From Anagrus nilaparvatae (lineage: Eukaryota; Arthropoda; Insecta; Hymenoptera; Mymaridae), in contig JAKSXM010000014.1 of assembly GCA_022575985.1 (NCBI GenBank), forward strand, positions 8,680,001 to 8,744,000: a DNA stretch of 64,000 nucleotides, in the 5' to 3' direction. Positions 1 to 64,000 of the stretch are shown one piece after another. Below the pieces are notes generated by a model. It was not told the DNA's origin, searched no databases, and saw only the letters and a program-made list of their open reading frames with translations. The stretch's first letter is position 1. The number at the start of each line of letters is the position of its first letter. The position numbers and the translations under genes are program-made.

Positions 1-1
1 G

Positions 2-154
2 AGGAAGTCTGGTCGTGTTCATTTTTTTAACAGCTCAACAGACATCGACATTATAAAAGCACAATACAATAACGATAATAATAATAATAATAATAGCAAT
101 GACAGTAACAACAGTAAAACTGTCACTGATACGAGTAACAAAACTAAGAAATGA
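2..154 (+). pseudogene. LINE ORF1, 3' end (partial)
   Basis: An open frame enters from the window edge and ends at a TGA at 152-154. It encodes an Asn/Ser-rich, repeat-like tail (an AAT run near 75-95). Directly downstream, in the same frame, comes a LINE endonuclease, so this is probably the C-terminal end of ORF1 of the same non-LTR element. No nucleocapsid motif is visible in the 50 codons present. The assignment rests on position alone. Confidence 0.4.
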
Positions 155-577
155 CTAGACAGTGACATTAAGACATTGAAGGCTGGTTTTGTAAATGCGA
201 CCTCTCTTAAACGTCATATTAATGCCTTTCGAGATTTTCTCGTTAATGATCACTTTTTTGATGTAATGGGAGTAGCGGAGACGCGACTGGGCAGTGTTAT
301 TGATGATCACTTAGTGAGCATTGATGGTTACAGTCTAATCAGACAAGATAGAAACAAACAAGGTGGGGGACTGATCCTATATATTCGCAATTCACTCAGA
401 GCTCAAATTCTTGCTCATTCTGATACAGAAGTCCACGGGAAACCCCTTCAAACAGAATTCCTTATATGCAAAGTTTGGGGTGATGAAACTCCTTCCATTC
501 TCATTTGCCTCATATATCGCCGGTTCAGTCTATTCCCTCGAAATAATGTCGAGTTTGTAACCACGATAACTCTTTAA
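155..577 (+). pseudogene. LINE ORF2, N-terminal endonuclease domain, truncated
   Basis: This encodes the start of an apurinic-like endonuclease (endonuclease/exonuclease/phosphatase fold), the enzyme that nicks target DNA for non-LTR retrotransposition. Visible family marks are an N-terminal VNATSLKRHI segment, the metal-binding Glu context GVAETRLGS, and DGYSLIRQDRNKQGGGLILY, typical of CR1/Jockey-group ORF2. There is no clear ATG; the frame opens right after the TGA at 152. Only about 140 residues of a roughly 220-residue domain are present. The coding sequence stops at about 577, where it joins unrelated AT-rich repeats. The catalytic His at the domain end and the reverse transcriptase are absent, so it is a dead fragment. 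Confidence 0.75.
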
Positions 578-2264
578 CGACATTGCCAATTGACTTCAAA
601 ATTTCACAGATGACCTCAATTGAGACAAAGAGGATCTGATTAAATTTGTGGCTCATTGGGTATGCACGTTTAGGAATAATACCGAAAAGACTGAATGCTA
701 ATCAAAAAATTACATTTTAAAAAATTTTTCTAAACGATAACTCTTAAACAATATTGCCGATTGACTTCAAAATTTCACAGATGATCTCAAATGAGACAAA
801 GACGAACTGATTAAATTTCTAACCCATTTGGTACACACGATAAAAAATAATAGAGAAAAAACTAACTCCACATAAAAAATAGCATTTTTTTAAATTTTAT
901 ATGGAAAATTTCGATGTTTACGAAAAAAAAAAAAATTTTCACATTATCTAGAGATATTCAAGAAAATTTAAAAACATTAAAAAAAAAAAATATGGATTAT
1001 ATCACTCGCTGAATAAATAAATATCTTATATATATTAAAATGAAATAATTGAAAAAATATATAGCAATCATTGCATAAAAATATTTGAAATTACAACTTT
1101 TCTATAAAAAAATTGAAAAAATATATAGAAAAAATAATATACATAAAAATAAATATAAATATACATAAAAAATCTATCAAAAATCTTGAAAAAATTGACT
1201 ATTTTTCATTTTATTGGACACGCATGTATGAAGAATTGTACGGAGGAAAATACATGAAAGTGGTTTTAAAGTAATCTTTAAAGAAATATCTCAAGACCTT
1301 TTTCTAATTTTTAATTTTTATTTTTTTTTTTTTTTAATTTCATTCATTTATTAAGGAGAAATATAAAAAAAACGACTTAGAGTCTAATTTTTTGAATTTT
1401 TTATTTTTTCATATTTAGGACAGCTCATATCCATTTTTTATATGATTTTATATATTTAAATTTAAAAATTTGAATGCTACCATTGCATAAAAATATATAA
1501 AATTAAAAAAATATTTAAATGCAATCATTGTATAAAAATATTTGAAATTACAACTTTTCTATAAAACAGGAGACTGTTAGAAAAAAATTTATAATGGCGT
1601 ATAGTTTCTAGTAAAGGCAATAAAAAAATACAATTTTTTATAAAACAAGACAAATACAAAAAAAATTTTAATGCAATCATTGCATAAAAATTTTCTCAAT
1701 GCAATTATTCCATACAAATATTTGAAATTCCAACTTTTCTATAAAACAGGAGACTGTTAGAAAAAAATTTATAATGGCGTATAGTTTCTGGTAAAGTCAA
1801 TAAAAAAAATTCAATGTTATGATTGCATAAAAAAATTTAAAATTACAATTTTCATATAAAACAAGACAAAAACAAAAAAAAAATTTTAATGCAATCATTG
1901 CATAAAAATTTTTCAAATTACAAAAATATTTCAATGCAATCATTGCATAAAAGTATTTGAAATTACAAAAATATTTCGATGCTATCATTGCATAAAAATG
2001 TATGAAATTCCAACTTTGCTATAAAACAGGAGACTATTAGAAAAAAATTTATAATGGCGTATAGTTTCTGCTAAAGTCAATAAAAAAATTTCAATGTTAT
2101 CATTGCATAAAAAAATTTAAGAATACAATTTTCATACAAAACAAGACAAATACAAAAAAAAATTTAAATGCAATCATTGCATTAAAATTTTTGAAATTAC
2201 AAAAATATTTCAATGCAATGATTGCATAAAAATATTTGAAATTACAACTTTTCTTTAAAACAAG
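564..2264. repeat. AT-rich tandem repeat array, left part
   Basis: Two copies of a roughly 163-bp unit (ACGATAACTC...TTGACTTCAAAATTTCACAG) lie at about 564-690 and 727-850. They are followed by a unit at 860-1025 that recurs twice at 57110-57450. A second family with the shared core GGAGACTGTTAGAAAAAAA occurs near 1567, 1747 and 2027, and continues at 55885-56550 beyond the BEL element. Spacing varies (about 180-280 bp). No gene is seen. The short ORFs here are repeat translations. Confidence 0.75.
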
Positions 2265-2286
2265 TGTAGTGTAAATGTGTGTATTA
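2265..2286 (+). repeat. 5' LTR of BEL, first 22 bases
   Basis: The stretch beginning TGTAGTGTAAAT matches the start of the 3' LTR at 55679 with one substitution. It is cut at 2286, where the MULE begins, and the LTR resumes at 50824. The last 8 bases, GTGTATTA, are the left copy of the MULE target duplication. Confidence 0.92.
2279..2286. other. Target site duplication of the giant MULE, left copy
   Basis: GTGTATTA directly abuts the element's first base, G2287. The identical octamer abuts the last base at 50816-50823. The uninterrupted 3' LTR has a single GTGTATTA at the corresponding place, which shows that the second copy arose on insertion. Confidence 0.93.
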
Positions 2287-4253
2287 GAGGCCTATAGAGT
2301 ACTACAGAAAAAAAGTTTGATATAAAGCTGTTGGGCACAGAAAAATGTGCATATTAAGTAATGCAGTGAGTTTTTTGTGCATAAAATAATACAGGACATA
2401 ACATTTTTTGCATAAAGTTTTAAACACAGAAATTTAAGCACATATTTTTTTACAGAACATATTTTACAGTAAAATATTCAGCACAATTTCTTTTTGCATT
2501 AAAAATTCAGGGTAAAAAAGAAATAAGTTCAGCAGAATAGGTTCGACAAATAAATTTTTGCAAAGTTTATTCTGCATGATAAAATTTAATTTTGTAAGTT
2601 GAGCATAAAAAGTTTTGCAGTAGATAAATTTGACACAAGCAAATCTAACACACGTAAATTTCGACATAAGTTTTTGGACACAAAGCACGTTCAACACATG
2701 CTACTACAACATAAGCTGCGTTCAACACAACAAAACTCTACATGTTATAATAATTATTACCAAGAGATGGCGACAGTTTTATAGTTTTAAACTGATTTTT
2801 ATTATGGGACCATACTGCTTTCTTTCGGAATGGGGTTTGGTTTTTCTGGAAATGGGGTTTCCAACAAAGTTTTTCCACACCTCTCAGCTGTTACGCTCGA
2901 AATTTCAAGAAAATTTTTGCCTCAATTCAAGCAAGAAATACAGCTAAATATAGCCAATGCTGAAATTTTGAACAGATATTTAACTGGATGTCTTATCAAC
3001 TAAAACAGACTTTAGAAAAGCTTAAATTTTATTCTTCTCCCTTTTTTAACATTTATATGAAAAAAATCAAAATTACCAGCTAAATTTTCCAAGTATAGAA
3101 TGTTTTAATTGTTATAAAACAATATTTATTTTCTTAATATTTAATTCTGTTTCATCTTAGTTCACGCCCAATTCTCTCTGGATAACGTAACATCAGCAAC
3201 CAACCATAAATTTATATAAGTAAATAAAAAAGGATTAGACAATTGCACAGGTAGAAATCCTAATTTTTTTTTCAAATAAATGTTAAAAAAAAGGGAGCGG
3301 AATAAAATTTAAGGGTCGCTTTCTCGGAAATTTATTCGATATTATTATTTCTGAATAATATTTTACAAAAATTACGTAATGCATTATAAAATGCCAAGCA
3401 ATTGGCACTATGGTTCCTCATTAAAAATATTTTTCGTTATTTTGTTATTTCAGAAGAAAATTTTCAAAAAATTAGGTATCAATAATAATTGAATATATTC
3501 GGTAAAAACAACAATTCTAGATATTATTAATTTCATGGAAAAAAATAAGGTATCACATCTAAGTTAAAAAAAATAAAGTAGTTTAAGATTTTTTGGTAAA
3601 AAAATTGTTGAATAACAAATAAGGTCTTAATACCATAATAGTTGTGAAATATCACCGGTAAAATGTAAGGGTGGTTTTTCTATTTTGAACTATTAACTGG
3701 ACAATATTTCATTTTTTTATAAGCCCATTCTCTTCGAAAGGTAAGTGTTAATACTATAATTTATAAAATTTTAAATTATTTGCATTAAAAGTATCAGTAT
3801 AAAAATATAAAAACACTTTTCAATTTTACCGTAAAATTAAAAAACACAATTACACTATTACATAATAAAAAAATTATAAAATTATAAACGATAATAAGCA
3901 TATACAATTTCGTTACAAAAACTAAATTTTCTTATCTTTTAATGTCCAAAACTTTTGTGATAAACTTCTTTTCAACTAACGCAATTTTCAATCCAACATC
4001 TCGTTTCAAACGTAATTTTTTCTATATACAAAAATGATTTTAAGATTGTTAGTTCCTATATGATACTAGGAAATTTAAAATGGCTAAAGAAAGGGAATAT
4101 GAAAATTCAGATTGAAATAAACAAGAATTTTATAAGAATATATTTTTCATACACTATTTATTAAATATATTATACAACAAATATATATTTATTAATTATA
4201 AATAAAAACTTTCTTATAAAAATATAAACATATTAAAAAAAATAAATTCTTCT
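2287..4253. other. Left terminal non-coding region of the MULE
   Basis: The outer part (2287 to about 3060) pairs with 50050-50815. Segment 3395-3740 is a shortened version of the satellite unit that is expanded at 49140-49980 on the right; it begins at a GCCAAGCAATTGGCAC motif and ends in AAATATCACCGG. From about 3740 to 4253 the DNA is AT-rich, lies downstream of the RING exon's stop, and has no counterpart in the other arm. No gene is seen; the short ORFs read through repeats. Confidence 0.6.
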
Positions 4254-4489
4254 TCAAATCATAACCATTACAGGTTTCTTTGATGGAATTTTGCAATACG
4301 GGCAACAATGAAACGATGTTCCATCATTGTTTAAATCTCGATTACTCTTGATCATATTTTCCCAATCTTCTGAACAAGATTCACAAACCTTTACATGACC
4401 ACAATCATATTGCATACATTTCTCCTTTTTTCTGCACAAAAAGCAGTTCGTTTCCAACAAAATAATCTTTTGTACCTCTTCAAAATTCT
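4254..4489 (-). CDS. Exon 16, left: C-terminal RING finger
   Basis: C3HC4-type RING: CFLC, then DCGH, VCESC and CCPYC, about 75 residues ending at a TGA at 4254-4256. RING fingers bind zinc and usually give ubiquitin E3 ligase activity or protein contacts. The acceptor is TTTTTTTCAG|AG at 4490, and the join to exon 15 restores a GAG codon. The matching exon in the right arm (48153-48402) is only about half identical in protein, although the intron just upstream is nearly the same. Confidence 0.82.
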
Positions 4490-7400
4490 CTGAAAAAAAA
4501 AAGAAAGATTAGCATTCTTGCATTTTTATCAATTGTATCTAAGAACAGCAGGACATCAATTAACGTAAAGTAAGTAACCCTGGCAGGGAAGTCAAATTCA
4601 TACACTTTAAATTTTTTTTGTACTTAAACATTATACTGTTTTTAAGAAACTGAATCACATTACCGAAGCAACGTTTGCGAGACTAATAATCAAACAAAAT
4701 TTTCACATTTCGTTCGATATTCGTCTCATTACGACACAGCAATAAGCTAAAAGTGCACTAGCAGCCAATATTTGCATCGCAAGCTTTTCTATATTGGATT
4801 TTCATAAAAATTTAATTAAAAACCGTGACTAATTTTCATTTATTTGCATTTTACTGGCGATGCTATCGAAAAATCGTTATTTACTTTTTTTTAACTGAAA
4901 TTACCAATATTAGCTTAAACATTACCGAAGCAACGTTTGCGAGACTAATAATCAAACAAAATTTTAACATTTCGTTCGAAATTCGTCTCATTACGACTCA
5001 GCAATAAGCTAAAAGTGCACTAGCAGCCAATATTTGCATCGCAAGCATTTCTATATTGGATTTTCATAAAAATTTAATAAAACACCGTGACTAATTTTCA
5101 TTTATTTGCATTTTACTGGCGATGCTATCGAAAAATCGTTATTGACTTTTTTTAAAACTGAAATTACCAATATTAGCTTAAACATTACCGAAGCAACGTT
5201 TGCGAGACTAATAATCAAACAAAATTTTCACATTTCGTTCGAAATTCGTCTCATTACGACACAGCAATAAGCTAAAAGTGCACTATCAGCCAATATTTGC
5301 ATCGCAAGCTTATATATTGTTCTTAAATGTTAAAATTAAATATAACCGCAGATGAATATTTAACGTTCTTTTATTCTTGTTTTTGCGATTCGACTTTGTT
5401 CGGATAATGATTTTCTGAGTTTCGAAAATCAAATTTCACAAGTTTATCGACTGTTAGTCAATACCTAAAGTATACGCAAACATGCTATTACCGCAAATTT
5501 ATTTGCAAATTCTAGTAAACAAAAAGCTTGTTCCAATTTACGACCTCTTAAGAAACAAAAATTTTAACCATATTAACGTACTACAAAAAGAATACTTTGC
5601 TTTTTGGGTAATAAAAAGATATTCGCGTTTTTTTCCAGACGAACATTTTAAGAAACATTTTTTTTTTTTGATATTTCATTGAATCTCAAACAGCTATGGT
5701 ATAATACAATTAACAATGGCTTACTGTTACCCTGAAATTTATAAGTGTATACAAACCATCAATTCAATTAATTTTAGTTAAGGTAGCTCTATCATGATGA
5801 ATATGAAAATTGTAACAAAATTTTAGCCACAAGTTGTCCAAATTTTTGAGAATAACGAGGTCATCATTCTAAATAAATACATGCGTTCTTATCAGAGAAA
5901 TTTTTAACCTGAACTTTTAAGACAGAAACCAAAGAGTGAATGAATGAAACTGTTGACGTTTTAAATTAGAGAATGTATAGATTCAGATTAAATTTTGCTA
6001 TTTCCTTGTAGCCATAAAAAATTCTAAATATTTCCGCGTATTAATCCGCTTCCATTTTGTTAAAAAATACTTTTTTTAAAATAAAACAATTATGTCAAAT
6101 AAAAATAATTGTACTAGTTTTAACAAGTTTGCTATAAATATTTTGAATGCTTAACATTAAATAAAACTTCAATCTTGGGCGTGGTCAGAGATTATTATTA
6201 TTGTAAAGAGAGAGCCACCTTAACTCATATTACTGACGTAAATTTTTTTATTTCTTTAGAAACCAATCTCTTACCGAACTCTAAATGGAATGCTTTTGTT
6301 TTCAAAATTTACCATTTCCCAGTTAATCATAAAAAAAATTAGGCACAAATTTACAAAAGCAAATAAAAGAATGTTAATTGGGTTTAATTAATTAATAATT
6401 TCATCAGCGAAGACATATACAGTAATGACTTTTTTAAATATAAAAAAAAATATGAGCTACATTTTTCGAACACTTAAAAAAAGTTTGCTTTAACTTTCAG
6501 GGACCAGCAAGAAGTATTTCTTTCATGGCTCAGTAAAAAACTGAATCCTACTTCTTTACGTTAATTGATGTTTAATTTAACAGAATAACAAAATCATTTA
6601 AAAGCACAACAATGCTATGTAGTAACTGAAGCAAAATATGTTCATAATAAATTTATTTTGATTTCTGCAATATGCATTAAGGCGTTTGCAGTCTATTTAC
6701 TTTTGATAACAGACTTGAATTTAAAATTTTAAATTTGTATTTTACGCAAGTAATTAGTAATTTAATGAAAATTATGAAAATAAGATGTAATTATCAGGGT
6801 GTCGAAATTCGTGAGTTTACTAAAGAATATAAATAAAAAATGTATTAGTTTTTAATGTAATAAGTTTTAAAACATCATTAATGAACACAATTCTTGAGGA
6901 ATCAACGGTTATTTACGATCAATGATTTAATTTTAAATACAGTTTAAAATATAAAGTTTATATACAGTTTATTAGTGTATATTATTCATATATATTATTA
7001 TAGACAATTATTATATCATTCATATTCATTTTTTTGCAAAAACAGTGTCACGTGGTCGTTTATACCGACTGAAGTAAGAATTCACCAACTTTTTTGTCTT
7101 AAAGTTTGTATTTTTAAAAGTTGTTTACCACACCCCATAAACATTAACAAAATTTAAAGTTGAAAAAACATTTGTGGCTAAAATGTGACAAAAAAGCGTT
7201 TACCTTTCCTATCAAAAACTTGGCGTTTAAGCTAAAGAAATGCATGAATTTTTATTTACTTTTTTTTTAATTATGTTTTTCATTTAATCTTAGATGTATC
7301 AACATTTTTTTAATCTTAACTTTAGATCTTTAATCTTAACTTAACTATAGATGACATTTTAGTTGAAAATATAGCCAAAGTTCTCTTGTTTATTTTAAAA

Positions 7401-10400
7401 AATCATAAAAAGTCGCTGCTGTACTTTAAGAAATAAGCAGTTTTAAGTACAATAATAAACATTTTTTAAATTTACTAAGTTTTTATTACAATAGCAATGT
7501 TTCCCAAAATTTAGAACACTAAAACAAGATTTTTATATTACTTTTTTTAAATCTATTTTTGCAAATAAAATGAAACTGAGCCATATATATTATTATATAT
7601 AATATATTATATACAGATATTACCTTTATCTATAACAAAAAAAGTCAAATGTCCAAAACTAAAATCGAGGCGTGTATGCTGTTTGGTACATTCTAATAAA
7701 ATACATATCCAAAACCACGTCAATAAATAATTAAGGTTTCTCCATAAGATCATTTGGTTCTAACCGTTACAACTTTAAATTAACTAATATGTTGCAATAA
7801 TAAAAGTAATAATTTAATCGTATAAAAATTTAATTTTTGCGAGTTTACAACAGACTAACAGTCAAAAAAAAAGAATACTGATTTTATTTGTCATCTCACT
7901 TTTTTAAATTAAATATGAACATACTTTGAACTTCATAAAATAAAAGTCAATTTTACACTTCAAGTAAGATGTACGCTTAAAATTTTAAATAAGAATATTA
8001 AATATTAAAAGAAAATTTGAAACAAATTGGTAGTATAAAATGTTTTAAAGGTTATTTATCAAAAAGCATACATCAAACTTTAAACTGTCAAATTGATTTA
8101 AATTTATAAAAATTGTTACTACCTCTCATTGCTTTCAATTCTGCCTGTAGATTCTCGATGACGTTTGCTCTATTATCTTTTACAGAGCTTTCAGCAATAT
8201 TAATTGAATTATGAACACTGTTGTTTTGTAAAGATATACTTTCAGCATTCTTCTTTCGATTTTTTTTCTTTTGGTTCTTTCCTAAAAAAAAATTCTTTAT
8301 TCATTAACTGGCATACATTTCCTTTTTTTCATACATTTATTCAAATTATTTTTTTACGTACCCATTTTTTTTTTTGGAGCAATGACTTCCGTATTGGAAG
8401 GAATTATTTTTTTATTCTGTTTTGCTTTCAATCTCTTAAGCCTATTTCTTTTTTGATTTTTTGTCAACTTTGTTGGAGTTGATGTAACGACATTAACGGG
8501 GATAGGCTCAACTGAAATATTAAAAAATTACTTATAAACGTTGAAATAAAATTAAAAATATAATTCAAAACTAATTTTTTCTAATAAATTAATACCAGTA
8601 TTATTAAAGCTGTGAGATGAAATTCTTTCTTGGAAGTGATTCCCTGAAAGTATTTCATCATTTTCATCATTTTCAGAATTTAGTGACAGGCTGCTTTCAT
8701 CTAAAATTCATATTTCATTATTAACGTTTTACGACTTCATTTATTATAAAAATTATTTAAATGTTAATAAAAATAAGACCTTCCGAATCATCAGCGACAT
8801 ATGCGCCCTGATCTTGACTTCCTGCAAGTGCGAGATCATGTTGATCAATTATCATTTGTGCGTCTCCTAAAACGAATTTACGTATTAAAACTTTTTTAAT
8901 CATGAAAGTATAAATATATTAGCAACATCTTACCAATGGCTGGTACTAAACTGTTCACTTCATCTGATAGATTATTTCTTTCTGCATTATCCAACATAAT
9001 TTCATCTGACTCCAAGCTACTTTCAGAAAAATTATCGTTTTCCCTATCCACGTCAATAATTCCTAAAATGACAGGTAATTCAATATAAACATGATAATCA
9101 GAAAAATTGTAACATAATTCTTACCTTGTTGATTTGCTACATTATTTACACCCGATGCTTCATCTGCAGATTCATATGGCAATTCCATATCTTCTTCTGC
9201 CGATTCACTTAATTCTGAGATGCTCAATATTTCATCAACTAAACTTTCATTTTGTCTTGGATGGTTTGTTTCTAAAAATTTGATTATTTTAAAAACAATT
9301 ATAGCTACAATATTTATTAGCAAATTATGATTCAGTAATAAATAAAAATTGTTACCATGTCTATTGATTATATTAAGCAGGCCTGCTTGAAAATCTTCCA
9401 AACCCCCAGTTGCAGTGTCAGCGTTTGCTTCTTGATTTTCAAAATTATACGGTTCTTCAGCTAAAAAACACCAATGAGGTTAATTTTCAATAAATGAACT
9501 TACAAAAAAATGTGGTTCTTAAATAAACAACGATTTTTAATTTCAAGTAATTATAAGAAAAACTTTATTACTTACGGAGTATGGAAAACGTTTCAATTAA
9601 ACTATTTCTAAATTCAAGTAGTTGCCTTTGACCTTCATTATCGTCTCTGAATTGATTAATTTCCGGTTCATACTCGCTATCATATATACGGTCTGAAAAT
9701 AAAAAAAATATGAAAAAAACGTTCAAGTACTTAAGTTACATTATTAAATTATATTTCATTGGATTACTTCTGTATTTTTTCTCCCACACTTGACTCATCA
9801 TTTCGTGAATAAATTCGTCTAATGTTATTCTGCAATAAATTTATGCTTATTACATCCGAATCATAAAAAAATTATTTAATTGTATAATCCTCGGCCGTAA
9901 ACAAAGAATGACTTAAATCGCAGTTTACCATCCTAGGCTTCGCCTCGGAAGGTAATTTACGTGCGATTTCGGCCATTCTTTATTTTTCTGGCCTAGGACC
10001 GTAATATACTATTTTTATTTTTCTTCACCTTTCCCGGTCGAATTTCCATTCAGCCTCTGCTTTGGCATCTTCTGCATCTACACTCTGTTTGCGTCGTCTT
10101 TTATGAATTCTTTTGTGTCGCTTTATTACTCTTTTGCAATCGGTGTCATAACTTTTAAGGACTTTTAATAATTTATCTATAATTTTAAATTATTTTCTTG
10201 TTAAAATATTTCAAATTATTCTAATATGATATTTTAATATAATATTTTTTTCAAACCAAGCATAAGCCAAAGTTCCGGGTGTGAACCAATTTTATCGTTC
10301 AGTTCGCGGTGGTAACGCTCACACAGATTATTAGTGGTTATTGGCCTTTTATTGACACTTATGATTGTCTTCAGCGGGACCCACGTTCGCTTCATGTACA

Positions 10401-13400
10401 ATTCAAATCTTCTCAGCTTTTCTACTTGCTCACTGATTTCTGCGATATCATCTCTAAGTTTCTGGAAACCTTTGTCAAATTTCTCAGCTGGTAGGTACGC
10501 TAAACACTGGGCATAGTGAGATACTTCGTCGTAACCTTCGACCCCAATTTCTTTCCATTTTTTCACAACGGCCTAAAAATAAATTTCATACACGCGATGT
10601 TACTTTAATGCTTCGACATTCTATTTTAAAATTTAAATTGTTTCGTATTCGTTTAAGTTTTTTTATTCTAACATAAAGAATTTTCATAGCAAAGGGTCGG
10701 ATTAAGCAGGGGCGTATCCAGAAATTGGTTTTTGAGGGTGCGATTTAAAATTTTTTGTCAGATGCCCCTAAAATGGGCTTACAGCGCCCTAAAATTTTTG
10801 TAATTTTTCTTACTAGCGGCTCGAAAATCCTTTTTTTCGCCCCAAGACACGATAATAAAAACGCGTTTTCTACTCACTGAGAAAGAAAAATTGCGTTTTT
10901 TCAATGGAAGCAAAAAAATTATGCCACATATCGCAATTTAGCATCCTTGACGTCAACTGAAATTCAAATAATTTCAATTTAAAACCTTTCAATAATTTTA
11001 AAAGTAAGGGAATAGGATGTTTTCAATTATTTAGAGTAATCAGTTTTTTAGATTATTTTTAGAGTTTTAGATTTTTAGTTTAAATTTTTCAATTATTTAG
11101 AGTTTCAGTTATTTAGAGTATTTAAGCTGTTGGAAATTTTGGTAACTTGTCAATAAAATTTCAAACAATTGTTTTCTGAGTAAACTCCACTATCAATTTA
11201 CAATTTACTGAAATAAATTATTTCTATAAATTCGCTTCAACATTCAAACACTATTTACTCTTGAAAATTGAATATAAAATAAAAAAAAGTAGATTAGCTG
11301 CCCAAAATGATGACAAAAGATTTCTTTCGTTGATCGTTTTTTTTTTTTTTTAAGACCTTTTTTATGTTAAAAATTTTACTTCATCTTGAAAGATAATTTG
11401 AAAATATTCAAAATTTATGTATCTTACTAAATAATTGACAGCTACGGGGTCTATTAAGATTCTTACAATTAATGTTTTAAGACTGCTTCTGAGTAAATCG
11501 CTATTATCATCATTAAATTTTATTCTCTTTTATTTATTAAGTTAAGTTTCAAAGGTATTACTTATTTTACAAAGGTTCAGGGGTTGATTACAAATTTTCG
11601 TAGAAATTACAATTACCGATATAATTTTTTTTTTTAAGTTCATTTTGGAAAATATTATTTACAATTAAATTATAAAGTTTCATAGTATTTTAAAATTAAA
11701 GAAAACGTATCAAAAAAGATGAGGTTGTTGGTTATTTTACGAATTTCTATGCGTTTTTTATTACATTTATGAAAATAATGTCAATAAAGTTTGTAAAACT
11801 AATTGGAAATGCAATCTTTAAGTTGGTACTTATTCATCAGATTTATTAAGTTTCGTCGCTCTGTGTAATCTGCACACTAATTTTTTTTAAGTTTAAGAAA
11901 ATTTTCATTAGTAATTTATTAAGTCGGTGACAAAGGTAAAAAATAATGTATTTTAGCTTGAGGCAAAATTCGTGAAACGATCATCACTTACCAGGTTGAC
12001 CTCTCGAAACTTAACAGCGGGTTTACGGGGGAGTTCACACATCAAAAATATGAATACTTAAATTAATTGCTTAAAAATGCTTCAGTTATAGTCACATTGT
12101 GGAAGGTACTTTTTTTTAATGTTTCGTTTTCATTGGTTTGTCTGATTTTCCCGAGGATTTTCAGAAAAACGAACACCAGTCTAATGGCTTTAGTGGCAAA
12201 TTTTAATACGTGGCCTATACTGCAAAACATATTTTTAAAGCTTCTATGTGTGCTACTCAGAGATTTCTTTTAAAAATGACAAAAAAAAATGGAGAAACAC
12301 CAAGGAGGTTTCATTGGACATAACTTGGGTAGACTTAAAGACCTACGGAGCTGAAATTTGCCCAAAAGCTTATATTTTAGATGTGTAAACTCCCCCCTAA
12401 ATCAGCGGATAAGATTTGAGAGGTCAACCTGGCATGTGATGACCGTCTTTCACGAATTTTACCTCCCTTAAAAATCCTAAAACTTAATATTATTAACGCT
12501 TTGTTGCATGCTCTCATAATTTTTTTCAACCCCATCGACCATCATCAGGGTCAAAGCAGTTAACGAAATTACATAAAACCGGTGTAAAATTAAAGAAAAA
12601 AAGTCCACTGGTGACATCGAAAATTTTACTGTCGCACTTTATAGTATTCGATTCGGCACTAATTCTTGCGTATTCTCTTACATTTTTATTCAAAACGGAG
12701 GTATCTTAAAAATTTTATTAAATATTTTTGAAGCTGGTTAAAAAATTTTTTTAACTTTTTTTATTTTTTATGGTATTTCAAATAATATATTTGTGTGTCT
12801 GTGTGGGTGTACGTTTCATCATCAGGGTCGAACCAATGAACAGTCAAAATGAAGTGTCAAAATATTGAAAAAAAAGTCTGCTCGTGACATAGGCCATAGT
12901 TTTGTGACTCATTATTAACGAAAAATTAAGAATACAGGTCGTTTTAGCATAAATATATGGAAAAATATTACTTTCACAAAAAAAAATGATTATTATCATT
13001 TTGCAAGAAGACAAAATTGGTAAAATTTTGAGAACAAACAGAACCGTTGAAAATAAACAGAAAAAAAGTTATGGGCAAAATAAACTTTTTTTTAATTTTT
13101 TAAGAAATTTTAAACGAAAAGTCATAACACTTGCTCCTAAATATGTCCAGTCATTTTTAGCCCTATCGAGTAATATCGAGCAGCGTGAACATTATTTAAT
13201 TTTAACAGCCAATTTTTTTAGTATTCATTCCAAGTTATTTATATTTTAATTTTTTGGTTTAATTTTTCATCTGTAAAAAGATTTGCCTATTTTATGTTTA
13301 TAACGGTTAATTCTCTTTTTTTTCAGGCTAAATTTTTAAAAAATTGTTTTTTTCTTTTTTTCAACAATTATATACAATTTTCAAAAAAAACCACTGTACA

Positions 13401-14931
13401 TTAATTATGTAACCTAAAATTAGCTAAAAAAAGGTAAAACAAACCGCTGAGGGTGGGTCAATTGACTCCTCTGACCCCCCCCCCCCCCCTATATCCGTCT
13501 TTGGTATTTTTATTTACATTTTTTAACATGTTTTTATTATAACTTTTTTTTATAACTCTTAGCTTTTTCTTTCATTGCGTCAATTCCGAACATGACTTGA
13601 CTTTTTACGGCGCTGAAAAATCGAAGGGCAAATCGAAGAACAGGATATCTGAACGTTAATTGTTATAAGAACGTTACTTGCTCTCTTTTTATTTCAAGAA
13701 ATACATTCGACTCATAGGAAGCATACGAGCTTGGGTATATCAATGGTTATTTCTTAGTGTATAATCTGTTCCTAATAGAATGTCGTTTATTATTTTTCAA
13801 GAATAAAAAATCGGTATTTTTTATTTTTAAATTGAAAGATTTAAAAAATAAAAATTTTAATTACGATTTAAAAAATTTTTTTTTTAATAATTTGGGGTAC
13901 TTTTAACCGCTAGGGTTGTAAATATTGTTACTTTTTCGGCTGTAAAACGAAAAAGGGCAACAAAAAAATTTAGTTGAGGTGCTAATTGCATTAATTTCAT
14001 ATATACGATAAAATATTTTCAAAAAATTGATCCAAATACAAAAAAAATATTCTGAGGTTATGTTTTTTTTATTTTTTTACACGTTTAGAGTAAAAACGAT
14101 AATTCTAGACGTTAATACTAGACATGAAAAAAATTAGGTACCACCTTAAATTAAAAAAAAATTATCGTGTTTTTTTAATTTTTTTATGTAAAAAATTTTG
14201 AAAAAAAAAAGAATACTCAATAAATTACGTGTCGGATTGGAGACAACGAGTACTTTCATAGAAATAAATGAGGTATTACATCCAAATTAAAAAAAAAGTA
14301 TATCAAGATTTTTTGGTGAAAATATTTTGAAAAAAAAAAATTTGGTCTTAATGGCGGCCATTCATTGCTCATAAGCGCTGATGGCAATCCGTGCTAATTT
14401 TTCAAAATCAGAAAATCCGAAACCCAAGGTTCAATGTTAAGAATTAAGAATTTAAAATAACATTAAAAAATGGCTAAGTCAGAAGTCAGAAAGTGCAAAG
14501 TAGAATTCTTAAAATATCCGAATGAAAAATTCTATTCAATGAACCAAATATTATAATTTTAAGAAATTGCAAAGCCCGGAATTAAATTTTTCCGAATTAA
14601 AAGTTGTTCGATTTAATGCAAAACTATGAAATATTAAGCTTTATACGAATTCCGGAAAATGATTAAAAAGAAACAAAATTTTTCATTTAGGACTTTATTA
14701 TTTTTTGTTAAATGCTTTTCTTCAAATTACTTACTCCAATTTATACGGATTTTTTAAAAATATATTTCTAAAATAAAAAAATTCTAGAACCTATAATAAT
14801 TTGTTTGAAAAAAACTTTTCTGTTCTTTAAAAATCTGAATTCAGACCCGGATTGCCATCAGCGCCTACGAACAATAAATGGCTGTCGTCTTAATGTCATA
14901 TTGGTTGTGAAATATCACCGGATAGAGCCAT

Positions 14932-14969
<38 letters not shown>

Positions 14970-16858
14970 TTTTTTTAAAAATCGGTTTTTTAGCTTACTG
15001 AGGTCTAGAAACGTACTTGTATGTCAAAAAATCAGAAATCAAAATTCATTGTTAGCAATGATCAAGTTTTATAACCTTTAGGAATTTCGAAATCTTTAAA
15101 TTTTCTAATTTAATGTAATCTTTTCTTATGCTTTTGGAATTCAACAAATTTATAAGAACTTCGTAGCCACTTATGAATTGTAATGTAAATTAAATGAAAT
15201 ACTTTAAAAAAATAGTTTTTAAAAAATACCTACCTTGGGAAAAAAAGTCAATATAATTCTAACATTCCAGACAAAGAAAACTATAGAAAAATTTGTTTTT
15301 AAAAATTTACCTTATTTATATAAGTTTATGGATTTAGGATAATTTATATTTCAGGATTTATTGTAATTTCGTTTTTTGGATTTATTACCGTTATGAGTGA
15401 ACATGTTCAATGCTCGTTGGTTGTGTATAGTTAAACAAACCGGAAATTCAAAAAAAAAGCATCAGTTATTGTAATTGTAATAATATAATAAGTAATAAAT
15501 AAAATTATTAAATGGTGAATATCCTATCCTAAATATGGGTTAGTCATCGATTCGGTAACTATGTACATTGCTATCGCTAAAAGAGTCATTCTGATTGGCT
15601 TATACAAATTTCATTGTTGATAGGTTAAAATTAATTTTTTTATTGTTTATATTATGTTTTTATTATTTTTGAGGTTAGTTAGTTAGTTGAGTAGTTGATA
15701 TCAATGGTGATAAATACCTGCTTGTAGTGAAATAGACAGCCGTGAATTTCCACTTCGCCATGAAAAAAATTTTTAAGAGCTAATATAGCTGCCTTTTCAA
15801 AATCAATCGTGAAATGTTTTATTTGCCCCTTGATCTCTGGTATTATTTCAAAAATTTTTGTTAAAATGGCTTCAAATGTATAATGTGTTCGGCGATTGCT
15901 TAAAACGACAATAGCTGGAAATGCCTGAAAATAATTAGTAATTAAGTTTTCTTTTCATACATTTAAGTAATACGTAAAAGGATTTTATTTCAATATTTTA
16001 TAGTTAATTACCGAATCGCATTTCCTATAATGAATCGTGTACAAGTGGGAAAACTTTGGATGATGTGGCAACACCTGAAAATAATAAATTAACAAAATTT
16101 AATTATAAGCATGTACTTTATTTGATTGAATAAAAGTTATTTAAAAAAATTTTAAGCAAACTTTACTTGGAATGTTCCATCCATAAAAAAATGATCGATG
16201 GCATTCTTCTTATTTTTTAGCATTCCAAGACTGTGGTCAGTTATAAATATTAAGCTCGTAGACTGATCCTGTGGACAGTAGACAGAACCACGATAAAAAC
16301 TTTTCATTGGAGCGTACTCTGTAAGTAATTCTGCAAGATGTGGAACGTCTTTTGGATTCTTTGGCCTGTATTGTAACCTGGCCTGTCTCATTTTATAAGC
16401 CACATCTTCATATTTTATTTCGTCCAGAATATCAGTAAAACTAAAATTGAATACCAATTAATATTAAAATTACATAAATAATATAAAAAAGCAAAAAAAA
16501 TTTCTTACCGTCCATCGGGTTTTAAAACGTCGTTAAAAATGTCGATTAATTTTTCGTTGCACTCTCCAGCTCGCTTATACAATTCCGCCTTACATTTTCT
16601 TATTTTGAGATAAGAAGAATCCGGGATGCAATTTGTTTCGCATTCATGTGGCTTAGAGACATGATTTTTATTTACTGAAGTTAGGGAATTTTTTTCGAGT
16701 CTTATTGAAGCCTTACACCCCTCGGAATCTCTTTGAACGCATCTTAGAATGTAACCATTGCGTAAAGTTGAATTGCTGTCTTTATGATAAAGCAGCCCTT
16801 TGTAATAATACACCGTTGAACCATTCCTTGAACCAAGCAATTTTTTAACTTTCGTCAT
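4254..16858 (-). CDS. MULE transposase, left-arm copy (16 exons, apparently intact)
   Basis: Cut-and-paste transposase of the Mutator-like superfamily, expected to bind the element's ends in the nucleus and catalyse excision and insertion. Exons on the minus strand, inferred from GT/AG sites that keep phase: 16509-16858, 16167-16440, 16012-16074, 15718-15924, 10257-10572, 10029-10176, 9768-9829, 9576-9692, 9356-9460, 9125-9271, 8934-9062, 8780-8866, 8596-8700, 8362-8511, 8123-8281, 4254-4489. The product is about 884 residues: FLYWCH-like finger (about 10-85), MULE core with DGTFQ, TIDFEKA, GCLFHYKQ and NNLCERYH, an acidic Ser/Glu-rich middle, a Lys-rich segment, and a C3HC4 RING at the end. 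No stop or frameshift is seen in this copy. Two introns are large (5.1 and 3.6 kb) and full of repeats. The start is the ATG before TKVKKLLGS. Confidence 0.82.
4560..8122. other. Large intron 15 (left) with 262-bp tandem repeats
   Basis: This non-coding region lies between exons 15 and 16. At 4660-5310 are 2.5 copies of a roughly 262-bp unit (anchors CCGAAGCAACGTTTGCGAG near 4664, 4926 and 5188). The right arm has about 5.5 copies at 46240-47700. The rest (5330-8122) is unique AT-rich DNA that pairs with 43443-46220. ORFs at 5482-5682 and 6975-7157 are conserved between arms only because the arms are copies; they carry no recognisable domain. Confidence 0.7.
8123..10176 (-). CDS. Exons 6-15, left: basic, acidic and lysine-rich linker
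   Basis: Ten short exons (62-159 bases) are separated by introns mostly of 60-100 bases with good GTAAG-type donors. Exon 6 is strongly basic (RVIKRHKRIHKRRRKQ) and could serve as a nuclear localisation signal or bind DNA. Exons 8-13 are acidic and Ser-rich (ELSESAEEDMELPYES). Exons 14-15 are Lys-rich (NQKRNRLKRLKAKQNKK). Exon 15 ends NVIENLQAELKAMR, likely a short helix. I recognise no fold here, and the section appears specific to this element. Confidence 0.7.
9885..10011. repeat. 127-bp imperfect hairpin repeat in intron 6 (left)
   Basis: It fills most of the 199-base intron between exons 6 and 7. Its ends, CCTCGGCCGTAAAC and CTGGCCTAGGACCGTAA, are inverted, and its centre contains GGCTTCGCCTCGGAAGG. 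Related copies occur at 23806-24110 and 28270-28480 and, right arm only, at 29820-29940. It looks like a small non-autonomous palindromic element. The mirror copy is at 41554-41680. Confidence 0.7.
10257..10572 (-). CDS. Exon 5, left: MULE core with the catalytic Glu
   Basis: The exon begins AVVKKWKEIGVEGYDE, which reads on directly from GCLFHYKQ of exon 4, as in unbroken MULE proteins. Near its end is TTNNLCERYHRELN, whose Glu is the third member of the DDE triad, followed by GSHPELWLML. A 5145-base intron separates it from exon 4. The donor is probably CTTG|GTTTG at 10257, joining to exon 6 at 10176. Confidence 0.85.
10573..15717. other. Large intron 4 (left), repeats and AT-rich DNA
   Basis: This 5.1-kb intron lies between the exons carrying the second Asp and the Glu. 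It holds a 150-bp-type satellite segment (14020-14340), a CA microsatellite (14936-14967), a poly-C run near 13478-13489, and unique AT-rich DNA. The right-arm intron is 1480 bases longer because of the insertion at 37976-39454. No coding signal apart from random ORFs. Confidence 0.65.
14936..14967. repeat. CA microsatellite (left)
   Basis: A (CA)n run of about 16 units follows the motif GAAATATCACCGG and precedes ACTTTTTTTAAAAATCGG. The same arrangement recurs at 35117-35150, 39279-39335 and, degraded, near 49060-49110. It marks one repeat family. Confidence 0.85.
15718..16440 (-). CDS. Exons 2-4, left: MULE catalytic core (both Asp residues)
   Basis: Exon 2 (16167-16440) ends in DHFFMDGTFQ, carrying the first catalytic Asp. 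Exon 3 (16012-16074) continues VLPHHPKFSHLYTIHY. Exon 4 (15718-15924) carries the second Asp in FTIDFEKAA and the C-x2-H of GCLFHYKQ, all in the order expected for the MULE domain. The introns are 92 and 87 bases and keep phase. The reading frame that continues past the exon 2 donor stops after a few codons, which supports splicing. Confidence 0.85.
16509..16858 (-). CDS. Exon 1, left: FLYWCH-like zinc finger
   Basis: The exon encodes about 116 residues. The sequence STVYYYKGLLYHKDSN leads into C-x7-C (RCVQRDSEGCKA), then NHVSKPHEC with H-x4-H. This is the usual order of a FLYWCH finger, although the Trp before the first Cys is replaced (YILRC). FLYWCH fingers commonly precede MULE transposases in animals and probably recognise the terminal repeats. 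The donor site is GACG|GTAAG. Residue 8 is Leu here and Pro in the right copy. Confidence 0.8.
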
Positions 16859-16953
16859 CTTTTTTTCTTCAAATAAGTCCTGTAAGTTATAAAAAAAAAA
16901 AATACTTTTTTATTTTTTAACCAAGTTTCGGTTTTTCCAAGTCTTTTTTATTA

Positions 16954-19185
16954 CACTGAGAAAAACGTTTCTTTGATTCAATGGTATATATCATTAATTT
17001 GATAAACTGATTTCATTGAAATGTAGCAATGAAATATTTCATTAATTTAATGATATATATTATTAAAATTATTTCAATGAAATATAACTTTAGTTTAATG
17101 ACTTATTATTTTTTTTTTAAAGAAAATAAAATATTAAGTTTTTTTAACCATGTGAGTCAGTTATTTTTTTACTTAATATTTTAAACGCTGTTTTTATCGA
17201 ATGAAGTTACGATGACCGCATATGTGTATTATTTAGTTTTTAATTTGTATCCCCCGTGTATTCGCCTATTATTGTTTCGCTATATTATATATTATTCGCA
17301 CGCGCGCTTCGTATATCATGTAATAAAATTTTGATCCTTATATAGTAAAGGAAAGTCAATTTTATGACTTGCGAGAGTGATATTCTTAGAGCGACATCTG
17401 CTTATAACAATTATATCAAAATTTTAAAGTAAATAATTAAATTTAAATAATTGAATATCATTTTTTTAATTAGTTTTAATATTTTACAAATTTTGTTTAA
17501 AAAAAGAAATTAGTAAAAAAGTATAGGTGAATATAAAATTTGTGAAAAAAAAATATATAATTAAATAAAAAAATTACAAACAGTTAATTTTTTTTAATAA
17601 TTAATTTATTTATTTTTTTATGTATCAAAGATTAAAATTAAATGGAAAGAAAATCATATCAACATTCTAAATCTATGAATGACAAGATGCATATAATAAA
17701 AACAATTAATTAAATTCTTTACAAAAATTATAAAAAGCAACTACGTAATTTCTCTCAAAACAATAAGGCAGTATCCAGAATTGGACTTTCTCAAAACTAT
17801 TTTTTTTTTTAGTCAATGTTTAAAATTATATCTGAAATATTTAAATTCTCTATCACTACTAGGAAAAAAAAATTAACAGTTGCATCTTTCCCAGTTAGCG
17901 GTAGCAAAGAACTGGTTTTAATATACTATCTGAGATAGTGAAAAACTGAACTAACAAAAATTAGAAAACCATTCTTGGTTCCTATTCTTCTATTCAATGA
18001 TTATAACTAATTCTGATAATTTCAATATTCTATCTCTTTTGGTAGAAAAAATATTCATATCATTATGTATATAGCATTCAAGTTAACGATGCCGAAGGAC
18101 TATAATATAGTCTTTACAGACACTATCTGAGATAGTGAAAAACTAAACTAATAAAAACCAGAAAACCATTCTTGGTTCTTCTTCTTCTACTCAATGATTG
18201 GAACTGCTTCTGATAATTTCAATATTCTATCTCTTTTGGGAGAAAAAATATTCATCATTTTATATAGCATTTAAGTTGATATAAAATTATGAATATTTTT
18301 TCCAGCCATCAAGTTGATATTAAATTATGGATATTTTTTCTCCCAAAAGAGATAGAATATTGAAATTATCAAAAGTAGTTCTAATTATTGAGTAGAAGAA
18401 AAGGAACCAAGAATGGTTTTCTGATTCTTATTAGTTTAATTTTTTAGTATCCAATAGTTTCTTAAAAAACTAGTCCTTCGGTATCGTAAACTTAAATGCT
18501 ATATAAAATTATGGAGATTTTTTCTCCCAAAAGAGATAGAATATTGAAATTATCAAAAGTAGTTCTAATCATTGAGTAGAAGAAAAGGAACCAAGAATGG
18601 TTTTCTATATTTTATTAGTTTATTTTTTCACTGTCTCAGATAGTGTCTATAAAAACAGTTCTTTGCTACCGCTAACTGGGAAAGATGCAACTGTGAATTT
18701 TTTTTCCTAGCAGTAATAGAGAATTAAAATATTTCAGATATATCTAAGGATTGACTAAAAAAGAAAAAAAAGAAAAATAGTTCATAGTTTTTTACAATTT
18801 AAGATCAAGTCTTATAAAACCAGTCCTTTGGTATCGTTAACTTGCTATATGAAATGATGAATATTTTTTCTCCCAAAAGAGATTCAGAAACAGCAGCGTT
18901 TCCACCATTATATATTAACATTTTTTTTTTTTAAATTAAAACTTCATTTTCTTTAATTATTGGCATACTCCATAAACTCTGTTATTAAAGTATACCGTTG
19001 GCGCTGTCTCTCTCAGTGAATTCTGAGTTGCGCAGTACAGTCTAAAATTACTGAATTTAAAATATTATTAATTTAATGAAATATTTCATTGATTCAATAA
19101 CTATACTATTAATTTAATAGAATATTTCATTGCTATATTTCAATGAAATCAAACCTATTAAACTAATGGAATATTTGTCTCATTG
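16954..19185. mobile_element. Left-only 2.2-kb DNA element with TA duplication
   Basis: The right arm reads straight across this site (33136-33150). The left arm instead has 2232 extra bases flanked by TA (16952-16953 and 19186-19187). The ends are inverted: CACTGAGAAAAAC on the left, and CAATGAGACAAAT when the right end is read in reverse. The subterminal 140 bases also pair imperfectly, with the shared CATTGAAATNTAGCAATGAA. The interior has further inverted repeats, for example the region with CTTTCCCAGTTAGCGGTAGC at 17887 and its reverse complement near 18660, plus repeats of TCTCCCAAAAGAGATAGAA. TA duplication suggests a Tc1/mariner-like non-autonomous element. It has no ORF for a transposase. 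Confidence 0.8.
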
Positions 19186-19336
19186 TATGATAAAGTTTTT
19201 CAAGTTAAAAAATACAACAGTAATTAAGGGGGTAAGGGTATAAAATGCTTTGCTTTACAACTGATTATTGACAGTGGTTGTAGATTTGGTATCGTAAAAC
19301 AATTTTATAATAATTGGTTAAATATTGAAAAAACCG

Positions 19337-19503
19337 CATTGGCCCAAAAGGACCACTGTGGCCCAAAAAGACAACATTGGCACAAAAGGACCACATTGAT
19401 CCAAAAGGTCCATTTTGGCCCAAAAGGACCACATTGGCCCAAAAAAACCACATTGACCCAAAACGTCCATTTTGGCCCAAAAGGTCCATTTGGCCCAAAG
19501 GGC
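19337..19503. repeat. 20-21 bp minisatellite (left)
   Basis: Tandem copies of a unit like GGCCCAAAAGGACCACATT. It is open in several frames on both strands, giving GPFGPK- or TLAQKVHF-type peptides, as any stop-free repeat would. The right arm has about twice as many copies (32628-32990). I do not consider it coding. Confidence 0.85.
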
Positions 19504-19599
19504 TCAGGCGACAACGGCGACGTCAGCGGCAGCGTTTATAACTTTATAATATATAGAGATATACATAAATATAAATATATTTTAGGAAATTTAAGGGTG

Positions 19600-20505
19600 A
19601 AGGCCTAATTTTTAATTGAAAAACCCGTGATTTTCGTGATCAGCGACCTAAAAAACCCTTGTAGACCAAATCTTGGAGGGATAGAGCGAAAGTAGAGAAA
19701 ACACCACTTTTACGAGTAGTTTTGGCTAATTTAAGGGTGAAGTTACGTTTTAATTGAAAATACATCAATTTTTGTGATCAGCGACCCAATAAACCCTATT
19801 AGATAGAATTTTGGAGGGCTAGAGCGAAAGTAGCGAAAACACCCTTTTTAGGGGTAGTTTTGGCCACTTTAAGGGTGAAGGGGTAATTTTTCATAGTTAT
19901 AACTTCCATATTCGTGATCAGCGACCCCAAAAACCCTTGTAGACCAAATCTTGGAGGGATAGAGCGAAAGTAGAGAAAACACCACTTTTACGAGTAGTTT
20001 TGGCTAATTTAAGGGTGAAGTTACGTTTTAATTGAAAATACATCAATTTTTGTGATCAGCGACCCAATAAACCCTATTAGATAGAATTTTGGAGGGCTAG
20101 AGCGAAAGTAGCGAAAACACCCTTTTTAGGGGTAGTTTTGGCCACTTTAAGGGTGAAGGGGTAATTTTTCATAGTTATAACTTCAATATTCGTGATCAGC
20201 GACCCCAAAAACCCTTGTAGATCAAATCTTGGAGGGCTAGAGAAAAAGTTGCAAAAACACCCCTTTTAGGGGTAGTTTTGACTAATTTAAGGGCGAAGTT
20301 ACGTTTTAATTGAAAATACATCGATTTTTGTGATCAGCGACCCAATAAACCCTATTAGATAGAATCTTGGAGGGCTAGAGCGAAAGTAGCGAAAACACCC
20401 CTTTTAGGGGTAGTTTTGGCTAATTTAAGGGTCAAGCCCCAATTTCTCATAGAAATAACCCCGATTTTCGTGTTCAGCGACTCAAAAAACCTATAGTAGA
20501 CCAAA
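19600..20505. repeat. 139-bp tandem satellite (left)
   Basis: About six units, each carrying GTGATCAGCGACC and CCAAATCTTGGAGGG, spaced about 139 bases apart from 19637 to 20472. The right arm has only about two to three (32190-32570). It ends at a poly-C run (20532-20542) that is mirrored by a poly-G run at 32157-32170. Confidence 0.82.
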
Positions 20506-21390
20506 TCTGGTGGCGGCTACAAACAATACCACCCCCCCCCCCGTGATTTGACTAGAGTATATATAAATATATATAATATAAATATATATAATATAAATAA
20601 AATCGCATGCCTACAAGACGTTCTCGCCCTTTTTTTTTTATTTAAGCTACCACGAAAAATAATATGTTATAATACCGTAATTTTAATTGTTAGGTGAAGA
20701 ACCTTAACTCGAAATTTTATAAAACAGTAAGACTCCAGCTTTCTGCATAGTTGCGAAAACGGTGTATCTTACAGTACTAGGGGTGAAAATGCTTGCGATG
20801 CGAGTAAAGAGTAAAAGTATAATAAATATTAAGTGAGTTTTTTACTGGCCTTGTAATAATTAAACAAAACCAGGGCAAAAATTTATTAAATTCCAAAAGA
20901 AGCAATTATTTGTAATGTATATTTAATGTGACATAAATTTAAAAATAATGTATAATCAATTTCAACAGCGATTAGGGCGCGCGACTAAGTTAACGACGTA
21001 TGTCAGTGGAGTGACAAAGAGATATGGTTCTTTTCGAACCTTCTAACCTCTTTCCCCTCTCCGTTTTTTAATCTCCGAATAAACAATAATCTCTAAAGCA
21101 GCAAGTTAAGCCAATTTTCAAACTTTAACTTATACGAACAAGTTTTTAAATCACATTTTAATTTCAATTTTAAATTAATTGCAAGAAAAATTTAAAAACT
21201 AGATACGATTGAGATAAACAAAGACAATTTGAAAATGCGCACTTATTGCAAATATGATACAGCCACTTTATTATCGAATGTGTCATTCTTTCTTTTTTTT
21301 AGAAATTTAGTTTAAATATTTTAAAATAACGCTTACCGAAGTAACTAATTTATTCATTGAAAAAAATTTTAAAATATCTTTACCTACATT

Positions 21391-21523
21391 CCCGAGCGAA
21401 CCTGTCCGACGGATTGCCACCATAAGTAACGCGGCGAAACGGCGGCCCGTCGGAGGCCCTCCTTAGGGCCGCCGGTTCGCCGCGTGACTTATGGTGGCAA
21501 TCCGCCCGAAAGGTTCGCTCGGG
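21391..21523. repeat. 133-bp GC-rich hairpin, copy 1
   Basis: A near-perfect palindrome from CCCGAGCGAACCT to AGGTTCGCTCGGG with arms of about 59 bases and a loop of about 15-18. It is strikingly GC-rich in AT-rich surroundings. Three more copies have exactly the same length. This copy has the variants GTCCGACGG and CCCGAAAGG in the outer arms, so its stem has a few mismatches. It would form a strong cruciform or RNA hairpin. A short ORF across it is an artefact. Confidence 0.92.
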
Positions 21524-22849
21524 TTTAAAAGTAATTGTAATTGACATTTTAAAATGCCGTTTTGGAAAAAATTGTACAGAAATTATAAGGAAGGACGCCA
21601 TGTATTTGGGCGGGGTCCATTTAATTTGAAACTAATTGCATAATGCGTTATATTTTGTTTTAAAGAAATTAAACATCTAAATATTTTAAATATTTTTATC
21701 ACAATCCCTTCATGTATAATTTTTTACTAAAAACAGGCAATTTTATAAGCTGTTCCTGCAAACACAATATATAAATAACGCGCAATATACTGTTCAAGAA
21801 ACATTTTCTTGCGTGCGCGCCAATTTTTTTTTTTTTTTACAATGCAAGAAAAAAACTACATGATGGATTAATGATTAATTATTAACAAATTAATAATAAT
21901 ATTAATTAATTAAATAACTACCTGATTAATTAAAAATATGAATCAGCCTATCCTTCAGATAACAGAAATCACTCTTTGAAACTTCAGAAGCGTCTTTTTG
22001 TGTAAAAATCAGAAAAACACGTGAACGGCAAAAATGAATTCAGCACTTGTTTCTTTTGGTTTTACTTTTTAGTCCTTTTGAGCCATTTATAAACATTAAT
22101 AAATAAAACCATTTAATTGACAAAAAAATAAGCAAACATTGTTAATATTGGACACGCGATATAAAAAAAAAGTTAATAATAAAAAAAAGTATCTAAAAAT
22201 CAACGCCGATATTAACACTCACACTCCGATTTAAAATGTAATAATTATTTAAATATAAAATTATTACACAAAAATAAATTTTTAACACAAATTCTAATAA
22301 TTATTTAAAAAAATTTTTTATTTAAAACTAAAAAAAGCGATTTTTCAAAACGTCTTATCACTCTGAATGTTTAAAACAAACTACTCGCGCGAAGCCGCTA
22401 TTCCGCATAGAGGGCGTTAATTATGACTCCCGAAAGAGAGGGAGAAGCAGCTACTATAAAATTAATTTTGTACTAAAAATTCATAATCTTTTCGCTTTTT
22501 AAAGCTTATTAATTATTTATTTTTTGTGCATTTAAAGAGAGATAATTTTCAAGTTTTTTTAAACTGTAATATTTACACACTATTAAATTTTTTATTATTT
22601 AACGCTTTCTTTATTATAGTTGTTTTTTCGCAAACAGTGGGATAAAAACAAATTTTACATGATTGCATGATTATATTTACATGCTTTATTTATTTATTTA
22701 AAAATTAATAACCAAATAAATATAATAAATACTCCTCCCAGTTTTGACACTTCAGATTGTAAGAAGGTAAAAACTATGAAAAAGCGAGTTTAAATTAAGT
22801 AGCATCGGTTTTTCCAATTTTTTTTTTTTTTTGTTCTCTATACTCACAT

Positions 22850-23290
22850 TATTTTGTATTTCCCAATTTATGTTTTAATTTATTCACAAAAATAAAATAA
22901 CAATAGATTGGAATATATTAAATTTTTTTAATTTTTTTTTAAATAAAATTTTTAAACTTTTTTCAAAATTTAAAAGCAAATAGCAAAATATTTATTTATT
23001 AAAAAAAAATAGAGTTAGCAAAATTTGAATGGTGAAAATCGGTTAATATTAACCATTCAAATTTTAAATTCTTAATTTACAAAATTGAAATTAATTAAAA
23101 TTTTTCATGGTTAATATTAACCGATTTTCACCATTCAAATTTTGCTAACTCTATTTTTTTTTAATAAATAAATATTTTGCTATTTGCTTTTAAATTTTAT
23201 ACAAAAAAAAATTTTTTAATTTAATAAATTCAAATCTATTGTTGTTTTATTTTTGTGAATAAATTAAAATATTATATTGAAATATACTCC
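22850..23290. repeat. Secondary AT-rich palindrome (left)
   Basis: Nested inverted repeat. GGTGAAAATCGGTTAATATT near 23032 pairs with its complement near 23110, and pairing extends outward through TTCACAAAAATAAAA (about 22885) and TTTTATTTTTGTGAA (about 23248). The right-arm counterpart is at about 28985-29430. No coding content. Confidence 0.75.
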
Positions 23291-23405
23291 CGTTCAGAAT
23301 ACAAAATACTATTACATACTTTTTATTTAATTATTTAATAATTATGCAGTAATACAAGTAAAATAAATTGGGAATACCTACAGTATTTCAATTTTTATGC
23401 TACAT

Positions 23406-23538
23406 CCCGAGCGAACCTGTCGGGCGGATTGCCACCATAAGTTACGCGGCGAAACGGCGGCCCGTCGGAGGCCCTCCTTAGGGCCGCCGGTTCGCCGCGT
23501 GACTTATGGTGGCAATCCGCCCGACAGGTTCGCTCGGG
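23406..23538. repeat. 133-bp GC-rich hairpin, copy 2
   Basis: Same element, with perfectly matched outer arms (CCTGTCGGGCGGATTGCC and complement). Like copy 1 it is preceded by CTACAT. It lies beside the AT-rich secondary palindrome at about 22850-23290. Confidence 0.92.
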
Positions 23539-23805
23539 ATATTATTTAGGTTTCATTAATCTGTGTAATCGCAATCATACTTTTCCCAAGCTCCAAAGAT
23601 AATTCTCCATAAGAGCAATGTTAAACCACCTTATCTTATTTCTTTATTAAATTATAATATCATGTAGTAAAAGTTGTAAAATAAAGTTTATTTCATTTCT
23701 TAAAGACTTTATCCTTTTATTGTACAGGTTTCATTAATTTCTGAAATCATAATTTTTAACAGATGTAACACCTGAATAATAGTATATTACGACCCATTAG
23801 CAGAA

Positions 23806-24222
23806 AAATAAAGAATGGCCCAAGTCGCACGTAAATTACCTTCCGAGGAGAAGCTGAGTAAACTGCGATTTGGAGCATTCTTTTTTTATGGCCCAAGGTC
23901 GTATAAGATTTATCTGCATTAGTGTTGAGAAAACGCGTCTTTGCCGGACGCGCAGCGTCTGGGAAATACGTGATTTCTGGCCGCTTACCAGAAATAGTAT
24001 ATTTACGGCTCGAGTCCAGAAAAGTAAAGAATGGTCCAAATCGCACGTAAATTACCTTCCGAGGCGAAGCCGAGGATGGTAAACTGCGATTTGGGTCATT
24101 CCTTATTTATGGACAAGGCTCGTATAACATTTTTCTGTGTCTGTGGCGAGAAAACACGTACTTTTCGGACGCATAGCGTCCGGGAAATACGTGCTTTCTC
24201 GACGCAGACCAGAAAAAAATTT
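23806..24222. repeat. Cluster of hairpin repeats (127-bp family), left
   Basis: Two tandem copies of the family also found in intron 6: AAGAATGGCCCAAGTCGCACG at about 23811 and AAGAATGGTCCAAATCGCACG at about 24027. Each is followed by an inverted segment with GAAAAC..CGGACGC..GCGTC..GGGAAATACGTG. They pair with 28270-28490 in the right arm, which keeps only one copy. Open frames here are repeat translations. Confidence 0.7.
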
Positions 24223-24689
24223 TTAAGTATTATATGATATTGATAATAATTTTCGAAATTATATGCAGAGTTAATTATGCATATTCAGTAGAATGCATAT
24301 TTAAAAATAACAATTAAAACTACCATTAATAATTTTTAGGAAATTTTAATTACTTTTTCTTATATAAGTGGAGGATGTGATAAGAAACCAGAGTATCTTT
24401 TATTATTGAAATTTCCTATTAGAGAAATGGCAGAATCACCAAATTAAAAAAAAAAGGTTATGTAAAAAAATAACAGTAAGTAAAAATATTCTAAAAAATA
24501 TTATTCCCTTTTCTCTGAATGGATTTCATAAAAGACCGCCATTGTGGACTATGCATTAGCCAATAAAATTGTTTATTTTTAAATTTAAATTTTTCCACAT
24601 TCGATGCATGTTTGATGATAAACCAAAAATTTTTATACAAGTATGTTGCATGTGCGTCGATAAAATAAGTAATTCAAAAATTGTTTTTT

Positions 24690-26456
24690 TGAACTCGGTT
24701 AAAACCAATGCAGAATAATGCGCACTTACATACAATTAGGTTAGATTGTTATATAAGTAAATATTAATTAATTTTTTTTTTTTTTTTTTAACAATTATTT
24801 ATACATTATTTAATGCTATCGAAAAAAGCTTCATTAAAAAGTTTCTACTTGGCGCGCTCGATTTTTAAGAAAACTCGGCAAATTAGCTTACGGGAAAACG
24901 GGAAGAGATAATGAAAAAATTTTTTTCTGTGAATAAATATACGAAAAATGTATGTAAAAACAATTTTTTTATATTAATTTTTGACATTTTTTCTGCATAA
25001 ATGCTTTTATCTCGAAAATACTTTTTTGTATCTGATACTTGTGATATAACAATATCATATAACAAATCTCCTGATTCGATCTACTTCAAATTTAATCTAC
25101 ATACTTACCAAATATTAAAATATAAGTATACCAAATATAATTTCCGTAAGAACTAAAATTTTTAATTTTGACACAAAGATTGTAAAAAAAATTTCGAAAA
25201 AAATCATGTTCTTTTCTATATTTTAAGCAGAAAAATATTGATAAATTAAAATGTTTACAATATTGTAGTTTACACAGAAAGTAAACGTTTGGTAAGTATG
25301 TAGATTAAATTTGTAGTCGAACGGACCAGGAGATTTTCATTTATCACAGGTATCAGGTGCAAAAAAGTAGTTTCAAGAAAAAAGCATTTATGCAGAAAAA
25401 ATTTTAAGGACCTTTTTTAGCAAATTTTATATCCACCTCTGGATATTAATTTGATTAAATCAAAAACTTTATTGGTTAAAATTTTGGAACTTTTTACTAA
25501 ATAATATAGTTTTGTAATACTTGAATCCATTGAAAAGAAATGTCTTAATAGGGCCCTCAAATTAGGGAAAAGAACTGAGGCCTCAAAGAACTCATTAAAT
25601 ATGCAAATTTATAATATGTAAATATTTTTAAAAAAGGCTATACATTGAAAACAAGTACTAATTTTTAAGTTTTAACAAACAATTTGTTTTATTTTATTGC
25701 AATCATATTAACATATAAAATTTTACATTATCATCCTCTTAAAAACACGTATAATTTCTTAAAAACACTTATAATTACATAATGCATCTAAATCTCTATG
25801 TATTAAAGTTAACTCTCTTTTATAATTTTTGAAACTTTCAACATTTTTTGTTTCATTAATATACATTTTCAACTTATTTGACTCGCTTATTATCTCAAGA
25901 ACTAAATTATTATAATGAGTTTTAATAGCAGTACTTTTACCAAACAATCTAAGATAAGTTTCCTTGAGAATCCTAATTGTAAAATTATTGCTGGTAAAAA
26001 ATACTGCTCTTTTACCATAGAGATCTTGCACATATACATTTAAGTCTTCAGTCTCAAAAATGTTCTCATTATTGTTTTCTCCGTAAAGTAATCTATTGGC
26101 CCTAGTTTGACACTGACATTTTTTATTTAAAGATTTATATATTATAGGCTTCTTTTCAATTAACTTTAACCATGATTCTTTTTTAAACTTTATGGAAATT
26201 TTGTACTTTTTTGCAATTAATTTTAATTTAATTATAGGTTTTAAGTCAGCATCACAAGTAACAATTGCCTGGATGTATTTTTTTTTGGATTTATTTAAAA
26301 CTATTTCCTTCTCTTGCAGCTTGTTAAACCGCATTGCAATATACTGCCTCATTTGTAATATAACGTCTTCCATTGCGTCGTTACTTATCTTGTTTTGGAA
26401 TTACCTAAAGAAACAAAATTTTTGGGTTTAAATAAACAATTGTAACTGTTGCGAGC
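24690..26456. other. Left-only central segment
   Basis: The arms pair outside this block (up to about 24690 against 27808) and again inside it (26456-26680 against 26735-26940), but the 1.77 kb here is unrelated to the 0.87 kb at 26940-27808. It contains an inverted repeat (about 24960-25110 against 25288-25412, sharing AAATTTAATCTACATACTTA) and the 204-codon ORF at 25759-26373. Either side could be the original or the inserted sequence. Confidence 0.65.
25759..26373 (-). CDS. Unrecognised 204-residue protein near the palindrome centre
   Basis: This ORF opens with ATG at 26373 and runs 204 codons, unusually long for this AT-rich region outside pol, and it is present in one arm only. The protein is Lys/Asn/Ile-rich and has no signal peptide or obvious membrane span. 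It has a CQCQTRANRLLYGENNN segment with paired Cys near residue 87 and a Cys-Lys-Cys end. It is not similar in my reading to the MULE transposase, BEL or Helitron proteins here. It may be a second element gene, cargo, or the last exon of something lost. Function unknown. Confidence 0.45.
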   Translation of the reverse strand: MEDVILQMRQYIAMRFNKLQEKEIVLNKSKKKYIQAIVTCDADLKPIIKLKLIAKKYKISIKFKKESWLKLIEKKPIIYKSLNKKCQCQTRANRLLYGENNNENIFETEDLNVYVQDLYGKRAVFFTSNNFTIRILKETYLRLFGKSTAIKTHYNNLVLEIISESNKLKMYINETKNVESFKNYKRELTLIHRDLDALCNYKCF

Positions 26457-26680
26457 TCGTTTTTAAAATTATATCGTTAAGAATTCTGGATGGACGCCAT
26501 TTTTCGGCTGTAAACCAATCCCGCAAATAGATGCTATCTCCTTTTCTCATGGCTTAAATTTTAATCAAATGAAAAACATAACAAAATATTAATAATTTGT
26601 TAACAAAAAGGAAGGTGGGACAACTCTGCTTTTTAACAAATAAATACTTTTAACCCTTTTAATAAATAAAACAAAATTTA

Positions 26681-26735
26681 TTCTCCAGAGTGTAGTCGTT
26701 TGATAAGAATCGAACTAACGAATTTTCAGTTATTA
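26681..26735. other. Axis/spacer of the giant palindrome
   Basis: The arms are still recognisable at about 26600-26680 and 26731-26800 (for example AAGGAAGGT at 26608 against ACCTTCCTT at 26782, giving a midpoint of 26699). Between them lie about 50 unpaired bases. No ORF or motif is seen in the spacer. Confidence 0.75.
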
Positions 26736-26939
26736 ATTAAAAAGGTTAAAAGTATTTATTTATTATAACCAGAGTAGTCCTACCTTCCTTATTGTTTACA
26801 GATTATTAATATTTTTGTATTTTTTTAATTTGATTAAAACTGAAGCCATGAGAAAGTGAAAAAGTATCTATTTACGGGATTGGCTTACAGCTGAAAAAAT
26901 GGCGTTCATCAAGAAATCTTAAACGACATAATAATTTTA

Positions 26940-27808
26940 AAACCAAAATAAAACATTTAATTTTAAGAAAGAGAATCTACTAGTATTTTTTTTTTTTTTT
27001 ATTATAAGAGTTATTTATTAAACGCGGAATTCATATTGAAATTATTGTTAAATATGGATTATTCTTAAATTTAAATTAATAGACAGTAGTTACCTTACTT
27101 GCAAATATCAAATATTTTTAATAACTGATTTTTAATAAAGTAAATTAAAGAACAATAAACTAATTGTTTTTCGTGAAAAAGTAACTGCTTTATAAGATAA
27201 AAATAAAGAAAAAAAATATTAATTTAATAAACTAAAATTATAGCAAGACTAACTACAATATTTGAATATTATAATAATTACAAATTTTTAGCTTATACAC
27301 GCTCGAAATGCACACACACTCTTTTGATGCGTACGGAGAGGGGCAATATGTTCTACGCATGTGCATAACGGACTGCGCATGTGTAGAACCTATTGCGCAT
27401 CTCCCGCACGCGTCAAATGGTTGATTGAAGAATGTGTCTAAATGCTTTGAAAGACAAAACTGTGTAAAAGTTTTTACCGTAAATGCAAAAAAAAAATGTG
27501 GTAGTACTTTGCTTTTTTACTTTTTCATGAAAACATAAAATTGAAACCCTTTGAATAAATAAAAGAATAATTTGAATCACAGTTCGTCAACTTGCTGTGC
27601 ACAAAAAACCGAACCTTGATGGGAATATAATTATTTCCTTTTAAAAAAATATTATTTATTCTGTTATTGCCTAAAATTGACTAAAAATATTTTATTTTTA
27701 TACAAATGATTATTTTATCACATTTATAAAAGGAGCTTAAATATTTCTCCATTAAAAACAAAGTACTCACATTGATTACAGATTATTTTGAAATAATGTA
27801 TTTTCTAA
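26940..27808. other. Right-only central segment
   Basis: This replaces the left-only block across the axis. It is AT-rich without a long ORF. It contains an imperfect hairpin at about 27326-27420 (TTTGATGCGTACGGAGAGG against the complement of a strand ending CGCGTCAAA) with TTCTACGCATGTGCA in both arms. Confidence 0.6.
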
Positions 27809-28736
27809 AAAACAATTTTTGAATTATTTATTTTATCGACGCACATGCAACATACTTGTATAAAAATTTTTGGTTTATCATCAAACATGAATCGAATGTG
27901 GAAAAATTTAAATTTAAAAATAAGCAATTTTATTGGCTAATGCATAGTTCAAAATGTCGGTCTTTTATGAAATCCATTCAGAGAAAAGGGACTAATATTT
28001 TTTAGAATATTTTTACTTACTGTTATTTTTTTACATAACCCTTTTTGTTTAATTTCGTGATTCTGCCATTTCTCTAACAGGAAATTTCAGCACTAAAAGA
28101 TACTCTGGTTTCTTATTACATCCTCTACTTATCTAAGAAAATTAAATTAAAATTTCCTAAAAATTATTAATGGTAGTTTTAGTTGTTATTTTTAAATATG
28201 CATTTTACTGAATATGCATAATTAACTCTGCATATAATTTCGAAAATTATTATCAATATCATATAATACTTAAAAATTTTTTTCTGGTAAGCGGCCAGAA
28301 ATCACGTATTTCCCAGACGCTGCGCGTCCGGAAAAGACGCGTTTTCTCAACACTGATGCAGAAAAATCGTATACGACCTTGGGCCATAAAAAAAGAATGC
28401 TCCAAATCGCAGTTTACTCAGCTTCTCCTCGGAAGGTAATTTACGTTCGACTTGGGCCATTCTTTATTTTTCTGGTAATGGGTCGTAATATACTATTATT
28501 CAGGTGTTACATCTGTTAAAAAATATGATTTCAGAAATTAATGAAACCTGTACAATAAAAGGATAAAGTCTTTAAGAAATGAAATAAACTTTATTTTACA
28601 ACTTTTACTACATGATATTATAATTTAATAAAGAAATAAGATAAGGTGGTTTAACATTGCTCTTATGGAGAATTATCTTTGGAGCTTGGGAAAAGTATGA
28701 TTGCGATTACACAGATTAATGAAACCTAAATAATAT

Positions 28737-28869
28737 CCCGAGCGAACCTGTCGGGCGGATTGCCACCATAAGTCACGCGGCGAACCGGCGGCCCTAAGGA
28801 GGGCCTCCGACGGGCCGCCGTTTCGCCGCGTAACTTATGGTGGCAATCCGCCCGACAGGTTCGCTCGGG
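28737..28869. repeat. 133-bp GC-rich hairpin, copy 3
   Basis: Right-arm counterpart of copy 2; identical in length and arms. Confidence 0.92.
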
Positions 28870-28984
28870 ATGTAGCATAAAAATTGAAATACTGTAGGTA
28901 TTCCCAATTTATTTTACTTCTTTTACTGCATAATTATTACATAATTAAATAAAAAGTATATGTAATAGTCTTTTGTACTCTGTA

Positions 28985-29430
28985 CGGGAGTATATTTCAA
29001 TATATACTTTAATTTATTCACAAAAATAAAACAACAATAGATTTGAATATATTAAATTTAAAAAATTTTTTTTGTAATAAAATTTTAAAATTTTTTCAAA
29101 ATTTAAAAGTAAATAGCAAAAAATTTATTTATTAAAAAAAATAAACTTAGCAAAATTTGAATGGTGAAAATCGGTTAATATTAACCATGAAAAATTTTAA
29201 ATAATTTCAGTTTTGTAAATTAAGAATTTAAAATTTGAATGGTTAATATTAATCGATTTTCACCATTCAAATTTTGCTAAGTTTATTTTTTTTAATAAAT
29301 AAATTTTTTGCTCTTTATTTTTAAATTTTGAAAAAAGTTTAAAAATTTTATCACAAAAAAAAATTAAAAAAATTTAATATATTCCAATCTATTGTTATTT
29401 TATTTTTGTGAATAAATTAAAACATAAATT
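28985..29430. repeat. Secondary AT-rich palindrome (right)
   Basis: Mirror of the palindrome at 22850-23290, with its own substitutions. Inner arms GTGAAAATCGGTTAATATTA lie at about 29163 and pair near 29243-29270. Confidence 0.75.
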
Positions 29431-29619
29431 GGGAAATACAAAATAATGTGAGTATAGAGAACAAAAATAAAAATTGGAAAAACCAATGCTACTTAATTTA
29501 AACTCGCTTTTTCATATAGTAGTTTTTACCTTCTTAAGTGTCAAAAATCTAAAGTGTCAAAACTGTGAGGATTATTTATTATATTTATTTGGTTATTAAT
29601 TTTTAAATAAATAAATAAA

Positions 29620-30050
29620 CATACCTATTATCATTATAACGGTATAAGTGCATGCAATATTTGTATTCCTTTGTAATAGCAGATTTACAAGGGATTAAAC
29701 TATAGATTTCCTGACTTATCTTTCCTGACTCCTTGCGATAGTAGCGAGAAATGTCTATTTCTGTGGCCGCGCAACGGCCAGGAAATCTTACGTTCGTGGC
29801 TACTGTCCAGAAAATGTAAATCCTCGCTAATGCTGCAGACACATTTAATACGGCTCTTGTCCATGAATAAAGAATGCCCCAAATCGCAATTTACATGCGA
29901 TTTGGGCCATTAGTGACTTTTCTGGACACAAGCTGTAAATATATAATATTTGCCAAACGAAAAAATTACAAGCTCGAGAAGGCTACAAATAAATATGGCA
30001 TAAATCACCGCCCAAACATTAATAATTATGCCCGAATCATGTAAAATTTG
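29620..30050. other. Right-only indel with a hairpin-family copy
   Basis: About 400 bases are present here and absent from the matching left position (near 22640-22720). It includes a copy of the 127-bp hairpin family (29820-29940: AATAAAGAATGCCCCAAATCGC ... GCGATTTGGGCCATTAG) and a GGCCGCGCAACGGCCAGG inverted motif at 29765. ORFs at 29603-29882 and 29910-30173 overlap it but have no recognised domain. Confidence 0.55.
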
Positions 30051-31173
30051 TTTTTGTCCCACTGTTTGCGAAAAAACAAGTATAATAAAGAAAGCGTTAA
30101 ATAATAAAAAATTGAATAGGGTGTAAATATTACAGTTTAAAAAAACTTGAAAATTATCTCTCTTTAAATGCACAAAAAATAAATAATTAATAAGCTTTAA
30201 AAAGCGAAAAGATTATGAATTTTTAGTACAAAATTAATTTTATAGTAGCTGCTTCTCCCTCTCTTTCGGGAGTCATAATTAACGCCCTCTATGCGGAATA
30301 GCGGCTTCGCGCGAGTAGTTTGTTTTAAACATTCAGAGTGATAAGACGTTTTGAAAAATCGCTTTTTTTAGTTTTAAATAAAAAATTTTTTTAAATAATT
30401 ATTAGAATTTGTGTTAAAAATTTATTTTTGTGTAATAATTTTATATTTAAATAATTATTACATTTTAAATCGGAGTGTGATTGTTAATATCGGCGTTGAT
30501 TTTTAGATACTTTTTTTTATTATTAACTTTTTTTTTATATCGCGTGTCCAATATTAACAATGTTTGCTTATTTTTTTGTCAATTAAATGGTTTTATTTAT
30601 TAATGTTTATAAATGGCTCAAAAGGACTAAAAAGTAAAACCAAAAGAAACAAGTGCTGAATTCATTTTTGCCGTTCACGTGTTTTTCTGATTTTTACACA
30701 AAAAGACGCTTCTGAAGTTTCAAAGAGTGATTTCTGTTATCTGAAGGATAGGCTGATTCATATTTTTAATTAATCAGGTAGTTATTTAATTAATTAATAT
30801 TATTATTAATTTGTTAATAATTAATCATTAATCCATCATGTAGTTTTTTTCTTGCATTGTAAAAAAAAAAAAATTGGCGCGCACGCAAGAAAATATTTCT
30901 TGAACAGTATATTGCGCGTTATTTATATATTGTGTTTGCAGGAACAGCTTATAAAATTGCCTGTTTTTAGTAAAAAATTATACATGAAGGGATTGTGATA
31001 AAAATATTTAAAATATTTAGATGTTTAATTTCTTTAAAACAAAATATAACGCATTATGCAATTAGTTTCAAATTAAATGGACCCCGCCCAAATACATGGC
31101 GTCCTTCCTTATAATTTCTGTACAATTTTTTCCAAAACGGCATTTTAAAATGTCAATTACAATTACTTTTAAA

Positions 31174-31306
31174 CCCGAGCGAACCTTTCGGGCGGATTGC
31201 CACCATAAGTCACGCGGCGAACCGGCGGCTCTAAGGAGGGCCTCCGACGGGCCGCCGTTTCGCCGCGTTACTTATGGTGGCAATCCGCCGGACAGGTTCG
31301 CTCGGG
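31174..31306. repeat. 133-bp GC-rich hairpin, copy 4
   Basis: Right-arm counterpart of copy 1. Its outer arms carry the same kinds of mismatch (CTTTCGGG and CGCCGGACAGG). Confidence 0.92.
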
Positions 31307-32189
31307 AATGTAGGTAAAGATATTTTAAAATTTTTTTCAATGAATAAATTAGTTACTTCGGTAAGCGTTATTTTAAAATATTTAAACTAAATTTCTAAAA
31401 AAAAGAAAGAATGACACATTCGATAATAAAGTGGCTGTATCATATTTGCAATAAGTGCGCATTTTCAAATTGTCTTTGTTTATCTCAATCCATCGTATAT
31501 AGTTTTTAAATTTTTCTTGCAATTAATTTAAAATTGAAATTAAAATGTGATTTAAAAACTTGTTCGTATAAGTTAAAGTTTGAAAATTGGCTTAACTTGC
31601 TGCTTTAGAGATTATTGTTTATTCGGAGATTAAAAAACGGAGAGGGGTAAGAGGTTAGAAGGTTCGAAAAGAACCATATCTCTTTGTCACTCCACTGACA
31701 TACGTCGTTAACTTAGTCGCGCGCCCTAATCGCTGTTGAAATTGCTTATACATTATTTTTAAATTTATGTCACATTAAATATACATTACAAATAATTGCT
31801 TCTTTTGGAATTTAATAAATTTTTGCCCTGGTTTTGTAAAATTATGACAAGGCCAGTAAAAAACTCACTTAATATTCATTATACTTTTACTCTTTTCTCG
31901 TATCGCAAGAATTTTCACCCCTAGTACTGTAAGATACACCGTTTTCGCAACGATACAGAAAGCTTGAGTCTTACTGTTTTATAAAATTTCGAGTTAAGGT
32001 TCTTCACCAAACAATTAAAATTACGGTATTATAACATATTATTTTTCGTGGTAGCTTAAATAAAAAAAAAACGGGCGACAACGTCTTGTAGGCGTGCGAT
32101 TTTATTTATATTATATATATTATTATATATATTTATATATACTCCAGTCAAATCACGGGGGGGGGGGGGGTGGTATTGTTTGTAGCCGC

Positions 32190-32570
32190 CACCAGATTTG
32201 GTCTACTATCCGTTTTTTGAGTCGCTGAACACGAAAATCGGGGTTATTTCTATGAGAAATTGGGGCTTGACCCTTAAATTAGCCAAAACTACCCCTAAAA
32301 GGGGTGTTTTTGCAACTTTTGCTCTAGCCCTCCAAGATTTGATCTACAAGGGTTTTTGGGGTCGCTGATCACGAATATTGAAGTTATAACTATGAAAAAT
32401 TACCCCTTCACCCTTAAAGTGGCCAAAACTACCCCTAAAAGGGGTGTTTTCGCTACTTTCGCTCTATCCCTCCAAGATTTGGTCTACAAGGGTTTTTTAG
32501 GTCGCTGATCACGAATATCACGGGTTTTTCAATTAAAAATTAGGCCTTCACCCTTAAATTTCCTAAAATA
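32190..32570. repeat. 139-bp tandem satellite (right)
   Basis: About 2-3 copies of the unit with GGTCGCTGATCACGAA and CCCTCCAAGATTTG. It is shorter than the left array, so the array has contracted here or expanded on the left since the arms were last identical. Confidence 0.8.
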
Positions 32571-32627
32571 TATTTATATTTATGTATATCTCTATATATT
32601 ATAAAGTTATAAACGCTGTCGCCTGAG

Positions 32628-32990
32628 CCCTTTGGGCCAAATGGACCTTTTGGGCCAATGTGGTCCTTTTGGGCCAAAATGGACCTTTTTGGCCAATGTG
32701 GTTCTTTTGGGCCAAAATGGACCTTTTGGGTCAATGTGGTTTTTTTTTCGGCCAATGTGGTCCTTTTGGGCCAATGTGTTCCTTTTGGGCCAATGTGTTC
32801 CTTTTTGGCCAAAATGGACCTTTTGGGCCAATGTGGTCCTTTTGGGCGAAAATGGACCTTTTGGGTCAATGTGGTTTTTTTGGCCCAATGTGGTCCTTTT
32901 GGACCAATGTGATCCTTTTGGGCCAATGTGGTCCTTTGGGCCACAGTGGTCCTTTTGGACACAGTGGTCTTTTTGGGCCAATGCGGTTTT
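32628..32990. repeat. 20-21 bp minisatellite (right)
   Basis: About 17 copies of a unit like GGCCAATGTGGTCCTTTTG, roughly twice the left array. It yields long but meaningless open frames on both strands because the unit lacks stops. Confidence 0.85.
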
Positions 32991-33226
32991 TTCTATATTT
33001 AACCAATTATTATAAAGTTGTATTACGATACCAAATCTACAACCACTGTCAAGAATCAGTTGTAAAGCATAGCATTTCATAGCCTTACCCCCTTAATTAC
33101 TGTTGTATTTTTTAACTTGAAAAACTTTATCATAATAAAAAAGACTTGGAAAAACCGAAACTTGGTTAAAAAATAAAAAAGTATTTTTTTTTTTATAACT
33201 TACAGGACTTATTTGAAGAAAAAAAG

Positions 33227-33576
33227 ATGACGAAAGTTAAAAAATTGCCTGGTTCAAGGAATGGTTCAACGGTGTATTATTACAAAGGGCTGCTTTATCA
33301 TAAAGACAGCAATTCAACTTTACGCAATGGTTACATTCTAAGATGCGTTCAAAGAGATTCCGAGGGGTGTAAGGCTTCAATAAGACTCGAAAAAAATTCC
33401 CTAACTTCAGTAAATAAAAATCATGTCTCTAAGCCACATGAATGCGAAACAAATTGCATCCCGGATTCTTCTTATCTCAAAATAAGAAAATGTAAGGCGG
33501 AATTGTATAAGCGAGCTGGAGAGTGCAACGAAAAATTAATCGACATTTTTAACGACGTTTTAAAACCCGATGGACG
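33227..33576 (+). CDS. Exon 1, right: FLYWCH-like zinc finger
   Basis: Same 116-residue finger as the left copy, with the C-x7-C and H-x4-H residues kept. The 5' flank (33183-33226, TTACAGGACTTATTTGAAG) contains a possible acceptor CTTACAG, so an untranslated first exon upstream is possible. Confidence 0.8.
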
Positions 33577-35115
33577 GTAAGAAATTTTTTTTGCTTTTTT
33601 ATATTATTTATGTAATTTTAATATTAATTGGTATTCAATTTTAGTTTTACTGATATTCTGGACGAAATAAAATATGAAGATGTGGCTTATAAAATGAGAC
33701 AGGCCAGGTTACAATACAGGCCAAAGAATCCAAAAGACGTTCCACATCTTGCAGAATTACTTACAGAGTACGCTCCAATGAAAAGTTTTTATCGTGGTTC
33801 TGTCTACTGTCCACAGGATCAGTCTACGAGCTTAATATTTATAACTGACCACAGTCTTGGAATGCTAAAAAATAAGAAGAATGCCATCGATCATTTTTTT
33901 ATGGATGGAACATTCCAAGTAAAGTTTGCTTAAAATTTTTTTAAATAACTTTTATTCAATCAAATAAAGTACATGCTTATAATTAAATTTTGTTAATTTA
34001 TTATTTTCAGGTGTTGCCACATCATCCAAAGTTTTCCCACTTGTACACGATTCATTATAGGAAATGCGATTCGGTAATTAACTATAAAATATTGAAATAA
34101 AATCCTTTTACGTATTACTTAAATGTATGAAAAGAAAACTTAATTACTAATTATTTTCAGGCATTTCCAGCTATTGTCGTTTTAAGCAATCGCCGAACAC
34201 ATTATACATTTGAAGCCATTTTAACAAAAATTTTTGAAATAATACCAGAGATCAAGGGGCAAATAAAACATTTCACGATTGATTTTGAAAAGGCAGCTAT
34301 ATTAGCTCTTAAAAATTTTTTTCATGGCGAAGTGGAAATTCACGGCTGTCTATTTCACTACAAGCAGGTATTTATCACCATTGATATCAACTACTCAACT
34401 AACTAACTAACCTCAAAAATAATAAAAACATAATATAAACAATAAAAAAATTAATTTTAACCTATCAACAATGAAATTTGTATAAGCCAATCAGAATGAC
34501 TCTTTTAGCGATAGCAATGTACATAGTTACCGAATCGATGACTAACCCATATTTAGGATAGGATATTCACCATTTAATAATTTTATTTATTACTTATTAT
34601 ATTATTACAATTACAATAACTGATGCTTTTTTTTTGAATTTCCGGTTTGTTTAACTATACACAACCAACGAGCATTGAACATGTTCACTCATAACGGTAA
34701 TAAATCCAAAAAACGAAATTACAATAAATCCTGAAATATAAATTATCCTAAATCCATAAACTTATATAAATAAGGTAAATTTTTAAAAACAAATTTTTCT
34801 ATAGTTTTCTTTGTCTGGAATGTTAGAATTATATTGACTTTTTTTCCCAAGGTAGGTATTTTTTAAAAACTATTTTTTTAAAGTATTTCATTTAATTTAC
34901 ATTACAATTCATAAGTGGCTACGAAGTTCTTATAAATTTGTTGAATTCCAAAAGCATAAGAAAAGATTACATTAAATTAGAAAATTTAAAGATTTCGAAA
35001 TTCCTAAAGGTTATAAAACTTGATCATTGCTAACAATGAATTTTGATTTCTGATTTTTTGACATACAAGTACGTTTCTAGACCTCAGTAAGCTAAAAAAC
35101 CGATTTTTAAAAAAA

Positions 35116-35153
<38 letters not shown>

Positions 35154-38100
35154 ATGGCTCTATCCGGTGATATTTCACAACCAATATGACATTAAGACGA
35201 CAGCCATTTATTGTTCGTAGGCGCTGATGGCAATCCGGGTCTGAATTCAGATTTTTAAAGAACAGAAAAGTTTTTTTCAAACAAATTATTATAGGTTCTA
35301 GAATTTTTTTATTTTAGAAATATATTTTTAAAAAATCCGTATAAATTGGAGTAAGTAATTTGAAGAAAAGCATTTAACAAAAAATAATAAAGTCCTAAAT
35401 GAAAAATTTTGTTTCTTTTTAATCATTTTCCGGAATTCGTATAAAGCTTAATATTTCATAGTTTTGCATTAAATCGAACAACTTTTAATTCGGAAAAATT
35501 TAATTCCGGGCTTTGCAATTTCTTAAAATTATAATATTTGGTTCATTGAATAGAATTTTTCATTCGGATATTTTAAGAATTCTACTTTGCACTTTCTGAC
35601 TTCTGACTTAGCCATTTTTTAATGTTATTTTAAATTCTTAATTCTTAACATTGAACCTTGGGTTTCGGATTTTCTGATTTTGAAAAATTAGCACGGATTG
35701 CCATCAGCGCTTATGAGCAATGAATGGCCGCCATTAAGACCAAATTTTTTTTTTTCAAAATATTTTCACCAAAAAATCTTGATATACTTTTTTTTTAATT
35801 TGGATGTAATACCTCATTTATTTCTATGAAAGTACTCGTTGTCTCCAATCCGACACGTAATTTATTGAGTATTCTTTTTTTTTTCAAAATTTTTTACATA
35901 AAAAAATTAAAAAAACACGATAATTTTTTTTTAATTTAAGGTGGTACCTAATTTTTTTCATGTCTAGTATTAACGTCTAGAATTATCGTTTTTACTCTAA
36001 ACGTGTAAAAAAATAAAAAAAACATAACCTCAGAATATTTTTTTTGTATTTGGATCAATTTTTTGAAAATATTTTATCGTATATATGAAATTAATGCAAT
36101 TAGCACCTCAACTAAATTTTTTTGTTGCCCTTTTTCGTTTTACAGCCGAAAAAGTAACAATATTTACAACCCTAGCGGTTAAAAGTACCCCAAATTATTA
36201 AAAAAAAAATTTTTTAAATCGTAATTAAAATTTTTATTTTTTAAATCTTTCAATTTAAAAATAAAAAATACCGATTTTTTATTCTTGAAAAATAATAAAC
36301 GACATTCTATTAGGAACAGATTATACACTAAGAAATAACCATTGATATACCCAAGCTCGTATGCTTCCTATGAGTCGAATGTATTTCTTGAAATAAAAAG
36401 AGAGCAAGTAACGTTCTTATAACAATTAACGTTCAGATATCCTGTTCTTCGATTTGCCCTTCGATTTTTCAGCGCCGTAAAAAGTCAAGTCATGTTCGGA
36501 ATTGACGCAATGAAAGAAAAAGCTAAGAGTTATAAAAAAAAGTTATAATAAAAACATGTTAAAAAATGTAAATAAAAATACCAAAGACGGATATAGGGGG
36601 GGGGGGGGGGGGTCAGAGGAGTCAATTGACCCACCCTCAGCGGTTTGTTTTACCTTTTTTTAGCTAATTTTAGGTTACATAATTAATGTACAGTGGTTTT
36701 TTTTGAAAATTGTATATAATTGTTGAAAAAAAGAAAAAAACAATTTTTTAAAAATTTAGCCTGAAAAAAAAGAGAATTAACCGTTATAAACATAAAATAG
36801 GCAAATCTTTTTACAGATGAAAAATTAAACCAAAAAATTAAAATATAAATAACTTGGAATGAATACTAAAAAAATTGGCTGTTAAAATTAAATAATGTTC
36901 ACGCTGCTCGATATTACTCGATAGGGCTAAAAATGACTGGACATATTTAGGAGCAAGTGTTATGACTTTTCGTTTAAAATTTCTTAAAAAATTAAAAAAA
37001 AGTTTATTTTGCCCATAACTTTTTTTCTGTTTATTTTCAACGGTTCTGTTTGTTCTCAAAATTTTACCAATTTTGTCTTCTTGCAAAATGATAATAATCA
37101 TTTTTTTTTGTGAAAGTAATATTTTTCCATATATTTATGCTAAAACGACCTGTATTCTTAATTTTTCGTTAATAATGAGTCACAAAACTATGGCCTATGT
37201 CACGAGCAGACTTTTTTTTCAATATTTTGACACTTCATTTTGACTGTTCATTGGTTCGACCCTGATGATGAAACGTACACCCACACAGACACACAAATAT
37301 ATTATTTGAAATACCATAAAAAATAAAAAAAGTTAAAAAAATTTTTTAACCAGCTTCAAAAATATTTAATAAAATTTTTAAGATACCTCCGTTTTGAATA
37401 AAAATGTAAGAGAATACGCAAGAATTAGTGCCGAATCGAATACTATAAAGTGCGACAGTAAAATTTTCGATGTCACCAGTGGACTTTTTTTCTTTAATTT
37501 TACACCGGTTTTATGTAATTTCGTTAACTGCTTTGACCCTGATGATGGTCGATGGGGTTGAAAAAAATTATGAGAGCATGCAACAAAGCGTTAATAATAT
37601 TAAGTTTTAGGATTTTTAAGGGAGGTAAAATTCGTGAAAGACGGTCATCACATGCCAGGTTGACCTCTCAAATCTTATCCGCTGATTTAGGGGGGAGTTT
37701 ACACATCTAAAATATAAGCTTTTGGGCAAATTTCAGCTCCGTAGGTCTTTAAGTCTACCCAAGTTATGTCCAATGAAACCTCCTTGGTGTTTCTCCATTT
37801 TTTTTTGTCATTTTTAAAAGAAATCTCTGAGTAGCACACATAGAAGCTTTAAAAATATGTTTTGCAGTATAGGCCACGTATTAAAATTTGCCACTAAAGC
37901 CATTAGACTGGTGTTCGTTTTTCTGAAAATCCTCGGGAAAATCAGACAAACCAATGAAAACGAAACATTAAAAATACCCTGCCAACTAGCTGGCACTAAG
38001 GTTCCTCAAACAATGAGCTAAATACTTCAATATGCCACAGATATCACCGATTACAACCATGCAATCATACATTCATTTCTATTAACTTTTAAAAGTTCAA

Positions 38101-39272
38101 AGAAAATTTATGTATTGAATTCAACTAAATCTATTTTTTTCAAAATAAAATCTAACGTAATTCATTGGATAATAATTATTCAAGATAGTACTTTCATGGA
38201 ATTAAATGAAATATTACACACACAAAAAAATATTGCAAAATTATGGTATTTTTTTAATTATTTTATGTAAAAAATTTAGAAAAAAAAATTTAGAAAAATT
38301 ACGTATCAGATGGAGAAATCCTTTACAATCGATAATTCTAGATATTCGTACTTTCATAGGAAAAAATTAAGTATTACGTCCTAAAATAAAAAAAAATTTG
38401 GCGTTTTTTGTATTTTTTGACGACAAAAATTTTGAGAAAAAAATTTAAAAAAAATTAAGAATCAGGTCAAAAAAATTACTATGAATGATATCTCTAAAAC
38501 TAGTACTTCCACAGAAATAAATTAAGTACTGCGTCCATAAAGAAAAAAAAAATTGGTATTTTTTGTATTTTTTGGTGAAAAAAATTTTGAGAAAAAAATT
38601 TTCAATAAATAAATTATAAGATTCGAGATATCGAGTAAAAACGATACTTCTAGATATCAGTACTTTCATGGAAAAAAATGAGGTACTACGTCCAAAAATA
38701 AAAAAAATTATGGTATTTTTTTAATTATTTTATGTAAAAAATTTAAAAAAAAAAAATTTCGAAAAATTATGTATCAGATGGAGAAATCCTTTACAAACGA
38801 TAATTCTAGATATTCGTACTTTCATAGGAAAAAATTAAGTATTACGTCCTAAAATAAAAAAAATTTTGGCGTTTTTTGTATTTTTTGGCGACAAAAATTT
38901 TGAGAAAAAAATTTTAAAAAAATTAAGTATTAGGTCCAAAAAATTACTATAAACGATATTTCTAAAACTAGTACTTCCATGGAAATAAATTAGGTACTAC
39001 GTCCAAAAAGAAAAAAAAAATTGGTATTTTTTGTATTTTTTTGTGAAAAAAATTTTAGGAAAAAAATTTTCAGAAAATTAAGTATCCGATTCGAGATATC
39101 ATGTGAAAACCATACTTTCAAATATAAGTACTTTCATGGAAATAAATGAGGTATTACATCCAAATTAAAAAAAAAAAAAAGTACCTCGAGCTTTTTTGGT
39201 GAAAAAATTTTTGAAAAAAAAATTAGGTCTTAATTCCATAATGTTTGTGAAATATCAGCGATTACATACATA

Positions 39273-39316
<44 letters not shown>

Positions 39317-42300
39317 CACACACACACACACACATACAGACTTTTTTTAAAAACCAATTTTTTAGCTTCCTGGGGTCCCAAAACGTGCTTATATGCCAAA
39401 AAATCAGAAAACAAAATTTGACCTAACACAATGGTTCCTCTATGAGGAACCAAAAAGTACCTTCCACAATGTGACTATAACTGAAGCATTTTTAAGCAAT
39501 TAATTTAAGTATTCATATTTTTGATGTGTGAACTCCCCCGTAAACCCGCTGTTAAGTTTCGAGAGGTCAACCTGGTAAGTGATGATCGTTTCACGAATTT
39601 TGCCTCAAGCTAAAATACATTATTTTTTACCTTTGTCACCGACTTAATAAATTACTAATGAAAATTTTCTTAAACTTAAAAAAAAGTAGTGTGCAGATTA
39701 CACAGAGCGACGAAACTTAATAAATCTGATGAATAAGTACCAACTTAAAGATTGCATTTCCAATTAGTTTTACAAACTTTATTGACATTATTTTCATAAA
39801 TGTAATAAAAAACGCATAGAAATTCGTAAAATAACCAACAACCTCATCTTTTTTGATACGTTTTCTTTAATTTTAAAATACTATGAAACTTTATAATTTA
39901 ATTGTAAATAATATTTTCCAAAATGAACTTAAAAAAAAAAATTATATCGGTAATTGTAATTTCTACGAAAATTTGTAATCAACCCCTGAACCTTTGTAAA
40001 ATAAGTAATACCTTTGAAACTTAACTTAATAAATAAAAGAGAATAAAATTTAATGATGATAATAGCGATTTACTCAGAAGCAGTCTTAAAACATTAATTG
40101 TAAGAATCTTAATAGACCCCGTAGCTGTCAATTATTTAGTAAGATACATAAATTTTGAATATTTTCAAATTATCTTTCAAGATGAAGTAAAATTTTTAAC
40201 ATAAAAAAGGTCTTAAAAAAAAAAAAAACGATCAACGAAAGAAATCTTTTGTCATCATTTTGGGCAGCTAATCTACTTTTTTTTATTTTATATTCAATTT
40301 TCAAGAGTAAATAGTGTTTGAATGTTGAAGCGAATTTATAGAAATAATTTATTTCAGTAAATTGTAAATTGATAGTGGAGTTTACTCAGAAAACAATTGT
40401 TTGAAATTTTATTGACAAGTTACCAAAATTTCCAACAGCTTAAATACTCTAAATAACTGAAACTCTAAATAATTGAAAAATTTAAACTAAAAATCTAAAA
40501 CTCTAAAAATAATCTAAAAAACTGATTACTCTAAATAATTGAAAACATCCTATTCCCTTACTTTTAAAATTATTGAAAGGTTTTAAATTGAAATTATTTG
40601 AATTTCAGTTGACGTCAAGGATGCTAAATTGCGATATGTGGCATAATTTTTTTGCTTCCATTGAAAAAACGCAATTTTTCTTTCTCAGTGAGTAGAAAAC
40701 GCGTTTTTATTATCGTGTCTTGGGGCGAAAAAAAGGATTTTCGAGCCGCTAGTAAGAAAAATTACAAAAATTTTAGGGCGCTGTAAGCCCATTTTAGGGG
40801 CATCTGACAAAAAATTTTAAATCGCACCCTCAAAAACCAATTTCTGGATACGCCCCTGCTTAATCCGACCCTTTGCTATGAAAATTCTTTATGTTAGAAT
40901 AAAAAAACTTAAACGAATACGAAACAATTTAAATTTTAAAATAGAATGTCGAAGCATTAAAGTAACATCGCGTGTATGAAATTTATTTTTAGGCCGTTGT
41001 GAAAAAATGGAAAGAAATTGGGGTCGAAGGTTACGACGAAGTATCTCACTATGCCCAGTGTTTAGCGTACCTACCAGCTGAGAAATTTGACAAAGGTTTC
41101 CAGAAACTTAGAGATGATATCGCAGAAATCAGTGAGCAAGTAGAAAAGCTGAGAAGATTTGAATTGTACATGAAGCGAACGTGGGTCCCGCTGAAGACAA
41201 TCATAAGTGTCAATAAAAGGCCAATAACCACTAATAATCTGTGTGAGCGTTACCACCGCGAACTGAACGATAAAATTGGTTCACACCCGGAACTTTGGCT
41301 TATGCTTGGTTTGAAAAAAATATTATATTAAAATATCATATTAGAATAATTTGAAATATTTTAACAAGAAAATAATTTAAAATTATAGATAAATTATTAA
41401 AAGTCCTTAAAAGTTATGACACCGATTGCAAAAGAGTAATAAAGCGACACAAAAGAATTCATAAAAGACGACGCAAACAGAGTGTAGATGCAGAAGATGC
41501 CAAAGCAGAGGCTGAATGGAAATTCGACCGGGAAAGGTGAAGAAAAATAAAAATAGTATATTACGGTCCTAGGCCAGAAAAATAAAGAATGGCCGAAATC
41601 GCACGTAAATTACCTTCCGAGGCGAAGCCTAGGATGGTAAACTGCGATTTAAGTCATTCTTTGTTTACGGCCGAGGATTATACAATTAAATAATTTTTTT
41701 ATGATTCGGATGTAATAAGCATAAATTTATTGCAGAATAACATTAGACGAATTTATTCACGAAATGATGAGTCAAGTGTGGGAGAAAAAATACAGAAGTA
41801 ATCCAATGAAATATAATTTAATAATGTAACTTAAGTACTTGAACGTTTTTTTCATATTTTTTTTATTTTCAGACCGTATATATGATAGCGAGTATGAACC
41901 GGAAATTAATCAATTCAGAGACGATAATGAAGGTCAAAGGCAACTACTTGAATTTAGAAATAGTTTAATTGAAACGTTTTCCATACTCCGTAAGTAATAA
42001 AGTTTTTCTTATAATTACTTGAAATTAAAAATCGTTGTTTATTTAAGAACCACATTTTTTTGTAAGTTCATTTATTGAAAATTAACCTCATTGGTGTTTT
42101 TTAGCTGAAGAACCGTATAATTTTGAAAATCAAGAAGCAAACGCTGACACTGCAACTGGGGGTTTGGAAGATTTTCAAGCAGGCCTGCTTAATATAATCA
42201 ATAGACATGGTAACAATTTTTATTTATTACTGAATCATAATTTGCTAATAAATATTGTAGCTATAATTGTTTTTAAAATAATCAAATTTTTAGAAACAAA

Positions 42301-45300
42301 CCATCCAAGACAAAATGAAAGTTTAGTTGATGAAATATTGAGCATCTCAGAATTAAGTGAATCGGCAGAAGAAGATATGGAATTGCCATATGAATCTGCA
42401 GATGAAGCATCGGGTGTAAATAATGTAGCAAATCAACAAGGTAAGAATTATGTTACAATTTTTCTGATTATCATGTTTATATTGAATTACCTGTCATTTT
42501 AGGAATAATTGACGTAGATAGGGAAAACGATAATTTTTCTGAAAGTAGCTTGGAGTCAGATGAAATTATGTTGGATAATGCAGAAAGAAATAATCTATCA
42601 AATGAAGTGAACAGTTTAGTACCAGCCATTGGTAAGATGTTGCTAATATATTTATACTTTCATGATTAAAAAAGTTTTAATACGTAAATTCGTTTTAGGA
42701 GACGCACAAATGATAATTGATCAACATGATCTCGCACTTGCAGGAAGTCAAGATCAGGGCGCACATGTCGCTGATGATTCGGAAGGTCTTATTTTTATTA
42801 ACATTTAAATAATTTTTATAATAAATGAAGTCGTAAAACGTTAATAATGAAATATGAATTTTAGATGAAAGCAGCCTGTCACTAAATTCTGAAAATGATG
42901 AAAATGATGAAATACTTTCAGGGAATCACTTCCAAGAAAGAATTTCATCTCACAGCTTTAATAATACTGGTATTAATTTATTAGAAAAAATTAGTTTTGA
43001 ATTATATTTTTAATTTTATTTCAACGTTTATAAGTAATTTTTTAATATTTCAGTTGAGCCTATCCCCGTTAATGTCGTTACATCAACTCCAACAAAGTTG
43101 ACAAAAAATCAAAAAAGAAATAGGCTTAAGAGATTGAAAGCAAAACAGAATAAAAAAATAATTCCTTCCAATACGGAAGTCATTGCTCCAAAAAAAAAAA
43201 TGGGTACGTAAAAAAATAATTTGAATAAATGTATGAAAAAAAGGAAATGTATGCCAGTTAATGAATAAAGAATTTTTTTTTAGGAAAGAACCAAAAGAAA
43301 AAAAATCGAAAGAAGAATGCTGAAAGTATATCTTTACAAAACAACAGTGTTCATAATTCAATTAATATTGCTGAAAGCTCTGTAAAAGATAATAGAGCAA
43401 ACGTCATCGAGAACCTACAGGCAGAATTGAAAGCAATGAGAGGTAGTAACAATTTTTATAAATTTAAATCAATTTGACAGTTTAAAGTTTGATGTATGCT
43501 TTTTGATAAATAACCTTTAAAACATTTTATACTACCAATTTGTTTCAAATTTTCTTTTAATATTTAATATTCTTATTTAAAATTTTAAGCGTACATCTTA
43601 CTTGAAGTGTAAAATTGACTTTTATTTTATGAAGTTCAAAGTATGTTCATATTTAATTTAAAAAAGTGAGATGACAAATAAAATCAGTATTCTTTTTTTT
43701 TTACTGTTAGTCTGTTGTAAACTCGCAAAAATTAAATTTTTATACGATTAAATTATTACTTTTATTATTGCAACATATTAGTTAATTTAAAGTTGTAACG
43801 GTTAGAACCAAATGATCTTATGGAGAAACCTTAATTATTTATTGACGTGGTTTTGGATATGTATTTTATTAGAATGTACCAAACAGCATACACGCCTCGA
43901 TTTTAGTTTTGGACATTTGACTTTTTTTGTTATAGATAAAGGTAATATCTGTATATAATATATTATATATAATAATATATATGGCTCAGTTTCATTTTAT
44001 TTGCAAAAATAGATTTAAAAAAAGTAATATAAAAATCTTGTTTTAGTGTTCTAAATTTTGGGAAACATTGCTATTGTAATAAAAACTTAGTAAATTTAAA
44101 AAATGTTTATTATTGTACTTAAAACTGCTTATTTCTTAAAGTACAGCAGCGACTTTTTATGATTTTTTAAAATAAACAAGAGAACTTTGGCTATATTTTC
44201 AACTAAAATGTCATCTATAGAATTAAGTTAAGATTAAAAAAATGTTGATACATCTAAGATTAAATGAAAAACATAATTAAAAAAAAAGTAAATAAAAATT
44301 CATGCATTTCTTTAGCTTAAACGCCAAGTTTTTGATAGGAAAGGTAAACGCTTTTTTGTCACATTTTAGCCACAAATGTTTTTTCAACTTTAAATTTTGT
44401 TAATGTTTATGGGGTGTGGTAAACAACTTTTAAAAATACAAACTTTAAGACAAAAAAGTTGGTGAATTCTTACTTCAGTCGGTATAAACGACCACGTGAC
44501 ACTGTTTTTGCAAAAAAATGAATATGAATGATATAATAATTGTCTATAATAATATATATGAATAATATACACTAATAAACTGTATATAAACTTTATATTT
44601 TAAACTGTATTTAAAATTAAATCATTGATCGTAAATAACCGTTGATTCCTCAAGAATTGTGTTCATTAATGATGTTTTAAAACTTATTACATTAAAAACT
44701 AATACATTTTTTATTTATATTCTTTAGTAAACTCACGAATTTCGACACCCTGATAATTACATCTTATTTTCATAATTTTCATTAAATTACTAATTACTTG
44801 CGTAAAATACAAATTTAAAATTTTAAATTCAAGTCTGTTATCAAAAGTAAATAGACTGCAAACGCCTTAATGCATATTGCAGAAATCAAAATAAATTTAT
44901 TATGAACATATTTTGCTTCAGTTACTACATAGCATTGTTGTGCTTTTAAATGATTTTGTTATTCTGTTAAATTAAACATCAATTAACGTAAAGAAGTAGG
45001 ATTCAGTTTTTTACTGAGCCATGAAAGAAATACTTCTTGCTGGTCCCTGAAAGTTAAAGCAAACTTTTTTTAAGTGTTCGAAAAATGTAGCTCATATTTT
45101 TTTTTATATTTAAAAAAGTCATTACTGTATATGTCTTCGCTGATGAAATTATTAATTAATTAAACCCAATTAACATTCTTTTATTTGCTTTTGTAAATTT
45201 GTGCCTAATTTTTTTTATGATTAACTGGGAAATGGTAAATTTTGAAAACAAAAGCATTCCATTTAGAGTTCGGTAAGAGATTGGTTTCTAAAGAAATAAA

Positions 45301-48300
45301 AAAATTTACGTCAGTAATATGAGTTAAGGTGGCTCTCTCTTTACAATAATAATAATCTCTGACCACGCCCAAGATTGAAGTTTTATTTAATGTTAAGCAT
45401 TCAAAATATTTATAGCAAACTTGTTAAAACTAGTACAATTATTTTTATTTGACATAATTGTTTTATTTTAAAAAAAGTATTTTTTAACAAAATGGAAGCG
45501 GATTAATACGCGGAAATATTTAGAATTTTTTATGGCTACAAGGAAATAGCAAAATTTAATCTGAATCTATACATTCTCTAATTTAAAACGTCAACAGTTT
45601 CATTCATTCACTCTTTGGTTTCTGTCTTAAAAGTTCAGGTTAAAAATTTCTCTGATAAGAACGCATGTATTTATTTAGAATGATGACCTCGTTATTCTCA
45701 AAAATTTGGACAACTTGTGGCTAAAATTTTGTTACAATTTTCATATTCATCATGATAGAGCTACCTTAACTAAAATTAATTGAATTGATGGTTTGTATAC
45801 ACTTATAAATTTCAGGGTAACAGTAAGCCATTGTTAATTGTATTATACCATAGCTGTTTGAGATTCAATGAAATATCAAAAAAAAAAAATGTTTCTTAAA
45901 ATGTTCGTCTGGAAAAAAACGCGAATATCTTTTTATTACCCAAAAAGCAAAGTATTCTTTTTGTAGTACGTTAATATGGTTAAAATTTTTGTTTCTTAAG
46001 AGGTCGTAAATTGGAACAAGCTTTTTGTTTACTAGAATTTGCAAATAAATTTGCGGTAATAGCATGTTTGCGTATACTTTAGGTATTGACTAACAGTCGA
46101 TAAACTTGTGAAATTTGATTTTCGAAACTCAGAAAATCATTATCCGAACAAAGTCGAATCGCAAAAACAAGAATAAGAGAACGTTAAATATTCATCTGCG
46201 GTTATATTTAATTTTAACATTTAAGAACAATATATAAGCTTGCGATGCAAATATTGGCTGATAGTGCACTTTTAGCTTATTGCTGTGTCGTAATGAGACG
46301 AATTTCGAACAAAATGTGAAAATTTTGTTTGATTATTAGTCTCGCAAACGTTGCTTCGGTAATGTTTAAGCTAATATTGGTAATTTCAGTTTTAAAAAAA
46401 GTCAATAACGATTTTTCGATAGCATCGCCAGTAAAATGCAAATAAATGAAAATTAGTCACGGTGTTTTATTAAATTTTTATGAAAATCCAATATAGAAAT
46501 GCTTGCGATGCAAATATTGGCTGCTAGTGCACTTTTAGCTTATTGCTGAGTCGTAATGAGACGAATTTCGAACGAAATGTTAAAATTTTGTTTGATTATT
46601 AGTCTCGCAAACGTTGCTTCGGTAATGTTTAAGCTAATATTGGTAATTTCAGTTAAAAAAAAGTAAATAACGATTTTTCGATAGCATCGCCAGTAAAATG
46701 CAAATAAATGAAAATTAGTCACGGTTTTTAATTAAATTTTTATGAAAATCCAATATAGAAAAGCTTGCGATGCAAATATTGGCTGCTAGTGCACTTTTAG
46801 CTTATTGCTGTGTCGTAATGAGACGAATTTCGAACGAAATGTGAAAATTTTGTTTGATTATTAGTCTCGCAAACGTTGCTTCGGTAATGTTTAAGCTAAT
46901 ATTGGTAATTTCAGTTTTAAAAAAAGTAAATAACGATTTTTCGATAGCATCGCCAGTAAAATGCAAATAAATGAAAATTAGTCACGGTGTTTTATTAAAT
47001 TTTTATGAAAATCCAATATAGAAATGCTTGCGATGCAAATATTGGCTGCTAGTGCACTTTTAGCTTATTGCTGAGTCGTAATGAGACGAATTTCGAACGA
47101 AATGTTAAAATTTTGTTTGATTATTAGTCTCGCAAACGTTGCTTCGGTAATGTTTAAGCTAATATTGGTAATTTCAGTTTTAAAAAAAGTCAATAACGAT
47201 TTTTCGATAGCATCGCCAGTAAAATGCAAATAAATGAAAATTAGTCACGGTGTTTTATTAAATTTTTATGAAAATCCAATATAGAAATGCTTGCGATGCA
47301 AATATTGGCTGCTAGTGCACTTTTAGCTTATTGCTGAGTCGTAATGAGACGAATTTCGAACGAAATGTTAAAATTTTGTTTGATTATTAGTCTCGCAAAC
47401 GTTGCTTCGGTAATGTTTAAGCTAATATTGGTAATTTCAGTTAAAAAAAAGTAAATAACGATTTTTCGATAGCATCACCAGTAAAATGCAAATAAATGAA
47501 AATTAGTCACGGTTTTTAATTAAATTTTTATGAAAATCCAATATAGAAAAGCTTGCGATGCAAATATTGGCTGCTAGTGCACTTTTAGCTTATTGCTGTG
47601 TCGTAATGAGACGAATTTCGAACGAAGTGTAAAAATTTTGTTTGATTATTAGTCTCGCAAACGTTGCTTCGGTAATGTTTAAGCTAATATTGGACTATTG
47701 TTTAACATTATTATTTTTTTATTAAATTGTTTATAATAGTTAGTAACTTGGTTAAATATACAAATAAATTTGAAACTAGAGTAACCATTTAAATGATTTT
47801 ATTTGAAATTTTATTTTGATTTTAAAAATGCATGGAAATTATTATAGGTGCAATGCGGGATGATTTTTGAAGCAAGTTAAACAAAAGTAGATTTGCATCT
47901 GTAATTAAATAAAATTCTCGATAAAATTTAACTCAGTAATGTACGCATTCGTTGTAAAATTTTTTAAATTGATCTATAGGTCTTAAAAGATTCAGTTCCT
48001 TAAAAACAGGGTAATTTCTTAGTACAAAAAAAATTTAAAGCGTATGAATTTGACTTCTCTGCCAGGGTTACTTACTTTATGTTAATTGATGTCCTGCTTT
48101 TCTTAGATACAATTGATAAAATTGCGAGAATGCTAATATTTTTTTTTTTCAGAAAAAATAGACGATGTCCAGGAGGAATTCGGCTACAAAATGAATTGTT
48201 TTATTTGTACAGTCAGGAAGAAGTGTATGAAATATTCATGTGGTCACGTTTGCGTGTGTGAAATATGTGCCTTGGTTCATAGGAGGCAGACAAAAAAAAC

Positions 48301-48402
48301 AAAAAAATTCAGAGGGAAAAGTTTATAACAAATGGTCCTACATTTTTAACTTGCCCTTATTGCAGAAAGAAATCAAAGAAGCCGAAAAAGGTTGAACTGT
48401 AA
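33227..48402 (+). CDS. MULE transposase, right-arm copy (16 exons, last exon frameshifted)
   Basis: Mirror copy of the left gene. Exons: 33227-33576, 33645-33918, 34011-34073, 34161-34367, 40993-41308, 41389-41536, 41736-41797, 41873-41989, 42105-42209, 42294-42440, 42503-42631, 42699-42785, 42865-42969, 43054-43203, 43284-43442, 48153-48402. Exons 1-15 keep the same phases and nearly the same protein as the left copy (for example Pro instead of Leu at residue 8). In exon 16 the frame shifts within A-runs near 48288-48308. Read straight, the protein ends at the TAA at 48326-48328 before the last Cys pair; the missing CPYC lies in another frame up to 48402. DDE residues, FLYWCH finger and basic/acidic linker are unchanged, so catalysis may survive even if the RING does not. 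Confidence 0.8.
33645..34367 (+). CDS. Exons 2-4, right: MULE core with both Asp residues
   Basis: DGTFQ at the end of exon 2, VLPHHPKFSHLY in exon 3, TIDFEKAA and GCLFHYKQ in exon 4. Donor and acceptor sites match the left copy (CAA|GTAAAG, TTTTCAG|GTG, TCG|GTAATT, TTTTCAG|GCA, CAG|GTATTT). Confidence 0.85.
37976..39454. mobile_element. Right-only 1.5-kb satellite/microsatellite element
   Basis: The left arm lacks this block: its A-run at 12108-12117 is continuous, while here an insert splits the same A-run. The insert begins CTGCCAACTAGCTGGCAC...GGTTCCTC and ends GGTTCCTCTATGAGGAACC. In between are about seven diverged units of a roughly 150-bp satellite (CTTTCATGGAAATAAAT.., TTTTTTGGTGAAAAAAATTTT..) and a (CA)n tract. 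The plan of a short terminal palindrome, central tandem units and a microsatellite recalls DINE/HINE-type non-autonomous Helentrons. That family call is an inference. Confidence 0.65.
39279..39335. repeat. CA microsatellite inside the right-only element
   Basis: A (CA)n tract with one CG interruption, flanked by TACATACATACG and ATACAGACTTTTTTTAAAAA. It makes long ORFs of His-Thr or Val-Cys repeats on both strands that are not genes. Confidence 0.9.
40993..41308 (+). CDS. Exon 5, right: MULE core with the catalytic Glu
   Basis: Carries NNLCERYHRELN and HPELWLML, unchanged from the left copy. The acceptor is TTATTTTTAG|GCC and the donor CTTG|GTTTG. Confidence 0.85.
41389..43442 (+). CDS. Exons 6-15, right: basic, acidic and lysine-rich linker
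   Basis: Ten exons with the same boundaries as the left copy. The basic run RHKRIHKRRRKQ is in exon 6. Clusters of Glu/Asp/Ser run through exons 8-13 and Lys clusters lie in exons 14-15. Introns are short except intron 6, most of which is a hairpin repeat (41554-41680). Confidence 0.7.
41554..41680. repeat. 127-bp imperfect hairpin repeat in intron 6 (right)
   Basis: Mirror copy of 9885-10011. Its presence in both arms at the same intron position dates it before the arms were last homogenised, or shows that it was copied across with the arm. Confidence 0.7.
46240..47690. repeat. 262-bp tandem repeats in intron 15 (right)
   Basis: About 5.5 units anchored by GCTAGTGCACTTTTAGC near 46525, 46784, 47050, 47310 and 47570, plus a variant at 46259. 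Units alternate between two subtypes (TGTGTCGTAATG and TGAGTCGTAATG). The left arm has 2.5. Confidence 0.85.
48153..48402 (+). CDS. Exon 16, right: divergent RING finger with frameshift
   Basis: Encodes CFIC, SCGHVCVCEIC and, after a frame change, TCPYCRKKSKKPKK. The order is C3HC4 as in the left exon, but the sequences differ at about half of positions while the upstream intron is nearly the same in both arms. The frame break lies in ACAAAAAAAACAAAAAAA at about 48291-48308. It could be a real mutation or a homopolymer sequencing error. Confidence 0.75.
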
Positions 48403-48741
48403 ATAAAAAAAAATTTATTGTTTTTTTATTTTTTTGGGTGTTAAAAATATTGCATTTATAGAAAAAAAATATATTATTTATAAAAACAACTCTTAATATT
48501 TTGTTGCCTCCTTCTTCCTATTATATCCTGTATTTTTCTAATGAATTTATATGCAATTTTAAATGTAATAATGCAATAATGGAAAATAAATTGAATTTGA
48601 AAAAGAAATACTTACCTTATGAAAATAGTTGGTATTAAATTTTTGAAGTAATAATATTTTATGCATTTTTTTATATAAGCTCAGAATTTTTATTTCTCTC
48701 TACATGATAGCACATATCAATCAATATTTATAGATTCAAAG

Positions 48742-48778
<37 letters not shown>

Positions 48779-50815
48779 TTGTTATTATAAATGTTTAAGT
48801 GAATTCTAAAATGAATAATGTGTGTACCCCATATCTACATCCAAGTTACAATTTAAGCCATAAGATTGCGATTTTGTCCTTGTATGGAAGTACTTTACTC
48901 GGATTTTTTTCAAAAGTTGTATTCATAATTTATGCATTTGCAATGAAAATAAAGCAAGTTTTGTTTTAGTTAAAATTTTGTTTTTTGATTTTTTGACATA
49001 TAAGCACGTTTTGAGACCTCAGGAAGCTAAAAAACCGGTTTAAAAAAAAAATAAGTATGTGTGTGTGTGAGTGAGTGAGTGTGTGTGTGTATTTATGTAT
49101 GTATGAATGGATAGATGTAGCACTGTAACCGGTGATATTTCACATTTATTATGGTATTAAGCCCTTATTTTTTATTCAACAATTTTTAATCAAAAAATCT
49201 TAAACTACTTTATTTTTTTTAACTTAGATGTGATAGCTTATTTTTTCCATTAAATTAATAATATCTAGAATAGTTGTTTTTACTGGATATATTCAATTAT
49301 TATTGATACCTAATTTTTTGAAAAATTTTTCTCAAATATTTAGAATTATAGTTTTTACTAGTAAAATAGACCAAAATAACAAAATAACAAAATATTTTTA
49401 ATGAGGAACGATAGAAATACCAATTTTTTTTTCTTTTTGGACGTAGTACCTAATTTATTTCCATGGAAGTACTAGTTTTAAGAACCTTGTTTATTGTAAT
49501 TTTTTGGATCTGATATTTAATTTTTTTTAATTTTTTTGTCAAAATTTGTCGCCAAAAAATACAAAAAACGCCAAAATTTTTTTTATTTTAGGACGTAATA
49601 CTTAATTTTTTCATATGAAAGTACGAATATCTAGAATTATCGTTTTTAAAGGATTTCTCCATCTGATACATAATTTTTCGAAATTTTTTTTTTTTATTTT
49701 GTACATAAAATAATTAAAAAAATACCATAACTTTTGTTCTTTTTGGACGTAGTACCTCATTTTTTTCCATGAAAGTACTGATATCATCGTTTTTACTCGA
49801 TATCTCGAATCTTATAATTTATTTATTGAAAATTTTTTTCTCAAAATTTTTTTCACCAAAAAAAAAAATACCAATTTTTTCTTTCTTTATGGACGCAGTA
49901 CTTTATTTATTTCTGTGGAAGTACTAGTTTTAGAAATATCATTTATAGTAATTTTTTATTCGGTAAAATAGAATATTGACAACATTTTGTTATTGCTAAT
50001 GAGAGGAACCATAGTGCCAATTACTTGGCAGCGTTTTTTTTCATATGAATATTAAAAAAGGGAGAAGAATAAAATTTAAGCTTCCCTAAAGTCTGTTTTA
50101 GTTGATAAGACATCCAGTTAAATATCTGCTCAAAATTTCAAGCATTGGCTATATTTAGCTGTATTTCTTGCTTGAATTGAGGCAAAAATTTTCTTGAAAT
50201 TTCGAGCGTAACAGCTGAGAGGTGTGGAAAAACTTTGTTGGAAACCCCATTTCCAGAAAAACCAAACCCCATTCCGAAAGAAAGCAGTATGGTCCCATAA
50301 TAAAAATCAGTTTAAGACTATAAAACTGTCGCCATCTCTTGGTAATAATTATTATAACATGTAGAGTTTTGTTGTGTTGAACGCAGCTTATGTTGTAGTA
50401 GCATGTGTTGAACGTGCTTTGTGTCCAAAAACTTATGTCGAAATTTACGTGTGTTAGATTTGCTTGTGTCAAATTTCTCTACTGCAAAACTTTTTATGCT
50501 CAACTTACAAAATTAAATTTTATCATGCAGAATAAACTTTGCAAAAATTTATTTGTCGAACCTATTCTGCTGAACTTATTTCTTTTTTACCCTGAATTTT
50601 TAATGCAAAAAGAAATTGTGCTGAATATTTTACTGTAAAATATGTTCTGTAAAAAAATATGTGCTTAAATTTCTGTGTTTAAAACTTTATGCAAAAAATG
50701 TTATGTCCTGTATTATTTTATGCACAAAAAACTCACTGCATTACTTAATATGCACATTTTTCTGTGCCCAACAGCTTTATATCAAACTTTTTTTCTGTAG
50801 TACTCTATAGGCCTC
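48403..50815. other. Right terminal non-coding region of the MULE
   Basis: From 48403 to about 48950 the DNA has no counterpart in the left arm and includes a run of more than 30 A at about 48738-48775. A degraded TG microsatellite lies near 49058-49092. Satellite units of about 150 bp run from 49140 to 49980 and end at the GAGGAACC...GCCAATTACTTGGCAG motif (about 49993-50029). From 50050 to 50815 it pairs with 2287-3060, the outermost inverted repeat. Confidence 0.65.
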
Positions 50816-50823
50816 GTGTATTA
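50816..50823. other. Target site duplication of the giant MULE, right copy
   Basis: GTGTATTA lies immediately after the terminal ...ATAGGCCTC. It pairs with the copy at 2279-2286, and the BEL LTR continues from 50824. Confidence 0.93.
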
Positions 50824-51004
50824 TATTGTATGTATGTGTAGGAGTACTCCCTCCCTTTTTGTATATATTCTCCCTTTTATAAGTTAGTGTTCGTTGAGAC
50901 GCCGAGCTACAAGCGTCGTTACAATAAACTATTGTTATTCACATATCTTGTCTTTTTAATAAGTCCACCATATCCATCACCATAATATCCATTATTTATC
51001 AACA
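50824..51004 (+). repeat. 5' LTR of BEL, remainder
   Basis: Continues the LTR broken at 2286 and ends ATTTATCAACA. Together the two pieces make 203 bases against 198 in the 3' LTR. I see about two substitutions and one 5-base difference (ATATC after TTATTCAC), so the BEL insertion is fairly young. Confidence 0.9.
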
Positions 51005-51008
51005 TTTT

Positions 51009-51033
51009 TGGCATCCCTGGAATGAACCAACGC
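51009..51033 (+). other. Primer binding site of BEL
   Basis: TGGCATCCC begins 4 bases after the LTR. It matches the 3' end (GGGATG plus CCA) of a tRNA, and pairing could extend over GGAATGAACC into a T-arm. I cannot name the tRNA with confidence. Confidence 0.6.
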
Positions 51034-51742
51034 ATCAAGATAAGTTAAATTTTTTAAGAAGAAAAAGTTAAATTTTTAATCAAGAGCACGTGCAAAAATT
51101 TTTTTAAAACAAAAATCAAGTATCGACATCAGTTTGATCATCTTTTTTTTCTCATGGCGATATAGCAATTTTATTAGAAGCAGTTATATTTTCAGTGCTA
51201 TATTTTTCAAATTTGTGCTAAATTTTTGTGCAAAATTTTTTTTTAAAGAAGTTTTATTGGTGATGGAAGGTGAACAAAAAAAATTTTTTAAATTACACAA
51301 CGAACACGCATCATTTTCTCAAAAAATTATGTTTTTTCTGCCAGTGAAAAATCTGAACATTTAATTTTATAAAATTTGCAAAAAATAAAAATCATCGTCA
51401 TTGCAGAATTGGCGCCTAAATTCTACCGCCCCCTCAAGTTATCAAACAAGAAGACGCCATTGCGCGCGCAGCACATATTTAAAATTCATGGCAGCTAGTT
51501 AAAAACAAAAAACGAAGAAGAAGAGAGGAACCAGCGCGCATCAAAAAGCGGCGCAAGAAATTAAATTCAGTGATGGCGGCTTCTCAATTTTGAAGAACAT
51601 AGAATATATGGAAATTCAAGGGGCCCTACTACAACGCATCAAATTTCGACGCGAGTCACCCCACCAGTATAACCACTCAGCGATCAACCTTTTTATTTGA
51701 ATAAGAGATAAGTTGATATTTAAAAAAAAAAAAAAACATTTT

Positions 51743-51790
51743 TGGCATCCCTTGTGGGGAACGAACCCACGACCTTTGAATTAGAAATCC
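51743..51790 (-). other. tRNA-like 3'-half sequence inside the BEL leader
   Basis: On the minus strand this reads as a tRNA 3' half: a possible anticodon loop TTTCTAA, a T-arm GTGGG/7-base loop TTCGTTC/CCCAC (51754-51770), then an acceptor strand AAGGGAT, discriminator G and CCA. It is preceded by ACATTTTTGGCATCCCT, which is also found at the real LTR/PBS junction 734 bases upstream. The loop lacks the usual A58, and no 5' half is seen, so it is not a tRNA gene. It looks like tRNA-primer sequence copied into the element. Confidence 0.5.
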
Positions 51791-51807
51791 ATATCAAAGG
51801 ATAAAAA

Positions 51808-52169
51808 TCCGTATCAAAGGTGCATATGCAGCCTTTGAGAAAGACCTTGAAGCAATGTCAGTGTCTGCATGTAAAGCTCGCATGAGCCACTTATAGAAAA
51901 CTTGGTCTACTTATGATCAAAATAACATGTTATTATTAAGTCACAAAGATTACCCAACATTGGGTGACCAAACCTATATTAAAAATGACCATTTTTCTCA
52001 GGTGGAAGAGTTTTATATCCAAAATATGTGTAAATTTCAAACATATTTAGATCAAAATCTCCCTAATAATCAAAATTCGGAACCTCAAACACAGCTTAGA
52101 CCTCACATAGTAACACTGGGTAATGAAAGGTTATCACCCTTGAATATACCCCATTTTAGCACATTCTAA
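51808..52169 (+). pseudogene. BEL gag, N-terminal remnant
   Basis: A frame beginning near 51808 (YAAFEKDLEAMSVSACKARM) is broken by a TAG at about 51892 and then runs on as an 80-residue open frame (51927-52169) with SQVEEFYIQNMCKFQTYLDQ and ending near PLNIPHFS. This resembles the start of a BEL/Pao Gag. The rest of gag (capsid and zinc knuckles) and the protease are missing; the frame runs into pol within a few bases. Confidence 0.5.
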
Positions 52170-54417
52170 TATATTAAATACACATTCGCGTGACTCTGAT
52201 GGTCGCTATATTGTTAGATTACCCTTTAAAAATTTAGAAACTGCAGATCTAAATTTTAATGGCTCCTATCAGCATGCGAAAAAAGTTTTCGAAAGAAATG
52301 AACTTCTTTTTAAGTCTAACCCTGAATTTGCTCAGGCGTATCATAAGTTCATAAAAGATTATGAAGATTTAGGTCACATAGAACCTTCTCAAGCAATATT
52401 AATGTTTATTCGTTACTATTTTCTGCCGCATCATGGCATTTTAGGCCACAATCGCAAATTTCGTTCAGTTTTTAACGGTTCAGCCCAAGATTACAATAAG
52501 GTGTCTATAAATGACTTATTACACAGTGGTAGTCGTGAAACGTACATGGACGATACGTTATCTGGTGGTCACTCACTCTCAGAAGCTCTTAAAAAACAGG
52601 CGGATTTAAAACAAATTTGCAAGGTGGGTGGCTTCTCATTGCATAAGTGGTTGGCAAACAACCCTCAATTATTGAATTTCCCGGTAGCAATTCGTGCGGA
52701 AACGAAATTGGCTAATTCTTGTTTTAATTTACTGGGGTTGAATTGGTGTCCAAACACGGATCATTTTACGTTTGACTTTCAATTGGACCAACTGAAAAAT
52801 GATCTCACAAAGAGGCAGGTACTTTCTGCAATTGCTAAACTCTTTGATCCACTAGGCTGGCTTGCACTAGTCGTTATTACAGCTAAAATATTTTTACAAA
52901 AACTTTGGAAAGAAAGAAGCCCAAAACTTGATTGGGATACAAAGTTACCTGATTCTTTGCGAGATGAGTTCAAAAGTTGGTATAATAGTATTCATACAGT
53001 TAAAACTCTTAGAATTACAAGGTGGTTAAAGTATGTCCCAGGTGCAAAGTATGAAATTTACGGGTTCGCAGACGCGTCAGATAAAGCTTATGGCGCTTGC
53101 ACATATTTAAAAGTAACAATTTGTGGAAAAAGTACTGTTCATTTACTCCAAGCTAAATCAAAAGTCGCGCCATTAAAGCCAATTTTGACAATTCCTAAGT
53201 TAGAATTAAATGCAGCGCATTTATTAACAAAATTAACTATAAAAGTACTTAGAGCATTAAAATTAGATGAAGTAAACATATATTTATTCTCAGACTCAAC
53301 TGATGTGTTATGTTGGTTAAAAGAGCATCCTTCAAAATGGGAAAGATTTGTAAAACACAGATGCTCAGAAATTCATACTTTGCTCCCTGAGGCCTACTGG
53401 AGCCATGTAAGGTCCGCTGATAATCCTGCTGATTGTGTGTCCAGGGGTCTACCTCCTGATCAGTTACATACCTTTTCTCTTTGGTGGGGAGGGGGAGTAA
53501 TGGTTAATAACCCAATAGATCTTCAAAATAGCATCTTGAGCAAATCAATAAATTTAGCCAATATTGATTGTCAGGTTTCTTCTACAAAACAAACTCCTAA
53601 AGTAATTATTTGGGATTTGATTGACAAATATTCTGTATTAAATAAGCTACTGAGAGTCACATCTTATGTAATTAGATTTATAGATAAAATTTCTATTAAA
53701 GTAAAAGATAAATTTAAGCAAAAATCGAATTTATTAAGCAACTCTTGGTTTTCAGTAAAATACTATTTAGGGTTCTGCAAATTAGTTTCAGTACCTGAAT
53801 TAGTAAGGGCTAGAATGATTTGGACTTATTTAGTTCAAAGAAGTTACCTTTGTAAAGATATTAAATTACTCATGAATAACCATAAACCTGATGATTTAAA
53901 CTTACGTCGTTTAGATCCACTTTTTGATCAAAACTTACTTCGATTAGGTGGTCGTATTCACTTATCATTACTAGACTATGACCGAAAACATCCTTGGATC
54001 TTGCCAAGCAAATGTTCTTTTTCAAAACTTTTAGTTGATTTTTGTCATGATAAAACCCTACACGGTGGTGTACGTCTAACACTTTCAACATTAAGGCAAG
54101 AATTCTGGGTTATAAAAGCTAGAAATTTAGTTAGAAGTCAAAATCATAAATGCAATACATGTATTCGATATGGAACAAACAAGTTAAATCAAAAAATGGG
54201 CATACTTCCTTCATGTAGAGTAACTCGACCTGATAAGCCTTTTAGATTAAGTGGTGTAGATTATGCGGGTCCCTTTGATACCCTAAGATTCAGAGGTCGT
54301 GGAGCTCAAAAAACGCTATACAAGTCGTACATAGCTGTTTTTGTGTGTATGAACACCAAAACAGTCCATTTAGAATTGGTCACAGGTTATTCTAGCCAAG
54401 ATTTCATTGCTGCCTAG
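52144..54417 (+). pseudogene. BEL/Pao pol: gutted RT, RNase H, integrase zinc finger
   Basis: Open from 52144 without an obvious start. In order: the pre-RT motif DGRYIVRLPFK (52198); RT start with YYFLPHHG (about 52416); YMDD catalytic box (about 52543); RNase H with FADASDKAYG, PKLELNAA, FSDSTDVLCWL and ADNPADCVSRG; an HHCC integrase finger; and the integrase's first Asp in SGVDYAGPF. Between NDLLHSG and SRETYMDD roughly 130 residues of RT, including the first catalytic Asp, are missing without loss of frame. The frame ends at a TAG at 54415 in mid-integrase. RNase H looks complete, but RT cannot be active. Confidence 0.85.
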
Positions 54418-54418
54418 A

Positions 54419-55180
54419 GGACAATGTTCGTCAACTAGAGGACAATGTTCTGAGTTGTTCAGTGACCAGGGAACTACCTTTGTTGGAGCTGACAGGATCC
54501 TCAAGGAAATTTATGTTGAATCATCGGAGTACATACATGAACTTTTGGGCTCTTTAGCAAATGAAGGTACTACCTGGAAATTTAACTCCCCAGGAGCCCC
54601 TCATTTTAGCGGAATCTGGGAAGCAGTGGTGAAATCTGTTAAATATCATATTCGTAGGGTAGTGGGAAATAGAAAATTGACGTTTGAAGAGTTTTATACC
54701 CTTATCAAACAAATTGAAGCTTGTCTAAACTCAAGACCTCTTGTCCCACTAACTGATGACCCTTCAGATAGTAATTTCTTATCACCATCTTTATTTTTAA
54801 CACAATCGCAATCGTACATCCTCCCTGAACCAAACTATCTCAATCAAAAAATTCCACCAGTCCAAAGATATAAGTTAATACAACAAATGCTCCAGGATTG
54901 GTGGCGTTGTTGGTCGGGCGAGTATTTACAATCATTACTAGAGCGCCACAAGTGGACGCAAAAGCAAAAGAATGTAGAAGTTGGTGACGTAGTATTGATC
55001 TCTGATGAGACAATGCCACCTTCTAAATGGCCTTTAGCTAAAATAATTAAAGTTTACAAAGGTCCCGATGGTTTAGTCAGAGTGGTGGATCTCAGGACGG
55101 GATCAGCCGAGCTAAAACGTCTAATACATAAATTAATAATGTTAAACACATTAAATAATGAACAAAATGAAAATCTATAA
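54419..55180 (+). pseudogene. BEL/Pao integrase core and C-terminus (frameshifted)
   Basis: Continues the integrase in another frame: second Asp in LFSDQGTTFVGADR, third residue Glu in GIWEAVVKSVKYHI, then EACLNSRPLVPLTDDP and a C-terminal domain with GDVVLISDE, GPDGLVRVVDLRTG and a stop at 55178-55180. A direct repeat of 16 bases (54414-54429 and 54435-54450) sits on the frame change. The usual R-F-x-x-R-R-G stretch before the second Asp is garbled there. Everything after the break is intact and typical. Confidence 0.85.
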
Positions 55181-55678
55181 ATTTATGTATTTGTCTTAAT
55201 TTATATTATTTATGTATTATGTTTAAAATTGTCTAAATTCAAAAGTTTAAATAACACTAAAAATTTATTAATTCCTTATTAAAATGTATAATTTTTATTT
55301 TTTTTATTAATTTTTTATTTTTAAATGCATACATTGTAACTTGAATGTATAAATTATTAGTTAAATTTATTAAACCAAAGCATAGTGTTATTTATTAAAA
55401 CTCAAGTATAAAACTATTATTTTATGTTATGAATATTATGTCAATAAATTATTATAAATTAGTTATTTTAAAAAATGAATTTTAAGAATTTTTTTCGCCA
55501 GTAGGCATTGTAATTAAAATGTTTAAATTATTAAATTATTTTTTTATTTTATGTAGCCATTTGGCATCTTGTAAAAATTTTCGATTCAAATTTCGAAGTT
55601 TCATTTACCATAATTAATTTTTTTGCATATTATATCATTATTTACAATTTTATAAGTAAAATTGTGGTGGATGGAAAA
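55181..55678. other. BEL 3' untranslated region
   Basis: AT-rich, no gene. A purine-rich stretch GTGGTGGATGGAAAA directly before the 3' LTR is the likely polypurine tract. Confidence 0.6.
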
Positions 55679-55876
55679 TGTAGTGTAAATATGTGTATTA
55701 TATGGTATGTATGTGTAGGAGTACTCCCTCCCTTTTTGTATATATTCTCCCTTTTATAAGTTAGTGTTCGTTGAGACGCCGAGCTACAAGCGTCGTTACA
55801 ATAAACTATTGTTATTCACTTGTCTTTTTAATAAGTCCACCATATCCATCACCATAATATCCATTATTTATCAACA
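55679..55876 (+). repeat. 3' LTR of BEL
   Basis: Complete 198-base LTR, TGTAGTGTAAAT...TTATCAACA. It contains TTTTATAAGTTAGTGTTCG followed by GAGACGCCGAGC, probably a TATA-like box with a downstream start region. This uninterrupted copy proves where the giant element inserted in the 5' LTR. Confidence 0.92.
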
Positions 55877-55881
55877 ACAAG

Positions 55882-57470
55882 AGACTATTAGACAAAATTT
55901 TATAATGGCGTATAGTTTCTGGTAAAGTCAATAAAAAAATTTCAATGCTATCGTTGCATAAAAATATTTAAAATTACAACTTTTCTATAAAACAGGAGAC
56001 TATTAGAAAAAAATTTAGAATGGCGTATAATTTCGGCTAAAGTCATTAAAAAAATTTCAGAGCTATCATTGCATAAAAAAATTTAAAGATACAATTTTCA
56101 TATAAAACAAGACAAATACAAAAAAAAAATTTTAATGCAATCATTGCATAAAAATTTTTGAAAATAAAAAAATATTTCAATGCAATCATTGCATAAAAGT
56201 ATTTGAAATGACAAAAATATTTCAATGTTATCATTGCATAAAAATGTATGAAATTCCAACTTTTCTATAAAACAGGAGACTATTAAAAAAAAATTTATAA
56301 AGGCGTATAGTTTCTGCTAAAGTCAATAAAAAAATTTCAATGTTATCATTGCATAAAAAAATTTAAGAATACAATTTTCATACAAAACAAGACAAATACA
56401 AAAAAAAATTTTAATGCAATCATTGCATTAAAATTTTTGAAATTACAAAAATATTTCAATGCAATCATTGCATAAAAATATTTGAAATTCCAACTTTTCT
56501 ATAAAACAGGAGACTGTTAAAAAAAAATTTATAATGACGTATAGTTTATGAAAAAAATATATATGAAATTATATATAAAAAAACACAAAAAATTTCACTA
56601 TGGAGTAAAATGGATATTTTTTGTCCTTTTTATATCAACAAACAAAAATTATGAAAATTTCATTATATAGTAAAATTCATATTAATTGTCTACAATATCA
56701 GTTGTGATGTATATGAAAATTGAAAATATTCAAATATTCATTGTCTACAGTATGAAAAAAACTGCAAATTTTGTTAAAAAATCTGAATATTACTATATTC
56801 TATTTTCAATTATTATTTATTATTAATAATTATTAATGTTATAAAATATACCTCATTAGTTGTAAATATTTATAAATAATCATGTAACTTTTTCTTAATA
56901 TTTATTATAAAATTTCTTTGTTAATAAATTTAGAGGTATAAAATTAATTCTGTTCTCATTCATTTGTAAATAAAAATTAATTGCTTTTTAATCACCTATG
57001 ATTAAATTTATTATAACTAAACATATATGATCAAAATATAAATAAATTAATGCAAAAGATGTTTTATTTGGTTAAGCCGAGCATCGCGAGACCAATCAGC
57101 TAGTAAAAATAAACTCCACATAAAAAATAACATTTTTTTAAATTTTATATGGAAAATTTCGATGTTTACAAAAAAAAAAAAAATTTCACACAATCTAGGG
57201 ATATTTAAGAAAATATAAAACATTTTAATAAAAAAAAATATCGATTATCTCACCCGCTGAATAAATAAATATAAAAATAAACTCCACATAAAAAATAGCA
57301 TTTTTTTAAATATTATATGGAACATTTCAATGTTTACGAAACAAAAAAAAATTTTCACATTATCTAGGAATATTCAAGAAAATTTAAAAACATTTTAATA
57401 AAAAAAAATATCGATTATCTCACTCGCTGAATAAATAAATATAAAAATAAAATGGTTTCTAAAATATCCT
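55882..57470. repeat. AT-rich tandem repeat array, right part
   Basis: Continues the array seen before 2264. The core GAGACTATTAGA..AAATTTATAATGGCG appears at about 55882, 55997, 56276 and 56513. After AT-rich DNA (56560-57100) come two copies of the unit AACTCCACATAAAAAATA.. (57112-57260 and 57284-57450), also found at 866-1025. No gene. Confidence 0.75.
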
Positions 57471-57474
57471 ATTA

Positions 57475-59422
57475 GAAGCCGCTACCATCGCAAAAAATAA
57501 TTGTGATACGGTTAACGCACCCTTAGAAATAATTAAACTAACTGTTTAGCTATTAAACCAAGACATGATATAGTTGTTTCTCATCCATCTAAAGAGAATT
57601 TTTCAGATATAAAAAAGGATCAATTGACAAACGATTTAATACATTTATTAAATCGATTGCAAAGACATACAATACATGGCAAACATTGCTTACGTTACAA
57701 ATACAAATCAAATAAACTTACATGTCGTTTGAATTTTCCGCAACCTCTAAAAACAAAAAGTTGCATAGACAATTCAGATGGGTATTTCAGATATCATCCA
57801 AAACGAAATGATCCATTAATACAACGATATAATACAATTATAACATCGATTTGGCGAGCAAATACAGATTTCTAACCGATTGTCTCTGAACAAGCAGTAT
57901 GTTATTACATCACCAACTACGCATCAAAGAGTGAAAAAATTTCAAAAAATTTGCAGGAATGTTTGAACGAAATTTGCCAATCGATGTCAGATAATTTACA
58001 CGCAAAAACAGCAATTCAAAAATTATTTATTTCTACTTTAAATGAACGTGATTACAGTGCACAAGAAGTATTACATTTACTCATGAGTTGGCCTCTCTAC
58101 CACAGTTCACGAACATATCTTACATTAGTTATATATACAAGATGAAGAATGGAAATCAGTTAAGGTATTAATTCAATATATATCTATTTAAATTGTATAA
58201 ATATTAATTGTTAAAATAAATTATTTTAAAATTTTATTCATTTTAGATATGCAACGAAACTAAAGAAATTATGGAAGCAAATGATTCAACATTAATTGAG
58301 ACATATAAAATAAGACCACCTGAACTTGAGGATTTAAATTTGATAAATTTTTGTAAACACTACAGAGTTTACAACAATAAATTTATAAAAAGACGAAAAG
58401 AATGCATTGTAAGAATATTTCCGAAAATAAACCTTGTTGACAATGAAACAGAAGATGAAAAATATTATAAGTTACATTGTATTTTAAATGTATCATTTAG
58501 AAATAACAAGAATGATATTCTAATTAATAATGTAAATCATAATTCATGGAAGGAACTATATAATTCTTTAAACATTAGTGAAGAAAATGAAATAAATTTA
58601 CATGAATATGAAGAAACAGATGAAATTCCTGAATCCTTAAATGATGACATGGTTAGAAATCCATTTTAATATTTATCTGGATACTGTGAAAATATTGATA
58701 ACATTGAATTAGGAAAAAGATAAATTGATATATGCTACGATTGGAATATAACAGACAAAAATATACCATCTAAAGATGATATTGAAAAATTTTTTTAAAA
58801 ATTATAAATCAGATAATTCAAACAAACAAAATTCAGATGACGAGAAAAAAAATATAAAATTTACAGAAGATCAACAAGAAGTTTTAAACTGTTTAAAAGG
58901 ACAAACAGACGCGATTAAAAATAATACATTAACATCCAATATGATCAAAAGAGTAATAGTACGAGGAAAAGCAGGATCAGGTAAAGCACAGTAATAAAAG
59001 AAATGGTAAAAATGATAGCATCTGCTTTCGGGGAAGATGCAGTCAAAATCGGAGCACGTACTGGCATGGCTGCTATAAATGTATATGGAAAAACATATCA
59101 CTCATTACTACGATTACCTTTAAATTATAAACAATTTGGTTCATTAGAAAATAAAAATGCCAAATAACTACAAACTGAATTAAAAAATTTGAAATTTCTG
59201 TTAATTGACGAAATGTTATTAATAGGTTTACGTACTTTATATCAAATAGAATCACGGTGTAGAGAAATTTTTGCTAACGAAATTGATGAACCTTTTGGTG
59301 GAATAATAATATACTTATTCGGAGATTATAACCAATTTAGGCCGGTAGGACATACGGCAATATTTAGTTTAAAAAAATCTACTGACAAAATGCAATCGCA
59401 AGGAGAACTTGTTTTTAAGTGA
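57475..59422 (+). pseudogene. Helitron Rep-helicase, decayed fragment
   Basis: Pieces of a rolling-circle transposase in several frames. 57600-58145: HGKHCLRYKYKSNKLTCRLNFP, YHPKRNDPLIQRYN, SIWRANTDF, then ITNYASKSEKIS and NERDYSAQEVLHLLMSWPLY, typical of the Rep-helicase linker. 58271-58770: ELEDLNLINFCKHYRVYNNK and LGKR*IDICYDW. 58776-59422: Pif1-like helicase with Walker A VRGKAGSGKA broken by a frameshift at about 58985, then ARTGMAAINVYGKTYHSLLR, Walker B FLLIDEMLL, and motif III GDYNQFRPVG. The two His and catalytic Tyr of Rep are not present. Several stops (for example at 57873, 58143 and 59165) make it inactive. Confidence 0.82.
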
Positions 59423-60320
59423 ATTTGAAAGCGGGTAAAAGTAGATTCCTGTAATTTTTTCATATTTTGCTAATTTTTGAAATATTGGGAAGGGATTTTA
59501 AAAATTTGGAAACGGGAAGACCTTTATTAATCGTTTAGAAATAATTCAAGCCGATTTTCGTTCAATTTAATAATTTATAACAAATTTTACTAGAGATCTG
59601 AGATAACATATCAAGATCCAAAATGACGGGAATAGTAAAAATCGGAAAGCGATGAAAATCTAGATTATTACTTTTTTTTATATTAGGAATGTCTTGCCGT
59701 TGGAAAATTTATAAAAAATTAAAAAAAATAATTATTGATTATTACCGATTTTTATCATATTTTATCGACCTTAAATATTTGTATGTGTTAGTGTGTACTT
59801 GTTGTTTCAACGTTCCAGGTGATTCCACGGTAATTATATGCATCTTTTTATATGTGCTGCCATTTTGATGTTATATTGAAGTATTTTTTTTTTCTAATAT
59901 AATTTTATCAAAATAACCTCTTTGAATTTTATACACTTTCGTAAGAATTCATAATATCAACGAAAAAATAAGTATATGTAGGTTTTGCCTGCAATATTTT
60001 TCGAGTAAAAAATTAAAAATAATAATATTAATATCAATTTCTTCTGCTCTCATAATTTTACCAGTTATTACAAAAGTATTCAATCCTCGCTTTTTAAAAA
60101 AATATTTATTATAAGTAAGTTCATGAAATTGTGTGTTTTTATTATTTTAATACTTTTTACTTCTAAATAAACCTTTTTTGAGAATAATTTTGAATTAAAT
60201 ATAGTTTGGCGGTTTAGTTGCACCACGTGATAAATTATAGTCTTCCCTCTCTCTCGCTCTCGTCATTATAAAAAAATAACCATTTATTTGTGCACGTGTT
60301 GACGTGTGCCTGTTGAGTAA
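59423..60320. other. AT-rich non-coding stretch
   Basis: No gene, RNA or repeat recognised. The Helitron helicase stops at 59420 and its C-terminal motifs are not found downstream. A TCTCTCGCTCTCGTC tract lies near 60250. Confidence 0.5.
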
Positions 60321-60328
60321 TTCAACTT

Positions 60329-60664
60329 GAAGTTGTTAAAATAATTGATAAACATTTAAATTTTGTAATTGAACCTAATGGTATACCAGGTAAATACATT
60401 TAAATCAACAATAGTAAGTGTCATGTCTTAGGACTTGATGGAAGAATAAGTGACATTGTTAGAGCTAGAAAAAACATTTTGGAGTTTGGAGTTGGACTAT
60501 TCGTTAAAGCAGGAAAAGAATCTGCATTTATTGAATTTAAGCTTGAACATGTAATAATTTTAAAACTATGTACAAAGAGAATTCAGCACTGAAAATGAAT
60601 CAACTTGGAAAATTAATGGACAAAATGCTAAATCAAAAAAAGTTATTACATCTATGTACGTTAC
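60329..60664 (+). pseudogene. Unrecognised exon-like coding remnant
   Basis: A first piece reads LNFVIEPNGIPG up to a possible donor (CCAG|GTAAAT). After an acceptor-like CATGTCTTAG at about 60431 it continues LDGRISDIVRARKNILEFG and VGLFVKAGKESAFIEFKLEH. One frame change follows near 60570, then ESTWKINGQNAKSKKVITSM and a donor CAG|GTAAAA at about 60667. Amino acid use looks protein-like, but I do not recognise the family. The sequence after it is a partial copy of the intron at 61540-61610. Confidence 0.35.
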
Positions 60665-60775
60665 AGGTAAAAAAATATTTATGAGTTATGAGAGTTTTCA
60701 TTTTTTCTATGGCTTGGAGCTCATGAAATTTTTAATTTAGGAACTGGTTCAGATACTTTTATACAAATTATTTTT
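60665..60775 (+). repeat. Duplicate of a MED23 intron/exon edge
   Basis: The segment AAAAATATTTATGA.TTATGAGA ... GAGCTCATGAAATTTTTAATTTAGGAACTGGTTCAGATAC occurs here and at 61540-61640, about 870 bases downstream. It contains the acceptor and first codons (GTGSDT) of the same MED23 exon, so part of the pseudogene has been duplicated. Confidence 0.7.
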
Positions 60776-60906
60776 AATGAAACGATCAGTAATTGTATTT
60801 TGATGAAAATTTCTTATCCATAAATAAATAATAAAATAATTTTAAGTAAATAACGGTAATAACCTGTTGTATATTATTTAATAAACTAAATATTTTAAAT
60901 TAGCAG

Positions 60907-61730
60907 TTAACTGGAAGAGAATGGAAAAAATCAAGAAATTATTTAACGTGGATGCATTCTCAATTTATTATTGGAAGTATACAGCGCATGCATGTAAGTA
61001 CTTAAATGATTTAATTAAAATTTGAATCAAAAATTATATTAAAATACTCATAATACTTTTACTAAACAGATTCAAGTATTTTTACCAGTTTTCAAACTTT
61101 CTGATTTATTATAATATTAATAATATTTTTTGTTAGGTTTGTTGCTAGCTGCAGTCTTAAATTTCATGCTTGGGGTACTGTATATACTCTTCTGGATATA
61201 TTTAGTTATAGAATGTGTCACATACAACCACATTATACGGAGTACAAATTTTAAGCCATTTACACAGTCTTGCCTCTGTCCCGCAGACTGATCAAACCCA
61301 ATTGCATTTATGGGATTTAGTGCAAATATTGTTACAATTTATCCGAGATAAATACCTTATTTTTTTTTAAAGTTGAAGGTTCAGCTTTACAATTAATAAC
61401 TGGATTATAGGTTCAGCAGAACTTCAGCCACATCTTTCAAGATTTTTATCAGAACCAAAAATACTTGTGTTTGCTGATTCTGAAGAACTCAATACAGCAT
61501 TAGTACTAACACTTGCTAGATCTATGCCCGTAACAGGTACAAAAATATTTATGAATTATGAGACTTATCATTTTTTTGTATGTATGGAGCTCATGAAATT
61601 TTTAATTTAGGAACTGGTTCAGATACTCTTAATAGAACTTGGTGCTAAAATTTATTACTTGATAAAATAATGCAAAATACACCTCACACTTGGGTTTATC
61701 ACTTAGGTTGTCTCTATAGAGTTTTTATGA
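60907..61730 (+). pseudogene. MED23: Mediator complex subunit 23 pseudogene (fragmentary)
   Basis: Successive pieces match Mediator subunit 23, a tail-module protein of the RNA polymerase II co-activator. 60907-60993: WKKSRNYLTWMHSQFIIGSI, followed by a good donor. 61070-61111: FLPVFKLSDLL. 61159-61240: KFHAWGTVYTLLDIFSYRM and HIQPHY. 61285-61310: LHSLASVPQTDQTQLHL in another frame. 61372-61540: ALQLITGL, a stop, then SAELQPHLSRFLSEPK and SEELNTALVLTLARSM with a donor. 61611-61700: after TTTAATTTAG, GTGSDTLNRTWC, a stop, and NTPHTW. Stops, frameshifts and missing sections make it dead. Retained intron edges show it came from genomic DNA and not from mRNA. The family call rests on remembered motifs. 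Confidence 0.72.
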
Positions 61731-61739
61731 TAAAAAAAT

Positions 61740-62697
61740 CATAAATTCAAAAATTTTCAAGGTTAACGATATTAATTTATTATTTACTAAATTTTTAGTT
61801 GTTTAATTAATATTTTTTATTTGCAGGTGAATGATGGATTTTGGCATTTTTTTTTATATTGTGAAATTCTTTGAAAGAATTCGTTAATATTTTGATGCTC
61901 CAAAAATGGTCATTATGTTACTATTCTTAAATGGATAAATATTCCTTGATGATTATTAAATTTTACAAGAGGTGCTGTAGTTCGAGAATCATCAGATAGT
62001 TAATTCTGATCAATCGATAACGTAAGCTTTTCAAGTTTTCATTCCAGAGTTAACGGTAGAGTTTGAAAAAAAAAGATGAAATTTTACTTTTGAGATAAAA
62101 AACATTTATTATATACTTATTTTTGTTTCCTTAAAGTTTATATAATAGATTCATATGTTTTTTGGAGGCAAATATAATAGTTTTTGGTGTATAGAAGTCC
62201 ATTTGTCTAACAGAAGTATTATTATAATTTAAAGATAAACTCTTTGGAAAAATGATGTCCCAGAACAATAATTAAAATATTTATCATGAAGTATATTTTC
62301 ATATAATATTCAGTAATATATTTTCAAATAATATTCAGTAAAAAGTGTTGTCAATTTATTGTTTTGTTTTATCAAACTCTATCAGCAACTTGAGAACCTG
62401 GACTTGAAAAGTTAGACGGTATAGAATGCAATTCAATCTGATGATCAATGAGTTATAGCATCTCATGTAAAATTTAAAAACTTATATGGTTCTTGTGAAA
62501 TAATTGAACATGGATTATCGAAAAATTCATCATAACTGAGAATGGAATTATGGAGACATAAAACTTCGAAGCTTTATGAGTAGCGAGCTAACTGGAAGAC
62601 AAAATGTGGAATGAAGAAAAACTATCGTCATGATTGATTAGATAGCTGGAAAAGTATAATAAAAATTTACTTATGAGAGATTTGTACTCCAACATAC
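61740..62697. other. AT-rich stretch without recognised features
   Basis: No ORF of note and no further MED23 match that I can support. Confidence 0.45.
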
Positions 62698-63171
62698 GAC
62701 TTTAAAATATTATTTGAAGGATGCATAGACACATAGAGTACTTTGAAAAGGCTATTTTATTAGGATGATTAATTTTTTTATTTATAACGTTCGTTTTCAG
62801 TCTGGTTCTTAGTAACCAAGAAAATAGAACTTTGTGCTTAAAGCATTTTACATGAAAAAGGGAAGCAAAAAAGGCAGGGTAAACAGTTTTATTATCTTAG
62901 CTCTAAGGAACAATTAGAATCGTGCAAAACAAACTCCAAGTCTTCTGCATGTTTGGTTAATAACTTCTCATATCAAGTATCTCTAATCTGACTACTCATT
63001 TGAGTACTTATAAGAAATTTTTATTTACAATATAAAAAAAAATTTATTATATTATTATAATATAATAAATAAATTATTAATAAGAAAATTATAAATCCTA
63101 ATAAAATAGGTTTGGCTTTTAAAAGTATTCTATGTGTCTATGCATCTTCCAAATAATATTTTAAAGTCAAT
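62698..63171. repeat. Small foldback element (about 474 bp)
   Basis: Inverted repeats of about 75 bases: GACTTTAAAATATTATTTG at 62699 and its complement ending at 63171, extending through ATGCATAGACACATAGA and ATTTTATTAGGAT. TA adjoins both ends, suggesting a TA-targeting MITE. It has no coding capacity. Confidence 0.7.
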
Positions 63172-63564
63172 ATGTATAATTTCTCATTATATCCTAACAA
63201 TTAATCGGATGTTAATTAATACTTGCTTTTTATAAATAAATTAAACTTTTGTGAGTTAAACAAGAAGAAAAAGATCAAGGAAGTATTGTAATTAATATTA
63301 GGACAATTCAAATTATATGCATGTCTGTTTAAAAAAATTTTTTTTAAATTCTTCATATGCATGTTTTTTTACAAATTATAATTTTATTTTATTCAGTATT
63401 TTTAAATAAATACATAATAAATCATTTTGGCATGTTAATCAGGTGAAGTGTACTTATTAAGATTTTTGTGATTATTTAACACCGAAAATGCATAAATTAT
63501 TGCTAAAAATTTTATTTTGTTTTGCTAAAAGTTTTTTTTGGGTAGACAGATAAAAAAGATAAAA

Positions 63565-64000
63565 AATATACCTACTTCTAAGAAAGTAGTATATAATATA
63601 CAACGAAAAAAGCTAAATTTTTGTTGATATAAAAAAAGAAACAAAATTTTATTTTGGTATACCAAATTTTTTCTTCGCTTTTCTTACTTTGTTTGGTTGA
63701 ATTTTTTATTTTGAGAAAACAAAAATATACTGCTAAGAAAGTAGTATATTATATACAACGAAAAAATAAATAAATTTTCGTTGATATAATAAAAGAAAAA
63801 AATTTTTATTTTGTTTAGCTTGGACTTTTTTCATGCAAACTAAAATTTTTTTACTTTTTTTTACGATAGCAAATTTTGTCTCACTTTTCTGATTTTTTTA
63901 GCTTAACAACCTTTTTGAGCAAAAAAATATACAGCTAAAAGTATTAATATTTTATTTATTTATTTTTAAATCAAAAAAAAGCTAAATTTTTCTTAGCATA
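63565..64000. repeat. AT-rich tandem repeats at the window end
   Basis: Two units of about 158 bases share CTAAGAAAGTAGTATA.AT and ATACAACGAAAAAA (63576 and 63735). A third, weaker unit starts at about 63928. The stretch 63172-63565 before it shows nothing recognisable. Confidence 0.6.

Follow-up and report, generated by a model that had tools for sequence, protein, structure and literature searches.

A 48.5-kb Mutator-like transposon of Anagrus nilaparvatae with the form of a long palindrome: a transposase gene in each arm and, apparently, arms that evolve in concert save for one exon

The window analyzed in this study is a stretch of 64,000 nucleotides of the A. nilaparvatae genome (assembly GCA_022575985.1, contig JAKSXM010000014.1, positions 8,680,001 to 8,744,000). 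It contains an insertion of 48,529 bp (2287-50815), whose outermost sequences are GAGGCCTATAGAG at 2287 and CTCTATAGGCCTC at 50815. The two ends match exactly over their first 338 bases, and their outer 780 bp (7 substitutions) are approximately 99% alike. The element is flanked on both sides by a perfect (8/8) target-site duplication (TSD), GTGTATTA; random 8-mers drawn from its flanks showed an 8/8 match with a frequency of 0.0003. It is nested 22 bp into the 5′ LTR of a BEL/Pao retrotransposon, the uninterrupted sister LTR of which represents the empty site; the interrupted and the sister LTR differ by 2 substitutions (2/199) and a 5-bp indel. The exact inverted termini, the 8-bp duplication and the single mobile unit postulated in the original prediction were all confirmed: the clean nesting, the empty site and the perfect TSD strongly support the movement of the element, as one unit, into the BEL/Pao LTR.

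The arms of the palindrome (approximately 22.4 and 23.0 kb) comprise about 45 of the 48.5 kb, in both cases with arm-specific insertions included, and contain tandem repeats. Arms of 24 kb, meeting at a 50-bp spacer around an axis at 26.7 kb, had been proposed. The inverted arms are indeed present, but they are shorter (22-23 kb) and mosaic rather than uniform, and the spacer was incorrect: pairing ends at 24693 and 27803, on either side of an unpaired 3.1-kb centre, and the supposed axis belongs to a separate small foldback within it. A search of Rfam matched no family. The features of the locus are summarized in Table 1.

Table 1. Features of the palindromic element and of its insertion site (positions in the window)
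Feature	Position	Strand	Remarks
Interrupted BEL/Pao 5′ LTR, first 22 bp	2265..2286	+	preceded by 5-bp duplication ACAAG
Left TSD	2279..2286		GTGTATTA
Left terminal inverted repeat, outer 780 bp	2287..3066	+	338 bp identical to right end
Left-arm exon 16, alpha-type RING (C3HC4)	4254..4489	-	open frame; E 9.1e-4, below cut-off
Left copy of 262-263-bp minisatellite	4657..5346		last intron; 2.5 copies
Near-identical arm core, left half	4657..16953
Left-arm transposase, exons 1-15	8123..16858	-	FLYWCH, MULE DDE domain, Asp/Glu-rich then Lys-rich region
Left-arm-only insertion	16954..19185		TA duplication, CACTGAGA/CAATGAGA ends; right arm is the empty site
Inner left arm	19186..24693		19-bp and ~138-bp tandem repeats; mosaic divergence vs 27803-33134
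Unpaired centre	24694..27802		3.1 kb
orf1	25762..26400	-	single-copy gene with an open frame of 213 aa; strand shared with left (alpha) transposase
Small local foldback in centre	26459..26943		~80% self-complementary
Inner right arm	27803..33134
Near-identical arm core, right half	33133..46890
Right-arm transposase, exons 1-15	33227..43442	+
Right-arm-only insertion	37975..39451		~155-bp tandem repeats
Right copy of 262-263-bp minisatellite	46201..47693		5.5 copies
Right-arm exon 16, beta-type RING	48153..48402	+	frame broken in A-rich stretch; E 6.6e-4, below cut-off
Right terminal inverted repeat	50035..50815	-
Right TSD	50816..50823		GTGTATTA
Remainder of interrupted BEL/Pao 5′ LTR	50824..51004	+
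Sister BEL/Pao 3′ LTR	55679..55876	+	empty site for giant element; then ACAAG

Each arm contains one transposase gene of 16 exons, facing outward. Exons 1-15 are open in both arms, with a RING exon as exon 16, and the proposal of a full gene per arm holds except for the broken RING frame of the right arm. The transposase (approximately 884 aa at full length, with the junction of exon 15 and the left RING exon read by eye) contains, in this order, the motifs MDGTF, TIDFEKA, GCLFHYKQ and NNLCERYH, which we take to represent the DDE residues. Its matches to the MULE domain (PF10551, model positions 3-98 of 99; E 1.5e-4, 22.6 bits, cut-off 27.6), to FLYWCH (PF04500; E 2.2e-4, 21.8 bits, cut-off 23.6) and to RING all lie under the Pfam curated cut-offs. 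We also identified one protein with an annotated MULE domain as a distant match (26% identity, E 9.4e-4). A six-frame Pfam scan of the left half of the element, with stops read as X, recovered the FLYWCH exon and, in addition, a single weak match attributable to chance, and the search of viral contigs gave no transposase relative. The MULE DDE domain, the 8-bp TSD and the matching terminal inverted repeats (TIRs) place the element among the Mutator-like elements (MULEs), whose TSDs are given as 8-11 bp in the available part of a survey (PMC6446971).

We also searched the genome for related elements. The 19-base terminus, which had been suggested as a probe, occurs exactly only at the two ends of the window element, and four other matches with 2 mismatches proved on inspection to be unrelated sequence; the 780-bp end, used as the query, revealed paired inverted ends at C79:4343944-4402695 and C95:12151212-12212232. 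These delimit two further giant elements (58.8 and 61.0 kb, respectively), which form a second lineage. Both arms are present in the C79 element, and peptides of the window element matched 13 of the 16 exons in each of them, in outward order; its unpaired centre comprises, by coordinates, approximately 9.0 kb, and its TSD matches in 7 of 8 bases (chance frequency of at least 7/8, 0.003). The C95 element has a deletion in the beta arm, which lacks exons 1-15, and no TSD was found for it. C79 and C95 are approximately 98-99% alike in most blocks, and their flanks (1.0-2.9 kb compared) do not match. Three palindromes were found in this genome; given that the C79 and C95 elements are close sisters, the three represent two independent lineages.

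The product of orf1 shares 76-77% aa identity with the C79 and C95 copies, and comparison with orf1 of C95 gave dN 0.125 and dS 0.72 (dN/dS 0.17); the end of orf1 in C79 is unlike that in C95. The window and C79 elements each have one orf1, which points the same way as their alpha arm, and C95 has two copies. No relatives were found among 5.8 billion proteins with single-sequence and 3-row-alignment queries, PDB and Pfam gave no convincing match, and a single-sequence AlphaFold model was uninformative (mean pLDDT 35). At 9 of the 10 other places of orf1 in the genome, a transposase match follows the gene downstream on the same strand. Among 30 other transposase places, counted by hand from the genome match listing, 9 have orf1 and a single transposase and 21 have no orf1 match. 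orf1 is an orphan companion gene, present in the palindromes and beside 9/30 other transposase places. Single-arm versions of the element had been anticipated; single-unit transposase relatives do exist (nine with orf1 and one transposase), among them the family of C157, C175, C62 and C161, as well as C265, but they are more distant. A query with the alpha RING exon gave 9 matches in the genome. Seven belong to the palindromes, covering both the alpha and the beta exon of every element, with the window beta exon split in two, and C265 and C234 contribute one match apiece; this search found no single-unit alpha or beta element.

The divergence between the arms of the window element forms a mosaic: 0.1% in the core (12 substitutions in 12,277 aligned bases; 4657-16953 vs 33133-46890), 0.9% in the ends, 1.2-4.8% in the inner pieces and 7.9% in the RING-side intron, the last three each being unlike the core (p<1e-4). 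With tandem repeats included, the inner pieces differ by 2.7-8.6%; repeat stretches (up to ~16%), in which unit-to-unit misalignment inflates the figures, were left out of the test. This inequality rules out a palindrome of uniform age, and a smooth rise of divergence toward the centre was dropped, the windowed count being against it. Compared with the BEL LTRs (nominal p values from six separate tests), the core is less diverged (12/12,277 vs 2/199, p=0.02), three of the six segments are more diverged (RING-side intron, 13/164; inner pieces, 32/689 and 23/478; p 0.001-0.02) and two are no different. Since some segments are more diverged than the LTRs, the arms probably differed already before the insertion into the BEL LTR. 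From the RING exon to the centre, 17 differences separate the arms of the C79 element over 20,581 aligned sites (minisatellite and indels left out).

In exons 1-6 (1320 codon-aligned bases) we found one difference between the arms of the window element and one between those of C79, compared with 291-295 differences per 1320 between the lineages (dN 0.11-0.12, dS 1.76-1.80; dN/dS 0.065). The C79 arms differ from each other at 4 of 13,025 sites, and each from C95 at 31 of ~13,019. The last exon encodes an alpha-type RING in one arm and a beta-type RING in the other. In the RING exon tree, the alpha/beta split is supported at 100/99 and the types group across lineages; pairing of the two RING exons of the window element was rejected (AU p 1.6e-4) on an alignment of 82 columns (46 for the window beta exon) with long branches flagged. 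The rejection persisted (p 6.3e-5) when the C265 and C234 RING exons were added, and these fall outside alpha and beta (100/99), with a support of 74/80 for the beta group alone. Exons 1-6, by contrast, group by lineage, and their grouping by alpha arm was rejected (p 3.6e-43). The dN/dS ratio of the RING exon is ~0.37 for alpha and ~0.16 for beta, with dN below dS across lineages for both types. In C79, near-identity in the intron (97.8% over 276 bp) extends as far as the RING exon, where it stops, and one cysteine of the alpha RING has been lost. In both lineages it is the RING exon that stays outside the near-identity. Because the RING exons group by type and exons 1-6 by lineage, the palindrome is apparently an old, inherited architecture, whose arms would have evolved in concert save for the RING exon.

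It is therefore highly probable that the element is an autonomous-looking MULE DNA transposon of a lineage that has long been palindromic, with homogenized arms and retained alpha and beta RING exons. The layout reads, from end to end: terminus, RING (alpha), outward transposase, orf1 in the unpaired centre, outward transposase, RING (beta), terminus. The occurrence of orf1 before a single transposase at 9/30 places suggests that the transposase arm was duplicated in inverted orientation and orf1 was not; in an ordinary orf1-transposase unit, an inverted copy of this arm may have replaced the far end, leaving orf1 single. Gene conversion between the arms, or the copying of one arm from the other, would homogenize the stretch from the RING exon to the centre, and selection would hold the alpha and beta RING apart. 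The two predicted transposases would be alike in their DNA-binding and catalytic domains but not in their RING tails, and transposition presumably follows the ordinary cut-and-paste route of MULE DDE enzymes, acting on the outer ends, which match. The roles of the two enzymes are inferred.

The original prediction offered two origins, a giant foldback MULE or a head-to-head dimer of a normal MULE. The former fits. The latter, which implies two complete units, each with its own termini and orf1, was rejected: orf1 is single, and a search for inner termini with a 13-mer gave nine other sites, every one with 3 mismatches (eight sit in tandem repeats or are mirrored between the arms; the centre has none). 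Moreover, since a second, long-diverged lineage has orthologous alpha and beta last exons, the layout is inherited and not a one-off dimer.

Conversion-based self-repair has been proposed for sex-chromosome palindromes. A more speculative extension of the inherited-palindrome reading, which we regard as possible but rather unlikely, is that of a two-headed transposon, in which the palindrome is the functional form. The two transposases would then be obligate partners, pairing the ends as a hetero-oligomer; they would share FLYWCH and catalytic domains, kept identical by conversion, and differ in their RING tails. Conversion between the arms would act as self-repair, keeping both transposase genes and both termini intact.

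It is equally conceivable, and again on the doubtful side, that the palindrome is real and old and the alpha/beta difference functionless, the RING exon lying where conversion tracts end and one copy being dispensable. The broken beta frame of the window element and the cysteine missing from the C79 alpha RING agree with this, as does the coincidence of tract boundaries in the window with heterologous insertions or repeats; the abrupt stop of C79 near-identity at the RING exon, the values of dN below dS in both types and the exemption of the same exon in both lineages argue against it. This reading is compatible with the layout of the favored explanation.

Recurrent recombination, in which alpha and beta MULE families meet head to head repeatedly and arm near-identity reflects the recent formation of young palindromes, appears improbable. 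It would account for arm cores that differ by just 0.02-0.15%, less than the BEL LTRs, but not for the segments exceeding LTR divergence, for the lack of single-unit alpha or beta elements in the alpha-RING search or for a single orf1 co-oriented with the alpha arm in both window and C79 elements.

Long palindromes are prone to misassembly, and a mirrored or chimeric contig had to be considered. We judge such an artefact very improbable, as (i) each arm has an insertion of its own (2.2 kb and flanked by TA on the left, 1.5 kb on the right), (ii) their minisatellite copy numbers and RING exons are unlike, (iii) the TSD matches and the BEL LTR is split exactly over both ends, (iv) a second element on another contig has the same layout and (v) no N bases occur in the window or in the C79, C95 and C317 stretches. 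Least credible of all is the conversion of a normal MULE into a palindrome in place, after its insertion into the BEL LTR: the young insertion and the nearly identical core would suit it, but the layout is common to independent elements elsewhere, the two outer ends are of the same type, divergence in three arm segments is higher than in the LTRs and the alpha/beta RING split is older than the lineages.

Long palindromes are usually held to be unstable. In the present case, a 48-61-kb palindrome whose two arms each contain a transposase gene would have been inherited as the body of a transposon across lineages separated at dS ~1.8; it is apparently possible for a jumping gene to persist as a large palindrome with two versions of its enzyme. 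Concerted evolution would occur within one transposon and consistently leave out one exon. Two questions become testable: whether arm-to-arm conversion shields a selfish gene from mutational decay, and whether a DNA transposon can depend on two co-evolving transposase forms.

The element was compared with known systems as described in the available portions of the cited papers. Phantom MULEs resemble it in their transposase, TSDs of 8-10 bp and 1 or 2 ORFs, and aphid members in a minisatellite after the transposase ORF; some Phantom members have a FLYWCH finger (PMC6446971). The match of the window element to this domain is the one under the cut-off given above. The TIRs recorded there, 14-500 bp for MULEs and 18-613 bp or none for Phantom, differ from the 780-bp homogenized outer repeat and ~22-kb arms found here, as do, judged by description, the two transposase genes with a RING last exon of alpha and beta types (PMC6446971). 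The Tm1 foldback MULE of Meloidogyne shares a MULE/Phantom-like transposase, long composite repetitive inverted repeats and mostly 8-10-bp TSDs, but its transposase element (2.6 kb) has the gene between the repeats and not inside them in both arms (PMC3169594). Galileo, a foldback-like element of the P superfamily, is similar in that its TIRs extend by recruiting internal sequence, with repair from the opposite end as the proposed mechanism, and in TIR exchange, with chimeric copies lacking identical TSDs (cf. C95); it differs in its transposase superfamily, its TIRs (up to ~1.26 kb) and the lack of a transposase ORF in the longest-TIR copies (PMC3573991). Teratorn combines a piggyBac-like transposase with herpesvirus genes, and the part of its description available does not mention a duplicated transposase in both arms (PMC6431247).

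Maize MuDR (mudrA and mudrB) is likewise a MULE in which a second ORF accompanies the transposase (PMC6446971). The likeness of this ORF to orf1, which has no convincing Pfam relative, is one of layout alone. Beyond its short TIRs, MuDR is not known to be palindromic. In the open-access literature, as far as its accessible text extends, we found no apparent description of a MULE whose two long arms both contain a transposase gene. Two traits of foldback (FB)-type elements are present in the window element: long repetitive inverted repeats form most of it, and a unique 3.1-kb segment with orf1 lies between them.

A perfect 8-bp repeat (GTGTATTA) flanks the window element, whose first 338 bases are identical at both ends (2287 and 50815). 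The element splits the 5′ LTR of a BEL/Pao retrotransposon: the left flank stops 22 bp into the LTR, which the right flank resumes. The retrotransposon has a 5-bp duplication (ACAAG) on either side and encodes a Pao peptidase domain (Pfam, E 2.6e-46). Because its sister 3′ LTR is uninterrupted and differs only by 2 substitutions and a 5-bp indel, it represents the empty site, and the 48.5 kb therefore inserted as one unit, as the original prediction had held. Judged by the LTR divergence, this insertion is recent.

Features of the palindromic element and of the retrotransposon that it interrupts
Feature	Position	Strand	Remarks
AT-rich array	1464-2262, 55876-56590		~45/115-bp repeats on both sides of BEL/Pao
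Interrupted 5′ LTR of BEL/Pao	ends 2265 and 51004		
Left-arm insertion	16954-19185		2.2 kb; TA duplication, CACTGAGA/CAATGAGA ends; right arm is the empty site
Foldback in left-arm insertion	17800-18767		968 bp
19-bp minisatellite	19328-19499, 32631-32987		ACCACATTGGCCCAAAAGG type; both inner arms
orf1	25762-26400	minus	213-aa frame
Right-arm insertion	37975-39451		1.5 kb; ~155-bp tandem repeats inside
BEL/Pao	50816-55876 (with 2265-2286)		young; also an integrase zinc-binding domain
Sister 3′ LTR	55679-55876		uninterrupted

In an end-to-end alignment the arms pair from the termini inward to 24693 and 27803, leaving an unpaired centre of 3.1 kb that houses the small companion gene orf1. The axis at 26.7 kb, where the arms had been thought to meet, is that of a local 485-bp foldback. 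Arm divergence is a mosaic along the element (7 substitutions in the outer 780 bp; 12 in 12,277 of the core, 4657-16953 versus 33133-46890; 25/2073, 32/689 and 23/478 in inner pieces, tandem repeats excluded; 13/164 in the intron adjoining the last exon). With the BEL LTRs as a yardstick (2/199), divergence is higher in this intron and in two inner pieces (p 0.001-0.02), no different at the ends and in the remaining inner piece, and lower in the core (p 0.02). Both arms carry private insertions. Another insertion with ~155-bp tandem repeats, at 48961-50034, is related to the right-arm insertion and, like it, has GGTTCCTC-type motifs near its ends; a similar piece lies left of the element C79 described below. 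The 19-bp minisatellite falls within open frames of ~100-160 codons, in several frames.

A 16-exon transposase gene had been predicted in each arm. Splicing at GT/AG sites did yield 16 exons, running outward, in both (the left exon-16 junction was placed by eye), but the frame of the last exon is open in the left arm and broken in the right. Exons 1-15 encode FLYWCH (E 2.2e-4) and MULE (E 1.5e-4) domains; downstream of these come an Asp/Glu-rich stretch and a Lys-rich one, in that order. Exon 16 encodes a C3HC4 RING (E 9.1e-4 left, 6.6e-4 right), and all of these domain matches are below Pfam's cut-offs. Between the arms, 6 coding positions differ in exons 1-15. The RING exons, termed alpha (left) and beta (right), share just 18 of 46 residues, despite 92% identity of the intron beside them.

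The element shares with MULEs the 8-bp target duplication, the terminal inverted repeats (TIRs) and the MULE domain (below the Pfam cut-off), and with FB elements an FB-like structure. Its repeats exceed the 18-613 bp reported for Phantom TIRs (PMC6446971). We file it as a new MULE variant, palindromic and with two transposases distinguished by alpha and beta last exons, new as judged against the open-licence literature.

Further copies were sought in the whole genome (488.7 Mb, 393 contigs; the window is C1:8680001-8744000). The exact 19-base terminus, from which they had been expected to be recognizable, matches at the two ends of the window element and nowhere else, but the 780-bp end as query (best 40 of 151 candidates scored) found at least two further inverted pairs, 73-74% identical to it: C79:4343944-4402695 (58.8 kb) and C95:12151212-12212232 (61.0 kb). 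The lineage of the window element has also left a relic at C317, in two pieces of 96-97% identity; this truncated terminus (L044, C317:31216230-31216666) is without its first 7 bases and is split by ~210 bp. C79 has, from its coordinates, arms of ~25 kb and a centre of ~9.0 kb, and 7 of 8 bases of its target duplication match. Between RING exon and centre, 17 of 20,581 aligned sites distinguish its arms (minisatellite and indels excluded); in the terminal repeats, 15 of 441 do so. Window peptides matched 13 of 16 exons in both arms, in outward order; the RING exon was matched in each arm, and exons 10, 11 and 13 were below threshold. C95 (loci L027-L033) is a sister element, ~98-99% like C79 in most blocks, and the fetched flanks of the two do not match. 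In it the alpha gene is retained and, of the beta gene, the RING exon, exons 1-15 being deleted from the beta arm; it has two copies of orf1 in opposite orientation and lacks a target duplication. This state might follow recombination between copies.

The RING exons have a history different from that of the rest of the arms. In exons 1-6 (1320 codon-aligned bases), the window element and C79 each show a single difference between their arms, versus 291-295 differing sites between the lineages (dN 0.11-0.12, dS 1.76-1.80). The RING exons form an alpha group (window left, C79 right, C95 left) and a beta group (window right, C79 left, C95 right), with support of 100/99; a tree constrained to unite the two RING exons of the window is rejected (AU p 1.6e-4), as is the alpha grouping by exons 1-6 (p 3.6e-43). 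When the RING exons of contigs C265 and C234 were added, support was 94/95 for alpha, only 74/80 for beta and 100/99 for alpha plus beta, and the window pairing was again rejected (p 6.3e-5), with long branches flagged. The orientation of orf1 is that of the alpha arm in both the window element and C79. On the simplest reading, drawn from one genome, three elements of two independent lineages and a short RING alignment, the alpha-orf1-beta palindrome predates the lineage split, and the arms have since been homogenised within elements, the RING exon excepted. Homogenisation is recent in C79, since its arms differ less from each other (4 of 13,025 sites) than each does from the C95 arm (31 of ~13,019); near-identity (97.8% over 276 bp) persists across the intron as far as the RING exon, where it ends. 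NG86 dN/dS between lineages is ~0.065 for exons 1-6, 0.37 (0.227/0.607) for alpha RING, 0.16 (0.25/1.57; 46 codons) for beta RING and 0.17 (0.125/0.72; 187 codons) for orf1; few codons underlie the RING values, and a dS close to or beyond 1.5 approaches saturation. Since all four ratios are below 1, selection probably acted on the proteins during the divergence of the lineages.

The conserved RING difference suggests that alpha and beta may have separate roles. The outer ends would be the transposase substrates; as the FLYWCH and DDE parts are common to both transposases, either could bind both ends, their RING tails differing. Given near-perfect arms, an intact arm could mend the other. Current copies are not all intact (in C79 an alpha cysteine is lost, besides the broken beta frame of the window element), and a true two-partner requirement, with both transposases needed, seems rather unlikely.

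The 213-aa orphan orf1, for which no relatives were found outside the host genome, occurs at 14 places (all 28 candidates were scored): the window element and C79 have one each, C95 has two, and 10 lie elsewhere. At nine of these 10 it lies upstream of a transposase match on the same strand; at the tenth (C234:3.31 Mb) there is none among the transposase matches listed. Outside the three palindromes, a hand count gave at least 30 transposase places (84 of 222 candidates scored). For none of the 30 listed is there a partner on the opposite strand within 100 kb; at 21, orf1 is either missing or too diverged to match. The 10 kb inspected on C157 (L047) contain orf1 and then one transposase, with no long palindrome or RING exon detected. 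On C265, orf1, one transposase and one RING exon 13 kb downstream share a strand, a layout consistent with transposase and RING forming one gene. Given this layout and the position of orf1 upstream of single transposases, the likely ancestral unit is orf1-transposase-RING; the palindrome probably arose when the transposase arm was duplicated in inverted orientation, leaving orf1 out. Plausible routes would be repair in which one end is copied into the other, as is proposed for Galileo (PMC3573991), or copying by snap-back after the element has been excised.

At C234:409701-410200 (L049) lies a near-identical counterpart of the C265 RING exon, with no transposase among the matches listed nearby. 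Open frames at 155-577 and 58247-58669 of the window, for which Pfam gave nothing significant, resemble what we take to be a non-LTR retrotransposon endonuclease and a helicase-like fragment.
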